Of a stretch of DNA of 64,000 nt, positions 1 through 64,000 are shown piece after piece. The DNA lies in NCBI GenBank assembly GCA_902778285.1, contig CACYXC010000001.1, positions 1 through 64,000 on the forward strand, in the 5' to 3' direction. Within the stretch, counting starts at the first letter, position 1. Each line of letters opens with the position of its first letter. A program made the position numbers and the translations under genes. The stretch comes from Oscillospiraceae bacterium (lineage in GTDB: Bacteria; Bacillota; Clostridia; Oscillospirales; Oscillospiraceae). The notes beneath the pieces were generated by a model. The model was not told the DNA's origin, did not search any database, and saw only the letters and a list, made by a program, of their open reading frames with translations.

Positions 1-21
1 AAATAAAAGGAGGTTTGACTT

Positions 22-477
22 ATGTTGTACATGCCTGGTATTTTTGGTGAGGATCTGATGGATCGTTGGTTCGACGACATGGATCGTGAATTCACCCGGG
101 TGGAAAAGCCCCTTTACGGTCACAACGCCAAGAACCTGATGAAGACGGATGTGCGGGAGAACGATGACGGCTATGAAGTCGATATCGAGCTGCCCGGCTT
201 CCACAAGGACGAGGTCCAGCTCAGCCTGGAGAACGGGTACCTGAAGATCACGGCGGCAAAAGGCCTCGACAAGGATGAAAAGGACAAGAAGACCGGCAAG
301 CTCATCCGCCAGGAGCGCTATGCCGGCAGCATGAGCCGCGGCTTCTATGTGGGCGAGGACCTCACGGAAGAGGATATCAAGGCCAAACTGGAGCACGGTG
401 TCCTGTCGCTGCAGATCCCGAAGAAGGAAGGAAAGCCGCAGCTGCCTGAAAAGAAGTACATCGCCATCGAAGGCTAA
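22..477 (+). CDS. Hsp20/alpha-crystallin small heat shock protein
   Basis: A 151-residue cytoplasmic holdase of the small heat shock protein family, which binds unfolding proteins without ATP and passes them to ATP-dependent chaperones. The alpha-crystallin domain spans about residues 40-140: it opens with DVRENDDGYEVDIELPGF, continues through the ENGYLKITA strand and a GFYVGEDL segment, and ends with HGVLSLQIPKK. The tail carries the family's short IP-containing motif. A consensus AAAGGAGGT lies 8 bases before the ATG, which fixes the start. Its promoter would lie outside the window. A strong hairpin terminator follows, so it appears monocistronic. The length is typical for the family. Sure of family; stress induction is inferred from family knowledge only. 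Confidence 0.93.
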   Translation: MLYMPGIFGEDLMDRWFDDMDREFTRVEKPLYGHNAKNLMKTDVRENDDGYEVDIELPGFHKDEVQLSLENGYLKITAAKGLDKDEKDKKTGKLIRQERYAGSMSRGFYVGEDLTEEDIKAKLEHGVLSLQIPKKEGKPQLPEKKYIAIEG

Positions 478-492
478 TCGATCTCTTGACCG

Positions 493-525
493 CTCCCCAC
501 CAGTCACGGTGGGGAGTTTGCTTTC
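493..525 (+). terminator. Rho-independent terminator after hsp20
   Basis: Perfect 9-bp stem CTCCCCACC/GGTGGGGAG around a 6-base loop, followed by a T-rich tract, 16 bases after the hsp20 stop. Confidence 0.85.
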
Positions 526-680
526 GGGAAGGGAGATGCTGATCATGATGACAAGAAAAGTTATATCTGTGATCCTTTGAATCACTCGCGCTCCATCGCC
601 TCGGCTGACGCCTCGTTGATCGGCGCGAGGGCGGCGCTTCACGGCCGCTTCAGCGTGTCGACACTTTGTCGACACGCTGG

Positions 681-716
681 CCCGCAGGGTGAAAACACCC
701 TGCGGGTTTGTTGTTT
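681..716 (+). terminator. Second terminator-like hairpin
   Basis: 11-bp perfect stem with an AAAA loop followed by a T-rich run. It has no coding sequence upstream other than hsp20, 200 bases away and already terminated. Confidence 0.6.
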
Positions 717-799
717 TCCCTCTGTATCCCGGCAGAGGACTCCGGGCAGGCGCGCAGCCCGTCACGGTTATAGATGAATTTTTCCTTATTTCTGTGGAT

Positions 800-828
800 T
801 TGACGTCTGTTGTATGCTATTCTATAAA
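800..828 (+). promoter_or_regulatory. Sigma-A promoter for the 884 lipoprotein gene
   Basis: TTGACG, 17-base spacer, TATAAA, about 55 bases before the start codon. An AT-rich island in otherwise GC-rich sequence. Confidence 0.65.
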
Positions 829-883
829 AAAACAAATATTGAGCTGAAACGAAGCAGGGTAAGAAGAAAAGGAGAAATGAATC

Positions 884-2371
884 TTGAAAAAACTGATCTG
901 CATGATCCTGGCAGCCAGCATGCTTTTTGCACTGACAGCCTGCGGGGCGTCAAGGCCTGAGGAAAGCGAACCCAAAGCATGGACCCGGCAGGGCACCTTT
1001 GAAGACGAAAACGGCAATCATCTGCTCGTTAACCTCTCCGAGACGGAAGGCTATGAGGGCTGGGGCGTCTCCCTGACGCTGGACGGCGAAACAGTCGGTT
1101 GGATCATCCGACAGGAAGGGAACGCCCTGCGCGGAAACCTGAACGGCTGGGATGAAAAATTAGATCCCTTCAACGTTACCGTTACCGAAGAGGGTGAAAA
1201 CGGCCTCAAGCTCGAAGTCGAGGGCGGCGAGACCTACCATTTCACGCCGATGGATGTACCGAAGGCAACGATCACGGTCACTGTCAACATCGAAGGATGG
1301 GGCCATATCGCGTATGCAGAGGGCGAGGAAGCGCCCGAGATCGATCCGGAGTTCCCGGCGCAGTCGGCCTATATCGGCCTGGCCGAACCTACGGTCCACT
1401 CCTTCCTGGCCGAGCCGGAGACGGGCAACCTCTTTGTAAAATGGACAAAGAACGGAGAGGACTTTTCGACCGAGCCGCAGATCACGCTTCTGCTGGACGA
1501 AAGTGCGGAATACATGGCCGTGTTCGAGGAAGACCCGAACTGGCAGAATCCCGTGATGAACTTCGTGGGGGAGTACCAGTGCGACCGGGCGCATGCCCAG
1601 GTAGAGTGCTTCCGCTATGACGAAGCGTTTATCACCATCGAGTGGGGCAGCAGCGCCTGGGAGCTGACCCGCTGGATCATCGTCGGCAAGCTGGACACCG
1701 ATACGCTGACCATCAGCTATTCCGGCGCCGGCAAAGCAAACCTCGTCTATGACGAGACCGGCGAAGTCAAGAGCGAGGAGTCCGTATATGACGACGGCAC
1801 CGGCACCATCGCCTTCCGTGACGACGGGAGCTTCACCTGGCACGAGGATCAGTCCGAAAGCGGGGAGGATATGGTGTTTGAATGGATCCCGGTCACGGGC
1901 GACAGTTCCGCAGCCATGCCCAATCCGTGGACGGAGACCGACAGTGCGCAGGGCGCCGCGGAAGGCGCCGGCGTTGGCTATTTCACACTTCCGGAAGCCG
2001 GCATGGTGACAGACGGAGGCCCGATCGGCTGGGATAACTACCGCTATATGGATCTGCTTGCCGAGGCAAACGGCTACGTCGGCGCCGCGGAGCTTACGGT
2101 ACGAAAGGGCGTGAACCGGCCGGATCATGAGGTGAGCTACGACACGTCCGATGTGTCCGGCGATTATACCGCCTATGCATATGATTGGACGATCGAGGCA
2201 GGTGAATGGCAAATCCGCTGCTTTGGCAGCGAGGAGGGCCGTACGATGAAAGCGATCTGGTCCTCTGACAACTTCAGCTATTGTATTCTGGTTCGCGGTC
2301 AGGGCGATATCCGGGATGTCTACGGCCTCGGCTCTGATGACATCGCGGCTCTCGTCGGTGCGATCGAATAG
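884..2371 (+). CDS. Large secreted lipoprotein with a bacterial-repeat-like domain
   Basis: 495 residues, function unknown. The N-terminus is a lipoprotein signal: two lysines, a hydrophobic stretch and the lipobox LTAC with the lipidated cysteine near residue 20, so it should be anchored outside the cell membrane. The start is a TTG preceded by AAGGAGA; the signal peptide begins directly there, which supports the start. Residues about 130-215 (ATITVTVNIEGWGHIAYAEG ... KWTKNGEDF ... YMAVFEED) resemble the divergent InlB/SHIRT-like 'bacterial repeat' beta fold. The rest is acidic, Trp- and Gly-rich beta-type sequence with no catalytic motif visible. A predicted promoter lies upstream; no terminator was found before the next gene. 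It may bind a ligand at the surface, which is inference. Confidence 0.85.
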   Translation: MKKLICMILAASMLFALTACGASRPEESEPKAWTRQGTFEDENGNHLLVNLSETEGYEGWGVSLTLDGETVGWIIRQEGNALRGNLNGWDEKLDPFNVTVTEEGENGLKLEVEGGETYHFTPMDVPKATITVTVNIEGWGHIAYAEGEEAPEIDPEFPAQSAYIGLAEPTVHSFLAEPETGNLFVKWTKNGEDFSTEPQITLLLDESAEYMAVFEEDPNWQNPVMNFVGEYQCDRAHAQVECFRYDEAFITIEWGSSAWELTRWIIVGKLDTDTLTISYSGAGKANLVYDETGEVKSEESVYDDGTGTIAFRDDGSFTWHEDQSESGEDMVFEWIPVTGDSSAAMPNPWTETDSAQGAAEGAGVGYFTLPEAGMVTDGGPIGWDNYRYMDLLAEANGYVGAAELTVRKGVNRPDHEVSYDTSDVSGDYTAYAYDWTIEAGEWQIRCFGSEEGRTMKAIWSSDNFSYCILVRGQGDIRDVYGLGSDDIAALVGAIE

Positions 2372-2541
2372 GAAGCAAAGCAGCCGGCCACAGCCTTTCG
2401 TCGGGTTCCTGGACATCTATGCGGCCAAAGAGGGCGGTATGTACCTTGCGCCGAGGGGACAGCGCCTGCATCTGGCAGGACGAGCAGAGCGCAGCCCCGG
2501 AATCTCGTCAATGTCCACCGTTTACTTGGGGGGAACGAATC

Positions 2542-3301
2542 ATGTCAAAGATTCAAGATCTGAAGCAAAGCAATGCCCCCGGCTGGTTTTTCTCTTTTGT
2601 TCAGGTTGGGTTTTGGATGAGCTTCTGCATCAGCGTAAGCTTTGCGGCCGTATATCTCCAGGCGCTTGGATATTCCAACGCTATGCTGGGACTCATTCTG
2701 GCGCTCGGCAGCGTAATGGGCATCGTTACCGCAATTTCTCTGGCGGATTGGATTGACCGGGATCGGAGGATCACAGCAAAGAAACTGATCCCGTGGGTTT
2801 TGGGGCTTCAAACAGCCTCCGTGGCAATCCTGCTCCTGACGGATGCACAATGCCTTGCGGTATCCGCCGCTTTTGTGGCATATATCGGCTTTTGCACAAC
2901 GGTCAACAATCTGAACCTGAAGCTTTATGCAGATGCGGATCACGCCGGTTTCCGCATAAACTACGGCTTTTCACGCGGAATCGGTTCCCTGGCGTATGTG
3001 CTCATATCCGTGGCGCTGGGACTGCTGATGGAAAGAGTCTCATACCGTGTGCTGCCGGTTCTCGGGCTGATTCTGTGCGTCGTCCAGTATCTCGCATGCC
3101 TGCGCTTTACGCATTTCGTGAGCGATGAAAAGAAAGCGGCTCCCTTTGGAGAACGAAACTCCACGCTTACCGCTTTCCCGAAAAACAATCCGCGGTATTC
3201 GCTTCTCCTGGCGGGAGTCGTTCTAAGGATTGGAGCCCTTTGATGACCTGACGATGATGAGTCTTGCTTATTATGGGCCGTCGGAACAAACGGATTCATA
3301 A
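2542..3301 (+). pseudogene. Truncated and frameshifted MFS transporter
   Basis: From ATG 2542 (preceded by GGGGGG) the frame encodes about 233 residues of a major facilitator: MSKIQDLKQ, then hydrophobic segments typical of six to seven helices and the loop-2/3 region LADWIDRD. It stops at 3241-3243 shortly after KNNPRYSLLLAGVV, where a full MFS protein (about 400 residues) would begin its second half. A +1 frame continues past the stop as PFDDLTMMSLAYYG and ends at 3301, which suggests a frameshift plus loss of the C-terminal half. Without the second six helices it is not expected to transport. The substrate cannot be told. Confidence 0.7.
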
Positions 3302-3462
3302 TCAGATCCGAGCGTCTGTAGAAATCTGTATTTAGCCGCAGCTGTCCTGGTTCGGCATCTCCTGCGCATAAAAAGCGGCGCAGATGACGGTGCAAAGCAA
3401 GGACCGGATCGTGTTCGGGCTTACGTGCGGGATGGAGATTGAAGCATAAACCCGTGCGAGAG

Positions 3463-3494
3463 AAGCGCTTCACAGTTTTGTGAGGCGCTTTTTT
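3463..3494 (+). terminator. Rho-independent terminator
   Basis: 12-bp stem AAGCGCTTCACA/TGTGAGGCGCTT with one G-T wobble, then six Ts. It closes the remnant region downstream of the broken transporter. Confidence 0.75.
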
Positions 3495-3523
3495 GCATAT
3501 TATGTATCGGAAAATGGAGAATA

Positions 3524-3552
3524 TTCCGAAACACATCGATATATGGTATACT
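3524..3552 (+). promoter_or_regulatory. Possible promoter for the 3649 lipoprotein gene
   Basis: TTCCGA, 17-base spacer, TATACT. The -35 is a weak match; a second TATACT occurs near 3608 without a good -35. Confidence 0.4.
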
Positions 3553-3648
3553 GCATCTAATCCTTATGTTTAAGAATTCTTCAGGAGCCTTCTATAGGAT
3601 GTTCTGATATACTGGTATGTGTAAAACCACGTATAAGAGGTGTTCTGT

Positions 3649-5109
3649 TTGAAAAAACTGTTTGTCTCAGCCGCAAGCATTCTTCTTTGTATCCTGTTAT
3701 TATGTGCATGCAATGCGAAACCGACAAGCAATAGCTCATCTACAACCAATCTTGAAATACAACCTCCGATACCAGAAGAATCAGCTGCTGCGGCTTCATC
3801 CGATTATCTTCCTGAAAAAAAACCAGAATTGCCTTTTGAAGCGTGGCCTACAGAGCTTTGGCCGGACGCATTCCAAGGACTTGATTATGATAAACAGAAA
3901 GCACTGCTGGATGAAAACCGCTCGCTCTGGGCTTTCCATGATCCATATCTTACGCCATGGTACTATGTTTATACGGATTTTGACCGAAATGGAAGATTGG
4001 AGGTCGTTGCGGTCAGTACCAAGGGCAGCGTGCTTACCTACGCTCACTGCTGGGAAGTGAATGCCGACCTGACCGGGATCGAAAACTGCTGTCCAAATTC
4101 AACAGAACCCGATAATTCGCGTCTGTGGCCAGAGATTTGGATGACTAGTGCTTCTATTGTTTACCATGATCGCGAAAATAACTTATGGTATTTCCCATGC
4201 CAGGATTTGGACCTTGCTGAGAACGAAGAGTTTTACACTCAAAGCCTTCTGGTTCTCCACAACGGAAATGCAGAATGGGAAGAGTTGGCTTATAAGGATG
4301 TGACATGGCACGACGGTGACATTATGGAGTGTTCCTTCAGGGATTCACAAGGCAACATCATTACGGAAGAAGACTCTGAAGCCGCTGTAGAGCGGCGCTG
4401 TGGTGGAATGGAAGCATCGCGGCTCATCCTCATGTGGACAAAAGTGAACGGAGCTGAGCCATTGGGAGGCTCACTTCCAGAAATGATTTCAGACGGGGCT
4501 TCTGAGGTGCTGACCTCGATGCTGTCCTCTACCTCAGGTTACCTGCTGAAGAAGGGTTACCCGGCAGCGGGACAAATGCAAAGCACCCTGTTTCGCACAG
4601 ATGACGGCCAGACTTGGAATCTCGTCAGAGAACTTCATGACGATGTTCACAATTTCCCAAAGCAATTATATTTCTGGAGCGAAAACGATGGTATAATCTT
4701 GACGGATTACCACGGCTATAGCGAATGTGTTTACAGGACGCAGGACGGCGGAAAGACTTGGGATCCCGTTACAGTCGATTTGCCTCCTGAAATATCTGAA
4801 GTTATCTCCGGATACAGCTATCTGGAAGGGGAAAATGTGATAATGCATGATGCAGGGGCTATTATTGTCGAACTATCTGCTCATTTCGAATGGCAGGATC
4901 CACGTAAATTCTCCGTGCGGATAGATGATGGAGTCAGTTCCACTTACTTTGATGATATGGGATCAGGGCTGGTTCTGTCCAATGATAATGGAAAAACCTG
5001 CGACGTCTGGTTTGGAGTATATAAAGTATCTGCATTTGAAAAAACGATTGGAGAATATAACCCGAATACTGGTGTACTTCACTTTACGGCACAGGATGGG
5101 GATGGATAA
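3649..5109 (+). CDS. Secreted lipoprotein with Asp-box (BNR-like) repeats, ended by a premature stop
   Basis: About 486 residues. The start is taken as TTG 3649 (MKKLFVSAAS) with AGAGGTG 8 bases upstream; an in-frame GTG nine bases earlier has no proper ribosome site. A lipoprotein signal ends in LLLCAC. The mid-to-late part contains Asp-box-like motifs of beta-propellers: TDDGQTWN, TQDGGKTWD and a degenerate SNDNGKTCD, with Trp-rich strands between. It is probably an extracellular beta-propeller-type binding protein, substrate unknown. Base composition is clearly more AT-rich than the genes after 8.2 kb, which suggests acquisition by transfer. The TAA at 5107-5109 interrupts a frame that plainly continues to 5226. 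Confidence 0.8.
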   Translation: MKKLFVSAASILLCILLLCACNAKPTSNSSSTTNLEIQPPIPEESAAAASSDYLPEKKPELPFEAWPTELWPDAFQGLDYDKQKALLDENRSLWAFHDPYLTPWYYVYTDFDRNGRLEVVAVSTKGSVLTYAHCWEVNADLTGIENCCPNSTEPDNSRLWPEIWMTSASIVYHDRENNLWYFPCQDLDLAENEEFYTQSLLVLHNGNAEWEELAYKDVTWHDGDIMECSFRDSQGNIITEEDSEAAVERRCGGMEASRLILMWTKVNGAEPLGGSLPEMISDGASEVLTSMLSSTSGYLLKKGYPAAGQMQSTLFRTDDGQTWNLVRELHDDVHNFPKQLYFWSENDGIILTDYHGYSECVYRTQDGGKTWDPVTVDLPPEISEVISGYSYLEGENVIMHDAGAIIVELSAHFEWQDPRKFSVRIDDGVSSTYFDDMGSGLVLSNDNGKTCDVWFGVYKVSAFEKTIGEYNPNTGVLHFTAQDGDG

Positions 5110-5226
5110 TCAGTTCAGGCAGAGGTGAGAACAGAAGGCAACCATTTGGTTGTAACGATTACCAATTGGGATTATGAAGAATACCTTCCAAACGGGACAG
5201 AACTTGTTTTTTACAAACACAATTAG
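5110..5226 (+). other. In-frame C-terminal extension beyond the stop of the 3649 gene
   Basis: In exactly the same frame, after TAA, 38 more codons run to a TAG at 5224-5226. They encode a well-formed beta-strand-rich tail (VQAEVRTEGNHLVVTITNW, then DYEEYLPNGTELVFYKHN). Codon use matches the preceding gene and a terminator follows immediately after the TAG. This is best read as the original C-terminus cut off by a nonsense mutation, a sequencing error, or (less likely) stop readthrough. Confidence 0.65.
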
Positions 5227-5233
5227 ATATATC

Positions 5234-5272
5234 AGCGCCTCTTCCTTTTTCTGAAGAGGCGCTCGTTTTTTG
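5234..5272 (+). terminator. Rho-independent terminator
   Basis: Stem AGCGCCTCTTC/GAAGAGGCGCT, then a T-rich tail. It sits 8 bases after the TAG at 5226, not after the premature stop. Confidence 0.85.
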
Positions 5273-5313
5273 CCTGTACGCACAATCGTTTGCGGGTTTG
5301 AACCCAACGATAG

Positions 5314-5349
5314 TGAACCCAGGCTGTTTTTGGGTTCAGCCTGGGTTCA
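5314..5349. repeat. Perfect 13-bp inverted repeat between convergent genes
   Basis: TGAACCCAGGCTG and its exact complement around a 10-base spacer. No T run on the + side; it may act as a 3' stabilising or terminating hairpin for the minus-strand operon. Confidence 0.5.
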
Positions 5350-5410
5350 TCGTGTGCTTGTATCAATTTCCCTCGGAAGGGGATATGTTTCTTTTCATGC
5401 CGTCAGCCCC

Positions 5411-5968
5411 CTATCGGGAAAAGTGCTCTGCAAGCCGTTCCAGAAGGACCTTCGCCTCCTTAACGACATCGTCATTCCCGTTGTGTTTTACAAGAGAAGC
5501 CAGCATTTTCTCCAGTTCTCCAAGGTATACGGGCCCCTGCTCGTTTTCATTGTCTTCGGATATCTGTGTATTGCTTCCGGAGCGCCATGGGGCCATGCCG
5601 CGGATTGCTCTGTCTGCAAGTGAAGGAAAGTTATCATTCATACACGTCAGCATCCTGCGGATCTGGATATCATCCTCTGAATCAAAAAGCTCTTCTATCA
5701 GATCGGTGCCCCATTCCAGACACTTCTTTTCCAGAAGGCCATACCTGTCCGAAAAATGCCCGAATGGGCCGTTTGTTTCTTCCAGGCTGACGATATTTGT
5801 TATTTCGCTTTTGCAGAACAAAATCGGGACAAGAACCAGCGCCTCCTCATTTTGGCCGTATTCATGGAATACGTATTCCTCTCCGCAATAAGATACGACC
5901 CCTTCATATACCTCGCCCGAAGATGTGGTGATCCTTACGCACTTATCATCAAAGCTTTTAAGGTTCAT
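5411..5968 (-). CDS. Hypothetical protein with an N-terminal Sm-like segment
   Basis: 185 residues, not recognised with certainty. Residues about 3-55 (DDKCVRITTSSGEVYEGVVS ... FHEYGQ) have the pattern of a short Sm/LSm-type beta barrel, in which 'V.I.T.SGEVYEGVV' forms the first strands. The remainder is acidic and helical (GLLEKKCLEW, IEELFDSEDD, LEKMLASLVKHNG). No signal or membrane segment. Its ATG overlaps the stop of the upstream acetyltransferase by four bases (ATGA), implying translational coupling in the minus-strand operon. It could be a small adaptor or RNA/peptide-binding protein; this is inference. Confidence 0.7.
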   Translation of the reverse strand: MNLKSFDDKCVRITTSSGEVYEGVVSYCGEEYVFHEYGQNEEALVLVPILFCKSEITNIVSLEETNGPFGHFSDRYGLLEKKCLEWGTDLIEELFDSEDDIQIRRMLTCMNDNFPSLADRAIRGMAPWRSGSNTQISEDNENEQGPVYLGELEKMLASLVKHNGNDDVVKEAKVLLERLAEHFSR

Positions 5969-6534
5969 AACTCTCTCAGAACTTTAGCCGGAACTCCGGC
6001 GGCCATCACATTGGCGGGAATATCATGCGTGACTACTGCTCCGGCGGCAATGATTGAATTGTCGCCGATCGTCACGCCCTTGGTGATCACGACATTCGCG
6101 CCTATCCAGACACGGGAGCCGATGCGGATCGGCGCCGGATGCAGGATATGTCTCTTTTCCGGATCAATGTCGTGGTCCAACGTGGCCAGCACGGTGTTAT
6201 GGCCGATGAACGTCCCGTCTCCGATGACGATCCCGCCCTGGTCCTGGAACTTGCAGCCGGCGTTAATAAAAACGTTGTTCCCGACGGCGATGTTCTTCCC
6301 AAAATCCGTATAAAAGGGTGTTTCTATTCTCACGCCTTCACCGACGGGCTTTGCCGTGATCCTGGTAAACAGCCCCGTGATCTCATTCTCGTCTTCGTGC
6401 CATACGTTGTTCATTTCAAACAGCAGACGCCGGTTTTCCTGAATATACGCGCGCATGGACGCAACGATCTCGGGATCGTCACCAAACGAACCGCCGTTAT
6501 CAAACCAGTCGAGCAGTTTTTCAAGCTTCATCAT
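5965..6534 (-). CDS. Maltose/galactoside-type sugar O-acetyltransferase
   Basis: 189 residues, the usual length of the LacA/Maa family of acetyl-CoA-dependent O-acetyltransferases. An N-terminal helical lead-in (residues 1-60) is followed by left-handed beta-helix hexapeptide repeats: NIAVGNNVFINAG, IVIGDGTFIGHN, PIRIGSRVWIGAN, GVTIGDNSIIAAG, and the closing GVPAKVLREL. The active-site region LDHDIDPEKRH with its histidines is present. Cytoplasmic. The start ATG 6534 has GAGGGA upstream. It lies 30 bases after the PrsW-like gene and overlaps the next gene by four bases. The natural substrate is unknown. Confidence 0.9.
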   Translation of the reverse strand: MMKLEKLLDWFDNGGSFGDDPEIVASMRAYIQENRRLLFEMNNVWHEDENEITGLFTRITAKPVGEGVRIETPFYTDFGKNIAVGNNVFINAGCKFQDQGGIVIGDGTFIGHNTVLATLDHDIDPEKRHILHPAPIRIGSRVWIGANVVITKGVTIGDNSIIAAGAVVTHDIPANVMAAGVPAKVLREL

Positions 6535-6564
6535 ATCTGTTCCCTCAAAAGCACGGCCAAAGCG

Positions 6565-7374
6565 TCATGCCCCGTGTTTTTCTGCCTCTTCGGCCATATT
6601 CTCATCTGTGCCTGCACAATCGGGCTCCTGACGGATCAGCTTCATCAGCGACAGCTTTTCCGCACTCTTTTTGAACCGGTTGAGAAATATGATCTGGAGA
6701 ACGAACATGACGACGGTTCCGAGCACGCCGATGGTAATCCCGATCATGACGGTATCGTCATCTTCAGCGCGCAGATACATGTTCGTTGCCGTACACGCAT
6801 CATAAATCGTGTGCATGGCAATGGGAACGAGGAAGGCCAGAACATAACTCCAGCCAGCGGCCCCCTTGCCGGTAAGCCTTTGATATTTCGCTCTGCCGAG
6901 GAAATAGGCCATGGCCATGCTGAAGAGCATGTGAAGCGCTATCAAAATAAGCCGGAAGATCATGCTTGCGAGATCGGAAGCGTAGAGATACTCCTCAAAT
7001 ACGGTGAAACCGAATCCGACGGCCGCACCCAACAGGACATACTCGTAGACGTTTTTAATCTTTTTGCGAAAAATGAGCAATCCAAGGAGTATCATCAGAA
7101 ACTTGCTCAGTTCCTCCGGAAGACCTGCCGTGATACATGCGCTGACTGCGGACTGTACCCACAGAGGATGCGCTTCTCGGACGTATCCCGCATTTACGAG
7201 GAGCGCGGCGGAGCCGAGAAAAAGCGGAACAGACAGCACCGTTGACACCACACCCAGTCCGATCGGGACGAACGCCTGTGCTCCCGTGATCGGTTCGGGA
7301 AGCTCTCTTCCGAGCATCCTTTTATACAGAATTCCCAGTACCGCAATGGATACTGCCATCGAAAGCATCTCCAT
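6565..7374 (-). CDS. PrsW-type intramembrane glutamic protease
   Basis: 269 residues with about seven to eight membrane helices. The family signature is visible: EE near residues 87-88 in GLPEELSKF, a second acidic motif FEEYLY near 127-130, a His near 148 (ALHMLFSMAMAYFLG) and a His near 188 (MHTIYDA). PrsW of Bacillus starts release of sigma-W by cutting the anti-sigma factor RsiW. Here no anti-sigma gene is adjacent, so the substrate is unknown. The ATG has AGGAGG 9 bases upstream. First gene of a three-gene minus-strand operon. The C-terminus is a charged cytoplasmic tail. Confidence 0.85.
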   Translation of the reverse strand: MEMLSMAVSIAVLGILYKRMLGRELPEPITGAQAFVPIGLGVVSTVLSVPLFLGSAALLVNAGYVREAHPLWVQSAVSACITAGLPEELSKFLMILLGLLIFRKKIKNVYEYVLLGAAVGFGFTVFEEYLYASDLASMIFRLILIALHMLFSMAMAYFLGRAKYQRLTGKGAAGWSYVLAFLVPIAMHTIYDACTATNMYLRAEDDDTVMIGITIGVLGTVVMFVLQIIFLNRFKKSAEKLSLMKLIRQEPDCAGTDENMAEEAEKHGA

Positions 7375-7683
7375 AAACTGCCTCCTGTCTCATATTCCTG
7401 CCATAATGATTATCTGGTGGCGTTCCGCCGGGCAGCTTTGCCGCTCAGCAAAACAGCCCTGCTGTTTTGCCATATATTTATTGCAATGAGCATCGCGCAA
7501 ATGACGGAAGCCATCACTTGCCGCAAACCTGTCGTTTGGCGGAGAATATCAGCATCGCAGCGCTCGACAAATCAATCTTATCAGACAGCCGTCATTTTGA
7601 AAAGAGCATAAGCGCTGCGGCGGCGGCCGGTCCTTGACAGATAACGCCGGATACTTCATTTACCCGGTGCACCTTCGGATCCT

Positions 7684-7797
7684 TCAGGCTTGCTTTCGAG
7701 CCATACCGCACAACATAACAAACAGAACAATAGCCAGCCCATACATGATAAGCGGCGTAAGGACGCCTTTTTGGATGGAAAGACTAACAGTATCCGA
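7684..7797 (-). pseudogene. Possible C-terminal remnant of a membrane protein
   Basis: The minus strand reads about 37 open codons ending in TGA, with a clean membrane helix (LIMYGLAIVLFVMLCGM) closed by basic residues. There is no start codon with a ribosome site and an in-frame stop precedes it. Weak evidence; it may be chance. Confidence 0.25.
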
Positions 7798-8138
7798 TTA
7801 TAATGCTGTTACACGGTTTATTCAAGTGCCGGGATTCCGGCAGGAAACGAGCTGTGATTCACGGAATCCCGAGCGATGCGTGTGCAGGACTTTGCCTTTC
7901 TGCCAATTTCCTTTTCCGATTCCAGACATAAGGCTTTGAATTGGAGAGGACGCGCAGCGGCGTGAGCGGGCTTTCGTGCCTCAGCACGGAAGCGAGACGA
8001 TGCGAAGCCTGCGTGGACGACAATATGCCTGCGATCTTCGCCTTGCCTGACACAATTCTGTCTCGGAATCTTTTGAAAGCTTCTTATCAGATATCAGTAT
8101 AAACCCTGCAGGCGGGGCGGAAACGGGACAAGACGCGC

Positions 8139-8167
8139 TTGTCAAATGCGGCGGCGTGTGGTAAGAT
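8139..8167 (+). promoter_or_regulatory. Promoter for the DMT transporter gene
   Basis: TTGTCA, 17-base spacer, TAAGAT, about 40 bases before the start codon at 8208. Confidence 0.55.
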
Positions 8168-8207
8168 ACCGTGGAGTGAAATAAGAAAAGTGAGGAAACA
8201 ACTGGAT

Positions 8208-9119
8208 ATGTGGTTTTGGTTCGCTGTCATCGCCCTTCTGTGCTGGAGCGGCTCGGACCTGTTCTCCAAAATCGGCTGTCAGGACGCAAAGGACAAGTAC
8301 AGCCACCTGAAAATGGTCATGGCCGTCGGCGTCGTAATGGGGCTGCATGCGGCATATGAGGTGCTTTTTCAGGGCGTTGAGATCAGCGGGAGCATCCTGC
8401 TGACCTATCTGCCGGTCTCCATGCTCTATATCCTGTCCATGGCCATCGGCTATCTGGGCCTGCGCTATATCGAGCTGTCCATCTCTTCCCCGATCTGCAA
8501 TTCCTCCGGCGCTATCGTGGCCGTGCTGACGCTTATGACCGCCGGCATCGGCGAGGACCTCCCGCCCGTGGCGCTTGCCGCTGTGGCGCTCGTGTGCTTC
8601 GGCGTGATCGGCCTCGGCTTCGTAGAGTCGCGCGAGGACGAGGAACTGCGCCGCGCGCGGCAGGACGCCTCGAATCACCACTACGCCAAGAGCTGGGTCG
8701 CGCTGGCGATCCCCGTGATCTACTGCCTGCTCGACGCGCTCGGCACCTTTGCCGACTACCGCGTGCTGAAGGTGCTGGACGAGGACTCCGCCAACGTCGC
8801 CTATGAGCTGACCTTCCTGATCGTCGGCGCGCTGTGCGCGGTCTATGTGCTGGGGATCAAAAAGCAGAAGCTGGTCGCGCGGCAGGAGGCGCCCAAGTAC
8901 ACCGGCGCCGTGTTCGAGACCGTCGGCCAGTTCTTTTACATCTACGCGCTGGCGGATTCCGCGCATGTGGCCTTCGCCGCGCCGATCATCTCCTCCTACT
9001 GCGTGGCCTCCGTTCTCTGGAGCCGCATTTTCCTCAGGGAGAAGCTGAGCTGGAAGCACTACGGCATGATCGCCCTCGTCGTCGCGGGCATCGTGATCCT
9101 GGGCATACTGGATATCTGA
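8208..9119 (+). CDS. EamA/DMT-family membrane transporter
   Basis: 303 residues with ten hydrophobic helices in two EamA-like halves, the layout of the drug/metabolite transporter superfamily. The first half begins MWFWFAVIALLCWSGSDLFSK and the second, after a long charged loop (ESREDEELRRARQD), runs from about residue 165. The start ATG 8208 is preferred because the first helix begins there and GAGGAAA lies upstream; an in-frame ATG at 8139 falls on the promoter. The substrate is unknown; members export metabolites or amino acids, or import nucleosides. Monocistronic, followed by repeats. Confidence 0.85.
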   Translation: MWFWFAVIALLCWSGSDLFSKIGCQDAKDKYSHLKMVMAVGVVMGLHAAYEVLFQGVEISGSILLTYLPVSMLYILSMAIGYLGLRYIELSISSPICNSSGAIVAVLTLMTAGIGEDLPPVALAAVALVCFGVIGLGFVESREDEELRRARQDASNHHYAKSWVALAIPVIYCLLDALGTFADYRVLKVLDEDSANVAYELTFLIVGALCAVYVLGIKKQKLVARQEAPKYTGAVFETVGQFFYIYALADSAHVAFAAPIISSYCVASVLWSRIFLREKLSWKHYGMIALVVAGIVILGILDI

Positions 9120-9126
9120 CTGCCAA

Positions 9127-9259
9127 GGCCTCCCCTGTGCAAGGGGAGATGCCCCGAAGGGGCGGAGGGCTTGTTGACTATGCTCCGAAACTCTATGTGA
9201 AAACGACCAGCGCAACCCCTCAGTCAGCTTTGCTGACAGCTCCCCTTGCACAGGGGAGC
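9127..9259. repeat. R1 repeat, full-length copy
   Basis: About 133 bp with near-complementary ends: GCCTCCCCTGTGCAAGGGGA at the left and CTCCCCTTGCACAGGGGAGCC at the right, each also a hairpin, plus an inner GTCAGCTTTGCTGAC hairpin. Related copies or fragments occur at 10176, 12350, 13650 and 20713. Confidence 0.85.
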
Positions 9260-9269
9260 CAAAACGGAA

Positions 9270-9453
9270 GGAGACCTCATCCGTCTGGCCTCCGGCCAGC
9301 CACCTTCCCCGAAGGGGAAGGCTATAAGGAAGGAGACCTCATCCGTCTGGCCTCCGGCCAGCCACCTTCCCCAAAGGGGAAGGCTATAAGGAAGGAGACC
9401 TCATCCACCGCGCCGCGGTCCCCCTTCCCCAGAGGGGAAGGCTATAAGGAAGG
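9270..9453 (+). repeat. Three tandem 62-bp repeat units abutting pyrH
   Basis: GACCTCATC starts at 9272, 9334 and 9396, giving an exact 62-bp period. Each unit contains GGCCTCCGGCC-type and CCTTCCCC...GGGGAAGG hairpins and ends CTATAAGGAAGGAGA. The third unit is diverged in its first hairpin. The tail of the last unit supplies the pyrH ribosome site. 9120-9461 contains no gene. Confidence 0.85.
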
Positions 9454-9461
9454 AGATTGTA

Positions 9462-10172
9462 ATGAAAGCTGTTTACAAGCGCGTTTTGATCAAGATCAGC
9501 GGCGAGGCGCTGGCCGCGGAAAAGCACACCGGATTTGATTTCGATTTTGTCTCCCGCGTCTGCGAGGCCGTCAAGTCCTGCACGCAGATGGGCGCGCAGG
9601 TCGGCATCGTGATCGGCGGCGGCAACTTCTGGCGCGGCGTCAAGGACGGCGCCGGGAAGGTCGAGCGCGTCAGCGCCGACCGCATGGGCATGCTCGCGAC
9701 GGCGATGAACTGCCTCGCGGTGGCGGATGTGTTCCGGCAGGCCGGCTGCGACGCGCGCGTGATGACCGCGGTGGACATCCAGGGCGTGGGCGAGCGCTAC
9801 GACACCCGCAGGGCCGTCGAATATCTGGAAGCCGGTAAGATCGTGCTCTTCGCCTGCGGCACCGGCTCCCCCTTCTTCTCCACCGACACCGCGTCGGTGC
9901 TCCGCGCGGCGGAGATCGGGGCTGACGCGATTTTGCTCGCCAAGAACATCGACGGCGTGTACTCCGACGATCCGCGCAAGAATCCCGAGGCCTTCAAGTT
10001 TGACGAAATCTCCTACGACGAGGTGCTGGCGCGCAGGCTCGCCGTCATGGACAGCACCGCCACGAGCCTCGCCATGGACAACGGCATCCCCGTCATCGTC
10101 TTCGCGCTCGCCGAGCCCGAGAACATCGGCCGCGTCCTCTGCGGCGAAAAGCTGGGCACGCTGGTCAGGTGA
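9462..10172 (+). CDS. pyrH: UMP kinase
   Basis: 236 residues, the usual length. Bacterial UMP kinase, an amino-acid-kinase fold hexamer that phosphorylates UMP to UDP with ATP in the cytoplasm. Landmarks are the N-terminal RVLIKISGEALA phosphate-binding strand, the glycine-rich IGGGNFWRG, ADRMGMLATAMN, and the ATP-site ILLAKNIDGVYSDDP. It starts the translation/isoprenoid run pyrH-frr-uppS. AAGGAAGGAGA seven bases before the ATG is formed by the end of a repeat. A partial R1 repeat follows its stop. Confidence 0.96.
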   Translation: MKAVYKRVLIKISGEALAAEKHTGFDFDFVSRVCEAVKSCTQMGAQVGIVIGGGNFWRGVKDGAGKVERVSADRMGMLATAMNCLAVADVFRQAGCDARVMTAVDIQGVGERYDTRRAVEYLEAGKIVLFACGTGSPFFSTDTASVLRAAEIGADAILLAKNIDGVYSDDPRKNPEAFKFDEISYDEVLARRLAVMDSTATSLAMDNGIPVIVFALAEPENIGRVLCGEKLGTLVR

Positions 10173-10175
10173 TCT

Positions 10176-10198
10176 GCCTCCCCTTGCACAGGGGAGCC
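10176..10198. repeat. R1 repeat, right-end fragment
   Basis: Only the terminal hairpin CTCCCCTTGCACAGGGGAG is present, between pyrH and frr. Confidence 0.75.
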
Positions 10199-10241
10199 AA
10201 CATGGAAATAGTTTACTGAAAATAAAACAGGAGGGAACAAC

Positions 10242-10793
10242 ATGTCTGACTACAAGTTTTTTGAAGACAAAATGACCAAGACCTGCGAGGCGCTGAACAC
10301 GACGCTGGCCACCATCCGCGCCGGCCGTGCCAACGCCGCCGTGCTCGACCAGATCACGGTGGACTACTACGGCTCGCCCACGCCCATCCAGCAGGTGGCT
10401 TCCGTCTCCACGCCCGACCCCCGTTCTCTGTACATCCAGCCCTGGGACGGCTCCGTGCTCAAGGGCATCGAAAAGGCGATCCTGGCCTCCGATCTGGGCA
10501 TCAACCCCCAGAACGACGGCAGAGGCATCCGCCTGGTGTTCCCGCCGCTGACCGAGGAGCGCCGCCGCGATCTGGTCAAGCAGACCAAGAAATACGGCGA
10601 GGAGTGCAAGGTCGCCATCCGCAATATCCGCCGCGACGCCATCGACAAGTTCAAAAAGCAGCAGAAGGCCTCCGAGATGACCGAGGACGACTACAAGATC
10701 GCCGAGAAGGACATCCAGAAGCTGACCGACGACTTCATCAAGGAGATCGACAAGATCACCGAGCGCAAGGAAAAAGAGCTGACGGAGATCTGA
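10242..10793 (+). CDS. frr: Ribosome recycling factor
   Basis: 183 residues, standard length. It splits post-termination ribosomes together with EF-G. The two-domain RRF signature is clear: three-helix bundle ends (SDYKFFEDKMTKTCEAL; IDKFKKQQKASEMTEDD) and the central beta domain with VDYYGSPTPIQQVASVS and PWDGSVLKGIEKAI. AGGAGG lies upstream of the ATG. Its TGA overlaps the uppS ATG by one base (TGATG), so the two are translationally coupled. Confidence 0.97.
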   Translation: MSDYKFFEDKMTKTCEALNTTLATIRAGRANAAVLDQITVDYYGSPTPIQQVASVSTPDPRSLYIQPWDGSVLKGIEKAILASDLGINPQNDGRGIRLVFPPLTEERRRDLVKQTKKYGEECKVAIRNIRRDAIDKFKKQQKASEMTEDDYKIAEKDIQKLTDDFIKEIDKITERKEKELTEI

Positions 10794-11530
10794 TGAACGA
10801 GAAAAACAACAATACGGCGGGGAAGCGGGACGACCGCGTTCCCCGCCATATTGCCATCATTCTGGATGGCAACGGCCGCTGGGCCAGAAAGCGCGGCCTG
10901 CCGCGCACGGCGGGGCACGCCGCCGGAGCGGAGACCTTCCGCAGAATCGCGCTCTACTGCCGCGACATCGGCGTGGACTACCTGACGGTCTACGCCTTTT
11001 CCACCGAGAACTGGAAGCGGCCGGACGGCGAGGTCAAAACCATCATGCGCCTGCTGGACAAGTACCTGCACGAGGCCATCGACACTATGGAGCGCGACGG
11101 CATGAAGATGCGCATCTTCGGCGACGTGACGGGCCTCTCGCCCGAGCTGCAGGCGCTGGCGGCGGAGACCGACGAGATCGCCGACCGCATCGACGGCTTC
11201 CAGGCCAACATCTGCCTCAACTACGGCGGACGGGATGAGATTATCCACGCGGCGAAGCGCTGGGCGGCAGACCTTGCCGCCGGAAGAGCCGAGGGCGAGC
11301 TGACCGAGGAAAGGTTTGCCCGCTATCTCTATTCGGCGAACATCCCGGACCCGGATCTGATGATCCGCCCCGGCGGGGAGCAGAGGCTGTCGAATTTCCT
11401 GCTCTGGCAGTGCGCCTACGCGGAGTTCTACTTTACCGACGTGCTTTGGCCGGATTTTACGCCGGAGGAGCTGGACAAAGCCATCGCCGTCTACCGCAGC
11501 CGCGACCGGCGCTACGGCGGGGTGAAGTAG
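10793..11530 (+). CDS. uppS: Isoprenyl transferase (undecaprenyl diphosphate synthase)
   Basis: 245 residues. Adds isopentenyl diphosphate units in cis to farnesyl diphosphate to make the C55 lipid carrier for wall synthesis. Signature HIAIILDGNGRWARKRG contains the Mg-binding Asp and the HG-type pocket; TVYAFSTENWKRP is the flexible-loop region; the C-terminal motif reads IRPGGEQRLSNFLLWQ where many homologues have IRTSGE. The start ATG overlaps the frr stop. In most Firmicutes cdsA follows directly; here an AlkD-like gene does. Confidence 0.96.
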   Translation: MNEKNNNTAGKRDDRVPRHIAIILDGNGRWARKRGLPRTAGHAAGAETFRRIALYCRDIGVDYLTVYAFSTENWKRPDGEVKTIMRLLDKYLHEAIDTMERDGMKMRIFGDVTGLSPELQALAAETDEIADRIDGFQANICLNYGGRDEIIHAAKRWAADLAAGRAEGELTEERFARYLYSANIPDPDLMIRPGGEQRLSNFLLWQCAYAEFYFTDVLWPDFTPEELDKAIAVYRSRDRRYGGVK

Positions 11531-11603
11531 TTTTCAGTTTTCAGTTTTGAGTTTTCAGGAGACGGGCGAACGCCTGTAGGGGCGGCAAGCTGCCGCCCGC
11601 CTT
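11529..11603. repeat. TTTTCAG repeat plus B-type palindrome
   Basis: A short run of TTTTCAG heptamers (11531-11560), then GTAGGGGCGGCAAGCTGCCGC, a palindrome of the B family seen also near 23.3, 28.5, 39.2 and 42.7 kb. Confidence 0.65.
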
Positions 11604-11668
11604 GATCGTGCAGGGGCTGACGCCCGGCCCATGGCCGAGTCCGTTTATATTGAGGAGACTGGGAAGCG

Positions 11669-12349
11669 ATGACCGAGATCCAACAGAAACTACAGGCGCT
11701 GGCCGATCCCGGCTATCGGGAGTTCACGCTGCCGCTGCTGCCGAACCTGGAGCCGGAGCGCATGATCGGCGTGCGCATGCCGGCCATGCGCGCGCTCGCG
11801 AAAGAGCTGTACCGGGCGGGGGCGTATGAGGACTTTCTCATGGCTTTACCCCATGAATACCACGAGGAGAACTGTCTCCACGCCTTTCTGATCGGTGAGA
11901 TCGGGGATGTCGGCCGCTGCCTCGCCGAGACGGAGCGCTTCCTGCCCTTCGTGGACAACTGGTCGGTCTGCGACACGCTGAAGCCGAAGTGCTTCCGGAA
12001 AAACCGCGCGGCGCTGCTCGAACGCATCCCCACCTGGCTCGCCTCGGATAAGACCTATACCGTCCGCTTCGGCATCGGCATGCTGATGAGCCATTTTCTG
12101 GACGAGGACTTCCGGCCGGAGTATCTGGCATGGGTCGGCGGCGTCCGCTCGGAGGAGTACTACGTCAACATGATGATCGCGTGGTATTTCGCCACGGCGC
12201 TGGCCAAACAGTACGACGCGGCGCTCCCCTGGATCGAGCAGGGGCGGCTTTCGCGCTGGACGCACAACAAGACGATCCAGAAGGCTGTGGAGAGCTTCCG
12301 CGTCAGCGATGAGCACAAGGCGGCGCTGAAGGCGCTGAGAATCAAATAA
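11669..12349 (+). CDS. AlkD-like DNA alkylation repair/HEAT-like protein
   Basis: 226 residues matching the AlkD-type family of HEAT-like repeat DNA glycosylases that remove 3- and 7-alkylpurines. Visible family features are RMIGVRMPAMRALAKELYR near the start, the helical pairs HEYHEENCLHAFLIG and FVDNWSVCDTLKPK, LASDKTYTVRFGIGML, YYVNMMIAWYFATA and the closing RWTHNKTIQKAVESFRVSDE. Many members have unproven glycosylase activity. It sits where cdsA normally lies between uppS and dxr. GAGGAG and GGGAAG occur upstream of the ATG. Confidence 0.87.
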   Translation: MTEIQQKLQALADPGYREFTLPLLPNLEPERMIGVRMPAMRALAKELYRAGAYEDFLMALPHEYHEENCLHAFLIGEIGDVGRCLAETERFLPFVDNWSVCDTLKPKCFRKNRAALLERIPTWLASDKTYTVRFGIGMLMSHFLDEDFRPEYLAWVGGVRSEEYYVNMMIAWYFATALAKQYDAALPWIEQGRLSRWTHNKTIQKAVESFRVSDEHKAALKALRIK

Positions 12350-12485
12350 GCCTCCCCTGAAAGGGGAGGTAGCCCGAAGGGGCGGAGGGGTCGAAAAGCG
12401 AACAGCGCTCCGAAATCAACACGCAAAAGGACGCATGACCCCTCAGTCCGGCCTTTGGCCGGACAGCTCCCCTTACAGGGGAGCC
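12350..12485. repeat. R1 repeat, full-length copy
   Basis: Begins one base after the AlkD-like stop with GCCTCCCCTGAAAGGGGAGG and ends CTCCCCTTACAGGGGAGCC, with an inner GTCCGGCCTTTGGCCGGAC hairpin. The dxr ribosome site AAGGAAGGTGA starts five bases beyond it. Confidence 0.85.
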
Positions 12486-12503
12486 AATAAGGAAGGTGAT
12501 TTT

Positions 12504-13646
12504 ATGGTTCGTTCCATCTCCATCCTCGGCTGCACCGGCTCCATCGGACGGCAGACCGCCGCGGTGGCGGAGCATACCGGGATCCGCGTGGCGGCGCTGA
12601 CCGCCAACCGGAAGATCGACCTGCTGGAGCAGCAGGCCAGAAAGCTCAAACCGGCTTTCGTCGCCGTCTACGATGAGGCGGCGGCAAAGCAGTTCAAAAT
12701 CGCCGTGGCCGACACGGACATCCGCGTGGGCTCCGGCATGGAGGGCCTCATCGAGGCCGCGACGCTCGACGACAGCGACTGTGTGGTGACGGCCGTGTCC
12801 GGCGCCGTGGGCCTGCGGCCGACGCTGGCCGCGATCGACGCGAAAAAGCGCATCGCCCTTGCCAACAAGGAGACGCTGGTGTGCGCCGGCGATCTGGTCA
12901 TGGCGCGGGCGAAAGAAAAGGGCGCGGAGATCGTGCCCGTGGACTCGGAGCACTCGGCCATCTTCCAGTGCCTGATGGGCAGGGGAGCGGGCGAGCTGCG
13001 CAGGATCCTGCTGACCGGCTCCGGCGGCCCCTTCCGCGGGAAAAAGCGGGAGGAGCTGGAGGGCGTCACGCCAGAGCAGGCCGTGGCCCATCCCAACTGG
13101 AGCATGGGCGCCAAGATCTCGGTGGACAGCTCCACGCTGATGAACAAGGGACTGGAGTTCGTGGAGGCCATGCACCTCTTCGGCGTGCGACCGGAGGACA
13201 TCACGGTGGTCATCCACCCCCAGAGCGTCATACACTCTATGGTGGAGCTTGTGGACGGCACGGTGATCGCGCAGCTCGGCGTACCCGACATGGGCCTGCC
13301 GATCCAGCTCGCGCTGACCTACCCGGAGCGCCTGCCCTCGATGTTTGCGCATCTGGACTTCTGGAAGCTGCGGGATCTGAGCTTTGCCGAGCCTGATCTG
13401 GTGAATTTCCCATGCCTGCGGCTCGCGATGGACTGCGCCCGGCGCGGCGGCACCGCCCCCTGCGCGATGAGCGCCGCCAACGAGGTCGCGGTGCATAAAT
13501 TCCTGCGCCGTGAGCTCGGCTACAACCGCATCTACGACGCGGCGGCCGGGGCGGTGGAGGCCGTGGGCGTCACCGCGGCGGACGATCTCGACACGATCCT
13601 CGCGGCCGACGAAGCGGCGAGAGCTTTTGTAAGAGAAAAGTTTTGA
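12504..13646 (+). CDS. dxr: 1-deoxy-D-xylulose-5-phosphate reductoisomerase
   Basis: 380 residues. Second step of the MEP isoprenoid pathway: converts DXP to MEP with NADPH and a divalent metal. The Rossmann motif LGCTGSIGRQT is at the N-terminus, then ANKETLV, the metal/substrate segment VDSEHSAIFQCL, GSGGPFRGK, HPNWSMGAKISVDSSTLMNKG, and the C-terminal domain with MSAANEVAV. ATG 12504 follows AAGGAAGGTGA; the open frame extends upstream only through the repeat. Together with uppS and rseP it forms the usual isoprenoid/envelope cluster. Confidence 0.96.
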   Translation: MVRSISILGCTGSIGRQTAAVAEHTGIRVAALTANRKIDLLEQQARKLKPAFVAVYDEAAAKQFKIAVADTDIRVGSGMEGLIEAATLDDSDCVVTAVSGAVGLRPTLAAIDAKKRIALANKETLVCAGDLVMARAKEKGAEIVPVDSEHSAIFQCLMGRGAGELRRILLTGSGGPFRGKKREELEGVTPEQAVAHPNWSMGAKISVDSSTLMNKGLEFVEAMHLFGVRPEDITVVIHPQSVIHSMVELVDGTVIAQLGVPDMGLPIQLALTYPERLPSMFAHLDFWKLRDLSFAEPDLVNFPCLRLAMDCARRGGTAPCAMSAANEVAVHKFLRRELGYNRIYDAAAGAVEAVGVTAADDLDTILAADEAARAFVREKF

Positions 13647-13649
13647 AAT

Positions 13650-13752
13650 GCCTCCCCTGTGCAAGGGGAGGCGCCCCGAAGGGGCGGAGTGGTTGTTGAC
13701 TTCGCACCGAAACAACAGAGACAAACGACCAACGCAACCCCTCAGTCAGCCT
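13650..13752. repeat. R1 repeat, copy lacking its right end
   Basis: Starts GCCTCCCCTGTGCAAGGGGA and runs to CCCCTCAGTCAGC, where the match ends and the rseP ribosome site AAGGAAAGGA begins. The middle (GTTGTTGACTTCGCACCGAA) matches the 9127 copy. Confidence 0.8.
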
Positions 13753-13769
13753 GTAAGGAAAGGATTCTT

Positions 13770-14828
13770 ATGACCATCGTATATATCCTGCTTGCGATAC
13801 TGATCTTCGGCGTGCTGATCGCCATCCATGAGTTCGGCCATTTCGCCGCGGCCAAGGCCTGCGGCGTGAAGGTGGAGGAGTTTGCCGTCGGCATGGGCCC
13901 CGCCGTCTGGAAAAAGCAGAAGGGCGAGACGCTATACGCCCTGCGGGCCATCCCCATCGGCGGCTACTGCGCCATGGCCGGGGAGGACACGAGCTCGGAG
14001 GACCCGCGGGCCTTCACCAACGCCCCGGTCTGGAAGCGCTTCCTGATCCTCTGCGCGGGCTCGTTCATGAATTTCCTGCTGGGCTTTGTGATCGTGCTGC
14101 TGCTCTACTCCGGCGCGGAGGCCTTCCGCGCGCCGATCCTCGACGGATTCATGGACGGCTGCCCCTATGAGGGGGCGGAGGCCCTGCAGAAGGGCGACCG
14201 CTTCTATAAGATCGACGGCCACCGGATCTACGAATACTACGACGTGTCCGATTTTCTGTCCCGCGGCGACGGCGTGTATGACATCGTGGTCATCCGCAAC
14301 GGAGAAAAGGTCACGCTGAAGGATTTCCCCATGGTCCCCGTGGAGTACGAGGGCTATGAGAGCAAGATGTACGGCTTCTATTTCGGCGTCGAGGACGCGA
14401 CGCCTCTGGTTAAGCTGCGCGCTTCCTGGGAGACCTGCATGGGCTTCGGCCGCATGGTCTGGCAGGGACTGGAGCAGCTGCTGACCGGCAAGGTGGGCGT
14501 CAAGGACCTCTCCGGCCCGGTCGGCATCGTCGATCTGATGGCGGAGACCGGCGAACAGGCCAAGAGCGTGAAGGACGGCGTGAGCAGTATCCTCTACCTC
14601 GGCGCCTTCATCGCGGTCAACCTCGCCATCATGAACATGCTGCCCATCCCGGCGCTGGACGGCGGGCGCGTGTTCCTGCTGCTGGTGACCGCGCTCGTTG
14701 AGGCGCTGATCGGCAGAAAGCTCGATCCGAAATACGAGGGCTATATCCACGCGGCGGGCATGGTGCTGCTGCTGGCGCTGATGGCCTTTGTGATGTTCAA
14801 CGATGTTTTGCGGATCGTGAGAGGCTGA
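13770..14828 (+). CDS. rseP: Site-2 membrane metalloprotease RseP/RasP
   Basis: 352 residues, typical. Zinc protease that cuts single membrane helices, for example of anti-sigma factors or signal-peptide remnants. HEFGHF (HExxH) lies in the first helix near residue 19, the second metal motif is NMLPIPALDGGR near residue 292, and a short degenerate PDZ region is between (YEGAEALQKGDRFYKIDGHR). Three to four membrane helices. AAGGAAAGGA upstream. In many relatives ispG follows; here a terminator does. Confidence 0.94.
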   Translation: MTIVYILLAILIFGVLIAIHEFGHFAAAKACGVKVEEFAVGMGPAVWKKQKGETLYALRAIPIGGYCAMAGEDTSSEDPRAFTNAPVWKRFLILCAGSFMNFLLGFVIVLLLYSGAEAFRAPILDGFMDGCPYEGAEALQKGDRFYKIDGHRIYEYYDVSDFLSRGDGVYDIVVIRNGEKVTLKDFPMVPVEYEGYESKMYGFYFGVEDATPLVKLRASWETCMGFGRMVWQGLEQLLTGKVGVKDLSGPVGIVDLMAETGEQAKSVKDGVSSILYLGAFIAVNLAIMNMLPIPALDGGRVFLLLVTALVEALIGRKLDPKYEGYIHAAGMVLLLALMAFVMFNDVLRIVRG

Positions 14829-14866
14829 ATAATAGAAGCCCCGCGCTGTCCGTCCGACAAACAAAA

Positions 14867-14917
14867 AAACCCTGCCCGCGATCCGGGAACAGACCGGACC
14901 GCAGGCAGGGTTTCTGC
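14867..14917. terminator. Terminator between convergent genes
   Basis: AAACCCTGCC and GGCAGGGTTT arms (13 bases each with one mismatch) separated by about 21 bases, with A and T tracts outside; it can serve rseP on + and the solute-binding protein gene on -. Confidence 0.75.
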
Positions 14918-14942
14918 GTTTATGAATTTTGCAGAGGGCGGA

Positions 14943-17372
14943 TCAGCGCTGCTCGTTGACGTAGAGCTTGGCCTTGCTCTGTACGAGGCGGGCGACCTCT
15001 TCGGCGCTCTTCTGACCGGCGAAGAAGGCCTGGGCCTGCTCCTGCACGATGTTGTAGATGCTGTCGTTCTGCTCCATGACCTTGGTCGTGGACTCGATCA
15101 GCGCCGTGAGCTTTGCGGCCTGCTCCTCGCTCAGCGCGTAGGTCTCGTACACAGAGCCGTCGCCGAAGCCGATGCCGCCCCGGGGGACGGGGATGCGCTC
15201 GCCGTTCTCGTCGAGGACGTAGTTGCCGTCCGCGTCCTTCTGGTACTCGGTCTTCATGGCTTCCTCGAGCTTCTCGTTGTATACCGCGCGCAGCACGGGC
15301 AGGCCGTAGAGCGTGCGCTGGTAGTCGGCGGTCAGAAGCGTGCGCAGGAACTCCCAGGCGGCGTCCTTGTAGGCGCAGGTCCTGCTCATGGCGTAAGCCC
15401 CGTCGGCCAGATAGATCATGTTGCCCACGCCGTTGTTGGTGGGCCAGCCGATATAGGTGCTGTTGCCGCCGAAGTAGATGTCGTTGTAGAGCACGTCGTC
15501 GATGCTGTAGACGCCCGCCTGCATCAGCATCTGGCGGCCCTGGGCGATGCGGGTCGGCGCGCTTTCGTCCTCGGTCCACTCGTAGTTCTCCCAGTCAAAT
15601 TCCGCCTGGAAGGAGTTGGCAAAGGTCAGCACCTCCACGAATTCCTCGCTGTCGAAGCTGCAGCTGCCGGTGTTCCAGTCCACAAAATCGTTCATGTCCA
15701 GGCTGACGAGGGTGTTGAGCACATTGTCGCGCGTGGTGTACTGATCCAGCGGGGTGCAGCCCTCCGGCATGGAGGCGAGCGCCTCACGGAACTGCTCGTA
15801 GTTCCAGCCCGGCTTGTCGCCCACGACGGAGGCCGCGCCGATCAGGCTCTGCACGGAGAAGCTGGGGCAGAGGCGGTAGAGACCGCCGTTGGCTTCCATG
15901 GCCTTGAGCACGGTGGGGAACAGATCCTCACGATCGAGCTCCTCATCCGCGTCCAGATAGGGGTACAGGTCCTCCAGCAGACCCTTGGCGGCCAGCTGGC
16001 TGTAGGGCAGACCGTTGAGGGACAGCAGGTCGGGCATCTTGCCGGAGAGGATCTCGGTGGTCAGCTTGGTAAGCCCCGCGGAGTAGTCCTCCTCGGTGTT
16101 GTACTCGGAGTAGTCGCGCAGCTCGATGCGGACCTTGTCGCTGCGGCGGTTGAAGTCGATGATCTTGTCGCTCATGTCGTAGTCGAGATACATGACGGCA
16201 AGGCTAAGCGTCTCCTTGTGAGGGAGCGTGTCGGCCGGGACTTTGCTGAGCGTGACGAACTCGGTGCGGTTGGCGTCGCCGCGGTAGTAGCTGAGCACGC
16301 CGGTGATCGTGCCGTCTTCGGCGATGTTCATGCCGTTCATGTAGTCGCCGTTGATGTCGCAGTTGATCCAGTTGAGGATCTTCTCGGTCTCGCCGGACTC
16401 AAGCCTGATGCCGTAAAGGAAGGAGCCGTTGCGGTAGCAGAGATCGTAGTCCCCGCCGCCGGGCAGCAGGTCATAGGCATTGGCGGGCAGAGGGATCTTC
16501 TCGCCCAGTACGCCGTTTTCCGCGTCGATCGTGCGAAGCTCCATCCCCGCGTTGCCCCAGACGGTCACACACGCGGTGCCGTCCTTGAGGCGGACCACGT
16601 TGTTGAGGGAGTCCTCGCTCTCAATGACGTAGGAGATGCTGCCGTCGGGCGCGAAGGCGATCAGAGTCGTATCGTAGGTGGCAAGATAGTTGCCCTTGCT
16701 GTCGCGGCAGAGGCTCGAGAAGCTGACGTAGGAATCGTCGCCGAGGTCGAAGGCGATGGGAGCGGAGCTGATCTCGCTGCCGTCGGCGGAGAGCGTGCGG
16801 ATATAATAGCTGCGCTCATAGTGCCACTTGTCCCAGTTCTGATCGGCGTAGAGCTCCTCGGGGCTGCCGTCGAACCAGTTTTGATAGACGGCCTCGATCG
16901 CAGTCAGCTCGCCGCTGTCGTTGAGACCCACGACCATCAGATCGGAGCCGGAGCTGTAATTGGTGCGGTTCTCGCCGTCCTCCGGCGCGGGGAGCGGCTG
17001 GAAGCCCTCCAGCTTCTTCACCTTGCCGTCATTGGAGATGAAGAAAAGAGACGGGCCGTAGACGTCCAGCTGGCCCTCATATTCCAGCGTCTCGCCCTCG
17101 AAGAGCTCGCGCTCGCCGACCTTTTCGTAGGAGGTGGCGTAGATGCCGTCGGCCGTGAAGGCGCAGGGGTTATAGTGGCTGTCCTCGGGCGATTCGACGG
17201 GCGTAAATTCCGCCTTGTAGACGTAGTCGGTAACGGTGGCCTCGCTGTCCTTGCTGTCCTTGCTGTCCTTGCTTTCGGGCGTGGCTTCGCCCGTCTTGCC
17301 GCAGGCGGCCAGACTCAGCGCCATGGTCAGCGCAAGAACCAGGCACAGCAGAGCGCGGATGTTCTTTTTCAT
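14943..17372 (-). CDS. Two-domain extracellular solute-binding lipoprotein
   Basis: 809 residues from the ATG at 17372, which has AGGAGG upstream and begins the lipoprotein signal MKKNIRALLC ... LSLAAC. A low-complexity KDSKDSKDSE linker follows. Residues about 40-390 look like a beta-propeller-type region (many short DG and W-containing strands). Residues about 400-809 match the SBP_bac_1 fold of ABC sugar-binding proteins: LSLAVMYLDYDMSDKIIDFN, EDYSAGLTKLTTEILSGKMPDLLSL, QSLIGAASVVGDKPGWNYEQ, and the C-terminal AAWEFLRTLLTADYQRT. No permease or ATPase gene is adjacent. It is divergent from a two-component system, which may respond to or control it. Confidence 0.9.
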   Translation of the reverse strand: MKKNIRALLCLVLALTMALSLAACGKTGEATPESKDSKDSKDSEATVTDYVYKAEFTPVESPEDSHYNPCAFTADGIYATSYEKVGERELFEGETLEYEGQLDVYGPSLFFISNDGKVKKLEGFQPLPAPEDGENRTNYSSGSDLMVVGLNDSGELTAIEAVYQNWFDGSPEELYADQNWDKWHYERSYYIRTLSADGSEISSAPIAFDLGDDSYVSFSSLCRDSKGNYLATYDTTLIAFAPDGSISYVIESEDSLNNVVRLKDGTACVTVWGNAGMELRTIDAENGVLGEKIPLPANAYDLLPGGGDYDLCYRNGSFLYGIRLESGETEKILNWINCDINGDYMNGMNIAEDGTITGVLSYYRGDANRTEFVTLSKVPADTLPHKETLSLAVMYLDYDMSDKIIDFNRRSDKVRIELRDYSEYNTEEDYSAGLTKLTTEILSGKMPDLLSLNGLPYSQLAAKGLLEDLYPYLDADEELDREDLFPTVLKAMEANGGLYRLCPSFSVQSLIGAASVVGDKPGWNYEQFREALASMPEGCTPLDQYTTRDNVLNTLVSLDMNDFVDWNTGSCSFDSEEFVEVLTFANSFQAEFDWENYEWTEDESAPTRIAQGRQMLMQAGVYSIDDVLYNDIYFGGNSTYIGWPTNNGVGNMIYLADGAYAMSRTCAYKDAAWEFLRTLLTADYQRTLYGLPVLRAVYNEKLEEAMKTEYQKDADGNYVLDENGERIPVPRGGIGFGDGSVYETYALSEEQAAKLTALIESTTKVMEQNDSIYNIVQEQAQAFFAGQKSAEEVARLVQSKAKLYVNEQR

Positions 17373-17477
17373 ATTGTGTCCTCCTGTGAGATATATACCC
17401 ATGCAGATCTCTGCATTTCGGTCGGGGAAGGATCCGCCGCGCCCGGAATAACCGGCGCCCTCGGCGAACCTGAGCGT

Positions 17478-17483
17478 ATTATA
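17478..17483 (-). promoter_or_regulatory. Extended -10 of the solute-binding protein gene
   Basis: On the minus strand TGGTATAAT, an extended -10, about 105 bases before the start at 17372. The -35 is poor, as expected for extended -10 or activated promoters. Confidence 0.5.
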
Positions 17484-17503
17484 CCATATCATACAGCAAG
17501 TGT

Positions 17504-17522
17504 ATCTTAAGATTCCTTAAAT
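17504..17522. promoter_or_regulatory. Putative response-regulator operator
   Basis: CTTAA occurs twice with a 10-base repeat spacing (TCTTAAGATTCCTTAAAT), between the divergent promoters. Direct repeats one helical turn apart are typical sites for OmpR-type regulators. Confidence 0.45.
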
Positions 17523-17536
17523 CTTTTTGCGGATGT

Positions 17537-17564
17537 TTGTTTTGGAAAACAATTGTGGTACAAT
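17537..17564 (+). promoter_or_regulatory. Promoter of the two-component operon
   Basis: TTGTTT, 16-base spacer, TACAAT with an upstream TG-like element. Confidence 0.5.
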
Positions 17565-17595
17565 GGCGCCAGAAAGCAAAGATGGAGGTCATTTT

Positions 17596-18285
17596 ATGGC
17601 TGCTTTATCCCGTGTTCTCATCGTGGATGACGATCCGGATATCCGCAAGGTCCTCTCCCTTCTGTTAAAAGACAGCTATTTCGTGGCGGAGGCCGCCGAC
17701 GGGGCCGAGGCCGTGAACTATATCCAGGCCAATCCCGACACCGATCTCGTGGTGCTGGACGTGATGATGCCCGGCATGGACGGGCTGGAGACCTGCGAGA
17801 AGCTGCGCGCCTTCTCCAACGCGCCGGTGCTGTTTCTGACGGCCAAGTCCGCCGAGCGCGACCGCGTGGCCGCCTATCAGAGCGGCGGGGACGATTTTCT
17901 GTCCAAGCCCTTCTCCCAGGCGGAGCTGCTGGCCAAGATCGGCTCGCTCCTGCGCCGCTATCAGCAGTACCGCGGCAAGCCCGCCTCCGTGCTGTCGATC
18001 GAGGGGCTGGAGATCGACCTGGCCTCCCACAGCGTCAAGGCCAACGGCAGGCCCGTCACGCTGACCGACACCGAATACGCCATTCTGGAGTATCTTGTGA
18101 AAAACCGGGGCAAGGTAGTCACCGCCGCGGAGCTCTATGAGGCCGTGTGGGAGGAAAAGTTCCTCTCCGGCTCGGGCAACACGGTGATGGTGCACGTGCT
18201 GAACGTGCGCCGCAAGATCGAGGAGAACCCGTCCAAGCCCAAGATCCTCCGCACGGTCTGGGGAAGGGGATACCAAATTGACTGA
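17596..18285 (+). CDS. OmpR-family response regulator
   Basis: 229 residues. Receiver domain residues 1-120: acidic pocket VDDDPDIR, phospho-acceptor Asp in VVLDVMMPGMDG, Thr in LFLTAKS, Lys in DFLSKPF. A winged helix Trans_reg_C domain follows (TDTEYAILEYLVKN, SGSGNTVMVHVLNVRRKIE, ILRTVWGRGYQ). ATG 17596 follows GGAGGT; upstream in-frame codons have no ribosome site. Overlaps the kinase start by eight bases. It likely regulates the divergent lipoprotein and itself through the CTTAA repeats (inference). Confidence 0.94.
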   Translation: MAALSRVLIVDDDPDIRKVLSLLLKDSYFVAEAADGAEAVNYIQANPDTDLVVLDVMMPGMDGLETCEKLRAFSNAPVLFLTAKSAERDRVAAYQSGGDDFLSKPFSQAELLAKIGSLLRRYQQYRGKPASVLSIEGLEIDLASHSVKANGRPVTLTDTEYAILEYLVKNRGKVVTAAELYEAVWEEKFLSGSGNTVMVHVLNVRRKIEENPSKPKILRTVWGRGYQID

Positions 18286-19582
18286 GCGATTTCGCCTGCC
18301 GCAGTCGCTGGACGCGAAGATGCTGTACATGCTGCTGCTGAGCCTGATCTGCGCCCTGCTCGTCTTCGCGGCGGCCTACGGCGCGGCGAGCCTCGCCCTT
18401 GAGCGGCTGTATCTGAGCCCGGACGCGGTGGCGTCCCGCCAGGCGGAGTACTACACGGACTTCGCGGGCTACGTCAGCGGCAACGAGGTCTCCGGGCGTG
18501 ACAGCGCGGCCGTGGCCCGCTGGAACAACCGCAACGACTACGTGGCCGTGAGCGTGTACAGCCCCGAGGACTTGGGGCTCGATCCGCGCGCCGCACAGAG
18601 CAGGGGCGCGCGCCCGCAGTATTCGCCGATCTACGGCAAGCTCTACCCGATGCAGTTTGCGGACGGGCAGTTTTTCGTCGGCATCGAGGACAACAGCAGC
18701 GTCCGGGAGGACAACCTCAACCGCATCATCGCGATCCTGCTGGGGAGCCTGGCCTTCGTGGCCGTCATGTTCACCTATATCCGGCGCCTGTCCAACCGCA
18801 TCATTCGCCTCTCCCGCGAGGCCGGGGCCATCGGCGGCGGCGATCTCGAGGCGCCGATCAACACCGCGGGCGTGGACGAGCTGAGCATGCTCGCCTCCGA
18901 GATCGACCACATGCGCGACGCCGTGATCGAGCGCATGTCCGGCGAGCGCCGGGCCTGGGAGGCCAACTCCGAGCTCATCACCGCCATCTCCCACGACATC
19001 CGTACGCCCATGACGAGCCTGCTGGGCTATCTGGAGCTGCTCAACGAGAGCGGCGACGCGGAGCGCAGCGCGCAGTTCGCCCGCTCGGCCTATGACAAGG
19101 CCGTGGAGCTGAAGGACCTGACGGACGAGCTGTTCAAGTACTTCCTGGTCTTCGGCCGCGCGGAGCTGCAGATGGACCGGGAGCGCTACGACGCGCGCCT
19201 GCTGCTCGAGCAGCTGCTGGGCGAGGCCGAGTTCGACCTGACGGACGCGGGCTTTACCGTGCGGCGCATCGAATTTGACGGCGAGTGCAGTGTGGAGGTC
19301 GACCCGCTCTATCTCAAGCGCGTGCTGGACAATCTGGTGTCCAACGCCAAGAAGTACGCAGACCCTGCCGAGCCGCTGATGATCGTGTCGGAGCTTGCGG
19401 ACGGGGAGCTGTCGGTCACGGTGTCCAACACCGTCGGGAAAACGGCGCCGCGCGTGGAGAGCACCAAGATCGGCCTGCGCACCTGCGAGAAGATCATGCA
19501 GAGCATGCACGGCCGCTTCGAGACCCGGCGGGACGGGGAGCATTTCGCCGCGGAGTTCGTGCTGCCGGCGATCGAAGGATAA
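18278..19582 (+). CDS. Membrane sensor histidine kinase
   Basis: 434 residues starting at TTG 18278 inside the regulator gene's end. Two helices flank a roughly 100-residue extracellular sensor (residues about 45-145); a HAMP linker follows; the HisKA box is ISHDIRTPMTSLLGYLELL with His near 238; the HATPase N box is LDNLVSNAKKYA. A canonical DxGxG (G1) motif is absent: the expected place reads SNTVGKTAPRVESTKIGLRTC. The subfamily with VENT/ST.IGL.TC often lacks it, but ATP use should be regarded as unproven. Cognate partner of the 17596 regulator. Confidence 0.92.
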   Translation: MTERFRLPQSLDAKMLYMLLLSLICALLVFAAAYGAASLALERLYLSPDAVASRQAEYYTDFAGYVSGNEVSGRDSAAVARWNNRNDYVAVSVYSPEDLGLDPRAAQSRGARPQYSPIYGKLYPMQFADGQFFVGIEDNSSVREDNLNRIIAILLGSLAFVAVMFTYIRRLSNRIIRLSREAGAIGGGDLEAPINTAGVDELSMLASEIDHMRDAVIERMSGERRAWEANSELITAISHDIRTPMTSLLGYLELLNESGDAERSAQFARSAYDKAVELKDLTDELFKYFLVFGRAELQMDRERYDARLLLEQLLGEAEFDLTDAGFTVRRIEFDGECSVEVDPLYLKRVLDNLVSNAKKYADPAEPLMIVSELADGELSVTVSNTVGKTAPRVESTKIGLRTCEKIMQSMHGRFETRRDGEHFAAEFVLPAIEG

Positions 19583-19597
19583 AAAGCTGTTCATTCG

Positions 19598-19634
19598 GAA
19601 CATGGGGCATGCCCGGCATGCTCCATGTTTCGTT
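19598..19634 (+). terminator. Terminator of the two-component operon
   Basis: 15-bp stem AACATGGGGCATGCC/GGCATGCTCCATGTT with one wobble, short T-rich tail. Confidence 0.65.
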
Positions 19635-19715
19635 TCACGGTCCGTGAGCTATTGACCGCGAATGGATTTGATGATAAAATACCATGGTTATATTATGGAA
19701 TAGGTATGGACTGCT

Positions 19716-20576
19716 ATGTGGATCGCCGATCAATGGAAAGATTTTGAAGTGCTCGACTGCTCCCGCGGGGAGAAGCTGGAGCGCTGGGGGGACTTTTATC
19801 TGGTCCGCCCCGACCCGCAGGCCATCTGGAACACGCCGCGCCGCAATCCCCACTGGAACGACCGCGACGCGCGCTATCGCCGCAGCGAGAGCGGCGGCGG
19901 CAGCTGGGACAAGGGGAGCCTCCCCGCCGAGTGGAGCATCCGCTATAAGGAGCTCAGGTTCCACGTCAAGCCCATGAACTTCAAGCACACCGGCCTCTTC
20001 CCCGAGCAGGCCGCGAACTGGGACTGGGCCATGGCGAAGATCCGCACGGCCGGCCGGCCGGTCAGCGTGCTGAACCTCTTCGCCTATACCGGCGGGGCGA
20101 CGGTCGCCTGCGCAAAGGCGGGGGCCTCCGTCTGCCATGTGGACGCGGCGAAGGGCATGGTCGCCTGGGGCAGGGAGAACGCCGCGGCCTCCGGGCTGAA
20201 CGACGCGCCGATCCGCTGGATCGTGGACGACTGCGCCAAGTTCGTCGAGCGGGAGATCCGCCGCGGCCACCGCTACGACGCGATCATCATGGACCCGCCC
20301 TCCTACGGGCGCGGCCCCGGCGGCGAGGTGTGGAAGCTGGAGCAGAATCTCTGGCCCTTCGTCTCCCTCTGCGCGGGGGTGCTGTCCGACGAGCCGCTCT
20401 TCGCGCTCATCAACTCCTATACCACGGGCCTGTCCCCGTCGGTGCTGAGCTATGTGACCGAGAGCATCTTCACTAAAAAGTTCGGCGGCCGCTCCGACAG
20501 TCAGGAGCTGGCCCTGCCCGTGACCGATACCGGCCTGTACCTGCCCTGCGGGGCAAGCTGCCGCTGGGAAAGCTGA
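19716..20576 (+). CDS. Class I SAM-dependent methyltransferase (RlmI/RlmK-like C-terminal type)
   Basis: 286 residues of the family related to the catalytic half of 23S rRNA methyltransferases. SAM site: VLNLFAYTGGATVACAKAG near residue 116, acidic residue in VCHVDAAKGMVAW, VDDCAKF, and the catalytic-type motif IIMDPPSYGRGPGGEVWKLE near residue 188. The N-terminal 100 residues (LVRPDPQAIW, LRFHVKPMNFKHTGLFPEQ) are conserved in this group. No PUA domain is present. It may methylate RNA; target unknown. Transcribed alone after the kinase terminator. Confidence 0.85.
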   Translation: MWIADQWKDFEVLDCSRGEKLERWGDFYLVRPDPQAIWNTPRRNPHWNDRDARYRRSESGGGSWDKGSLPAEWSIRYKELRFHVKPMNFKHTGLFPEQAANWDWAMAKIRTAGRPVSVLNLFAYTGGATVACAKAGASVCHVDAAKGMVAWGRENAAASGLNDAPIRWIVDDCAKFVEREIRRGHRYDAIIMDPPSYGRGPGGEVWKLEQNLWPFVSLCAGVLSDEPLFALINSYTTGLSPSVLSYVTESIFTKKFGGRSDSQELALPVTDTGLYLPCGASCRWES

Positions 20577-20712
20577 CGGGCGCTGCCGGGGGCAGAAGAA
20601 GCCGGGCAGCTTTCTCCGCAGCCGCGCCTTTGGCGGGCGGAAGCGCATAAGCGACGCCCGGGAATGGCAAATGCGGCAAGGCGGCAAACGCGAAAGATTG
20701 CACAGACTGATG

Positions 20713-20760
20713 ATCCCTCAGTCACGGCGGAGCCGTGACAGCTCCCCTTTCAGGGGAGCC
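20713..20760. repeat. R1 repeat, right half
   Basis: Inner hairpin GTCACGGCGGAGCCGTGAC and terminal hairpin CTCCCCTTTCAGGGGAG, ending 6 bases before the ecfA1 AAAGGA. Confidence 0.8.
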
Positions 20761-20773
20761 TGAAAGGAAATTC

Positions 20774-21598
20774 ATGAGCATTATCGAGTTTCAAAACGTT
20801 CATTTCACTTACCCGGACGCAAAGCATGAAAGCCTCTGCGGCGTCGATCTTGCGATCGAGGAGGGGAGCTTCGTGGCCGTGCTGGGGCACAACGGCTCCG
20901 GCAAGTCCACGCTGGCAAAGCACATGAACGCCATCCTCCTGCCCACCGAGGGCCGCGTGCTGGTGGACGGGATCGATACCGCCGACGACAGGCGGCTCAT
21001 GCAGGTGCGGCGCAGCGTGGGCATGGTCTTCCAGAACCCGGACAACCAGATCGTCGCGAACGTCGTGGAGGAGGACGTGGCCTTCGCCCCGGAAAACCTC
21101 GGCGTGCCGCCCGCGGAGATCCGGGAGCGCGTCGATAACGCGCTCAAAACCGTCGGGATGTATGAGTTCCGGCAGCACGCGCCGCACCTGCTCTCCGGCG
21201 GGCAGAAGCAGCGCGTGGCCATCGCGGGCGTGATCGCGATGCAGCCGCGCATCATCGTCCTCGACGAGCCGACCGCCATGCTCGACCCCCAGGGCCGGCA
21301 GGAGGTCATCTCCACGGTGACGCGCCTGTGCCGCGAGCGGGGCATGACCGTGGTGCTCATCACGCACCACATGGAGGAGTGCATCGGCGCGGACCGGCTG
21401 GTCGTCATGTCCTACGGAAAGATCGCCGCCGACGGCACGCCGGGAGAGGTCTTCTCCCGGGTGGAGCTGATGGAGCGCGAGGGGCTGGACGTGCCCGAGA
21501 CCACGCGCCTGTGCTGGGACCTGAACCAGGCGGGGCTCGCGCTGCCGCTCGACAGCCTGGACGCGGAGAGCTGCGCCGAGAATATCTGCAAAGCATAA
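20774..21598 (+). CDS. ecfA1: Energy-coupling factor transporter ATPase EcfA1
   Basis: 274 residues. One of the paired ATPases of the vitamin/metal ECF uptake system. Walker A GHNGSGKSTLAKH near residue 37, Q loop FQNPDNQIVA, signature LSGGQKQRVAIAG, Walker B IIVLDEPTAMLDP, switch His in ITHHMEE. ATG 20774 follows AAAGGA next to a repeat hairpin. Followed by ecfA2 and ecfT; the substrate-binding S components are encoded elsewhere. Confidence 0.95.
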   Translation: MSIIEFQNVHFTYPDAKHESLCGVDLAIEEGSFVAVLGHNGSGKSTLAKHMNAILLPTEGRVLVDGIDTADDRRLMQVRRSVGMVFQNPDNQIVANVVEEDVAFAPENLGVPPAEIRERVDNALKTVGMYEFRQHAPHLLSGGQKQRVAIAGVIAMQPRIIVLDEPTAMLDPQGRQEVISTVTRLCRERGMTVVLITHHMEECIGADRLVVMSYGKIAADGTPGEVFSRVELMEREGLDVPETTRLCWDLNQAGLALPLDSLDAESCAENICKA

Positions 21599-21647
21599 AA
21601 CCAGCCTTCACCGTTTCGACGGGAGGGACCGGAAGGAACAGAAGCCT

Positions 21648-22508
21648 ATGTCTGTCATCACCGTGGAGGAGCTGCGCCATACCTACAGCGCGGGGACTCC
21701 GTTCGAAAAAACCGCCATAGAGAACATCAGCCTGGAGATCCCGCAGGGCCAGTTCGTGGGCATCCTCGGTCACACGGGCTCGGGGAAGTCCACCTTCATC
21801 CAGCATCTCAACGCCCTGCTGCAGCCGACGGGCGGACGGGTCCTGCTCGACGGGGAGAATATCAACAGGGACAAGAAGAGCCGCCACGACGTCAAGTGGA
21901 AGGTCGGCCTCGTGTTCCAGTACCCCGAATACCAGCTCTTCGAGGAGACCGTCTTCGCCGACATCGCCTTCGGGCCGAAGAACATGGGATTGAGCAGGGA
22001 GGAGATCGACGAGCGCGTGCGCGAGGCCGCGGGTTTCGTGGGCGTGGAGGAGAAGCTCTTCGAGCGCTCCCCGCTGGAGCTCTCCGGCGGGCAGAAGCGC
22101 CGCGTCGCGATCGCGGGCGTGATTGCCATGCGCCCGGGCGTGCTGATCCTGGACGAGCCCACCGCGGGCCTCGACCCCTCGGGCAGCCGGAAGATCATGG
22201 ACAACATCCGCCGCTACCGCGAGAAGAGCGGCGCCACCGTCATCATCGTCAGCCACAACATGGACGACGCGGCCCGGCTCACCGAGCGCCTGATCGTCTT
22301 CGATCACGGGCACATCGCCATGGACGGCACGCCGGAGGAGGTCTTCTCCCGGCCGCAGGAGCTGATCGACATCGGCCTCAACGTCCCGCAGGCCACGGCG
22401 CTGGCCATGGCCCTGCGCCGCAGGGGCATGGCGCTGCCCGGCGCGATCTTCACCCATGAGCAGCTGCTGGCCGCCGTAAAGCAGGCAAAGGGGGTGGCCG
22501 CATGCTGA
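21648..22508 (+). CDS. ecfA2: Energy-coupling factor transporter ATPase EcfA2
   Basis: 286 residues. Second ATPase of the ECF module. Walker A GHTGSGKSTFIQH, Q loop FQYPEYQLFEETV (typical of EcfA2), signature LSGGQKRRVAIAG, Walker B VLILDEPTAGLDP, switch His in VSHNMDD. The ribosome site is GGAAGG-like, a little far from ATG. Its end overlaps ecfT by seven bases, indicating coupling. Confidence 0.95.
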   Translation: MSVITVEELRHTYSAGTPFEKTAIENISLEIPQGQFVGILGHTGSGKSTFIQHLNALLQPTGGRVLLDGENINRDKKSRHDVKWKVGLVFQYPEYQLFEETVFADIAFGPKNMGLSREEIDERVREAAGFVGVEEKLFERSPLELSGGQKRRVAIAGVIAMRPGVLILDEPTAGLDPSGSRKIMDNIRRYREKSGATVIIVSHNMDDAARLTERLIVFDHGHIAMDGTPEEVFSRPQELIDIGLNVPQATALAMALRRRGMALPGAIFTHEQLLAAVKQAKGVAAC

Positions 22509-23299
22509 AGGACATCACCCTCGGCCAGTATTTCCCGGGCGATACCGTCGCGCACCGGCTGGACCCGCGCACCAAGCTGATTTTGGTGCTGCTGTATATC
22601 GTGGCCCTGTTTCAGGCCGAAGGCTGGATCGGCTACGGCATGGTGCTGCTGACAACGGCCCTTTGCATGGCCGTGTCGCACATCCGGGCGAAGAACATCT
22701 TCAAGGGCTTAAAGCCCATGCTCTTCATCATCGCGCTGACGGCGCTGCTGAACCTTTTCTATACCACGGGCACGCCCATCGTCCCCGGATGGATCATCAC
22801 CTGGGAGGGCATCGAGCGCGCCGTGAAGATGATGCTGCGCATCACGCTGCTGATTGCGGGCACCTTCCTGCTGACCTGCACCACCAGCCCCATGGCCCTG
22901 ACCGACGGGCTGGAGAACCTGCTCAACCCCCTCAAAAAGCTGCATGTGCCGGTGCACGAGATGACGATCATGATGTCCATGGCGCTGCGCTTCATCCCCA
23001 CGCTCATCGAGGAGACGGACAAGATCATGTCCGCCCAGAAGGCCCGCGGCGCGGACTTTGAAAACGGCAACCTGATCCAGCGCGCCCGCGCGCTGCTGCC
23101 GATCCTGGTGCCGCTGTTCGTGTCGGCCTTCCGCCGCGCGGACGAGCTGGCGGTGGCGATGGAGAGCCGCTGCTACCACGGCGGCGAGGGGCGCACCCGC
23201 ATGAAGCAGCTTCGTATGGCTTCCCGCGACTGGATCGCCCTCGCGCTGGGCGTGCTGCTGCTGGCGGCCGTGATCGTGCTCAAACGCTTCGGACTGTGA
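22502..23299 (+). CDS. ecfT: Energy-coupling factor transmembrane protein EcfT
   Basis: 265 residues with four to five membrane helices at the N-terminal half and the two coupling helices typical of EcfT: the motif around MALRFIPTLIEETDKIMSAQ and the second Ala-Arg-Gly signature ARGADFEN. These bind the grooves of EcfA1/A2. A last helix (IALALGVLLLAAVIVL) closes the protein. In many Firmicutes ecfA1-ecfA2-ecfT-truA follows the ribosomal protein cluster; here that linkage has been lost except for truA. Confidence 0.94.
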   Translation: MLKDITLGQYFPGDTVAHRLDPRTKLILVLLYIVALFQAEGWIGYGMVLLTTALCMAVSHIRAKNIFKGLKPMLFIIALTALLNLFYTTGTPIVPGWIITWEGIERAVKMMLRITLLIAGTFLLTCTTSPMALTDGLENLLNPLKKLHVPVHEMTIMMSMALRFIPTLIEETDKIMSAQKARGADFENGNLIQRARALLPILVPLFVSAFRRADELAVAMESRCYHGGEGRTRMKQLRMASRDWIALALGVLLLAAVIVLKRFGL

Positions 23300-23309
23300 G
23301 AGATGTCCA

Positions 23310-23385
23310 CCGTAGGGACGAGCAGTGCTCGTCCGCGGTTTCGCATAACGCACAGGCGGACGACCGGTGGTCGTCCCTACGGAAG
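23310..23385. repeat. B-type repeat pair
   Basis: CGTAGGGACGAGCAGTGCTCG at the left and GGACGACCGGTGGTCGTCCC with TACG at the right form a large interrupted palindrome bounded by CGTAGGGACGA...TCGTCCCTACG. Confidence 0.8.
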
Positions 23386-23394
23386 GGACTGTAG

Positions 23395-23432
23395 CTTTTA
23401 GCGCTTAGCCTTTAGCGCCTGGCGCTTAGGAG
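23395..23432. repeat. D-type 'AGCGCTTAG' repeat
   Basis: GCTTTTAGCGCTTAGCC, TTTAGCGCCTGGCGCTTAGG: short palindromic repeats of the same kind as those at 45940-46030. Confidence 0.6.
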
Positions 23433-23460
23433 AGACGTTCATCCGGGAACTGATAAAACT

Positions 23461-24225
23461 ATGAGAAACATCGCTTTGCGCCTGAGTTACGATGGCTCGA
23501 ACTACCACGGCTGGCAGGTGCAGAAAAACGAGATCAGCGTGGCCGAGACGCTGGAGACCGCGCTCACAAAGGTCTGCGGGCATCCGGTGAAGACCGTGGG
23601 CTGCGGCCGGACGGATGCGGGCGTGCACGCGCTGCGCTACTGCGCAAACTTCCGCTCGGACTGCCGCATCCCCATCGAGCGCATGGCGCTGGCGGTCAAC
23701 TCCCGCCTGCCCATGGACATCGCGGTCGAGGACGCGGTCGAGGCGCCGGAGGATTTCAACGCCATCGGCTCCTGCATAAAAAAGGAATATATCTATAAAA
23801 TACACAATAGCAATATTCGGGACCCCTTCCTGCAGAACCGCGTCTGCTTCTATCCGCAGGATCTGGATATGCGCCGGATGCAGGCGGCGGCCCGCGCCTT
23901 TGAAGGCAGGCACGATTTCCGCGCCGTGCGCAGCGTGGGCACCGAGACGAAGACCACCGTGCGCACCGTGTACTTCTGCCGCGCGGAAAAGGAGGGGGAC
24001 ATGATCACGGTCTCCATCTGCGCCGACGGCTTTCTGTACAACATGTGCCGCGCCATGGTCGGCACGATGATCTACGCCTCCTACGGAAAGCTCCGGCCCG
24101 AGGAGATCCCGGAGCTGCTCGAAAAGGGCGACCGGCGCCTGACCGGCCCCACGATGCCGCCCCAGGGCCTGTACCTCAACAGGATATGGTATGATGGGAC
24201 CGTGGGAGAAATGATGGCAAGATAA
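23461..24225 (+). CDS. truA: tRNA pseudouridine(38-40) synthase
   Basis: 254 residues. Converts U38-U40 of the tRNA anticodon arm to pseudouridine. The RLSYDGSNYHGWQVQ start, the catalytic Asp in GCGRTDAGVHAL, FNAIGSCIKKEYIYKI and the C-terminal VSICADGFLYNMCRAMVG are all family landmarks. A short AT-rich codon stretch near residues 105-117 (KKEYIYKIHNSN) departs from the local GC bias. No strong ribosome site is visible (GGGAAC). It follows the ecf genes as in many Firmicutes. Confidence 0.95.
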   Translation: MRNIALRLSYDGSNYHGWQVQKNEISVAETLETALTKVCGHPVKTVGCGRTDAGVHALRYCANFRSDCRIPIERMALAVNSRLPMDIAVEDAVEAPEDFNAIGSCIKKEYIYKIHNSNIRDPFLQNRVCFYPQDLDMRRMQAAARAFEGRHDFRAVRSVGTETKTTVRTVYFCRAEKEGDMITVSICADGFLYNMCRAMVGTMIYASYGKLRPEEIPELLEKGDRRLTGPTMPPQGLYLNRIWYDGTVGEMMAR

Positions 24226-24313
24226 AACAGTTTATTTGTTCACAAATACATGCTACAATACGGTGTACACATGAGGGGCGCGGCGCCCGCCGCGTCAGAC
24301 AGGTGAAATTGCA

Positions 24314-25033
24314 ATGATAAGACTGATCATAGATATCGTACTGCTGGTGATCGTAGGGCTCTGTACCTGGGGCGGCTACCGGCGCGGGCTGATCGGCGGC
24401 GTCGCCGGCATCCTCGCCATCGTGATCGCCCTCTTCGGCGGCAGCCTGCTGTCCTCCGCCTACTCGCACGAGGTGGTGCCCGCGCTGCAGCCATTTGTGG
24501 ACGGCTTCATCAGCTCCCAGAAGACGAGGGACGGCGTGATGGAGCAGATGGGCTACGGCAGCAGCACGCTCTCGCTGGAGGACGTGCTGGTGCAGGACCC
24601 CTCGCTGCGCTATGACTACGCCTATGAGTGCTTCCGCACGGTGGGCTTCTATGACGCCCGCGCCGAGGAGCTCGGCGAGTGGGCGGTCGAGACCGCCGAC
24701 GAGACCGGCATGAGCATGCAGAGCGCGGTGATCTCCACGCTGAGCGATACGATCGCCTATGTGGGCGGCCTCGTGGTCGCGTTCCTTTTGATCCTGATCG
24801 CGCTTGTGGCGATCGGCAACGTGGGCAACCTCTCCTTCCGGCTGCCGAATCTGGAGCTGCTGGACGAGATCGGCGGCGCGGTGCTTGGCTTTATCAAGGG
24901 CATGTTCTACTGCGTGCTGCTGTGCTGGCTGCTCAGCTTCTTCGGGATCCTGATCGGGAAGGACACCCTGGGCAGCACGACGCTGGCGCGCTTCTTCCTC
25001 GCGTTCCGCTTCATCACCAACAGCCTGCTGTAA
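24314..25033 (+). CDS. CvpA-family membrane protein
   Basis: 239 residues, four membrane helices in the CvpA-like order: helices at about 3-20 and 27-50, a long extracytoplasmic acidic loop (about 55-150), then helices at about 160-180 and 195-220. The N-terminal IIDIVLLVIVGLCTWGGYRRGL matches the family's first hairpin. CvpA was first linked to colicin V export and biofilm traits; biochemical function is unresolved. A possible extended -10 TGCTACAAT lies at about 24252. Probably monocistronic. Confidence 0.75.
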   Translation: MIRLIIDIVLLVIVGLCTWGGYRRGLIGGVAGILAIVIALFGGSLLSSAYSHEVVPALQPFVDGFISSQKTRDGVMEQMGYGSSTLSLEDVLVQDPSLRYDYAYECFRTVGFYDARAEELGEWAVETADETGMSMQSAVISTLSDTIAYVGGLVVAFLLILIALVAIGNVGNLSFRLPNLELLDEIGGAVLGFIKGMFYCVLLCWLLSFFGILIGKDTLGSTTLARFFLAFRFITNSLL

Positions 25034-25084
25034 GTATATTGAAAAAGCAATAACGTAAGGGCGGCCTTGCGGCCGCCCACTTTA

Positions 25085-25173
25085 TAGTTTTCAGAATTCA
25101 GTTTTCAGTTTTCAGGAGAGACGATTTTTGAGCATCAGCGCCCTGTAAACTGAATACTGAAAACTGAAAACGC
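25085..25173. repeat. C-type TTTTCAG inverted repeat
   Basis: AGAATTCAGTTTTCAGTTTTC at the left and CTGAATACTGAAAACTGAAAA at the right form an interrupted inverted repeat of about 90 bp. Related TTTTCAG runs lie at 11531-11560 and 29252-29308. Confidence 0.75.
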
Positions 25174-25193
25174 AGCCATCCCAAGGAGGTTCT

Positions 25194-27511
<2,318 letters not shown>

Positions 27512-27515
<4 letters not shown>

Positions 27516-28024
27516 GCCGCATCGAGATCATCCGGGGCGATATCACGAGACAGACCGCGGACGCCATCGTCAACGCCGCCAACTGCTCCCTGCTCGGGGG
27601 CGGCGGCGTGGACGGCGCGATCCACCGGGCCGCGGGGCCGGAGCTGCTGGCGGAATGCCGGACGCTGCACGGCTGCGAGACCGGGAAAGCCAAGATCACA
27701 AAGGGCTACCGCCTGCCCGCCAGATACGTCATCCACACGCCCGGCCCCGTCTGGCACGGCGGCGGCTATGGCGAAGAGGAGCTGCTGGCCTCCTGCTACC
27801 GCTCCTGCCTGGAGCTGGCGAGCGAGAACGGCTGCAGAACCGTGGATTTCCCCTCCATCAGCACCGGCGTCTATCATTTCCCGCTGGACAGGGCCGCGCG
27901 GATCGCCGTCGGAACGATCCGGGAATACCTGGACGGGCACGGCGAGATCGAGCGGGTGCGCATGGTCTGCTTTGACGCGCGCACCGAGGCCGCTTACGCC
28001 GGGGCGCTGGCGGAGCTCGGATGA
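27512..28024 (+). CDS. Macrodomain ADP-ribose hydrolase (YmdB-like)
   Basis: 170 residues. Macrodomain that binds ADP-ribose and usually hydrolyses O-acetyl-ADP-ribose or ADP-ribosylated targets. Motifs: [31 protein letters not shown] with the conserved AsnAlaAsn and Gly-rich loop, [25 protein letters not shown], and [16 protein letters not shown] 27512 lies in ATGA overlapping the clpE stop, and its own end overlaps the next gene by four bases. The coupling to an unfoldase suggests a joint protein-damage role (inference). Confidence 0.93.
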
Positions 28025-28458
28025 GGACGCTGCTGGTCAGTGCCTGCCTGCTGGGCTTTGCGTGCAAATACAGCGGCGGCAGCAACGCCCTGCCGGAAGA
28101 GACGCTGGCGGCGCTGCGTGAGCGCTACCGCCTGATCCCGGTCTGCCCCGAATGCGCGGGCGGCCTGCCCGTACCGCGGACGAGCGCGGAACGGCAGGGG
28201 AGATGGGTCACGGATCGCGACGGCAGGGACGTGACGGCGCAGTTTGAAAAGGGCGCGCTGGTCGCGCTGCGGCTCGCGCGGCTGTTCGGCTGCGGGGAGG
28301 CGCTGCTTAAAGAGCGCAGTCCCTCCTGCGGCAGCGGGGAGATCTACGACGGGAGCTTTCGCGGCAGGCTCGTCCCCGGCTACGGCACGGCGGCGGAGCT
28401 GCTGCGGGAGGCGGGGATCGCGGTATACGGAGAGAGCGCGATTGCAAAGCTACTGTGA
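28021..28458 (+). CDS. DUF523-family protein
   Basis: 145 residues of the DUF523 family, function unknown. Signature elements: [17 protein letters not shown] at the N-terminus, [31 protein letters not shown], and [17 protein letters not shown]. Several conserved Cys residues suggest metal or redox use. Third gene of the overlapping trio with clpE and the macrodomain gene. Transcription probably ends at the hairpin inside the following repeat. Confidence 0.9.
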
Positions 28459-28483
28459 AAAAGCGGGACGCAGCAAATACCGT

Positions 28484-28621
28484 AGGGACGACCATCGGTC
28501 GTCCGCGCGGCATGGGATGCTTTCCCACATGAAAGGAGGGCGAATTCGTACAGCTTGCGAATTCGCCCTCCTTTTTGCCGGGTTGTATTCTTTGCGGACG
28601 AGCAATGCTCGTCCCTACGAT
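28484..28621. repeat. B-type repeat pair enclosing a terminator
   Basis: CGTAGGGACGACCATCGGTCG at the left and GGACGAGCAATGCTCGTCCC with TACG at the right bound a 138-bp interrupted palindrome. A terminator-like hairpin lies inside it. Confidence 0.8.
28533..28574. terminator. Terminator inside the B-type repeat
   Basis: AAGGAGGGCGAATTCG/CGAATTCGCCCTCCTT stem of 16 bp followed by TTT. It separates convergent genes. Confidence 0.75.
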
Positions 28622-28633
28622 GAAAGGTCCCGT

Positions 28634-29179
28634 TTATACCAGCTTTCCGCTGCCGTCCAGATAGACGACCGGCGCCATGCCTGTGACCAGCAGCACCATG
28701 TCGGCGTCGTCGGTGGAGGCTTCGGCGCGGGCATAGACCCGGCGCAGCTCCAGACGGCCGCTGATATTGCCGGATACCGCGGCCAGAGGCATCTGCGTTC
28801 GGATGGAATCGCGCAGCCGCTCGCAGAAGCGCTCCCCGTCCGCGACGGTGCCGAGGGGGACGCCGTTGACATAGACCGCGTCCGCCAGCGTGATACCGGA
28901 GACCGGGCGCAGCAGCGCGGCCGTCAGAGCCGGGATGTCGTCCCCGGCGGGACGCAGCTTCAGACGCAGCCGACGCTCGAGGGCAGGCATCTTCGCCTCA
29001 TAGCGCAGGATCTCCCCGGCGGCCTCCTCGGCGGCCCGCAGGCCCTGCCGCAGCGCAGCGGCGCTGTAGCAGCCGGGGAGCTCCGCGCCCTCCACAGAGA
29101 CCCGATACTGCGGATGCAGATGCGCGCCCAGCAGCGCCAGCAGCGCCAGAACAAGGAGAACGCCGCGTGCTTTCCTCAT
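28634..29179 (-). CDS. Exported hypothetical protein
   Basis: 181 residues from ATG 29179, which has GGAGGTGG seven bases upstream. An N-terminal membrane/signal helix (ARGVLLVLALLALLGAHL) is followed by a soluble region. YRVSVEGAELPGCYSAAALR and, later, VYVNGVPLGTVADGERFCERLR resemble the 'internal-name/externally processed' N-terminal domains that precede G5 and peptidase M23 domains in Clostridia, but no peptidase domain follows. It may be a truncated wall-hydrolase relative or a stand-alone binding protein. Function unknown. Confidence 0.7.
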   Translation of the reverse strand: MRKARGVLLVLALLALLGAHLHPQYRVSVEGAELPGCYSAAALRQGLRAAEEAAGEILRYEAKMPALERRLRLKLRPAGDDIPALTAALLRPVSGITLADAVYVNGVPLGTVADGERFCERLRDSIRTQMPLAAVSGNISGRLELRRVYARAEASTDDADMVLLVTGMAPVVYLDGSGKLV

Positions 29180-29251
29180 CGAATACCACCTCCGCTGGTT
29201 AACATAATTCATTTCCCGGCGGGCGTCAAGGCATTCGACAAAAGAAGAGAT

Positions 29252-29308
29252 AATAGTTTTCAGTTTTCAGTTTTCAGCTTTCAGTCTTCAGCTTTCAGTT
29301 TTCAGTTT
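29252..29308. repeat. C-type TTTTCAG repeat run
   Basis: Seven imperfect TTTTCAG/CTTTCAG/TCTTCAG heptamers, ending at the stop of the OB-fold gene. Confidence 0.75.
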
Positions 29309-29928
29309 TATGGAGGCGGGGACTCGTCCGGGGAGGCCGTGAGGACGCTGACCTCATAGGCGGTGCGCTCGATCGGGCCGCTCTCGGTGTTTTTGAGATA
29401 GCGGCGGCTCTGCACCCGGCCCTCGAGGCGCAGCCTGTCGCCCACCTGCCAGCGCCCGGCCTGCCGGGCCAGAGAGCCCCAGCAGATGCAAGGCAGATAG
29501 TCCGAGCGCCCGTACGGGCGGTTCACGGCCAGCATCAGGTCGCAGATATCCCGGCCCAGAGGCGTCTGGCGCAGGGTCGGCGGCTTGCAGAGCGTGCCGC
29601 GCAGGAAGAGGCGGTTTTCATCCTCGGCGTCAGTGAAGCGCAGTTCGCGCGCAAAGGCGCTGATGACGAGCTTTGCGCCGCTGCCGCTGCGGTTGTTGAA
29701 GCTGCGCAGCTCACCGACCAGCTGCAGCTTGCCCGCATCCTGCAGCGCGAGCGTATCCAGAAGCCGGCGGCGGGCGACCACGTTCAGCAGGTCCGCCGTG
29801 CCGGAGAGGCGGCGCACCGAGAGCGGGAAGCGCCAGAATTCCACGCCGCGGCTGCTGTGGGACCAGACCGGCGCGCCGGCCGGCGTGCCGCAGAGCTGCA
29901 GATAGTTGCTTTCCGGGATCATGTCCAT
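29308..29928 (-). CDS. Tandem OB-fold single-stranded DNA-binding-like protein
   Basis: 206 residues with two OB-like segments. The second (residues about 105-200) is clearly SSB-like: NRLFLRGTLCKPPTLRQTPL, DICDLMLAVNRPYGRSDYLP, ICWGSLARQAGRWQVGDRLR, GRVQSRRY. The first (about 8-95) has a similar strand order (GTPAGAPVWSHSSRG, LNVVARRRLLD). No acidic SSB tail is present. ATG 29928 has AAAGGAG nine bases upstream. Such SSB paralogues occur in Clostridia apart from the replication ssb; the role is not established. The gene ends at a TTTTCAG repeat. Confidence 0.75.
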   Translation of the reverse strand: MDMIPESNYLQLCGTPAGAPVWSHSSRGVEFWRFPLSVRRLSGTADLLNVVARRRLLDTLALQDAGKLQLVGELRSFNNRSGSGAKLVISAFARELRFTDAEDENRLFLRGTLCKPPTLRQTPLGRDICDLMLAVNRPYGRSDYLPCICWGSLARQAGRWQVGDRLRLEGRVQSRRYLKNTESGPIERTAYEVSVLTASPDESPPP

Positions 29929-29976
29929 GCTTGAGGCTCCTTTGTTGAGATGTTCCAGTCTATTCGCCGCGGGCTC

Positions 29977-30005
29977 TTGAATATGCGTCGCAGAAAGGAT
30001 ATAAT
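29977..30005 (+). promoter_or_regulatory. deoC promoter
   Basis: TTGAAT, 17-base spacer, perfect TATAAT, 30 bases before the ATG. Confidence 0.75.
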
Positions 30006-30034
30006 GAACCCATCATAGAAAAAGGAGACTTCCC

Positions 30035-30718
30035 ATGGAAATCAAAGATATTCTGGAAAAATGCGACCATACTCTGCTGCGCGTGGACTGTACGAGCGAG
30101 GAGATCCGCAAGCTCTGCGATCAGGCGATCAAATACAACTGCGCCTCCGTCTGCATCCCGCCCTGCCATGTGGCGGGCGCCAAACGCTACGTGGGCGACA
30201 GGATGAAGATCTGCACGGTCATCGGCTTCCCCAACGGCTACAACACCAGCGCGGTCAAGGCCTTCGAGGCCGCCGACGCCGTCAAAAACGGCGCGGACGA
30301 GGTGGACATGGTCATCAACCTCTCCATGGTCAAGGACGGCTGCTGGGATCTGGTGGCGAAGGACATCAAGGCCGTGGCCGACGCCGTGCCGGATACGCTG
30401 CTGAAGGTCATCATCGAGTGCTGCCTGCTGACCGATGAGGAGAAGATCAAAATGTGCGAGATCGTGACGGCCTGCGGCGCGGAGTACATCAAGACCTCCA
30501 CAGGCTTTTCCAAGGGCGGCGCGACCCGCGAGGACGTCAAGCTCATGCGCGAGCACTGCCCCGGCTTTGTCAAGGTCAAGGCGGCGGGCGGCATCTCCTC
30601 CCTGCAGGATGCGGAGGACTTCATCGCGCTCGGCGCAGAACGCCTGGGCACCAGCCGCATCGTGAAGCTCGCCATGGAGATGGAGAACGCCGAGGGCGCG
30701 CCGGACGAGAAGTACTGA
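30035..30718 (+). CDS. deoC: Deoxyribose-phosphate aldolase
   Basis: 227 residues, a TIM-barrel class I aldolase that splits 2-deoxyribose 5-phosphate into acetaldehyde and glyceraldehyde 3-phosphate. CDHTLLRVDCTSEEI at the N-terminus, VIGFPNGYNTSAVKAFEA, EVDMVINLSM, then the Schiff-base Lys in YIKTSTGFSKGGAT and the second active-site Lys in VKVKAAGGI. AAAGGAG upstream. Together with the nucleoside phosphorylase at 60.6 kb it would complete deoxynucleoside breakdown, although the two are not linked. Confidence 0.94.
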   Translation: MEIKDILEKCDHTLLRVDCTSEEIRKLCDQAIKYNCASVCIPPCHVAGAKRYVGDRMKICTVIGFPNGYNTSAVKAFEAADAVKNGADEVDMVINLSMVKDGCWDLVAKDIKAVADAVPDTLLKVIIECCLLTDEEKIKMCEIVTACGAEYIKTSTGFSKGGATREDVKLMREHCPGFVKVKAAGGISSLQDAEDFIALGAERLGTSRIVKLAMEMENAEGAPDEKY

Positions 30719-30808
30719 GCATACGCGCGGCGGGAAAGGCATAAACTAAGCGGCGGGCGGCCGACAGCCGCCTCTGCGGACCCTTTTTCAGAAAAAACGC
30801 AAAAGTGC

Positions 30809-30837
30809 TTGACAAAGCGGGGAAAGACTGCTATATT
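30809..30837 (+). promoter_or_regulatory. infC operon promoter
   Basis: TTGACA, 17-base spacer, TATATT; the consensus -35 is perfect. Confidence 0.8.
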
Positions 30838-30980
30838 ATCAGAGCTAAAACAAAGAAGGTGCGGCATCCCCGTCCTCACCCGGCGGCCATGAGTCGGCTC
30901 GGGTCAATAAGAGCAGCGCCCCGGAAGGGGACTTACGTTGTTTTTGTGCGCGGATGCTGTGCGTCCGCGCTTTTATTTTT
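30838..30980 (+). ncRNA. infC-rpmI-rplT leader with attenuator terminator
   Basis: About 140-base untranslated leader between promoter and infC. It ends in an intrinsic terminator at 30948-30980 (GCGCGGA/TCCGCGC then TTTTATTTTT) directly before the infC ribosome site. In Bacillus and relatives this operon is controlled by ribosomal protein L20 binding the leader and promoting termination. A GC-rich upstream stem region (GCGCCCCGGAAGGGGAC) could form the competing structure. Assignment to the L20-leader class is by position and architecture, not by covariance search. Confidence 0.7.
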
Positions 30981-30994
30981 CGGAGGTGTTTCTC

Positions 30995-31567
30995 ATCGCA
31001 AACGCGGCTCATCAGATCAACGAAGAGATCCTTGACAGGGAAGTGCGCCTGATCGGCGACGACGGAGAACAGCTGGGCATCATGTCGTCCGCTGAGGCTC
31101 TGAAGATCGCGGAGGAGCGCGAGCTCGACCTGGTCAAGATCGCTCCGGGCTCCAATCCCCCCGTCTGCAGGATCATGGATTACGGCAAGTACCGCTTCGA
31201 GCAGACCAAGAAGGAGAAGGAAGCCAAGAAGAATCAGCGCGTGATCGAGATCAAGGAGATCCGCATGTCTCCCGGTATCGACACCAACGACTTCAACACC
31301 AAGCTGAAAAACGGCCAGAAGTTCCTGGCGGACGGAAACAGGCTCAAGGTCTCCGTGCGCTTCCGCGGCCGGGAGATGGCACACACCGAGATCGGCGCCC
31401 AGCTGCTCAAGGACTTTGCGGCCCAGTGCGCGGACATCGCCAATATGGACAAAGCACCCAAGCTTGAGGGGCGGAACATGTCCGTGTTCCTGTCTCCCAA
31501 GCCCGTCACGCCGGCGAAGAAGCCGGCAAAGCCCAAAGCGCCCAAGGCTCCCGAGGCCGAAGGCTGA
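30995..31567 (+). CDS. infC: Translation initiation factor IF-3, likely ATC start
   Basis: 190 residues. IF-3 binds the 30S subunit and proofreads the initiator codon. The N domain starts [19 protein letters not shown] and contains [25 protein letters not shown]; the C domain contains [16 protein letters not shown] and [16 protein letters not shown]. No ATG, GTG or TTG stands at the proper distance from GGAGGTG; ATC 30995 is eight bases after it. infC of other bacteria starts with AUU or AUC, which makes IF-3 autoregulatory. The only alternative, GTG 30986, overlaps the ribosome site. A Lys/Pro/Ala tail ([16 protein letters not shown]) extends the C-terminus. Confidence 0.92.
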
Positions 31568-31589
31568 AATACGTAAAGGAGAAATCATC

Positions 31590-31787
31590 ATGCCCAAACT
31601 GAAGACCCACAGCGGTGCCAAGAAGAGATTCAATCTCACCAAGACCGGCAAAGTGAAGCGCGCCCACGCGTTCAAGAGCCATATCCTCACCAAGAAGGAC
31701 ACCAAGCGTTGCCGCCGTCTGCGCTCCGAGACCTACGCCGACGTGACCAACGAAGCTACCATCAAGAAAATGATCCCTTACAAATAA
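31590..31787 (+). CDS. rpmI: Ribosomal protein bL35
   Basis: 65 residues, normal length. The basic N-terminus [20 protein letters not shown] and the end [10 protein letters not shown] are diagnostic. AAAGGAGA lies upstream. Second gene of the infC operon. Confidence 0.96.
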
Positions 31788-31816
31788 GGGCTGACGCGAA
31801 ATAGGAGGATATACAA

Positions 31817-32176
31817 ATGGCAAGAGTTAAAGGCGCAATGATGACCCGCAAGCACCGGAACAAGGTTCTGGGCCTGGCCAAGGGTTACTGGGGCAACAAG
31901 TCCCGTCACTATAAGATGGCCAACGAGCAGCTGATGAAGTCCGGCCGCTATGCTTACGTCGGCCGCAAGCAGAAGAAGCGCGACTTCCGCAAGCTGTGGA
32001 TCACCCGCATCAGCGCGGGCTGCAAGGCCAACGGCATGAACTACTCCAGCTTCATGCACGGTCTGAAGATGGCCGGCATCGACATGAACCGCAAGATGCT
32101 CTCCGAGACTGCGATCCATGATCCCGCCGCCTTCACCGCCCTGTGCGACACCGCGAAGAACGCCGTCAAGGCCTGA
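31817..32176 (+). CDS. rplT: Ribosomal protein bL20
   Basis: 119 residues, normal length. Diagnostic segments [40 protein letters not shown] and [25 protein letters not shown] lies upstream. It assembles early into 23S rRNA and in Firmicutes represses its own operon through the leader. Confidence 0.97.
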
Positions 32177-32195
32177 TTGCAACAGAAAGAAACAC

Positions 32196-32228
32196 AAAAC
32201 CGCCGCCCGGCAGGGCGGCGGTTTTGGC
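32196..32228. terminator. Bidirectional terminator
   Basis: AAAACCGCCGCCC/GGGCGGCGGTTTT perfect 13-bp stem with a four-base loop, between rplT and the convergent regulator gene. Confidence 0.85.
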
Positions 32229-32254
32229 GTGTTTTGACAAACGGATACGCAATG

Positions 32255-33247
32255 CTACACGATGTACTTCTGCTGGCGGAAGGCGAGGGGAGTAATGCCC
32301 TCGAGCTGCTTGAAGACACGGATGAAATAGCTGCTGTCCATAAAGCCCAGCTCCTCGCTGATCTCGTTGACGCTTTTTCCTGTGCCGCGCAGCAGCTCCT
32401 TGGCCCAGATGATTTTTTGACGCTTGACGAAGTCGGTATAATTCTCGCCGGTCTCACGCAGGAAAAGCTTGGAAAAATAGCTGCCGCTGAGATGGCAGAG
32501 CTCCGCCATCTGCCCCATGCGCACCATCTCGCCGCGATGCGCGAAGATGTAAGCGAGGGCGGGGTAGACAGGGCTGTCCTCGGTTACGGGGAGACTGCTG
32601 TCCGCGGGGGCGGTCTCGCTTTCGGTGCTGGCGCGCCAGTTGAGGCTCGGCGGCAGGCCGCGCTTCATGACCCACTCGTCCGCAAGGCGTTCGCTGCGGT
32701 TCTGGACGACGCGGCCGACGATGTAGCGGACTATGGCGTTGATGAGGTCGGCGATCTCGACGATGCGGCTGTATTCCATCTCCGGCAGCTGCCGGTATTT
32801 TTCCAGCAGATCCTCACGGGCGTCGGCCTCCTCGGCGCGGAAGGAGCTGATCTCGCTGACGAGGCGGCGCACCTCGCCGTCCCGGTCGCCGTCCGGCAGG
32901 CGCACCTGCCCGAACATCACCGCGCCGAGATACTGCTCGCCCACCACGATGGGAACGGCCACGTCCACGATGCCGCAGTGGCACAGGTAGATGAAGGGGC
33001 GGCCCAGACGCACCGCCTCAAGCCCCGCCAGCGCGTCGCAGCGGTAGCAGCGCTTGCAGGAGACCGGGTTTTCCCGGATCACGGTGCAGAAAGCCGTTCT
33101 TCCGCTGTGCTTGGTCACGGGGCTGCCCTTGTAGTCGATCGTGATGATCGCCGTCCGCGTCAGGGAGGCGAGCTCATCCTGCACCGGCTCCCAGCGGGCC
33201 ACGTCGAGCAGGGCTTTCAGATCATAGTCGGAACTGCTGACAGCCAT
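32255..33247 (-). CDS. PocR-domain AraC-family regulator
   Basis: 330 residues from ATG 33247, which has AAAGGAG upstream. The N-terminal PocR ligand-binding domain (about 10-160) has the conserved Cys cluster CKRCYRC and CHCGIVDVAVPI, and VMFGQVRLPDGD. The C-terminal HTH_18 domain (about 230-330) has LCHLSGSYFSKLFLRETGEN and INEISEELGFMDSSYFIRVFKQLEG. PocR domains sense small hydrocarbon derivatives, in PocR 1,2-propanediol. The nearby glycerol-phosphate genes suggest a glycerol- or diol-type signal (inference). Confidence 0.93.
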   Translation of the reverse strand: MAVSSSDYDLKALLDVARWEPVQDELASLTRTAIITIDYKGSPVTKHSGRTAFCTVIRENPVSCKRCYRCDALAGLEAVRLGRPFIYLCHCGIVDVAVPIVVGEQYLGAVMFGQVRLPDGDRDGEVRRLVSEISSFRAEEADAREDLLEKYRQLPEMEYSRIVEIADLINAIVRYIVGRVVQNRSERLADEWVMKRGLPPSLNWRASTESETAPADSSLPVTEDSPVYPALAYIFAHRGEMVRMGQMAELCHLSGSYFSKLFLRETGENYTDFVKRQKIIWAKELLRGTGKSVNEISEELGFMDSSYFIRVFKQLEGITPLAFRQQKYIV

Positions 33248-33401
33248 ATGCGCTCCTTTCTCCCGGATAGGGAACAACAAAAAACATTTCGCAGAATATA
33301 TTTCTATCGTATATGATACACCGTCATCATTTTCCTGTCTACTGACAAAAATTCACAAGATAATAGTATTTTCTTTGTATAAGCCGCACAGCGCTAAAGC
33401 G

Positions 33402-33439
33402 TTGCCAAAAAAATACGATTATAGTATAATTTTACTATA
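33402..33439 (+). promoter_or_regulatory. MarR-gene promoter with overlapping operator
   Basis: TTGCCA (33402-33407), 17-base spacer, perfect TATAAT (33425-33430). The -10 lies inside the exact inverted repeat TATAGTA-TAATTT-TACTATA at 33420-33439, as expected for an autorepressing MarR protein. Confidence 0.75.
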
Positions 33440-33463
33440 CATCACGGAAGGGAACGAGGAACA

Positions 33464-33964
33464 TTGACGGAAACCGCTTGGATGGGTCGTTATCGGCAGC
33501 TGATCGCAACCATTGTCCTGCATGGCAACAACGTCTCGCGCGTGATGCCCCTGCGCACCCCCATGCTCGACGGGATCGCACTCAACCAGCCGGAATGGCA
33601 GATCCTTGAGTACCTGCTGGAAAACGAACAGGACGACAAATGCATGAACCGCATCTCGGAACGGCTCGGCATTCCCCAGAGCTCGCTGTCCAAGGCCGTC
33701 AAGAACCTGTGCCGCTTCGGCCTGGTGGAGCGCTTCCGACAGGGCGGGAACCGCAAAAACGTGATCCTTCACCCGACGGAGAAGGGACGCGAGCTGTACC
33801 GCGCCTTTGTGCCCGGCATGATCGACGGCTGCTTCGCCGGTTTTTTCCAGGCGCTCGACGGCATTTCGGATGCAGACCTCGCCGCCTTCACGGAGGCGAT
33901 GCGGCGGCTCACGCAGGGGATGGAAAAACAGACCGATCCCGCTCCGCTGGTCCCGCTGGAATAA
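33464..33964 (+). CDS. MarR-family transcriptional regulator
   Basis: 166 residues from TTG 33464 preceded by GAGGAA; ATG 33482 is a weaker alternative. Winged helix: LNQPEWQILEYLLEN, MNRISERLGIPQSSLSKAVKNL (recognition helix) and the wing FRQGGNRKNVILHPTEKG. The C-terminal dimerisation helix follows. A palindromic operator over its own -10 suggests autorepression. The divergent side faces the PocR-AraC gene, so it may control both. A strong terminator follows. Confidence 0.92.
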   Translation: MTETAWMGRYRQLIATIVLHGNNVSRVMPLRTPMLDGIALNQPEWQILEYLLENEQDDKCMNRISERLGIPQSSLSKAVKNLCRFGLVERFRQGGNRKNVILHPTEKGRELYRAFVPGMIDGCFAGFFQALDGISDADLAAFTEAMRRLTQGMEKQTDPAPLVPLE

Positions 33965-33982
33965 CACGGATAAAACCTCTCT

Positions 33983-34026
33983 ATCCTGCACAAAAACCGG
34001 ACATGGTTTTTGTGCAGGATTTTTTT
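33983..34026 (+). terminator. Terminator of the marR-like gene
   Basis: 16-bp perfect stem ATCCTGCACAAAAACC and its complement, 6-base loop, then TTTTTT. Confidence 0.92.
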
Positions 34027-34106
34027 GTGTCAAACGTTACGACAAAAATGTCCAATTTGTCAAAATAATGCTTCAAAAAATTGCAGAATCGAGTCGAAGA
34101 ATTCAA

Positions 34107-34135
34107 ATGACAAGCACAGACAATCCTTGTATGAT
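34107..34135 (+). promoter_or_regulatory. Promoter of the membrane hydrolase gene
   Basis: ATGACA, 17-base spacer, TATGAT in an AT-rich stretch about 140 bases before the start. Confidence 0.55.
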
Positions 34136-34276
34136 TTAACCAGACAGAGTGAAAAAGAGTATTCAATTTTCACTCAAATTCGGTAAAATCACCAAAAGCG
34201 GGACGCGAGACCGGTAAACGGCGGCTCGCAGTCCCTGCCGGCGGTGGGACAAACAGGGAAAAGAAAGGAGAAAAAG

Positions 34277-36115
34277 ATGAAAAACAAGAAAGGCGCAAAA
34301 TTCTGGTTGGCGATCGCGCTCATCATCTGTCTGATCAGCTCGATCGGCGCGTCCGTCGCACAGACGGACGGTGGTTTTATCAAGTATCACGACGTAACCT
34401 TCGTCACCCAGAGCGGACATGAGCTGGACGCACTCCTGCTCGTGCCGGAAACCGCGACCGCCGAGAACCCCGCCCCCGCGATCGTCTGCTCCCACGGCTG
34501 GTACAACAACCGCGAGATGCAGGATCTGAACTATGTGGAGTACGCCCGCCGCGGCTTCGTGGTCATCTCGATCAGCATGTACGGCCACGGCGACTCCGAG
34601 GTCATCGCGAACAACACCTGGTGGGACGACGAGAACAATGCCAACGGCCTCTATGATGCGGTCAAGTATCTGGCCGAGCTGCCCTTCGTCGACGCCTCCC
34701 GCATCGGCGTGACCGGCCACTCCAACGGTGCCCGCGCCAGCCGCGAGGCCATGCTGCAGGACTATGACGGCCTGATCGCCGCCGCGCTGCTCGTCTCCAA
34801 CGACTCCGTCTATTACGACGCGGACGGCAACTACGCCAACCCCTTCGGCAGCAGGGATGTGGGCATCGTCGCCTGCCAGTACGACGAGTTCTTCCACCGT
34901 GTGACGAAAGAAGACGGCAGCAAGACGCCTCCGCGGGAGTACATCAATCAGGTCACCGCGCAGTCCTTCCTGAACTTCGGCGAGGACCCCGCCGGTCAGG
35001 AGGCCCGCGAGAGCTACACCTACTACAGCAAGGATATCGACGGAGAGAGCGCTCTGCGCATCATCTTCAACCCGGCCATCACGCACCCCTGGGCGCACTT
35101 CTCGGCGCACGTCGTCGCCATGAGCATGGACTTCTTTGACAAGGCGCTCGACGCTCCGATCAAGCTCAACATCAACAACCAAATCTGGCAGTGGAAGGCC
35201 TTCTTCAACGCGCTGGGCCTGCTGGGCTTCTTCATGTTCCTGATCTACTGTGCCATCGCGCTGACCGAGACCCCGTACTTTGCGGAGCTGGCCGCTACCG
35301 AGGAGGTCAAGCCGCTGCCCGCGCCGAAGGGCAAGGGCCAGTACTGGTACTGGGGCGGCTTCGCGGTCTGCACGCTCTTTGCCATCATCGCCTACCCGGG
35401 CATCTATAAGTGGTGCAACACTCACCGGCCCGACTTCTTCCCTCAGGCGCCCACCTTCTACATCGGCATGTGGACCTTCCTGTGCGGCCTGTTCACGCTG
35501 ATCGTGCTTGCGGTGAGCTACTTCTGCTTCAGCAGGAAGAACGGCCTCGACCCCGTTGAGCGCGGCATCAAGATGAGCGGGCGGAAGCTCTGGAAGACCA
35601 TCGTGCTGTCTCTGACCGTGGCGGTCTCCGCCTACGCGCTGGTGTTCCTGTCCGACTACCTGTTCAAGACCGACTTCCGCCTCTGGTGCTTCTCCACGAT
35701 CCGCGCCTTCCAGCCGATGCACTTCAAGGTGATCTGGCGCTATCTGATCCTGTGGCTGACCTATTACATCGCCCTGTCCCTGGCCACCAACTGCTTCAAC
35801 TTCAACGACATGGGCGGCAGGAAGGGCTGGCTGAGCACGATCATCCAGATGTTCTTCGTCTTCATCGGGCCGGAGATCATGATCGGCGTGCAGTACATCA
35901 CCTTCTTCAACAAGGGCTTCATGTGGACCGAGCTCACCGGCAAGGGCGGCAGCATCATCGGCATCTGGCTGTATCCCATCGTCTTTATCCTTCCGGTCGC
36001 GGCCTTTATCTGCAACAAGATCTACCGCAAGACCAAAAATCCCTATATCGGAGGCATCATCATGGGCGTGATCGCCTGCGTGATCTCCGTCACCAACACG
36101 CTTACCCTCGGCTGA
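34277..36115 (+). CDS. Membrane-anchored alpha/beta hydrolase
   Basis: 612 residues. After a short N-terminal membrane segment (FWLAIALIICLISSIGA) an alpha/beta hydrolase domain spans about 35-300: PAIVCSHGWYNNREMQ oxyanion region, ISMYGHGDSE, and the nucleophile elbow GVTGHSNGAR with Ser near residue 157. A His in ITHPWAHFSAH near 275 may complete the triad. The remaining 310 residues hold about eight to nine helices. The active site would face outward if the first segment is a signal anchor. Substrate unknown. AAAGGAG upstream. The same two-part design occurs in other Clostridia. Confidence 0.85.
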   Translation: MKNKKGAKFWLAIALIICLISSIGASVAQTDGGFIKYHDVTFVTQSGHELDALLLVPETATAENPAPAIVCSHGWYNNREMQDLNYVEYARRGFVVISISMYGHGDSEVIANNTWWDDENNANGLYDAVKYLAELPFVDASRIGVTGHSNGARASREAMLQDYDGLIAAALLVSNDSVYYDADGNYANPFGSRDVGIVACQYDEFFHRVTKEDGSKTPPREYINQVTAQSFLNFGEDPAGQEARESYTYYSKDIDGESALRIIFNPAITHPWAHFSAHVVAMSMDFFDKALDAPIKLNINNQIWQWKAFFNALGLLGFFMFLIYCAIALTETPYFAELAATEEVKPLPAPKGKGQYWYWGGFAVCTLFAIIAYPGIYKWCNTHRPDFFPQAPTFYIGMWTFLCGLFTLIVLAVSYFCFSRKNGLDPVERGIKMSGRKLWKTIVLSLTVAVSAYALVFLSDYLFKTDFRLWCFSTIRAFQPMHFKVIWRYLILWLTYYIALSLATNCFNFNDMGGRKGWLSTIIQMFFVFIGPEIMIGVQYITFFNKGFMWTELTGKGGSIIGIWLYPIVFILPVAAFICNKIYRKTKNPYIGGIIMGVIACVISVTNTLTLG

Positions 36116-36135
36116 TCCCCCTCCCTCTCTTTTCC

Positions 36136-36163
36136 GGGCCGCCGCATTTGCGGCGGCCCCTTT
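36136..36163 (+). terminator. Terminator of the hydrolase gene
   Basis: GGGCCGCCGC/GCGGCGGCCC stem with ATTT loop, modest T tail. Confidence 0.7.
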
Positions 36164-36204
36164 CCTGTACGGTTCCTCCGTACTTCGGGCCGGGCGGCGG
36201 CAGA

Positions 36205-36234
36205 TTGAAGTTGCAAATCCGGCGCGAGTATAGT
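36205..36234 (+). promoter_or_regulatory. Promoter of the G1P dehydrogenase gene
   Basis: TTGAAG, 18-base spacer, TATAGT. Confidence 0.5.
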
Positions 36235-36282
36235 AAACTTAAAGCAGTATAAGCAAAAAACTTTTCAGGAGGTTTTCCGTCA

Positions 36283-37518
36283 ATGATCCTCAACACCGCC
36301 CAATATCTGGGACCCTGCGCCTGCGGGCGCGACCATGAGCTGCGCACCAAGCTGGTCGTATGCGAATACGGCGCGCTGGCAAAATTCGACAAGTATATGG
36401 AGGACGCGGGGCTGTCCGGCTACCGCACCGTTATCTACGACACCAACACCTACAATCTGCCCGGCATGGTACACGTCCGGGCCGACCAGGAGATCGTGCT
36501 GGAGGCCAAGGGCCTGCACAGCGAGAAGGGCCTGATCGAGGACTGCATGAAGCGCTTCGAGCGCACGCCCGACTACGTGGTGGTCGTGGGCGGCGGCACG
36601 CTGATGGACTTCGGCCGCTACAGCGCCTGGAAGCTGGGCATCCCCTTCGTCGCCATCCCCACCATCGTCTCCTCCGACGGCTTCACGGCCGACATCTGCT
36701 CCATCATCATCGACGGTCAGAAGAAGTCCATCCCCATGCAGGCGGCCGACGCCGTCATCTGCGACATCGGCATCGTCGCCGGCGCGCCGCGCTTCCTGAC
36801 CATCGCGGGCGTGCAGGACATCATGGCGAAGGTCGTCTCCATCGCCGACTGGAAGATCGCCTCGCTGGTCTCCGGCGAGTACTTCTGCCAGAAGGTCTGC
36901 GATATGGCGCAGGAGGCGCTGGACCTGATGACGAAATGCGCCTATGACCTGAAGGCCGGCAAGGAGCCGGATATCGAGACCATGGCCTACACGCAGATGC
37001 TCTCGGGCCTGACGATGCAGATCCTCTCCAATTCCCGCGCCGCCTCCGGCGCCGAGCATCTGGTCGCCCATCTGGTGGAAATGAAGCCCCGCGGCTTCGA
37101 GAACGCCCACGGCCTGCACGGCGAGTGCGTCGGCGTGGGGACGCTGATGGTGGCGCAGGCCTACCACAAGCTGGCCGAGCGGGAGAGCATCGAGGTCAAG
37201 CCCTTCACGCCCATCGACGAGGAGTGGGTGCGCTGGGAGTTCGGCGATCTGGCCGACGGCATCCTGAAGGAGAACGAAAACGACGTGCTCGCGACCTTCC
37301 CGCCCGAGAACATCAAGAAGCACTGGCAGGAGATCCGCGAGATCATCGCGCAGATCCCGAGCTACGAGGAGCTGCTTGAGCTCTATACCGCCATCGGCGC
37401 CAAGCACTCGCTCGAGGAGTTAGGCATCGACCCGGCGGTGAAGGACAGCTTCCTCGACATCTCCAGCGCGATCCGCAATCGCCTGACGCTGGCGAGAATG
37501 ACGCGGCTTATCGTTTGA
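36283..37518 (+). CDS. sn-glycerol-1-phosphate dehydrogenase (AraM/EgsA type)
   Basis: 411 residues of the Fe-ADH-like fold. This family reduces dihydroxyacetone phosphate to sn-glycerol 1-phosphate with NAD(P)H. Nucleotide site VVGGGTLMDFGRYSAWKLG, then IPTIVSSDGFTADICSI, the family stretch ADAVICDIGIVAGAPR, and the metal ligands Asp in GVQDIMAKV, His in GAEHLVAHL and His in NAHGLHGECVGVG. These distinguish it from plain glycerol dehydrogenase. AGGAGG upstream. Followed by glpK and a NagD-type phosphatase. In Bacillus subtilis araM similarly lies beside araL, a NagD-type phosphatase. Confidence 0.85.
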   Translation: MILNTAQYLGPCACGRDHELRTKLVVCEYGALAKFDKYMEDAGLSGYRTVIYDTNTYNLPGMVHVRADQEIVLEAKGLHSEKGLIEDCMKRFERTPDYVVVVGGGTLMDFGRYSAWKLGIPFVAIPTIVSSDGFTADICSIIIDGQKKSIPMQAADAVICDIGIVAGAPRFLTIAGVQDIMAKVVSIADWKIASLVSGEYFCQKVCDMAQEALDLMTKCAYDLKAGKEPDIETMAYTQMLSGLTMQILSNSRAASGAEHLVAHLVEMKPRGFENAHGLHGECVGVGTLMVAQAYHKLAERESIEVKPFTPIDEEWVRWEFGDLADGILKENENDVLATFPPENIKKHWQEIREIIAQIPSYEELLELYTAIGAKHSLEELGIDPAVKDSFLDISSAIRNRLTLARMTRLIV

Positions 37519-37566
37519 CCGCAGAGGCGGACGGTATCCGCCCGCCGCGGGCGGCTGATCGCGTCA

Positions 37567-37676
37567 GAATAAGGCCAATTGGTCAGGCAACCGCCTTGGG
37601 GCGGCTGCCTCGACCGATGACCTTATTCTTCCTTTCCAAATTGAACCCGCTTCCGCTGGGCTTCAATTTGGGAAAC
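37567..37676. repeat. E-type two-hairpin repeat, copy 1
   Basis: First hairpin bounded by AGAATAAGG...CCTTATTCT with inner GGTCAGGCA/TGCCTCGACC arms; second hairpin CCAAATTGAA...TTCAATTTGG. It is the same composite as at 42044 and (inverted) 59274. Confidence 0.8.
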
Positions 37677-37696
37677 AATGAAAGGGGATTGAAAAT

Positions 37697-39187
<1,491 letters not shown>

Positions 39188-39199
39188 TAGGCCTTGCGT

Positions 39200-39348
39200 G
39201 CCGTAGGGGCTGTTATTAACCGCCCGGCGGCACAAGCCCGGAGGAACGAACAGAGCCCCGGCAAATACGCACAGGGCTGCGAGTTCGCCCCGAACATTCT
39301 GCGCAGGTCCGGTTTCCCTGCGCGGGCGGCTGATAGCCGCCCCTACGA
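39200..39348. repeat. B-type repeat pair
   Basis: CCGTAGGGGCTGTTATTAACC near the start and GCGGGCGGCTGATAGCCGCCC with CTACG at the end; a partly decayed interrupted palindrome. Confidence 0.6.
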
Positions 39349-39409
39349 GGCAAGACGATTTGTGCGCGGCTGATAGAAGAATCGGGGAATAAAAAAGGAA
39401 TAGAGAAAT

Positions 39410-40228
39410 ATGAATCTGGAAAAGCTAAAGAACTGCGAACTGTTCCTCTTCGACATGGACGGAACCCTGTATCTGGGCGACGAGGTCTACGACGGGGCGA
39501 TCGCGCTGATGGAGGACCTGCCCCGGCTCGGGAAAAAGTACATCTACCTGACCAACAACTCCTCCCGCGCGGGCACCGACTACATCGCGCGCCTGCGGCG
39601 GCTGGGCTTCCCCTGCGAGGCGGAGAACGTCTTCACCTCCGGCATGGCCACGGGCATGTACCTCAATCAGAACTGCCCCGGCGCGTCCGTGTATCTCGCG
39701 GGGACGCGCGCCTTTTTCCGCGAGCTGCAGAGCTACGGCATCCGCCTCGTCAACGACGAGCAGGGTCACACCGAGGCCTTCGATGTCGACGTGGTGGTGC
39801 AGGGCTTCGACACGGAGCTCGTGTATGAAAAGCTCGACAGGGCCGTGCATTTCCTGCGCCGCGGCTCCAAGTTCATCGCCGCCAATCCCGACTGGGTCTG
39901 CCCGATGCCCGCGGGCGAGGTCCTGCCCGACTGCGGGAGCATCTGCGCCCTGCTGACGGCCTCGAGCGGCGTGAAGCCCGAGTATATCGGCAAGCCCAAC
40001 CGCAACATGATCGACGTGATCGCGAAGATGACCGGCATCCCCAACGAAAAGATCTGCGCCGTGGGCGACCGGTTATACACCGATATCGCCGTGGCGCAGA
40101 ACGCGGGCAGCGTCTCGGTGCTGGTGCTGTCGGGCGAGACCGATCAGGCGATGGTCGACGCGGCCGAGCGGAAGCCCGACTACGTGCTGCCCTCGGTGAA
40201 GGAGCTGCACGAATTGCTCAGGGCGTAA
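39410..40228 (+). CDS. HAD-IIA (NagD-like) phosphatase
   Basis: 272 residues. HAD phosphatase with a C2 cap. Motif I LFDMDGTLYLGD near residue 16, motif II LTNNSSRAG, motif III Lys in IGKPNRNMID, motif IV VGDRLYTDIAVA. Family members hydrolyse small phosphates such as p-nitrophenyl phosphate, sugar phosphates and glycerol phosphates. Following the G1P dehydrogenase and glpK, it may act on glycerol phosphate or a related triose phosphate (inference). The start ATG has a weak purine-rich upstream region. Confidence 0.92.
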   Translation: MNLEKLKNCELFLFDMDGTLYLGDEVYDGAIALMEDLPRLGKKYIYLTNNSSRAGTDYIARLRRLGFPCEAENVFTSGMATGMYLNQNCPGASVYLAGTRAFFRELQSYGIRLVNDEQGHTEAFDVDVVVQGFDTELVYEKLDRAVHFLRRGSKFIAANPDWVCPMPAGEVLPDCGSICALLTASSGVKPEYIGKPNRNMIDVIAKMTGIPNEKICAVGDRLYTDIAVAQNAGSVSVLVLSGETDQAMVDAAERKPDYVLPSVKELHELLRA

Positions 40229-40276
40229 GGCCGCCGGGCGAGAACGCCCGATCAAAAAAAGAGTTGAAGGTCCCTT

Positions 40277-42043
40277 ATGGCGTTGATACTGGATTACGCA
40301 TTCCCCATCGCGGCGGCGCTGCTGCTCGTCGTGTTCTTCGCGGGCCTGCCCGCGCTTCAAAACTGCAGACTGCCCTCCGCCTCTCCCAAAAGGGGAGGCA
40401 GAGGGCTTGACGCTTTGTGGCTCCTGCTGATCACGGGGGTCTACGCCTTCGCCGCCTTTACCGATCTGGGCGATACCGCCGCGCCGCAGAGCTTCGTGCC
40501 CATGGCGGGGCAGAGCGCCGTCTTCGGTCTCGAGGAGCGCCCGGCGGAGCTGATGCTCTACACGGGCGTCGGCATGGGCGGCTACCGCATCGAGATCTCC
40601 GACAACGGCACGGATTACGCGCCGCTGACGGAGGACTTCACACAGGACCATGTGGCCGTGCTCAAGTGGCACAGCCTGCCCCTGGAGACCGAGGGCGAGG
40701 GCCCCTGCTACGTGCGCATCAGCTGCACGAACGGCGAGCCCTGGCTGGGCGAGGCGGTCTTCCGGAACGCGGAGGGCGCGGCGCTGCCCATCGGCGCGTC
40801 GATCCGGGAGCTGGCCGACGAGCAGGAGCTGGTCCCGGAGCGCTACAGCCTGGACAATTCCACCTATTTTGACGAGATCTATCACGCGCGCACGGCGCTC
40901 GAGCACATCGAGGGCCTCTGGCCCTATGAGATCAGCCATCCGCCCCTGGGCAAGATCCTGATGGGCCTGGGCATCCGGCTCTTCGGCATGACGCCCTTCG
41001 GCTGGCGCTTCACGGGGACGCTCTTCGGCGTGCTGATGCTGCCGCTCATGTACGCGTTTTTGAAAAAGCTCTTCGGCGGCGGCGCAGTCCCCGCGCTCGG
41101 CACGCTTGTGTTCGCGGCGGACTTCATGCACTTCGTGCAGACCCGCATCGCCACCATCGACACCTACGGCGTGTTCTTCATCCTGCTGATGTATTATTTT
41201 ATGTACATCTGGCTTTCGGAGGACAGACTCTGGGCCCTCGCGCTCGCGGGCGTGAGCTTCGGACTGGGGGCTGCCAGCAAATGGATCTGCCTCTACGCCG
41301 GGGCAGGCCTCGGCGTGCTGTGGCTGCTGTACTGGCTGCGGCGTTTCCTGCGTCGGGAGGAGGGGGAGAAGGTCTTTCCCGCCTTCGCAAAAAACGCCGC
41401 CTTCTGCCTGCTGTTCTTCGTCGCGGTGCCGGGGCTGATCTACTATCTGGCCTACCTGCCCTACGGCGCGGCCAGACAGGCGCAGCCGTTCACGAAGGAA
41501 TACTGGGACATCGTCTGGAGCAACCAGATCTATATGTTCACCTATCACTCCCAGCTCGTTGCAACGCATCCCTATGCCTCCCGCTGGTACGAGTGGATGC
41601 TGAACATCCGGCCCATCCTGTACTACATGGAGACGGGCCCGGCCGGCGAGCGCATCCGGATCGCGGCCTTCCTGAACCCGGCGCTCTGCTGGGGCGGGCT
41701 GCTGGCACTGTTCGTGCTGCTGTACACGGCGATCTTCCGCCGGGACAGGACGGCGGGCTTCCTGCTGATCGGCTATCTGGCGCAGCTGCTGCCCTGGGTG
41801 TTCATCGACCGGCTGACCTTCGCCTATCACTATTTCCCGTCCTCGGTCTTCCTCGTGCTGGCGCTGGGCTACGTGTTCGCGCTGATGCGGGACGGCAGGC
41901 GGCGCTGGCTCTGGTACGCGGGCGGCTTTGCGCTGGTGAGCGCGGCGCTCTTCGCGCTGTTCTATCCGGAGCTCTCGGCCCACGCGGTGGATGCCGGCTT
42001 TGCCGACCGGGCGATCCGCTGGCTGCCGACCTGGCCGTTGTGA
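40277..42043 (+). CDS. PMT-family protein mannosyltransferase-like glycosyltransferase
   Basis: 588 residues, about ten to eleven helices. Dolichyl-phosphate-mannose-protein mannosyltransferase (GT39) family, which moves a sugar from a polyprenyl phosphate to an exported acceptor. A large extracytoplasmic insertion lies at about 75-190; then the acidic catalytic-type motif STYFDEIYHARTALEH, EISHPPLGKILMGLG, DFMHFVQTRIATIDTYG, and SKWICLYAGAGLG. An R1-like hairpin sequence is embedded in frame at about residues 30-45 (SASPKRGGRGL), in the first loop. Envelope glycosylation is likely; acceptor unknown. Confidence 0.88.
   Translation: MALILDYAFPIAAALLLVVFFAGLPALQNCRLPSASPKRGGRGLDALWLLLITGVYAFAAFTDLGDTAAPQSFVPMAGQSAVFGLEERPAELMLYTGVGMGGYRIEISDNGTDYAPLTEDFTQDHVAVLKWHSLPLETEGEGPCYVRISCTNGEPWLGEAVFRNAEGAALPIGASIRELADEQELVPERYSLDNSTYFDEIYHARTALEHIEGLWPYEISHPPLGKILMGLGIRLFGMTPFGWRFTGTLFGVLMLPLMYAFLKKLFGGGAVPALGTLVFAADFMHFVQTRIATIDTYGVFFILLMYYFMYIWLSEDRLWALALAGVSFGLGAASKWICLYAGAGLGVLWLLYWLRRFLRREEGEKVFPAFAKNAAFCLLFFVAVPGLIYYLAYLPYGAARQAQPFTKEYWDIVWSNQIYMFTYHSQLVATHPYASRWYEWMLNIRPILYYMETGPAGERIRIAAFLNPALCWGGLLALFVLLYTAIFRRDRTAGFLLIGYLAQLLPWVFIDRLTFAYHYFPSSVFLVLALGYVFALMRDGRRRWLWYAGGFALVSAALFALFYPELSAHAVDAGFADRAIRWLPTWPL
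40366..40412. repeat. R1-like hairpin inside the PMT coding sequence
   Basis: GCCCTCCGCCTCTCCCAAAA and GGGGAGGCAGAGGGC pair into a long stem within the reading frame, encoding a basic Pro/Ser/Gly stretch between the first two helices. Confidence 0.65.
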
Positions 42044-42533
42044 GAATAAGGTCAAAAGGTCAGGCAGGCGCTTGCTCAGCGCCTGCCTCGACCGTTGGCC
42101 TTATTCTCACCGCTCAAATTCAAAGCCACTTCGTTGGGCTTTGGATTTGTATTATAAGAGGTCAACAGGCCGCCCGCTCGGGCGGCCTGTTCGACCGTCA
42201 GGAATAATCTGCCTCTCAACTCCAAGCCCGCTGCGTTGGGCCTTGGAGTTGTAAAGTGAGTCTGCCCTGTTTTCACCGCTCAAATCCAAAGCCACTTCGT
42301 TGGGCTTTGGATTTGTATGATATGAGGTCAACAGGCCGCCCGCTCGGGCGGCCTGTTCGACCGTCAGGAATAATCTGCCTCTCAACTCCAAGCCTGCTGC
42401 GCTGGGCCTTGGAGTTGTAAAATGAGACTGCCCTGTTTTCACCGCTCAAATCCAAAGCCACTTCGTTGGGCTTTGGATTTGTATGATATGAGGCAATGCG
42501 GCCGCCCTTTCGGGCGGCCGCATTGCCTGAAAA
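42044..42533. repeat. E-type two-hairpin repeat array with 166-bp period
   Basis: CACCGCTCAAATTC/CACCGCTCAAATCC starts at 42108, 42274 and 42440, exactly 166 bp apart. Each period holds two different palindrome pairs: CAAAGCCACTTCGTTGGGCTTTG and CAACTCCAAGCC...GGCCTTGGAGTTG, alternating with GGCCGCCCGCTCGGGCGGCC-type stems. The array starts at the PMT stop with the AGAATAAGG...CCTTATTCT hairpin and ends with GCAATGCGGCCGCC/GGCGGCCGCATTGC. Confidence 0.88.
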
Positions 42534-42645
42534 GACTGACTGTTTTTCGGAAATGCTCATAGAGAATAAGCTGCGTAAAGCAAAGCCATTTCTATCCCAT
42601 TGGGGAGGGCGCGCGTTCGACTGCCGGCTCGTTGAGCGAAAACAG

Positions 42646-42723
42646 CGGGACGTCGGGGACGCCGTCCCCTACGAGGCAAGATTGGGCTTTTCCGCCGTAG
42701 GGGCTGGCGTCCCCGACAGCCCG
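42646..42723. repeat. B-type repeat pair
   Basis: CGGGACGTCGGGGACGCCGTC with CCCTACG at the left, CCGTAGGGGCTGGCGTCCCC at the right. The left arm differs by one base from a segment inside the portal gene (46808-46834). Confidence 0.8.
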
Positions 42724-42778
42724 CGTCAGTTTACGCCCCGACAGCGGCGCGAACGAAGCGGGTCTCCGGTGAAGTGGG

Positions 42779-43567
42779 TCAATAGTAGCTCGGCTGGGGG
42801 AGGCGGCGGTCGAGCAGGACCTTGCCGAAGCAGATGCAGCTGCGCCCGGCGTCGCGGGGGATGCTGATGTTGGCATCCTGCCGGACGGGATTGGCGGAGA
42901 GGAGGTGCAGCGTGCCGGCGTAGTCCACGCACCACTGCTTGCAGAACACGTCCCCGTCCACAAAGAAGATGCCCACGTCGAACTCCTGCAGCGGCGCGCC
43001 GCGGCGGACATAAACAAGGCTGCCGTCGGGGATGAAGGGCTCCATGCTGTCGCCGCGGACGGTGAGGCAGAAGTCCGCGCCCACAGGCGCCGCCGGGTCG
43101 AGCGGGATGTTCTCGTAATCCTCGCCCTCGATGGGGGAGGCGTAACCCGCGGCGGCGGGCACGAGATAGTGCTTGATATACACGATCTTTTCCGGCTGCT
43201 CCTCGGCCTTGTACTCCGGCTGCTGCACCAAATAGCGCCCGTAGCGGATCAGCTCGCCGCGCCCGCGCTCGTTGAGCGCGTCGTAGAGCGGCGCAATGGG
43301 GAGGACAGGCTTCGCCGGCGCGTCGGCGGCAGGGACGCTCTGTGCGTCCTCACCCAGCAGGGCGCCGCGGCTGACGCCGAAGTGCCGGGCCAGCTGCTCG
43401 ATCTTGTCCATGCGGGGCATCTGGCTTCCGCTGCAGTAGGCGGAGACTGTGGACTTGCTGACCTTAAGCAGGCGGGCGATGTCGATCTGCTTCTCGCGAT
43501 TGGTACGCATCAGACGCCGGAGATTGTCGGCAAAGAGATTGCGGTCGTAGGTGACGGGACCGGCCAT
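42779..43567 (-). CDS. XRE/S24 (CI/LexA-like) phage repressor
   Basis: 262 residues from ATG 43567 preceded by AAAGGGG. The N-terminal HTH (about 8-65) reads LFADNLRRLMRTNREKQIDI, ARLLKVSKSTVSAYCSGSQMPRMD. The C-terminal S24 peptidase domain has a cleavage-type AlaGly in PAAAGYASP near residue 160, the nucleophile Ser in VRGDSMEPFIPDG and the general-base Lys in VFCKQWCVD. Such proteins repress lytic genes and self-cleave on RecA-ssDNA activation. Divergent from the phage operon, so it probably represses the promoter at 43708. Confidence 0.9.
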   Translation of the reverse strand: MAGPVTYDRNLFADNLRRLMRTNREKQIDIARLLKVSKSTVSAYCSGSQMPRMDKIEQLARHFGVSRGALLGEDAQSVPAADAPAKPVLPIAPLYDALNERGRGELIRYGRYLVQQPEYKAEEQPEKIVYIKHYLVPAAAGYASPIEGEDYENIPLDPAAPVGADFCLTVRGDSMEPFIPDGSLVYVRRGAPLQEFDVGIFFVDGDVFCKQWCVDYAGTLHLLSANPVRQDANISIPRDAGRSCICFGKVLLDRRLPQPSYY

Positions 43568-43872
43568 AAGGGGCACCCCTTTCATTGATTCTAAGCCCAT
43601 TGTACGTTTTAACCGTAATTCTGTCAAGTTAAACATGAAATTTGTGCAAAAAAAGCGGAAATTAAGAAAGGACAACCATGCTCAGTTCGGGAAAAGGAAA
43701 CATCGACTTGACAAAACCCGGGAAATGTGGTAAACTATAACCGAACTCAACGGAGAGAAAACGTGGACCGGGGACGGCCATACGGGCAGCCGTGGGCGGA
43801 TATGAAACCTCGCGGCCTTTTTTTCTTCAAATAGTTCCGTTAAACAGAACATAACGGGGAGGGTGTGTACGG
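43568..43872. other. Divergent control region and phage operon leader
   Basis: 305 bp without a gene. AT-rich around 43580-43740, with a consensus promoter at 43708-43736. Downstream is a roughly 130-base leader with a GC-rich stem region and a TTTTTTT run at about 43819. No perfect operator palindrome was found by eye. Confidence 0.55.
43708..43736 (+). promoter_or_regulatory. Promoter of the phage operon
   Basis: Perfect TTGACA, 17-base spacer, TAAACT, in the gap divergent from the repressor. Confidence 0.75.
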
Positions 43873-43944
43873 ATGGAGCAGATACCGGACGATCCGATCG
43901 TCCGCCAGATCGAAGAGACAGGCTGGCCGTGGTGGATGCAGTGA
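43873..43944 (+). CDS. 23-residue small protein at the phage operon start
   Basis: Reads MEQIPDDPIVRQIEETGWPW plus WMQ. The string DDPIVR.IE.TG.P.W resembles tiny proteins seen near phage or mobile genes in Clostridia, by memory only. GGGGAGGG lies about 12 bases upstream. Its end overlaps the start region of the next frame. Too short for firm assignment. Confidence 0.5.
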   Translation: MEQIPDDPIVRQIEETGWPWWMQ

Positions 43945-44180
43945 AGACACGCACGGGGGGCGGGCAGCGCGCACCGATCTCCCGGGAGAGGGTGCGCAAG
44001 GCGGCGGGGGAAGCGCTGACGCAGCTGGAGACGGCGCTGGGGGAGGGGGACAGCAAGCGCGCCAGGGAGATGACCGGCGTGCTGCGGGACATGGTGCAGC
44101 TGCACCGGGAGCTGCAGGGCGGCGGGAGCCAGAGCGTGACGGTCTGCTTCGTCGGCGAGACGGAGGAGGCCGCGCGCTGA
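43941..44180 (+). CDS. Hypothetical protein in small-terminase position
   Basis: About 79 residues from GTG 43941 (GTG 43932 is an alternative). Highly charged and helical: ISRERVRKAAGEALTQLETA, REMTGVLRDMVQLHRELQGG, and a final strand SVTVCFVGETEEAAR. It lies directly before the large terminase, where the small terminase subunit is usually encoded. No helix-turn-helix motif typical of TerS was recognised. Function unproven. Confidence 0.55.
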   Translation: MKTRTGGGQRAPISRERVRKAAGEALTQLETALGEGDSKRAREMTGVLRDMVQLHRELQGGGSQSVTVCFVGETEEAAR

Positions 44181-44272
44181 GGGCGTCGGCCTCTGCGGGA
44201 GACGGCGGCGGGCGGTGCGTCTCCGCCTCCTCAAAACGCACGACTCAAAACTTCTAAACCGGGGAGGACGAA

Positions 44273-45709
44273 ATGGCGGAGCTGAAGATCCCGAGGCCGA
44301 GCGAGAAGCAGCGGCGGTTTTTGAACGACAGGCACAGGTATATCGGCTACGGCGGCGCGCGGGGCGGGGGAAAGAGCTGGGCCGTGCGCATCAAAGCGGC
44401 GCTGCTGTGCCTCAAGTACCCGGGGATCAAGGTCATGATCGTGCGCAAGACCTATCCGGAGCTGCAGGAGAACCACATCCTGCCGCTGTGCGAGCTGCTG
44501 CATGTCTACGACGAGGACAGCGAGAAGCGCCTGGCTCTGTATAACGACCAGAAGAAGCACATCGTCTTCCCCAACGGCAGCCGCATCCTCTTTCGCTACT
44601 GCGACAATGACGCGGACGCGCACCGCTTTCAGGGCACCGAGGTGGACGTGCTGTTCGTGGACGAGGCCACGCAGCAGACCGAGGAGCGCATGGACCGGCT
44701 GCGGGCCTGCGTGCGCGGCGTCAACGACTTTCCCAAGCGCATCTATTTCACCATGAACCCCGGCGGAGAGGGACACGGCTGGGTCAGGCGCCTGTTCATC
44801 GACCGCGTCTACCGCGAGGGCGAGGACGCGGCGGATTTCAGCTTCATCCCGGCGCTGGCCACCGACAACGAGGCGCTCATGCGCGCCGACCCCGACTACA
44901 TCCGCAGGCTGCGCTCCCTGCCGCCCAAGCTGCGGGACGCCTGGCTCCACGGGCGCTGGGACCTGTTCGAGGGGCAGTTTTTCGAGGACTTCCGGGTGAC
45001 GCCCGATCTGGCGGCAGCTCAAAAGTGCGGCTTTACCGATTCGTCAGAGGAGCTCAGACGCCAGCGGCGCTTCACCCACGTCATCGAGCCCTTCGACCTC
45101 TCGGCCGGGGACAAGCGGGGCTGGAGCGTGTTTCGCAGCTACGACTTCGGCTACGGGCGGCCCTTCTCCTGCGCGTGGTGGGCGGTGGATTACGACGGCG
45201 TGCTCTACCGCGTCCTCGAGCTCTACGGCTGCACCGGCACGCCGAACGAGGGCCTGCGCTGGACGCCGGAGAAGCAGTTTTCGGAGATCGCGCGCATCGA
45301 GCGGGAGCACCCCTGGCTGCGCGGGCGGCGCATCGCCGGCGTGGCCGACCCTTCGATCTGGGACGGCAGCCGGGGCGAGAGCGTAGCGGAGACGGCGGCC
45401 CGCTGCGGGATCCACTTCGTGCCGGGGGACAACCAGCGCATCCCGGGCTGGATGCAGTGCCACTACCGCCTGCAGTTCGATGAACAGGGCTATCCCCGCA
45501 TGTATGTGTTCGATACCTGCGCCGCCTTCCTGCGCACCGTGCCGCTGATGCAGTTTTCCAAAAGCTGCCCGGAGGATCTGGACAGCACGCGGGAGGACCA
45601 CGTCTGCGACGAGTGGCGCTACGCCTGCATGTCGCGACCGGTGACACCGATGCGAAAGACGGAGGACGCGAGTTTTGCGATCGATCCTCTGGCGAGGCGG
45701 CAGGCGTAG
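44273..45709 (+). CDS. Phage terminase large subunit
   Basis: 478 residues. Packaging motor ATPase/nuclease. Walker A GYGGARGGGKSWAVR near residue 30, Walker B VDVLFVDEATQQT near 130, coupling motif YFTMNPGGEGHGW. The RNase H-like nuclease domain begins at YDFGYGRPFSCAWW near 285 with the acidic residue, and VADPSIWDG. GGGGAGG lies upstream. The last 93 bases of the region, including its stop, are duplicated downstream. Codon use and GC match the host. Confidence 0.92.
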   Translation: MAELKIPRPSEKQRRFLNDRHRYIGYGGARGGGKSWAVRIKAALLCLKYPGIKVMIVRKTYPELQENHILPLCELLHVYDEDSEKRLALYNDQKKHIVFPNGSRILFRYCDNDADAHRFQGTEVDVLFVDEATQQTEERMDRLRACVRGVNDFPKRIYFTMNPGGEGHGWVRRLFIDRVYREGEDAADFSFIPALATDNEALMRADPDYIRRLRSLPPKLRDAWLHGRWDLFEGQFFEDFRVTPDLAAAQKCGFTDSSEELRRQRRFTHVIEPFDLSAGDKRGWSVFRSYDFGYGRPFSCAWWAVDYDGVLYRVLELYGCTGTPNEGLRWTPEKQFSEIARIEREHPWLRGRRIAGVADPSIWDGSRGESVAETAARCGIHFVPGDNQRIPGWMQCHYRLQFDEQGYPRMYVFDTCAAFLRTVPLMQFSKSCPEDLDSTREDHVCDEWRYACMSRPVTPMRKTEDASFAIDPLARRQA

Positions 45710-45928
45710 CGCCGGGGCCCCCGGCAAAGCCGGAGGCTTTGACGGGGGAGAGGAGGAAGGAGGCCGCGGATATGGCGCTCTTCCGGCTCTTCCGAAAACC
45801 GGGGGAGCAGAATGGAGCGGCCTTCTTCTGACGACACGCCTGCATGTCGCGACCGGTGACACCGATGCGAAAGACGGAGGACGCGGGTTTTGCGATCGAT
45901 CCTCTGGCGAGGCGGCAGGCGTAGCGCC
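45621..45928. repeat. G-type element flanked by 93-bp direct duplications
   Basis: 45621-45713 (terminase 3' end, stop and GCGCC) recurs at 45836-45928 with a single base difference. The 122 bp between begins GGGGCCCCCGGCAAAGCC and ends GGCCTTCTTCTGACGAC; its complement resembles the in-frame insert of the Prp-like gene at 48017-48130 (CAGAAGAAG start, GGGGGCCCC end). Confidence 0.88.
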
Positions 45929-46039
45929 CATGAGAACGCATAGCACCCAGCGCATAGCACTTAGCCCCTAACGCCTGAAAAAGAGCGCGTAGGAGAGTGG
46001 AGCGCTAAGCACCAGGCGCTGAAAGAAAGGATGGATGAA
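45710..46039. other. 330-bp gene-free gap between terminase and portal
   Basis: Made up of the G-type element, the second copy of the terminase 3' end and a D-type repeat (45940-46030: AGCGCATAGCACTTAGCCCC, GAGCGCTAAGCACCAGGCGC). No gene. Confidence 0.75.
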
Positions 46040-47896
46040 ATGTCAAGCATGACCCCGGAGCGGCTGCGGGAGTTCACCGCGCAGCTCCAGAAGTACAAGA
46101 CGGGCAAGGCCAGCCTGGAGCGGCGGGTGGTCTCCGCCGAAAACTGGTGGAAGCTGCGCAACCGCTTCGAGGAGCGGCGCGGCGGTCTCGGCGACGACGG
46201 CGGCTACCGCTCGGAGAGCGGGTGGCTGCATAACGTCATCGTCTCCAAGCACGCCGACGCGATGGAGGCCTACCCCGAGCCGCTGATCCTGCCGCGGGAG
46301 CCGGGAGACCGGGAGCAGGCGCGGCTGCTGTCGGCGATCCTGCCCTGCGTTCTGGAGCAGAACCGCTTCGAAAAGACCTACGACGCCGCCATGTGGCAGA
46401 AGCTCAAGACCGGCACCGCCTGCTACCGCGTCGTCTGGGACCCGGACAAGTGCGGCGGCCTCGGCGATATCGCCATCGAGCGGGTGGACCTGCTCAACCT
46501 CTTCTGGGAGCCGGGCGTGGACGATATCCAGAAAAGCCGCTATTTCTTCTGCACCCATCTGGAGGATGAGGAGAGCCTGTGCGAGCGCTATCCGCAGCTG
46601 CGCGGAAGGCTTCGCTCCTCGCCGTTCATGGCAACGCGCTTCGTCTACGACGACACGGTGAGCCTTGAGGGCAAGGTCACGGTCATCGAGGTCTATTACA
46701 AGAAGCGCGGCGTGCTGCACTACTGCAGGTACGTGGGGGATACGGCGCTGTACGCGACGGAGGAAGCGCGGGACGCCGAGGGCGTCGTCCCCTACGGCAC
46801 GGAGGAACGGGACGTCGAGGACGCCGTCCCCTACAGCGGAGAGAAGGGCCTTTATGCACACGGGAAGTACCCCTTCGTGTTCGACCCGCTGTTTCCCGTG
46901 GAGGGCAGCCCCTGCGGCTACGGCTTTGTGGACCTCTGCGCCAACGTCCAGACCGCCATCGACCTGATGCGCACCGCCTTCGTCAAGAACACGCTGGTCG
47001 GCGCTACGCCCCGCTACTTCCAGCGCATCGACGGCTCGGTCAACGAGGAGGAGTTCACCGATCTGAGCCGCGCGCTGGTGCATGTCAGCGGCAATCTGGG
47101 CGAGGACAGCCTGCGGCAGATCGGCTTTGCGGGGCTGCCCGGCGTCTATGTCAGCGTGCTGGAGTCGGCCATCCGCGAGCTGCGCGAGACCTCCGGCAAC
47201 ACCGAGACCGCCAACGGGACCATGAACGTGGGCGTGACCGCCGCCTCCGCGATTGCAGCGCTGCAGGAGGCCAGCGGCAAGGGCAGCCGGGACGCGACAC
47301 GCGCCTCCTATCTCGCCTTTGCCGAGATCGTGGAGCTGTGCATCGAGCTGATCCGCCAGTTCTACAGTCTGCCGCGGCAGTTTCGCATCACGGGGAGCTT
47401 CGGCGGGGCGGATTTCGTGACCCTGGACAACCGGGCGCTGCTGCCGCGGGCGCTGCCCGGGCTCGAGGCCCTGAGTCAGCCGAGCTTTGACATCCGCGTG
47501 TCCGCGCAGAAGCGAAACGCCTACTCCCGTCTGAGCCAGAACGAGCTGGCGATGGAGCTCTACCGCATGGGCCTGTTCGAGCCCGGCCACGAGCAGCAGG
47601 CGCTGGGCCTGCTGGACATGATGGAGTTCGACGGCCGGGAGCAGCTGATGCTGCGTCTGAGCGCCGGGCTCGGCCTGCGGGAGAAGCTGCGGGAGCTGAC
47701 GGCCTACAAGGCGCTGGCGGTGGCGCTGGCCCGGCGCTACCGGCCCGACTTGGCGGCGGGGCTGCTGGGCGGCGAGAGCCCCGCTTCCGGGCTGCCCGCC
47801 GCGGATGAGGCAGCTCCCCCGGCGGAGAATGCCGGCGCGCCGGATCCGGTGGTGAGCGCCCGCGCGGCGGCCAGTACGGCGGGGATCCCGGAATGA
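46040..47896 (+). CDS. Phage portal protein
   Basis: 618 residues, long and closer in size to P22-like portals than to siphophage ones. ATG 46040 is chosen because AAAGG ends nine bases before it; ATG 46031 touches that site. Features: LREFTAQLQKYKTG and WWKLRNRFEE at the N-terminus, MWQKLKTGTACYRVVWDPDK, YPFVFDPLFPVEGSPCGYGF, VDLCANVQTAIDLMRTAFVK, and the TANGTMNVGVTAASAIAALQ stem-like region. Residues about 244-268 are a 13-residue tandem repeat (RDAEGVVPYGTEE/RDVEDAVPYSGEK) made from B-type repeat DNA. It overlaps the next gene by four bases. Confidence 0.85.
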   Translation: MSSMTPERLREFTAQLQKYKTGKASLERRVVSAENWWKLRNRFEERRGGLGDDGGYRSESGWLHNVIVSKHADAMEAYPEPLILPREPGDREQARLLSAILPCVLEQNRFEKTYDAAMWQKLKTGTACYRVVWDPDKCGGLGDIAIERVDLLNLFWEPGVDDIQKSRYFFCTHLEDEESLCERYPQLRGRLRSSPFMATRFVYDDTVSLEGKVTVIEVYYKKRGVLHYCRYVGDTALYATEEARDAEGVVPYGTEERDVEDAVPYSGEKGLYAHGKYPFVFDPLFPVEGSPCGYGFVDLCANVQTAIDLMRTAFVKNTLVGATPRYFQRIDGSVNEEEFTDLSRALVHVSGNLGEDSLRQIGFAGLPGVYVSVLESAIRELRETSGNTETANGTMNVGVTAASAIAALQEASGKGSRDATRASYLAFAEIVELCIELIRQFYSLPRQFRITGSFGGADFVTLDNRALLPRALPGLEALSQPSFDIRVSAQKRNAYSRLSQNELAMELYRMGLFEPGHEQQALGLLDMMEFDGREQLMLRLSAGLGLREKLRELTAYKALAVALARRYRPDLAAGLLGGESPASGLPAADEAAPPAENAGAPDPVVSARAAASTAGIPE

Positions 47897-48285
47897 CGAG
47901 CGTACGATACGATCCTGCCGTGCCGGAGATGGTCTTCACCGGGCACGCCGGGGCCGCAGAAGCGGGGCGGGATCCCGTCTGCGCCGCGCTGAGCATGCTG
48001 ATGTTCACTCTGGCGTCAGAAGAAGCTCACTCCGCTCCGTTTTCCCGTGAAAAAGGGAAAACTGCGCATCCGTTCCCTCCTTCTTCCTTATCCCCGTCAA
48101 AGCGCGAAGGCTTTGCCGGGGGCCCCGGGGGTGCGAACGGAACACGGGAACTCTGCGTAGAGATTCAGGACGGGTACTGCCGGGCCTGCGGCGGAGAGAG
48201 GGCGGTCTATGAGGTGATCGCCGCGGGGCTTCGGCTGCTCGCGGCGGAGTACCCGGAGCATGTGAGTCTGGAGGTGAAGACATGA
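47893..48285 (+). CDS. Prp-like cysteine protease carrying a repeat insert
   Basis: 130 residues. The start (VRYDPAVPEMVFTGHAGAAE, GRDPVCAALSMLMFTLA) matches the catalytic His (GHA) and Cys (DPVCAA, usually DIVCAA) segments of Prp, the protease that trims ribosomal protein bL27 in Firmicutes and staphylococcal phage capsid proteins. Residues about 42-79 are encoded by a 114-bp G-type element, exactly 38 codons. After it, VEIQDGYCRACGGE and YEVIAAGLRLLAAEYPEHV resume the family pattern. Here a capsid-processing role is likely. ATGA overlaps link both neighbours. Confidence 0.7.
   Translation: MTSVRYDPAVPEMVFTGHAGAAEAGRDPVCAALSMLMFTLASEEAHSAPFSREKGKTAHPFPPSSLSPSKREGFAGGPGGANGTRELCVEIQDGYCRACGGERAVYEVIAAGLRLLAAEYPEHVSLEVKT
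48017..48130. repeat. G-type element inside the Prp-like gene
   Basis: CAGAAGAAGCTCACTCCGC at the left, CCCGTCAAAGCGCGAAGGC and GCCGGGGGCCCCGG at the right. Inverse orientation to the copy at 45714. Its length is a multiple of three and adds no stop codon. Confidence 0.75.
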
Positions 48286-48917
48286 CGCAGGAGGTCCTGG
48301 ATTCCCTGCAGGGGGAGACAAAGCCGGAAGCGGCAGAAGAAACGGCCCCGAAAAGGGAAGTGGAAGAGAAACCCCTCCGACCCGGCGATGCCGTACCGCC
48401 TCCCCTCACAGGGGAGGAAGAGGGTTCTGAACGACCGAATCAAGCGGAAAGAGACCCCTCATCCGCCCCTTCGGGGCACCTTCCCCTCAAGGGGAAGGCA
48501 GAGGAGCGGAACCGAAGGGCGAGCGGTGAAAACGCTTTCGTGCCGGATGCCCGGAAACTGCGTGAGCATCTCGCCCTGCTGCGCGCGCAGGCGGCGGAGA
48601 TGCCCGGCTTCGATCTGGAGCAGGCGCTGCGCGATCCGGCCTTCGTGCGGCTGACCGCGCCGGGCGTGGGTGTGCCGGTGCGCGACGCCTGGTACGCGCT
48701 GCACCGGGAGGAGACCGAGCGGCGGAGAAGTGAGGAGAACCGCGCGATGCTGGCGAGGGCGGCGGCCGCCTCCGCCCGGCGGCCCCGGGAGGGGGGAGGC
48801 AGCGGCGGCACGGCGCTGATCGCCGCCGACTACCGGAGCCTCAGCCGCGCCGAGCAGCTTCGCGTCAAGCAGCGGATCTTCGAGGCCGGCGCAAGAGGGG
48901 AGAAGGTCTATCCCTGA
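48282..48917 (+). CDS. Scaffold-like phage protein with a repeat-derived N-terminal segment
   Basis: 211 residues, between the protease and the major capsid gene, where scaffolding proteins lie. It is acidic at the N-terminus (MTQEVLDSLQGETKPEAAEE), then residues about 39-73 are encoded by R1-type hairpin DNA (PPPLTGEEEG ... SSAPSGHLPLKGKAEE). After that, ARKLREHLALLRAQAAEMPG and RVKQRIFEAGARGEKVYP are helical and charged. No enzymatic motif. The scaffold role is inferred from position and composition. Confidence 0.6.
   Translation: MTQEVLDSLQGETKPEAAEETAPKREVEEKPLRPGDAVPPPLTGEEEGSERPNQAERDPSSAPSGHLPLKGKAEERNRRASGENAFVPDARKLREHLALLRAQAAEMPGFDLEQALRDPAFVRLTAPGVGVPVRDAWYALHREETERRRSEENRAMLARAAAASARRPREGGGSGGTALIAADYRSLSRAEQLRVKQRIFEAGARGEKVYP
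48398..48500. repeat. R1-type repeat inside the scaffold-like gene
   Basis: GCCTCCCCTCACAGGGGAGG hairpin and, after about 45 bases, ACCCCTCATCCGCCCCTTCG with a CTTCCCC/GGGGAAGG hairpin, as in the intergenic copies, but read through in frame. Confidence 0.75.
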
Positions 48918-48981
48918 ACCCATGCCTGTCATACGGACTGCTTCCCCAGAGGAGGAGGGCAGGGAGACCGGATAAACGGAC

Positions 48982-49033
48982 GCCCCTCATCCGTCCGCTC
49001 CGCGGACAGCTTCCCCCGAGGGGGAAGCCTATT
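48982..49033 (+). repeat. R1-type short repeat before the capsid gene
   Basis: CCCCTCATCCGTCCGCTCCG, then GGAC and CTTCCCCCGAGGGGGAAG hairpin. The capsid gene's ribosome site GGAAAGGAGA begins right after it. Confidence 0.8.
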
Positions 49034-49050
49034 TGGAAAGGAGATTGTGA

Positions 49051-50145
49051 ATGAACATCAATCTGCAGTTTTTTGCCGATGCCGGGACGCTGGTCAACGG
49101 CACGGAAAACTATGTGAACGCCGGCACCGGCGCGACCACCGCGTTCACTGACAGCAAGACCCTCAGCCCGGAGCTGAAGGCCTTCTATGACACGGAGCTT
49201 CTGGAAAACGCCCGCACGGAACTGTTCTACGCGCAGTTTGCCAAGCGCCAGCCCCTGCCCGCCAACCACAAGGGCCAGGTGGAGTGGCGCAAGTGGAACA
49301 CCTTTGACCGCGCCGCCAAGCTCACCGAGGGTGTGATCCCCACGGGCCAGAAGTTCGGCGTCACGACCGTGACCGGCGCGGTCGATCAGTACGGCACCTA
49401 CACCTCCATCACCGACAAGCTGGAGCTGCGCGCCTACGACGACGTGATCCTCGGCGCGACCGAGGAGATGGGCGCCTCCGCCGCCGAGACGCAGGAGAAG
49501 CTGATCCGCGACGCGCTGCTGCTGGGCACGAACGTGCTCTACTGCGACAACATCAACCCCGCCACCGGCGCGGCGGCCAGCGGCAGCGGCGTGGTGGCCA
49601 CGCCCGCAGGCTGCGCCCAGATGGAGGCCAGCGCCTCCGCCATGAGCATGCTGACCCCGGCCATGATCAACAAGGCCGTCACCATCATGAAGAAAAACCG
49701 CGTGCCCCGTATCAACGGCCGCTATTACGCGGTGATCCACCCCAGCGTGGCCCACGACCTGCGCTCCTGCGAGGGCTGGATCGAGGCCCACAAGTATGCC
49801 GCGCCCGAGGAGCTCTTCAACGGCGAGATCGGCGAGCTGCACGGCGTGCGCTTCATCGAGAACGTCTTTGCGCCCGTGCTGGCCGGCGACGACTACAAGA
49901 ACAAGGCCAACACCTGCACCTACGCCAGCTACTTCTTCGGCAAGGACGCCTTCGGCATCATCGACCCCGAGGGCGGCGCGCTGGAGATGATCATCCACGA
50001 CAAGGGCGAGATCGGCGGTCCGCTGAACCAGTTCAGCACCATCGGCTACAAGTTCGAGACCAACGGCGCAACCATCCTCTATCCCGAGCGCCTGCTGCGC
50101 GTGATGAGCTGCTCCAGCTTCTCCGCCAGCGACGAGGTGAACTGA
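49051..50145 (+). CDS. N4-gp56 family major capsid protein
   Basis: 364 residues. HK97-like-fold capsid subunit of the N4 gp56 family: NINLQFFADAGTL start, LSPELKAFYDTELLENARTE, FYAQFAKRQPLPANHKGQVE, RKWNTFDRAAKLTEGVIPTG, GQYGT-like segment DQYGTYTSITDKLELRAYDD, and HGVRFIENVFAP in the C-terminal half. No obvious pro-domain: the N-terminus resembles the mature form. The ATG follows GGAAAGGAGA next to a repeat hairpin. It is the central structural gene of the block. Confidence 0.92.
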   Translation: MNINLQFFADAGTLVNGTENYVNAGTGATTAFTDSKTLSPELKAFYDTELLENARTELFYAQFAKRQPLPANHKGQVEWRKWNTFDRAAKLTEGVIPTGQKFGVTTVTGAVDQYGTYTSITDKLELRAYDDVILGATEEMGASAAETQEKLIRDALLLGTNVLYCDNINPATGAAASGSGVVATPAGCAQMEASASAMSMLTPAMINKAVTIMKKNRVPRINGRYYAVIHPSVAHDLRSCEGWIEAHKYAAPEELFNGEIGELHGVRFIENVFAPVLAGDDYKNKANTCTYASYFFGKDAFGIIDPEGGALEMIIHDKGEIGGPLNQFSTIGYKFETNGATILYPERLLRVMSCSSFSASDEVN

Positions 50146-50167
50146 GAAACAGAGGGCGGGATGGGGA

Positions 50168-50217
50168 GACCTCATCCGGCCCTTCGGGCCACCTTCCCCG
50201 TGCGCGGGGAAGGCAAA
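50168..50217 (+). repeat. R1-type short repeat after the capsid gene
   Basis: GACCTCATCCGGCCCTTCGG, CCTTCCCCGTGCGCGGGGAAGG, then the ribosome site AAGGAAAGGA of the next gene. Confidence 0.8.
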
Positions 50218-50228
50218 AAGGAAAGGAT

Positions 50229-50447
50229 ATGAAAATGAGCGAGAAACGTGTGGAAGTCTCCGTCCCGAGAGGGGCGGAGCGCGAGGACCCCAATCTCTTC
50301 GTGGGCATCAACGGCATGAGCTATCTGCTGCCCAAGGGCAAGAAGTCCAGCGTGCCGGCGGAGGTGGCGCAGGAGATCGCGCGCAGCGAGCGCGCCCGCG
50401 ACGCGCTGGACGCGACCATGGACAGCCTGCAGAGGGCCAAGGCATGA
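50229..50447 (+). CDS. Small phage head-associated hypothetical protein
   Basis: 72 residues. VEVSVPRGAEREDPNLFVGI and NGMSYLLPKGKKSSVPAEVA, then a helix with EIARSERARDALDATMDSLQ. Proteins of this size and 'FV.VNG..Y.IP.G' pattern commonly follow major capsid genes in Clostridial phages; their role may be decoration or head completion (inference). It ends in ATGA, overlapping the next gene. Confidence 0.7.
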   Translation: MKMSEKRVEVSVPRGAEREDPNLFVGINGMSYLLPKGKKSSVPAEVAQEIARSERARDALDATMDSLQRAKA

Positions 50448-50815
50448 CCGCGGGCGAGCTGATCGCCCAGGTGGACAGGCTGCGCCCCAACCAGTACTGC
50501 GCGGAGGAAAAGCTGCAGTGGCTGCGGCGCCTCGACGGGCAGATCCGCAGGGAGCTGGACGGCACCCATGAGCCGCAGGGCGCGCAGCCGGACGGCGCGG
50601 ACGAGCCCTACACCGAGGACACGGTGCTGCGCGTGGGCTTTCCCTACGACACGGAGCTGTATACCGCCTATCTCTTCAGTCAGATCGACCTGCACAACGG
50701 GGAGATCGGCAAGTACAACCAGAGCCTGACGCTGCTCTCCGCCGCCTGGCGTCAGCTGGCCGACAGCATCAACCGCGAGCGCCTGCCCAAACAGAAGGGC
50801 GCCTGGCGGCTCTGA
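50444..50815 (+). CDS. Phage head-tail connector-like hypothetical protein
   Basis: 123 residues. The N-terminal TAGELIAQVDRLRPNQYCAE EKLQWL segment and later FPYDTELYTAYLFSQIDLHN, YNQSLTLLSAAWRQLADSIN are helical, like the small adaptor proteins located between capsid and tail genes. No enzymatic motif. The adaptor role is inferred from gene order. ATG lies in ATGA shared with the upstream stop. Confidence 0.6.
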   Translation: MTAGELIAQVDRLRPNQYCAEEKLQWLRRLDGQIRRELDGTHEPQGAQPDGADEPYTEDTVLRVGFPYDTELYTAYLFSQIDLHNGEIGKYNQSLTLLSAAWRQLADSINRERLPKQKGAWRL

Positions 50816-50872
50816 GCGCGCGGCCTCCCCGGCGCGGCCCGAGGGGGCCGGAGGCGGAGGAAAGGAGCAAAC

Positions 50873-52624
50873 ATGCAGTTTCCCTATCTGAGCCCGACGC
50901 CGCAGACGCGGGTGGTCACGGACGTGTTCCGCGGCTATGACCACCGGCTGAGCGCGGCGGACGGGACCTTCTACGACACGCTGAACCTCTCGTCCCGGCA
51001 GTTCCCGCTGCTGAGTACCCGCCTGCGCCGCGGCACAGCGGCGCAGCTGACGCGGCCCGGCGGCCTGATCGGCAAGGACACGCTGTGCTGGGTGGCGGAT
51101 GGAACGCTTTATGTAAACCACTTGGCCACGCCGGTCACCGGACTGACGGAGGGCGAGAAGCAGCTGGTGAGCATGGGCGCCTACGTGCTGATCTTCCCGG
51201 ACAAGCGGTATTACAACACCCAGGACCCCTCCGACTACGGCTCCATGGAGGCGGATCTGACGCTCTCGGGCGAGATCCGCTACAGACTCTGCGACGCGGA
51301 GGGGACGGAGCTCGGCACGCCGCAGAGCTCCGCCGAGGAGCCCGAGACGCAGACCAACGCCGCGCTCTGGCTGGATACTTCCGGCGGCGGCAGGGTGCTG
51401 CGCCAGTACTCGCAGGCCCAGCGCGTCTGGGTGGAGCTGGAGAGCGTCTTCACGAAGCTCAGCTTTCCCAGTCTCGGGCGGGTCCCCGCGCTGTTTTCCC
51501 GTTACGACGGCGTGGAGATCAGCGGCGCGGCGCGCGGGGAGCTCAACGGCAGCAAGCTGCTCTACGCCCTCGGCGGCGGGGAACAGGAAGCAGACTACAT
51601 CGTCGTGGCAGGCCTGATCGACGCGCCTTTTACAGTCGAGGGCAGCGTCCGCCTGCGCCGAAGGCTGCCGGAGATGGACTTCGTCTGCGAGGCGCAGAAC
51701 CGGCTCTGGGGCTGCCGCTACGGCAACGACGGTGAGAAGAACGTCAACGAGATCTATGCCTCCGCGCTGGGAGACTTCAAAAACTTCCGGCAGTTTCCCG
51801 GCCTGAGCACCGACTCATGGACGGCCTCGGTGGGCTCCGACGGCCCCTGGACCGGCGCGGTCAACTATCTGGGGCGGCCCACCTTCTTCAAGGAAAACCG
51901 CATCCATCAGGTCGCGGTCTCATCCTCCGGCGCGCACCGGCTGGAGGAGACGATCTGCCGCGGCGTTCAGGCGGGCAGCCACAAGAGCCTGCAGGTGGTG
52001 GGCGAGAGCCTGTATTACAAGAGCGCGGGCCAGGTCTGCGTCTGGCAGGGCGGTTTTCCGCAGAGCGTCGGCACGGCGCTGGGCGAGATCGCCTACGACA
52101 GCGCCGCGGGCGGCAGCATCGACGGGCTGTATTACCTCTCCATGCGCGAGACGGAGAGCGGCGCGTGGCATCTGTTCTGCTATGACACCGAGCGCGGCGT
52201 CTGGTACCGCGAGGACGCGCTTCGCGCGCAGTGCTTTTCCGCCGTACGGGGGGAGCTTTACGCGATCGACGCCGACAGCGGCGCGCTGCTGGCGCTGCGC
52301 GGCACGACGGGCGAGATCGAGAGCAGCCTCGCTTGGATGGCGGAGACCGGCCTGCTCGACTATCAGACGCCGGAGCGCAAGTACGTCTCGCGCTATACGC
52401 TGACGCTGCGTGTGACGGCCGGCGCGAAAATCAGTCTCTGGCTGCGCTACGACTCCGAGGGCGACTGGGAGAAGAGCGGCGAGATGGAGCTCTTTTCGAG
52501 CGGCACGGCGGTGATCCCGGTCAGGCCCCGGCGCTGCGACCATCTGCAGCTGCGCATCTGCGGCGAGGGCGAGGTCAGGCTCTGCGCGCTGACCCGCATC
52601 CTCGAGACGGGCAGCGATATGTGA
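50873..52624 (+). CDS. Large phage structural protein, beta-propeller-like
   Basis: 583 residues. QFPYLSPTPQTRVVTDVFRG near the start, DMFYDTLNLS-like DGTFYDTLNLSS, then repeated strands with W and G (LCWVADGTLYVNH, LWGCRYGNDGEKNVNEIYAS, GRPTFFKENRIHQVAVSSSG, GESLYYKSAGQVCVWQGGF, WYREDALRAQCF). FKENRIH and the propeller-like repeats recall tail-hub or stabilisation proteins of podoviruses. No catalytic motif seen. Good ribosome site AAAGGAG. Confidence 0.65.
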   Translation: MQFPYLSPTPQTRVVTDVFRGYDHRLSAADGTFYDTLNLSSRQFPLLSTRLRRGTAAQLTRPGGLIGKDTLCWVADGTLYVNHLATPVTGLTEGEKQLVSMGAYVLIFPDKRYYNTQDPSDYGSMEADLTLSGEIRYRLCDAEGTELGTPQSSAEEPETQTNAALWLDTSGGGRVLRQYSQAQRVWVELESVFTKLSFPSLGRVPALFSRYDGVEISGAARGELNGSKLLYALGGGEQEADYIVVAGLIDAPFTVEGSVRLRRRLPEMDFVCEAQNRLWGCRYGNDGEKNVNEIYASALGDFKNFRQFPGLSTDSWTASVGSDGPWTGAVNYLGRPTFFKENRIHQVAVSSSGAHRLEETICRGVQAGSHKSLQVVGESLYYKSAGQVCVWQGGFPQSVGTALGEIAYDSAAGGSIDGLYYLSMRETESGAWHLFCYDTERGVWYREDALRAQCFSAVRGELYAIDADSGALLALRGTTGEIESSLAWMAETGLLDYQTPERKYVSRYTLTLRVTAGAKISLWLRYDSEGDWEKSGEMELFSSGTAVIPVRPRRCDHLQLRICGEGEVRLCALTRILETGSDM

Positions 52625-52642
52625 GGCGGGGAGGCGAACGCA

Positions 52643-53443
52643 ATGTATGAATACCCGCCCATCCTGACGGGCAGCGAACAGCAGCAGCTCCTCGCCCTGC
52701 GGGATTATCTGGTGCGCCTGGCGCAGAGCATGGAGAAGCTGCAGCAGGCGCAGCCGGCCGCCGGAGCGGAGGACGGCGGGATGGGCAGGCCCCTCCCCGA
52801 CGCCCGGGATCATAAGGCGGCGCGGGAGCAGGAGGACAGGTTCGCCGCCCTGCGGCGAAACGCGGCGAATCTGCGCGCTCTCATCGTCAAGACCGCCGGG
52901 GAAGCGGATACGCTCGCCATGGAGCTCGGCGCGGTGCGGCAGGATATGGAGAGCCGCTATCTCGCCAAGTCCGACTTCGGCGAATACATGGAGCAGGTGA
53001 AGACGAGCTTCACGGCGACGGCGCGGGGCGTGGTGGAGAGCTACGACTTCGCCTCGCTGATCGAGGCGGTCAACGACCGGGCCGACGCGCTGGACCTCTA
53101 CATGACGGCCATCCGCGGCGAGATCCGGCGCGGACTCATCACCGACCCGGGCACGGGGGAGACCGTGACGGGCATCGCCATCGCGGAGAACCTCCAGTTC
53201 ACCGGCGAGGTGCACGAGGAGGACGGTCTGAAATACTACGAGCTGGCGCCTGGTCAGACTCTCGGCCTGTACACGGCCACGGGCTGGCAGTTCTGGGTCA
53301 ACGGTTCCAAGCGCGGCTGGTTCGACTCGCGCGACGGCAGGCTGCACGTGATCAGCGAGGTTGTGGAGGACGGTCTGCAGCTCGGCGCGGACTGGGCCGT
53401 CTCCACCGCGGGCGGCTTCGGGATCAAGTATCTCGGGGCGTGA
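52643..53443 (+). CDS. Phage tail-region hypothetical protein
   Basis: 266 residues. An N-terminal helical region (about 1-110) with coiled-coil character (LLALRDYLVRLAQSMEKLQQ, LRALIVKTAGEADTLAMELG) leads into a beta-rich C-terminal part: TGIAIAENLQFTGEVHEEDG, LYTATGWQFWVNGSKRGWFD, HVISEVVEDGLQLGADWAVS. This resembles the distal ends of tail fibres or baseplate proteins that read 'W.F..NG...G.FDS.D'. The host receptor cannot be judged. GGGGAGG upstream. Confidence 0.6.
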   Translation: MYEYPPILTGSEQQQLLALRDYLVRLAQSMEKLQQAQPAAGAEDGGMGRPLPDARDHKAAREQEDRFAALRRNAANLRALIVKTAGEADTLAMELGAVRQDMESRYLAKSDFGEYMEQVKTSFTATARGVVESYDFASLIEAVNDRADALDLYMTAIRGEIRRGLITDPGTGETVTGIAIAENLQFTGEVHEEDGLKYYELAPGQTLGLYTATGWQFWVNGSKRGWFDSRDGRLHVISEVVEDGLQLGADWAVSTAGGFGIKYLGA

Positions 53444-53499
53444 GGATCGCAGGGAGACGAGCGGAGCGGACGGGCAATGCTCGCCCCTGCGGGAGAGAC

Positions 53500-53552
53500 A
53501 GAGACCTCATCCGGCGCTGCGCGCCGCCTTCCCCAGAGGGGAAGGCTATAAG
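53500..53552 (+). repeat. R1-type short repeat before the DUF859-like gene
   Basis: GACCTCATCCGGCGCTGCGC, GCC, CCTTCCCCAGAGGGGAAGG, then CTATAAGGAAAGGA as ribosome site. A B-like GCGGACGGGCAATGCTCGCCC lies just before it. Confidence 0.8.
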
Positions 53553-53566
53553 GAAAGGATTGGAAC

Positions 53567-55369
53567 ATGAACACGACGGCGACATGGTACCGCGGCGTGA
53601 ACGCCGCGACCGGGGAGTATATCGGGAACATCGGCTACGACGGCGGGGCGCTGGTGGGGCGCTTCGCCTTCACGACCGGCGCGGCCGGGGCCGGCACGCT
53701 CAGCTTCCGCACGAGCGATCTGGGCCCTGCGGGCTCGAGCGACTGGGGCAGCGGCAATTATGACAAGTTCCATTTCCGCATCACGGGGACGGGCACTTCT
53801 CTGGCCGGACATACGGGCACCGATGGCAGCGCCGTCGGCGTTTACTGGCCGGACACGAGCACGCACTACCTGACGAGCGGCGGGACCGTCAACGTGACGC
53901 TGCAGCCGAACACGACGTATTACCTCTGGATCTACCCGGACACGACGAGCTACAACCGCTGGCAGATCGGCGGCGTGAGCGTCACGCTCAGCGGCAGCTA
54001 CGGAAACGCGGCCGATCCCGCGGCGGGGAACGGGTATTTCGGCGAGAGCCTTGGCATCACGCTCTCGGGCGGCAGCGCCGGCGCGGCCTACACCGTGTCG
54101 GTCGCCTGCGCGGGACGGACGGAGACGCTGCAGACCAAAGGGAGCGCGACGGTGCTCGGCTGGACGCCGACGGTCGCGGTCTTCGCGCCGCTGCTGCCGA
54201 ACGCCGCGAGCGCACAGGCGACGATCACGGTACAGACCTGGTACGGCAGCTTCCTGGCCGGGAGCCGAAGCGTCAGCGTGACGCTGCGCTTTCGGGCGGA
54301 GGACGTCGCGCCGACGGTCAGCGAGGGCTGGTACAGCCACGCGCCGTACAACACCGGCGCGGCGGCCGCGATCGCCCGCTATATTTCCGGCATCAGCAGG
54401 GCGGCGTTCAACTTCCGGGCGGATCGGGTGAGCACGAAGTACGGCGCGTCCATCGCGGGCTATACCGTCAGCTGCAGGGGAAACAGCGCGGCGGAAAGCC
54501 CCTGGCGGACGCCGGTACTGAACGGGGAGACCGCGATCACCGTCACGGTGCGCGACTCCCGCGGCTTCAGCGCCTCGGAAAGTCTCACGCTCACGCCGCT
54601 GAGCTACGCGGCGCCGACGCTTGCCGACGTGAGCGTATTCCGCTGTGACGAAAACGGGATGGCGGCCGAGGACGGGCAGTACTGCTCGGTGAGCGCGTCG
54701 GCGGTGTTCAGCGCGCTGGCGGGGGACAACAGCGCCTCCATCCTGCGCTCTCTGCGCGTGCTGTCCGGGAGCTTCGGCGCGGAAACACTCCAGCCGGACG
54801 GCCAGAGCGTGATCGTACCCGCGCTGGACCCGGACCTGAACTATGAGCTGAAGCTGGAGATCCGGGACGCGGTGGGCGGCAGCGGCGTGATCCTGCGGCA
54901 GATCCCGGGACGGCGCTGGGCCATAAAATTCCACCCTACGGGCGCGGGCGTGGGCTTCGGGATGGCACCCCAGGGGGCGCTGCGGCTGGAGATCCCGGAG
55001 ACCTGGGAGATCCGGCGCGGCGCGGAGCGCTACGTCCCGCTGACGGAGAGCGGCAGCAGCGGTATCTGGCGCTGGCGAAAATGGGACGACGGCAGCTTCG
55101 AGCTGCTCGGCAGCACAAGCGTCAGCGCCGATGTGAACAGAAACTGGGGCGCGCTGTACTACGCGGCGGTCCTCAGCAGCGTGAGCTACCCCTTCCCGAT
55201 CACGGCCATCGACTACGCCGCCGCGTCCGTCGCGGACATCTACTGCTGGGCGATGGGGAATCTCGGCGCGAGCCTGAGCGATACCGGCAATGTCTATGTG
55301 CTCAGCGCCGCGGCGCGCACCGGGCTGAGCCTCCCGCTGCGCCTGCTGATCCGCGGCAGATGGCAATGA
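53567..55369 (+). CDS. DUF859-like phage minor structural protein
   Basis: 600 residues, beta-rich and Ser/Thr/Gly-rich. The mid part looks like tandem Ig-like or fibronectin-like modules (YTVSVACAGRTETLQTKGSA, TVLGWTPTVAVFAPLLPNAA, VSVTLRFRAEDVAPTVS). The later part (ISRAAFNFRADRVSTKYGAS, RDSRGFSASESLTLTPLSYA, KFHPTGAGVGFGMAPQGALR) matches the DUF859 pattern of siphophage minor tail proteins, whose typical 'G.GFGM.P..G..ALE' is seen. The C-terminal 90 residues may be a head or knob domain. Probably a fibre or spike for cell contact. Confidence 0.72.
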   Translation: MNTTATWYRGVNAATGEYIGNIGYDGGALVGRFAFTTGAAGAGTLSFRTSDLGPAGSSDWGSGNYDKFHFRITGTGTSLAGHTGTDGSAVGVYWPDTSTHYLTSGGTVNVTLQPNTTYYLWIYPDTTSYNRWQIGGVSVTLSGSYGNAADPAAGNGYFGESLGITLSGGSAGAAYTVSVACAGRTETLQTKGSATVLGWTPTVAVFAPLLPNAASAQATITVQTWYGSFLAGSRSVSVTLRFRAEDVAPTVSEGWYSHAPYNTGAAAAIARYISGISRAAFNFRADRVSTKYGASIAGYTVSCRGNSAAESPWRTPVLNGETAITVTVRDSRGFSASESLTLTPLSYAAPTLADVSVFRCDENGMAAEDGQYCSVSASAVFSALAGDNSASILRSLRVLSGSFGAETLQPDGQSVIVPALDPDLNYELKLEIRDAVGGSGVILRQIPGRRWAIKFHPTGAGVGFGMAPQGALRLEIPETWEIRRGAERYVPLTESGSSGIWRWRKWDDGSFELLGSTSVSADVNRNWGALYYAAVLSSVSYPFPITAIDYAAASVADIYCWAMGNLGASLSDTGNVYVLSAAARTGLSLPLRLLIRGRWQ

Positions 55370-55390
55370 GCTTATGACAGGAGAGAAGAC

Positions 55391-56203
55391 ATGGAAGTGA
55401 ACAGAATCATTGAGGTCCCGGGGCAGACCTGGGACGAGCGGCAGAGCGACGCGGAGCTGGACGCGCTGTACGCCGCCATCACCGGCCGCCAGCCCTTTCG
55501 GTACCGGGCGCAGGACGATCCGCTCTACCGCAGCTATGCCGACCGCTACGTCCAGAACGGACGCATGGCCATGCGCGACAGCGTGGGCACGGCCGCGGCG
55601 CTGACCGGCGGCTACGGCTCCAGCTACGCCCAGCGCGTGGGCCAGCAGCAGTACGACGAATACCTGCGGCTTCTGAGCGAGGCGCTGCCGGAGCTCTACG
55701 GCATGGCCTACGAGCAGTATCGGGACGAGGGCGCGGCCCTGCGCGAGCAGTACGATCTGGCCCATCAGCGCAGCGCCGACGCCTACTCCCGTGAGCGCGA
55801 CAGGCAGGCAGACGCCTATCAGCGGCAGCGCGACGCGCTCTCCGACGAGCGCTATCGGAGCGAGCAGCAGGCAAAGGCATCCCAGCAGAGCTACAGGCAG
55901 CAGCAGGACAACTACCAGAAGCTGTATAAGCTGATCACATTCTCGGGTTATGTGCCCACCGACGAGGAGCTGCGGGCCGCGGGGCTGACGCGGGCCTCCG
56001 CCGAAGCGCTGCGAAAGGAGTACGAGCGGACGCACGGCGGCGGCCAGCAGTCCAACGCGGCCGCTTACCGGAGCGGCACGCCGCAGCAGGAGAAGAAGGA
56101 GAGCGCGCCGGTCATAAAAAGCGCCGCCCGCGCGGCGTCGGGCGGCGGCAAAACGAGCGGCGGGGGCGGAGCGGGCTTCAAAAACACGCTCACCCAGCGC
56201 TGA
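55391..56203 (+). CDS. Gln/Arg-rich coiled-coil phage protein
   Basis: 270 residues. The centre is strongly helical and rich in Gln, Arg, Asp and Tyr (residues about 95-185: EQYDLAHQRSADAYSRERDR, QADAYQRQRDALSDERYRSE), probably coiled coil. Before it, YADRYVQNGRMAMRDSVGTA and GGYGSSYAQRVGQQQYDEYL are family-like in Clostridial phage genomes. FSGYVPTDEELRAAGLT follows; the tail is a disordered Gly/Lys/Ser stretch. It might be an internal virion or tail-needle type protein; function unknown. GGAG upstream. Confidence 0.6.
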   Translation: MEVNRIIEVPGQTWDERQSDAELDALYAAITGRQPFRYRAQDDPLYRSYADRYVQNGRMAMRDSVGTAAALTGGYGSSYAQRVGQQQYDEYLRLLSEALPELYGMAYEQYRDEGAALREQYDLAHQRSADAYSRERDRQADAYQRQRDALSDERYRSEQQAKASQQSYRQQQDNYQKLYKLITFSGYVPTDEELRAAGLTRASAEALRKEYERTHGGGQQSNAAAYRSGTPQQEKKESAPVIKSAARAASGGGKTSGGGGAGFKNTLTQR

Positions 56204-56214
56204 GGACGGGGAAT

Positions 56215-57015
56215 ATGACGGAAAATGAACTGAGGCAGCAGGTCTGCGGCACAGCGCGGGCCTGGCTGGGCAGACGGGAAGCGGACGGCAGCCACCGCGA
56301 GATCATCGACGTGTACAACAGCATCTCGCCGCTGCCGAGGGGCTACCGGATGACTTACGGCGATGCGTGGTGCGCGGCCTTCGTTTCGGCAGTCGGCGCG
56401 AAGGCCGGGCTGGGCGCGCTGCTCTATCCCGAGTGCGCCTGCGAGCCGATGATCGCGCTGTATCGGAAGGCCGGGCGCTGGGAGGAGCAGGACTGCGCCA
56501 TTCCCCGGCCGGGCGATGTGATCTTTTACGACTGGGAGGATGCCGGCGTCGGCGACTGCCGCGGTGCGAGCGACCATGTGGGCATCGTGCTGGAACTGGA
56601 CGGCGACGTGATCACGGTCGTCGAGGGCAACAAGTCCGACGCCGTGGGCCTGCGAAAGCTGCACGTCGACTCCCGCTTCATCCGGGGCTACGGAAAGCCG
56701 GACTACCTGTCCCTTGCGGAGAAGGAGCACATCGAGCGCCCTGCGCCCGCGCCGGAGAAGACGGGGGAGACGGCCGTGCCGGAGCTGGAGGCGGAGCTGA
56801 GGCTTCCCTGGCTGCGGCGCGGCGATACGGGGGAGAGCGTGCGCGCAGCGCAGCTGCTGCTGATCGGCCGCGGCTTTCGCTGCGGCCCCTGGGGCGCGGA
56901 CGGCGATTTCGGCCCGGCCACCTACGGCGCGCTCTTCCAGTTCCAGCGCGCGAAAAAGCTCTCGGCGGACGGCGTGCTGGGCCCGGAGAGCTGGAAGGCG
57001 CTGCTGGGGGTGTGA
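56215..57015 (+). CDS. Endolysin: CHAP/NlpC-like amidase plus peptidoglycan-binding domain
   Basis: 266 residues, no signal peptide. The N-terminal cysteine peptidase-type domain (about 5-165) has Cys in YGDAWCAAFVSAVG near 50, His in SDHVGIVLEL near 120 and Asn in VVEGNKSD near 140. A Pro/Glu linker is followed by a PG_binding_1 domain (about 195-265): LRRGDTGESVRAAQLLLIGR, GPWGADGDFGPATYGALFQF, LSADGVLGPESWKALLG. It cuts wall peptide bonds at lysis and would reach the wall through the holin-type proteins encoded next. Confidence 0.88.
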   Translation: MTENELRQQVCGTARAWLGRREADGSHREIIDVYNSISPLPRGYRMTYGDAWCAAFVSAVGAKAGLGALLYPECACEPMIALYRKAGRWEEQDCAIPRPGDVIFYDWEDAGVGDCRGASDHVGIVLELDGDVITVVEGNKSDAVGLRKLHVDSRFIRGYGKPDYLSLAEKEHIERPAPAPEKTGETAVPELEAELRLPWLRRGDTGESVRAAQLLLIGRGFRCGPWGADGDFGPATYGALFQFQRAKKLSADGVLGPESWKALLGV

Positions 57016-57018
57016 GCG

Positions 57019-57288
57019 ATGTACATCGGCATTCAGGATCTGATCACGGCCTCGGCGGTCCTCGCCGCGGCGCTCGCGCTGCTGGGCTACTACAACCGGG
57101 CCTACAACTGGTACCGCAAGCAGCAGCGGCAGGAGGAGGACATCGCCGCGCTGAAGGAGGAGCAGGGCCTGCTGACCTACGGCGTGCTGGCCTGCCTGAA
57201 GGGGCTGAAGGAGCAGGGCTGCAACGGCCCGGTGACGGAGGCCATCGAAAAGATCGAAAAGCACCTGAACAACAAGGCACACCGCTGA
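57019..57288 (+). CDS. Small membrane protein of the lysis cassette
   Basis: 89 residues. One N-terminal helix (DLITASAVLAAALALLGYYN) then a basic and helical tail (WYRKQQRQEEDIAALKEEQG, TEAIEKIEKHLNN). It sits between endolysin and holin, three bases after the endolysin stop. It may be a holin partner or a phage membrane accessory. Family not recognised. Confidence 0.65.
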   Translation: MYIGIQDLITASAVLAAALALLGYYNRAYNWYRKQQRQEEDIAALKEEQGLLTYGVLACLKGLKEQGCNGPVTEAIEKIEKHLNNKAHR

Positions 57289-57328
57289 GGGCGGGCGCTG
57301 AAAAAGGAGAGGGGCGGGGTACAAACGC

Positions 57329-57382
57329 CCCTCATCCGCCCCGGTGCTCACACCGGGGCACCTTCCCCCGAGGGGGAAGGCT
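57329..57382 (+). repeat. R1-type short repeat before the holin gene
   Basis: CCCCTCATCCGCCCCGGTGC, CACCGGGGC, CCTTCCCCCGAGGGGGAAGG, then GCAGAGAAAGGAGA as ribosome site. Confidence 0.78.
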
Positions 57383-57400
57383 GCAGAGAAAGGAGATAGT

Positions 57401-57643
57401 ATGGAAATTACCGGAATCACCCTGATCTGTTATCTGGGCGGGCTGGGCGTCAAGCTTTCACCGCTGGACAACAAATGGATCCCGCTGCTCTGCGGCCTGC
57501 TGGGCGGTCTGCTGGGCCTGCTGGCCATGGGCGTCATGCCGGACTTCCCGGCCTCGAACCTGATCGACGCCGCGGCGGTGGGCATCGCCTCGGGCCTGGC
57601 CGCCACCGGCGCCGACCAGGCGGTCAAACAGCTGGCAGGCTGA
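57401..57643 (+). CDS. Phage holin
   Basis: 80 residues with two to three helices: ITLICYLGGLGVKLSPLDNK, IPLLCGLLGGLLGLLAMGVM, and NLIDAAAVGIASGLAATGAD followed by QAVKQL. This is the pattern of the Hol44-type phage holin family (GLASTGANQ..KQ). Holins open the membrane for the endolysin. ATG 57401 has AAAGGAGA eight bases upstream. It is the last phage gene of the block; no terminator was seen after it. Confidence 0.82.
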   Translation: MEITGITLICYLGGLGVKLSPLDNKWIPLLCGLLGGLLGLLAMGVMPDFPASNLIDAAAVGIASGLAATGADQAVKQLAG

Positions 57644-57684
57644 CGCGGCGCAGCCCGCAGGCAGGCGGGAGAGCGGGGAAATCC

Positions 57685-57713
57685 TTGCTTTTCCGCGGGA
57701 TCTGATATAAAAT
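57685..57713 (+). promoter_or_regulatory. Promoter of the plsC-like operon
   Basis: TTGCTT, 17-base spacer, TAAAAT, 14 bases before the start codon region. Confidence 0.5.
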
Positions 57714-57726
57714 AAGCGGGTAGTTC

Positions 57727-58548
57727 ATGAACATGAGGTACCCGCTTATGCTTTATGCGATCCTGTTTCTGCTCTGCGCGCTGGCCGCCGCCTGGGCGGT
57801 CGTGGCGCTGGCCCACTGGCACTGGCTGCTGGGCGTGCCGGTTTTCGTGCTGGCCTTTGCGCTGATGCACGCGGTCTACGTTTTGATTTGGTGGCTGCTG
57901 ACGCTTCCGGTGGACCGATCGAAGCCCATTGAGAAGCAGAATCCGCGCGCGCGGGAGGCCTGCCGCGGCGTGGGCCGCTTCCTCTGTCTTTACGGCGGGC
58001 TCAGGCCCCACATCAGCGGGGAGGAAAAGCTTCCGACGGACAGCCGCTTCCTCTTCGTCTGCAACCACCGCTCCATGTTCGACCCGCTGATCGTGATCGG
58101 CTACCTCTACAAGTGGAACATCTCCTTCATCTCCAAACCCTCCAACATGGCCATCCCCCTCGCGGGGGACATCGCCTACAACGCGGGCTATCTGCCCATC
58201 GACCGGGAGAATGACCGCGCCGCGCTCAAAACCATCCTCACCGCCGCAGACTATATGAAGCGCGATCTCTGCTCCATCGGCATCTACCCGGAGGGCACCC
58301 GCACAAAAGACGGGGAGCTGCTGCCCTTCCACAGCGGCTCCTTCAAGACCGCACAGCGCGCAAAGGTCCCCATAGCCGTGGCCTGCGTCCGCGGGACGGA
58401 GAAGATCAAAAAACGGCTGCTCCTGCGGCCCACCGACGTGTATCTGGACATCCTCGAGCTGATCCCGGCGGATCGGGTCTGCGCCATGAGCACGGCGGAG
58501 CTGGCGGAGTACAGCAGAAAGCGCATCGAAGAGGGGCTGAAAGCATGA
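57727..58548 (+). CDS. 1-acyl-sn-glycerol-3-phosphate acyltransferase (PlsC-like)
   Basis: 273 residues. Two N-terminal helices (about 5-60) anchor the protein; the acyltransferase domain has the catalytic HX4D motif in CNHRSMFDPLIV near residue 117, and IYPEGTRTKDGELLPFHSGS (EGTR) near 193. It makes phosphatidic acid for membrane lipids. A short spacing to the upstream promoter suggests start at 57727 or the ATG two codons later. It overlaps the SDR gene by four bases. Confidence 0.9.
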   Translation: MNMRYPLMLYAILFLLCALAAAWAVVALAHWHWLLGVPVFVLAFALMHAVYVLIWWLLTLPVDRSKPIEKQNPRAREACRGVGRFLCLYGGLRPHISGEEKLPTDSRFLFVCNHRSMFDPLIVIGYLYKWNISFISKPSNMAIPLAGDIAYNAGYLPIDRENDRAALKTILTAADYMKRDLCSIGIYPEGTRTKDGELLPFHSGSFKTAQRAKVPIAVACVRGTEKIKKRLLLRPTDVYLDILELIPADRVCAMSTAELAEYSRKRIEEGLKA

Positions 58549-59273
58549 AAAAGGTCGCATTGGTCACGGGCTCGTCCCGCGGGATCGGCGCCGCGATCGC
58601 CGAGGCGCTCAGCCGCGCGGGCTATGCCGTCTGCATCAACTACATCGAGCGCGCCGACAAGGCCGAGGCGCTGGCCGACAGGCTGCGCGCCGCGGGCGGC
58701 GAGGTCATCACCCAGCAGTGCGACGTGGCCGACCGCGAGGGCGTCTGGGCCATGGTCCGGCGCATCGAGCGGGAGCTGGGACCGGTGACGCTGCTGGTAA
58801 ACAACGCGGGCATCGCCAAACAGCAGCAGTTTCAGGATATCGAGGAGGAGACCTGGCAGCGGCTCTACGCCGTGAATGTGGGCGGCTGCTTTCACTGCAG
58901 CCAGGCGGTGCTGGGGGCGATGCTCCATGCGCACGCGGGCTGCATCGTCAACATCTCCTCCATCTGGGGCAGCCACGGCGCAAGCTGTGAGGCGGCCTAT
59001 TCCTCCACCAAGCACGCCATCATCGGGCTGACGCGCTCGCTCTCGGCAGAGCTGTCGCTCTCCGGCATCCGCGTCAACTGCGTGGCGCCCGGCGTCATCG
59101 ACACGGACATGGTGCAGGTGCTGGGGCAGGAGACGCTGGACGAGCTCGCGCGCGAGATCCCGCTGGGGAGGCTCGGCAGACCCGAGGAGATCGCGCAGAT
59201 GGTCCTCGCCGTGGCCGAAAACCCCTATATCACGGGACAGGTCATCACGGTGGACGGGGGTTTTTTGGTATAA
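58545..59273 (+). CDS. Short-chain dehydrogenase/reductase (FabG-like)
   Basis: 242 residues. NAD(P)H Rossmann motif VTGSSRGIGAAIAEALSRAG, NNAGIAKQQQF, catalytic Ser in NISSIWG, YSSTK (YxxxK), and RVNCVAPGVIDTDMVQ. The end TGQVITVDGGFLV is classic for FabG-type reductases. Coupled to the plsC-like gene by ATGA, so a role in fatty acid or lipid synthesis is plausible, but the main fabG usually lies in the fab cluster. The 3' end is duplicated downstream beyond an E-type repeat. Confidence 0.92.
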   Translation: MKKVALVTGSSRGIGAAIAEALSRAGYAVCINYIERADKAEALADRLRAAGGEVITQQCDVADREGVWAMVRRIERELGPVTLLVNNAGIAKQQQFQDIEEETWQRLYAVNVGGCFHCSQAVLGAMLHAHAGCIVNISSIWGSHGASCEAAYSSTKHAIIGLTRSLSAELSLSGIRVNCVAPGVIDTDMVQVLGQETLDELAREIPLGRLGRPEEIAQMVLAVAENPYITGQVITVDGGFLV

Positions 59274-59425
59274 ACAAAACCAAGGCCCAGCGCAGCGGGC
59301 TTGGTTTTGAGAGGAAGAATAAGGCCAACGGTCGAGGAGGCGGCATCCATGCCGCCTCCTGACCATATGGTCTTATTCTGACGACGGGGCAGGTCATCAC
59401 GGTAGACGGCGGGTTTTTGGTATAG
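59232..59425. repeat. E-type repeat between 41-bp duplications of the SDR 3' end
   Basis: 59232-59272 and 59384-59424 match at 37 of 41 positions and both encode TGQVITVDGGFLV plus a stop. Between them lies an inverted E-type element: AAAACCAAGGCC...GGGCTTGGTTTT hairpin, then AGAATAAGGCC...GGTCTTATTCT. Confidence 0.85.
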
Positions 59426-59600
59426 TGAAGAATGAAAAATGAAGAATGAATAATAATGGTGTCCGCGAAGCGGCTCCGCAATGATTCATTATTCGCTATT
59501 CATTTTTCATTGAGAATAAAAATCACCCTTCGGTGGGAGAATAGCACTGCACCCATACATATACTGGTTTGGGCGATTCTTTTCCCGGAGCGTGAATACC
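59274..59600. other. 327-bp gene-free gap
   Basis: Filled by the E-type element, the second copy of the SDR end and the F-type repeat; the last 85 bases before mazF show no antitoxin-like frame. Confidence 0.7.
59428..59513. repeat. F-type AT-rich inverted repeat
   Basis: AAGAATGAAAAATGAAGAATG at the left and CATTATTCGCTATTCATTTT with TCATT at the right; core CCGCGAAGCGGCTCCGC. It looks like a small MITE-like or hairpin element. Confidence 0.7.
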
Positions 59601-59960
59601 ATGGTCAAACGAGGAGAACTCTATTACGCCGACCTGAGCCCGGTGGTCGGCAGCGAACAGGGCGGCATGCGCCCGGTTCTGATCGTCCAGAACGACACCG
59701 GCAACCGACACAGCCCCACCGTGATCGCGGCGGCCATCACCAGCCAGACCGGCAAGGCGAAGCTGCCCACCCACATCCGCCTGTCCAGTCAGACCACCGG
59801 CCTGAACCGCGACAGCATCATCCTTCTCGAGCAGATCCGCACCCTGGACAAATCCCGACTGCGCCAGTGCATGGGGCGGCTGGACGAGAAGACCATGAGC
59901 GCCGTGGACAGCGCGCTCGCGGTCAGTATGGGTCTGCCGACGAACCACCCGACCGAATAA
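59601..59960 (+). CDS. MazF/PemK-family endoribonuclease toxin
   Basis: 119 residues, usual length. KRGELYYADLSPVVGSEQGG, RPVLIVQNDTGNRHSPTVIA and LPTHIRLSSQTTGLNRDSII are the MazF hallmarks; the catalytic Arg (RPVLIV) and Thr/Ser (AAITSQ) are present. MazF cuts mRNA at short sequences. No MazE-like antitoxin gene lies before it; the upstream 150 bp are repeats. CGGAG lies upstream of the ATG. Solitary MazF genes of this type are frequent in Clostridia; the antitoxin may be elsewhere. Confidence 0.92.
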   Translation: MVKRGELYYADLSPVVGSEQGGMRPVLIVQNDTGNRHSPTVIAAAITSQTGKAKLPTHIRLSSQTTGLNRDSIILLEQIRTLDKSRLRQCMGRLDEKTMSAVDSALAVSMGLPTNHPTE

Positions 59961-59965
59961 GTACG

Positions 59966-59998
59966 ACACCCCCTTCATACATTGAAGGGGGTGTTTTT
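59966..59998 (+). terminator. mazF terminator
   Basis: Perfect 12-bp stem ACACCCCCTTCA/TGAAGGGGGTGT, five-base loop, then TTTTGC. Confidence 0.85.
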
Positions 59999-60119
59999 GC
60001 ACGCAAAACCCCGCAGACCGGGATTCGCATGGGGAGAGGGCGAGAGGGGATTGGGTATTCCCTCTCGCGTTCACAATCGTGAAAACAGATGCTTCTGTTT
60101 TCACAGGGGGTGTTTTTGC
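59966..60119. repeat. H-type composite of three hairpins
   Basis: After the terminator stem come GCGAGAGGG...CCCTCTCGC (60040-60068) and GTGAAAACAGA/TCTGTTTTCAC (60079-60104). GGGGGTGTTTTTGCA occurs both at 59987-60001 and 60106-60120, so the block is bounded by a direct repeat whose second copy provides the next gene's ATG. Confidence 0.7.
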
Positions 60120-60530
60120 ATGGAGTATCCGATCGTGGAAAAGGGGATGGAGATCGGGCGGCTGCGGGCGCGGCAGGAGGGGCTGTACACGGTTTTCGAG
60201 GCGCGGCTTCCGCTGCGGACGGAGCTGACGCGGCTGTATCTCTGCGGGAAAGGGGAGAGCCGCCTGCTGGGTGTGATGGAGCCGGGAAGCGGCGGCTGCG
60301 TCCTCTGCCGCAGACTGAGCCGGCGGCAGCTTCCGGCCCAGATCGAATACGCATCGACCGAGGCGATGGCCGCGCCGCCGGAGAGGAGCGGCTGGACGCC
60401 CGGCGCAAACGGGATGCTGTACGATCGCAGCGCGCGGCTGCTGGCGATCCCGGCGGAACTGCACGATCAGAGCCGAATGGTGCGGACCATGGTCATAAAC
60501 GGGAAAGAATACATTGTTTTTCACTGGTAG
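60120..60530 (+). CDS. Hypothetical protein
   Basis: 136 residues, not recognised. It starts MEYPIVEKGMEIGRLRARQE and has a beta-rich look: LYTVFEARLPLRTELTRLYL, RLLGVMEPGSGGCVLCRRLS, and ends VRTMVINGKEYIVFHW. No signal, membrane segment or catalytic motif. AGGGGG lies nine bases before the ATG, both in the tail of the H-type repeat; the frame is open further upstream through that repeat, which is judged non-coding. Homologous short proteins seem common in this bacterial group, by memory only. Confidence 0.6.
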   Translation: MEYPIVEKGMEIGRLRARQEGLYTVFEARLPLRTELTRLYLCGKGESRLLGVMEPGSGGCVLCRRLSRRQLPAQIEYASTEAMAAPPERSGWTPGANGMLYDRSARLLAIPAELHDQSRMVRTMVINGKEYIVFHW

Positions 60531-60542
60531 AGGGTATATAAT
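60514..60542 (+). promoter_or_regulatory. Promoter of the nucleoside phosphorylase gene
   Basis: TTGTTT, 17-base spacer, perfect TATAAT, overlapping the 3' end of the preceding gene; a second TATAAT lies at 60545-60550. Confidence 0.65.
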
Positions 60543-60589
60543 GATATAATAAAACAAAAGAACGCGAAGACAGAGAGGAGACGGAGCGT

Positions 60590-61894
60590 ATGCAAATGAC
60601 CGATCTGCTGGCGAAAAAGAGAGACGGCGGCGCGCTGAGCACCGAGGAGATCGAATTCATGATCCGGGGCTATACCCGCGGCGAGATCCCGGACTATCAG
60701 ATGTCCGCCATGTGTATGGCGATCCTCCTGCGCGGCATGGACGAGCGGGAGACGCTGGACCTGACCATGTCCATGATGCACTCGGGCGAGACGCTGGATC
60801 TGAGCCCCATTCACGGCGTCAAGGCGGACAAGCACTCCACCGGCGGCGTCGGCGACAAGACCAGCCTGATCCTCTGTCCCATGGTGGCGGCGACGGGACT
60901 GAAGATCGCCAAAATGTCCGGCCGCGGTCTCGGGCACACCGGCGGCACGATCGACAAGCTTGAGAGCTTCTCCGGCTTCTCGACCGCTATCAGCGAGGAG
61001 ACCTTCTTCCGAAATGTGAACGATATCGGCATCGCCATCATGGGCCAGACCGCCGACCTCGTCCCGGCCGACAAGAAGATCTACGCCCTGCGCGACGTGA
61101 CGGGGACCGTCCCTTCCATCCCGCTGATCGTCTCGTCCATCATGTCCAAGAAGCTGGCAAGCGGGGCGGACGTGATCGTGCTGGACGTCAAGTGCGGCGA
61201 CGGCGCCTTTATGAAGACCGAGGCGCAGGCGGCGGAGCTTGCCCGCGGCCTTACGCGCATCGGACGCCTGGCCGGACGCAAATGCGCCGCGGTCATCACC
61301 GACATGGACCAGCCCCTGGGCTATGCCGTGGGCAACGCCGTAGAGGTGAAGGAGGCCATCGCGGTGCTGCGCGGCGAGGAGAAGGGCGATCTGCTGGAGC
61401 TCTGCCTGACCCTCGGCGCGTGCATGATGGTGGAGGCCGGAACAGAGTGGAGCGTTGAGGAGGCCAAGCTCGCGCTGATGCAGACCATCGAGGACGGCAG
61501 CGCGCTGGCCAAGCTCGCTCAGCTGGTCAGGGCCCAGGGCGGCGACGCGCGGGCGGTATACGACACGAGCCTGCTGCCGCAGGCGAAAGTGACGCTGGAG
61601 GTCCCCTCAGAAAAAGAAGGTTATGTAAACCGAATCCACGCGGAAAAGGTCGGCCTCATTTCCATGCATCTGGGCGGCGGCCGCGCCACCAAGGAGAGTT
61701 CCATCGACCTCTCCGTCGGCGTGGTGCTGCATAAAAAGGTGGGCGACGCGGTGCAGAGCGGTGAGAGCCTCGCCACGATCCACGCGTCCAGCTCCGAGAA
61801 GGCGCAGGAGGCGGCGCGGATGCTGCTCGAATGCTTTGAGTTCTCCGCCGAGCCGGTCACGCGCCCGGCCTTCATCAAGCAGATCATCCGTTAA
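60590..61894 (+). CDS. pdp: Pyrimidine-nucleoside phosphorylase
   Basis: 434 residues. Splits uridine, thymidine and deoxyuridine with phosphate into base and (deoxy)ribose 1-phosphate. IHGVKADKHSTGGVGDKTSL phosphate/substrate loop, KMSGRGLGHTGGTIDKLESF, LRDVTGTVPSIPLIVSSIMS (K following), DVKCGDGAFMK and the C-terminal alpha/beta domain with VGVVLHKKVGDAVQSGE. The bacterial Pdp and DeoA types are similar; Pdp is usual in Firmicutes. GGAG before the ATG. Followed by a terminator. Confidence 0.94.
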   Translation: MQMTDLLAKKRDGGALSTEEIEFMIRGYTRGEIPDYQMSAMCMAILLRGMDERETLDLTMSMMHSGETLDLSPIHGVKADKHSTGGVGDKTSLILCPMVAATGLKIAKMSGRGLGHTGGTIDKLESFSGFSTAISEETFFRNVNDIGIAIMGQTADLVPADKKIYALRDVTGTVPSIPLIVSSIMSKKLASGADVIVLDVKCGDGAFMKTEAQAAELARGLTRIGRLAGRKCAAVITDMDQPLGYAVGNAVEVKEAIAVLRGEEKGDLLELCLTLGACMMVEAGTEWSVEEAKLALMQTIEDGSALAKLAQLVRAQGGDARAVYDTSLLPQAKVTLEVPSEKEGYVNRIHAEKVGLISMHLGGGRATKESSIDLSVGVVLHKKVGDAVQSGESLATIHASSSEKAQEAARMLLECFEFSAEPVTRPAFIKQIIR

Positions 61895-61910
61895 CATATG
61901 CGTATGCTAA

Positions 61911-61949
61911 AACACCCCGGCGGTTCAACCGCCGGGGTGTTGCTCTTTT
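61911..61949. terminator. Bidirectional terminator
   Basis: AACACCCCGGCGGTT/AACCGCCGGGGTGTT 15-bp stem with a minimal loop, T-rich on both outward sides. Confidence 0.8.
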
Positions 61950-61955
61950 CCGCGT

Positions 61956-62924
61956 TCAGCTTTCGAGGAAGAGGCGGATACGCTCGGCCTCGTAATCGAA
62001 GTCGGCCTTGTTGTAGCCCATGCCGCCGGGGAGGATATGCCCCTGATCCGGCACCACCAACTGGTCGGCCGTCTTTCCGGCAAACTTGATGGCGTTCATC
62101 ATGATGCCGGTAATGGTTTCATTGTCGAGATCGGTGTCGATCATGGGCAGGACCGTATCGGCCAGCTCGTTGAGCTGCGTGAGGCTCATACCTCGGGCTT
62201 TGGTCAGCACAGCCTGCAGTGTTCTGCGCTGGCGGCCGGTACGCTGCCAGTTGCTGTCGATGGAACGCAGGCGGCAGAAGGCCAGTGCGTGCTCACCGTC
62301 CAGATGGTTCATGCCGGCGTAGGGAAGCCCCAGCTTGTCCGCCTCGCCGGCCGTCAGCTCCACATCCACGCCGCCGATCGTGTCGATGATCTTGCGGAAA
62401 CTGTCAAAGTCCACGTGCGCATAACCGTCGAAGTCGACCTTGAAGCAGTCCCCCAGCACTTTGGTGGTGGCCACGGCGCCGTTGAAGCGGTAAAAGCTTG
62501 TGAGCATCAGCCACTCATGCCCCTCCCAAGGGACGCCCGTGCCGCGCTCGAAGCTGGCGAGCTTCACCGCGCCGGTCTTCTTGTTGAGCGAGCAGAGCAT
62601 GGTCACGTCGCCGCGGCCGATATCGTCGGTATTGGGGATGCGCATATCCGAGCCGATCAGCAGGATGTTCACGACGTCCTTACTGCCGATGCCCAGCGCG
62701 CCCTTGAGGACGCCGAAAACGCCGCCCGTGCGGGTCTTTCCCTGCTGGATGCTCACGATATTGCCGTTTTCGTCGACCACGTCGGTATAGCCGTCGCGGT
62801 CGAGATGCGCGAGCTTGCCGGAAATCACGCCGGCGACAGCCAGAACGACCAGCAGGAGCAGGCACAGAAGGACCAGCAGGGATCTGCCCGCATGGCTTCT
62901 TCTCTTTCTTCGTCTGTGATGCAT
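61956..62924 (-). CDS. LytR-CpsA-Psr (LCP) family protein
   Basis: 322 residues from ATG 62924, which has GGAGGTG upstream. Basic cytoplasmic tail HHRRRKRRSHAGR, one membrane helix (LLVLLCLLLLVVLAVAGVIS), then the extracytoplasmic LCP domain: VNILLIGSDMR, RGDVTMLCSLNKKTGAVKLA, FERGTGVPWEG (usually SIPRDT), GGVDVELT, LDGEHALAFCRLRSIDSNWQRTGRQ. LCP enzymes move undecaprenyl-linked glycopolymers onto peptidoglycan. Arg residues of the active site are kept; the altered SIPRDT segment is unusual. It precedes (in transcription follows) the SEDS gene. Confidence 0.92.
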   Translation of the reverse strand: MHHRRRKRRSHAGRSLLVLLCLLLLVVLAVAGVISGKLAHLDRDGYTDVVDENGNIVSIQQGKTRTGGVFGVLKGALGIGSKDVVNILLIGSDMRIPNTDDIGRGDVTMLCSLNKKTGAVKLASFERGTGVPWEGHEWLMLTSFYRFNGAVATTKVLGDCFKVDFDGYAHVDFDSFRKIIDTIGGVDVELTAGEADKLGLPYAGMNHLDGEHALAFCRLRSIDSNWQRTGRQRRTLQAVLTKARGMSLTQLNELADTVLPMIDTDLDNETITGIMMNAIKFAGKTADQLVVPDQGHILPGGMGYNKADFDYEAERIRLFLES

Positions 62925-62966
62925 AGGCACCTCCGTTATAGATGCGGGGAAACAGGGAAGTCCCGT

Positions 62967-64000
62967 TTATCCCGCCAGAGAGAACAGCTTCGGTTTGAGC
63001 TTGAACCGGACGCCGGAGACCAGGCCCATGGCCGCGAACATCGTCATCATCGAGGAGCCGCCGTAGCTGAAAAAGGGCAGCGTGATGCCGATGACCGGCG
63101 TGATGCCGATGCACATGCCGATGTTGATGATGGTCTGAAACGTGACCGCGGAGGCCACGCCGAAGCAGATGAGCATGTCGAAGGTCCGGCTGGAGTGCAG
63201 CCCTATGTAGACGCAGCGCAGAATGATGACGATCAGCAGGAGCATCACCGCAAGGCAGCCGATCATGCCGAGCTCCTCGCCGATGGCGGCGAAGATGAAG
63301 TCCGTGTGCTTGCCGGTGAAGACCGTGGAGCGGTGCCCCGGTTCCACGCCGGTGAGACGGCCCGAGGCCAGCGTCAGCTTGCTCTGGGCGGTCTGCCAGT
63401 TTTTGCCGTAGCCGTCCGGGTCGATGCTGGGCACATAGGGCGCCAGCAGGCGCTCCTTCTGGTAAGTCTTGAGAAAGTGGTTCCAGAGCAGGGGGACCGC
63501 CGCAGCCAGCGCGGCGCCGCCGATGGCGAACCAGTACAGCCGCACGCCCAGCACGAAGAGCATGGAGGCGAAGATACAGAGGATGATCGAGGCCGAGCCG
63601 AGGTCGGACGAAACGCCGACGATCGCCACAAAGACGATCCCGAAATGAACGGCGAGCTGACCGACGGAGAGAAAAGAGTTGATATCCCGGTACTCCTTCA
63701 GCCAGGTCATGTGCTTGGCGCAGATGATGACATAGATGATCTTGATGACCTCCGAGGGCTGGATGCCGATGCCGGCGAAGCGGATCCAGCTCTTGTTGCC
63801 GGTGTTGTCCTCTACGCCGAAGATGACCAGCGCCACCAGCAGCAGGATGTTGATGACGATCAGATAGCGCCACTGGTCGGCCAGCAGGTCCGCGTCCAGC
63901 ACCGTGAGCACCACGAAGGCGCCGATCCCCAGAAACATGGAGAACAGCTGCACGATCACGAGCTTGGTCGGGTCCATCTCCGCCCCCGCGGCGAGCATGC
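62967..64000 (-). CDS. SEDS-family peptidoglycan polymerase (RodA/FtsW-like), 5' partial
   Basis: The visible 343 residues run off the window's right edge, so the N-terminal helices are missing. Helix-rich; family motifs include GNKSWIRFAGIGIQPSEVIK, SSDLGSASIILCIFASMLFV, the large extracellular loop with GRLTGVEPGHRSTVFTGKHT, DFIFAAIGEELGMIGC and GITLPFFSYGGSSMM. Together with a partner penicillin-binding protein it polymerises lipid II. RodA seems likelier than FtsW because of the lcp neighbour and absence of division genes, but the call is not firm. It ends about 40 bases before the LCP start, so they are probably co-transcribed. Confidence 0.92.
   Translation of the reverse strand, partial: MLAAGAEMDPTKLVIVQLFSMFLGIGAFVVLTVLDADLLADQWRYLIVINILLLVALVIFGVEDNTGNKSWIRFAGIGIQPSEVIKIIYVIICAKHMTWLKEYRDINSFLSVGQLAVHFGIVFVAIVGVSSDLGSASIILCIFASMLFVLGVRLYWFAIGGAALAAAVPLLWNHFLKTYQKERLLAPYVPSIDPDGYGKNWQTAQSKLTLASGRLTGVEPGHRSTVFTGKHTDFIFAAIGEELGMIGCLAVMLLLIVIILRCVYIGLHSSRTFDMLICFGVASAVTFQTIINIGMCIGITPVIGITLPFFSYGGSSMMTMFAAMGLVSGVRFKLKPKLFSLAG

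Follow-up and report, generated by a model that had tools for sequence, protein, structure and literature searches.

A podovirus-type operon for DNA packaging, particle assembly and lysis next to plsC as a candidate gene transfer agent in an Oscillospiraceae genus of animal guts

Introduction

What is a set of phage-type head, tail and lysis genes doing in a bacterial chromosome when no integrase or replication gene is seen beside it? The question is raised by a 64,000-nucleotide stretch of DNA from an Oscillospiraceae bacterium (hereafter the window; contig CACYXC010000001.1, positions 1 to 64,000), which holds an intact phage-type morphogenesis and lysis block at positions 42779-57643. A sequence-only reading of this DNA had left two explanations side by side: long vertical residence as a domesticated unit, either GTA-like (see below) or bacteriocin-like, or a slowly decaying prophage.

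The cluster of RcGTA, the gene transfer agent (GTA) of Rhodobacter capsulatus, comprises ~14-15 kb of head-tail genes without integrase or replication genes, and its tail is of the siphovirus type; P22 and the Bacillus phage Page-type are podoviruses. As set out by Kogay et al. (PMC9662315), a GTA is defined by six features, namely particle proteins derived from tailed phages, endogenization, vertical inheritance, packaging of mostly random host DNA, a head unable to hold its own locus, and DNA delivery. Besides, Sherlock et al. proposed the absence of an N-terminal helix-turn-helix (HTH) from the small terminase TerS as a mark of the GTA type (PMC6854486). GTA-like packaging has been seen in the Oscillospiraceae genus Onthomonas, and an Onthomonas MAG was among four searched for operons, a strong candidate being described for one of them, F. 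prausnitzii 925_bin.142 (PMC12946183). Our literature search, judged by titles, found no description of a block such as the present one, and none on Limivicinus together with prophage.

Results

The block forms a single contiguous operon of ~15 kb and carries an S24 repressor of its own (Table 1). Family matches bore out the gene set that had been read from repressor to holin, all 16 frames examined have a terminal and no internal stop, and ~92% of the stretch (13,635 of 14,865 bases) is coding. GC3 values are 0.69-0.93 in block genes versus 0.86-0.92 in six flanking host genes. Host repeats had been reported in and between the block genes without breaking their frames, which we confirmed for the part of the repeats that was checked. 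The repeat at 53501-53570 has further copies at 9271-9459 and, inside the block, at 50166-50238; that at 48462-48500, within the scaffold-like gene, recurs at 13649-13688; and those inside the portal gene (46808) and the Prp gene (48076) have second copies at 42646 and 45712, respectively. No tRNA was found in the window.

Table 1. Coordinates of the block features and of the adjoining host genes in the window
Feature	Position	Strand	Basis
S24-type repressor with HTH	42779..43585	-	S24/HTH family match; adjoins block in 13/13 group A genomes
Divergent promoter/operator region	43586..43872	.	alignment of close relatives
Conserved 23-codon ORF (MEQIPDDPI...)	43873..43944	+	stop overlaps possible TerS start
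Small terminase TerS, no recognisable N-terminal HTH	43941..44180	+	position and C-terminal similarity to relatives
Large terminase TerL	44273..45709	+	Terminase_3/6N match
P22-type portal	46031..47896	+	P22_portal 99.7 bits, cut-off 26.1
Prp-like cysteine protease, with in-frame repeat	47893..48285	+	37.1 bits, cut-off 27
Scaffold-like protein, with in-frame repeat	48282..48917	+	phrog_13908; role by position
N4-gp56 family major capsid protein	49051..50145	+	TIGR04387, 193 bits, cut-off 60
Small virion-module protein, 72 aa	50229..50447	+	phrog_15239
Head-tail connector candidate	50444..50815	+	phrog_12105 (no named function); role inferred from position and size
Tail nozzle, P22 gp10-like fold, 583 aa	50873..52624	+	phrog_511; structure model
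Tail/fibre candidate 1	52643..53443	+	weak phrog_22827 match; position
DUF859 tail fibre-like protein	53567..55369	+	DUF859 match
Gln-rich protein, 270 aa	55391..56203	+	no family above cut-off
Endolysin (CHAP and peptidoglycan-binding)	56215..57015	+	domain matches
Small protein beside holin	57019..57288	+	phrog_1009
Holin (Hol44)	57401..57643	+	Hol44 match
Host plsC, fixed 3' neighbour	57727..58548	+	family match; synteny
Host PMT-type gene, 5' neighbour (window and three relatives)	40277..42043	+	family match; synteny

Tail tube and tape measure genes had been noted as lacking. They are indeed absent, but neither is expected, since the tail is of the short podovirus type: the structure model identifies the 583-aa protein as a P22 gp10-type nozzle, which together with the P22-type portal predicts a podovirus-type particle. 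Missing tail genes were therefore discarded as a sign of decay. In sequence searches of the PDB, the portal gave a single weak match (8fjf, E 0.0016) and the capsid none, while a capsid search over 5.8 billion proteins returned 6285 relatives. An order-wide search found the capsid in 57 of 394 genomes and 31 of 169 genera.

In a genus sample of 102 genomes, one per species and including the window's own, a TerL of the window type (76-100%) occurs in 13 (group A: G000, G122, G111, G074, G068, G033, G069, G118, G034, G030, G085, G004 and G013); going by record titles, most relatives are from the guts of ruminants and other animals. The repressor adjoins the block in all 13. Synteny between the PMT-type gene and plsC, proposed earlier as a check, proved fixed on the plsC side and variable on the other. 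plsC lies 3' of the block in all 11 testable group A genomes (G000, G122, G111, G085, G069, G030, G074, G033, G068, G034 and G004), a count that leaves aside G118, whose contig stops 320 bases past plsC, and G013, in which plsC was not found; in several group A genomes the block is split across contigs and each flank was seen separately. The window-type 5' flank genes (Fe-ADH type, HAD, PMT and neighbours) are present in nine of the 13, the PMT gene being adjacent in the window, G122, G033 and G074, and the Fe-ADH-type gene being nearest in G030, G034 and G085, which suggests a local inversion. None of these flank genes was detected in G118 across 3.9 kb beyond the repressor, nor in G111, G068 and G004 within 2.3, 1.2 and 0.2 kb past it.

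Clean empty sites exist, too. In G063, G036 and G021, plsC is separated from the Fe-ADH-type gene by 198, 176 and 357 bp, respectively, with no block between. Either some lineages have thus lost the block, or it was gained after them; as these three genomes are nested in the A host clade, loss is favoured over later gain. Besides, in G012 the repressor still adjoins plsC but no block is present at this site, and G098 and G121 have neither. Block fragments are also catalogued as viral contigs in IMG/VR (L112 and L113); L112 ends in plsC and hence is chromosome.

Related modules occupy other addresses. In 22 genomes of species other than those of group A (B1), TerL lies ~2 kb from the threonine synthase gene thrC. 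In the 15 of these with a mapped thrC side, the gene of an ImmA-type peptidase (Peptidase_M78) lies between the two in every case, and that of an HTH repressor in 14. The 3' flanks of six B1 genomes agree only in the close pair G115/G027. No B1-type regulator was found at thrC of the group A genomes G111, G068 and G033 (flank up to 1.5 kb). A third version (B2) sits behind a galU-type gene in five of five genomes (G026, G091, G017, G025 and G105), with a pepF-type gene in four and an ImmA/HTH pair; galU and pepF are interpretive labels, and the families of the B1 regulators were assigned from one member each. By their TerL, G036 and G094 also count as B2-type, the galU neighbour being seen in neither. 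Either repeated capture or the relocation of a single ancestor could account for the thrC and galU addresses.

Family searches of the block frames recognised no integrase, excisionase or replication gene, as the sequence-only reading had stated. The genome has 11 tyrosine integrase matches, all on contigs other than the block's own of 96 kb. When three query proteins, the G097 serine integrase and the L131 RecT and YqaJ, were searched against 135 sequences, eight gave a match: both loci from which the queries were taken, one G074 contig present in two copies, and four further relatives. None of the A, B1 and B2 stretches covered by this search showed a homologue, nor did the window. Among the matches listed, a serine integrase (family assignment checked for G097) lies 11.6-12.9 kb upstream of TerL in G097, G019 and G070, and a tyrosine integrase occurs on the block's contig in G104, which has a thrC-type block, and ~10 kb from the block, beyond host genes, in G069. 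The combination that characterises a temperate prophage, an integrase with replication or recombination genes, was not found in the window block.

In a 34-row tree of TerL and portal, the 10 rows of A and the 16 of B1 each form one clade (SH-aLRT 99). In the midpoint-rooted tree of plsC and fabG (38 rows), B1 again comes out as one clade (97). The A genomes group with G036, G021 and G063 in another (99); the exception is G004, whose long branch falls with G012 and G098, both of which lack a block at plsC, and group A needs three changes on this tree. Judged from these genes, block and host trees largely agree. Block and host distances correlate with r 0.81 in A (1 of 2000 permutations as high) and 0.95 in B1 (0 of 2000); in B1, the block is not linked to plsC and fabG. 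However, in a control of 13 genus genomes with a more distant, prophage-type TerL (a serine integrase lies upstream in G019 and G070, the two checked), TerL and plsC likewise correlate (r 0.735, 0 of 2000), compared with 0.88 for A and 0.87 for B1 by the same measure; the B2 set, only four taxa with both genes, gave r 0.805, reached by 251 of 2000 permutations. As co-divergence alone cannot separate a GTA from a host-restricted phage, we dropped it as sole proof, and the claim of vertical descent is carried by position and gene content together with the correlation.

Pairwise NG86 comparisons over 14 species pairs (8 from group A, 6 from B1), a check that the sequence-only reading had called for, yielded dN/dS ratios of 0.02-0.26 for TerL, 0.04-0.29 for the portal, 0.05-0.31 for the capsid and 0.06-0.32 for the nozzle, next to 0.08-0.43 for the host gene plsC and 0.04-0.36 for fabG (13 pairs each); the block is thus under purifying selection. 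The DUF859 protein (0.24-0.73), TerS (0.14-0.66) and connector (0.03-0.58) evolve faster, and the scaffold-like and endolysin genes both reach 0.54; the ratios of TerS, Prp and the scaffold-like gene stay below 1. Block and host dS are similar in several close pairs, e.g. G106-G114 (TerL 0.18 and portal 0.15 versus plsC 0.18, fabG 0.15 and thrC 0.12), whereas in G111-G068 the block values (TerL 0.41, nozzle 0.69, DUF859 protein 0.95) exceed those of the host (plsC 0.29, fabG 0.31, thrC 0.14). Tree agreement and similar dS disfavour a phage at a reused att site.

The core of the window TerS has 79-83 aa (its longest frame starts at 43863) and was modelled as one two-helix hairpin (pLDDT 71.5, alignment of 5). 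Upstream of TerL, an N-terminal TerS HTH was recognised in 15 of 21 B1 loci, 6 of 8 B2-type loci and 10 of 11 other relatives (G019, whose locus begins at TerL, was dropped), and in none of the 13 group A loci, the two best of which scored 2.2 bits (E 8.0) and 6.6 bits (E 0.33). Fourteen segments went into the HMM and are themselves among its 31 positives (7 of the 10 other, 2 of the 6 B2 and 5 of the 15 B1), and a very diverged HTH could escape this model; since all seeds are non-A, the group A negatives are unaffected by the seeding. The TerS mark of Sherlock et al. is accordingly seen throughout group A, and such a TerS favours a GTA over a killing particle.

As for control, the window repressor contains what we take to be an Ala-Gly (AG) cleavage site and the serine (GDSMEP) and lysine (FCKQW) motifs. 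In the gap between repressor and TerS, aligned for seven close genomes, TTGAC is conserved in all seven (TTGACA in six) along with a -10-like box in all seven, and a GTTC-N9-GAAC palindrome in five; of the 12 group A loci scanned with a motif pattern, 8 carry the 23-codon ORF. From the repressor motifs and the conserved promoter region we infer that the block may be under DNA-damage control.

Discussion

We propose to read the block as an apparently vertically inherited chromosomal operon next to plsC that encodes a podovirus-type particle with its packaging and lysis functions and likely works as a GTA, a reading to which we assign a probability of about 0.62. Long vertical residence as a domesticated unit, one of the two options of the sequence-only reading, is supported by synteny, empty sites, low dN/dS and tree agreement, and the same four observations, synteny across species included, speak against the other, a slowly decaying prophage. 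Of the six GTA features listed by Kogay et al. (PMC9662315), three are seen in the sequence: particle proteins derived from tailed phages (family matches, nozzle model), full endogenization (the plsC neighbour in 11 of 11 testable genomes, no tyrosine integrase on the window contig), and mostly vertical inheritance with co-diversification, the last with the caveats of the control correlation (0.735) and of G004, misplaced in the host tree. Given these three features and a layout unlike the two operons of FpGTA, the GTA of Faecalibacterium, we call the block GTA-like; it is not a proven GTA and is known here from its genes alone.

FpGTA (Borodovich et al. 2026, PMC12946183; capsid and portal RCH50849.1 and RCH50851.1) is the closest known system, compared here by description only. 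As far as that account goes, both are podovirus-like, have a TerS without obvious DNA-binding domain, occur in gut Clostridia, and share TerL, portal, scaffold, capsid, fibre, holin and endolysin in the absence of replication genes. However, FpGTA consists of two operons, ~125 kb apart in one complete genome, while the window block is a single operon with an S24 repressor. RcGTA is described as sharing the HTH-less TerS (PMC6854486) and vertical inheritance (PMC9662315), yet it has a 49-nm tail (PMC9662315) where the block has a P22-type nozzle. Its control is host-encoded, whereas the block has a phage-type repressor inside the cluster. Among prophage-type relatives, L131 and L159 from rumen or gut Clostridia show the same order of TerL, portal, scaffold-like, capsid, connector and nozzle genes, and the L131 capsid is 72% identical to that of the window; but such relatives (e.g. 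L131, L159 and G074:C58) have YqaJ/RecT-type genes and an HTH-bearing TerS, neither of which was found in the window block. P22 and the Page-type phages share the P22-type portal family and the gp10-type nozzle fold, yet they are full phages (~40 kb in the Page type) of remote sequence similarity only, the window capsid being 29% identical to those of Page-type phages.

If the GTA reading is correct, DNA damage would lead RecA to trigger self-cleavage of the S24 repressor, which would free the promoter before TerS. Portal, scaffold, Prp and capsid would then build the head; TerS, without a sequence-reading domain, would let TerL begin packaging at any point of the host DNA, by the headful; connector, nozzle and fibres would complete the short tail; holin and endolysin would lyse the cell; and the particle would inject host DNA into kin.

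A domesticated particle might instead keep phage head and short tail to kill kin rather than to transfer genes, being SOS-induced and released by lysis like PBSX, a GTA-like element whose DNA is not injected and which acts as a tailocin (PMC12946183). We consider this unlikely. Intact lysis genes would suit it, as would the DUF859 tail protein, which is among the fastest-evolving, as receptor-binding parts may be; however, TerL, portal and capsid are strongly conserved, TerS, Prp and the scaffold-like gene show dN/dS below 1, and the change in TerS points to packaging, whose gear killing does not need, the tailocin activity described for PBSX notwithstanding.

More doubtful still is a host-restricted temperate podovirus in slow decay that has lost its integrase and replication genes and whose shared position reflects one old insertion. 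Relatives resembling full prophages do exist, with a serine integrase or RecT/YqaJ genes, the block is absent at the site in G036, G021 and G063, and prophage-type TerL tracks its hosts as well. Against this stand the lack of any broken gene in the window, a dN/dS below 1 across species separated by an average plsC protein difference of one third, and the conserved regulator and promoter; a dead insertion of that age would be expected in fragments. A very compact phage that is still active and inserts itself at plsC time and again via an integrase encoded elsewhere, or that serves satellites, strikes us as highly improbable: the tyrosine integrases of G104 and G069 and the listing of L112 and L113 as viral contigs fit it, but the tyrosine integrase-free block contig of the window genome, the largely matching block and host trees, similar dS in several near pairs, and the chromosomal nature of L112 do not.

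Beyond plsC, the same podovirus module may have become fixed at plsC, thrC and galU, each version following its own host clade with its own regulators, and TerS may have shed its DNA-reading domain more than once. That this reflects recurrent domestication or relocation of a podovirus-type GTA, and offers a genetic candidate for the unexplained GTA-like packaging in gut Oscillospiraceae, is a tentative proposal that we hold at somewhat less than even odds.

If the GTA reading of the plsC block is true, it would be a second case of a podovirus-type GTA, in a single-operon layout with its own S24 repressor. The step from HTH-bearing TerS in prophage-type relatives to a TerS that lacks the HTH, as in the plsC blocks and some of the thrC blocks, would then provide a natural series for the packaging step between phage and GTA, and virus catalogues would be listing pieces of such host elements as viruses. 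Since related blocks are spread over many species within a single gut genus, the GTA reading would also supply a concrete route of gene flow in gut communities.

Architecture of the window block

Ahead of the candidate small terminase gene (TerS), we observed a 23-codon ORF (MEQIPDDPI...) whose stop overlaps a putative start of TerS and which a motif scan recovered in 8 of 12 loci of group A, the genomes with a window-type large terminase (TerL). This putative ORF may represent a leader peptide or a coupled micro-gene. Further downstream, the 3' end of TerL has been copied into the gap ahead of the portal gene (a duplication of 93 bp, matching at 98.9%), and repeat copies lie in frame within coding genes of the block.

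Features of the window block
Feature	Window position	Remark
23-codon ORF	43873-43944	
TerL 3' duplication, both copies	45621-45713 and 45836-45928	
In-frame repeat copy	46808-46834	inside portal gene; no stop introduced
In-frame repeat copy	48076-48128	inside Prp (cysteine protease) gene; no stop introduced
In-frame repeat copy	48462-48500	inside scaffold-like gene; no stop introduced

In G074, G022, G031, G036, G075, G070 and G019, the capsid gene is lengthened by an in-frame insert, ~60-80 aa in size and located close to residue 288; the capsid frame of genome G110 is of similar length, and its match extends to residue 290. Two contigs of the virus catalogue IMG/VR (L112 and L113) are fragments of the window's chromosomal block or of that of a near relative, with L112 continuing into plsC.

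Related blocks, and a possible repressor remnant beside plsC

A single genome, G074, harbours a group A block as well as a prophage-type copy, on contigs G074:C33 and G074:C58 (L256, L347); the prophage-type copy has RecT/YqaJ homologues and an HTH-bearing TerS. Related blocks lie beside thrC in group B1. A tyrosine integrase (G104:C38:1053-1634) shares its contig with one such thrC-type block, 3' of it. At the thrC locus of G029 (L324), the ImmA/HTH pair is present, yet TerL was not found in this genome (90% complete), reflecting either loss of the block or a contig break.

Among 26 scanned genomes, 16 of group B1 (e.g. L237, L242, L259, L297) contained an orphan S24-domain ORF adjacent to plsC, in the place taken in group A by repressor and block, while G012 had a complete repressor and nine genomes had neither. 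Measuring 107-181 aa from stop to stop, the orphan ORF matches the C-terminal half of the window repressor at 40-48%; the HTH is gone and the catalytic residues are replaced (Ser by Cys, Ala or Thr; Lys by Arg). An ancestral block at the plsC site may have left this orphan S24 ORF behind in group B1 as a conserved relic.
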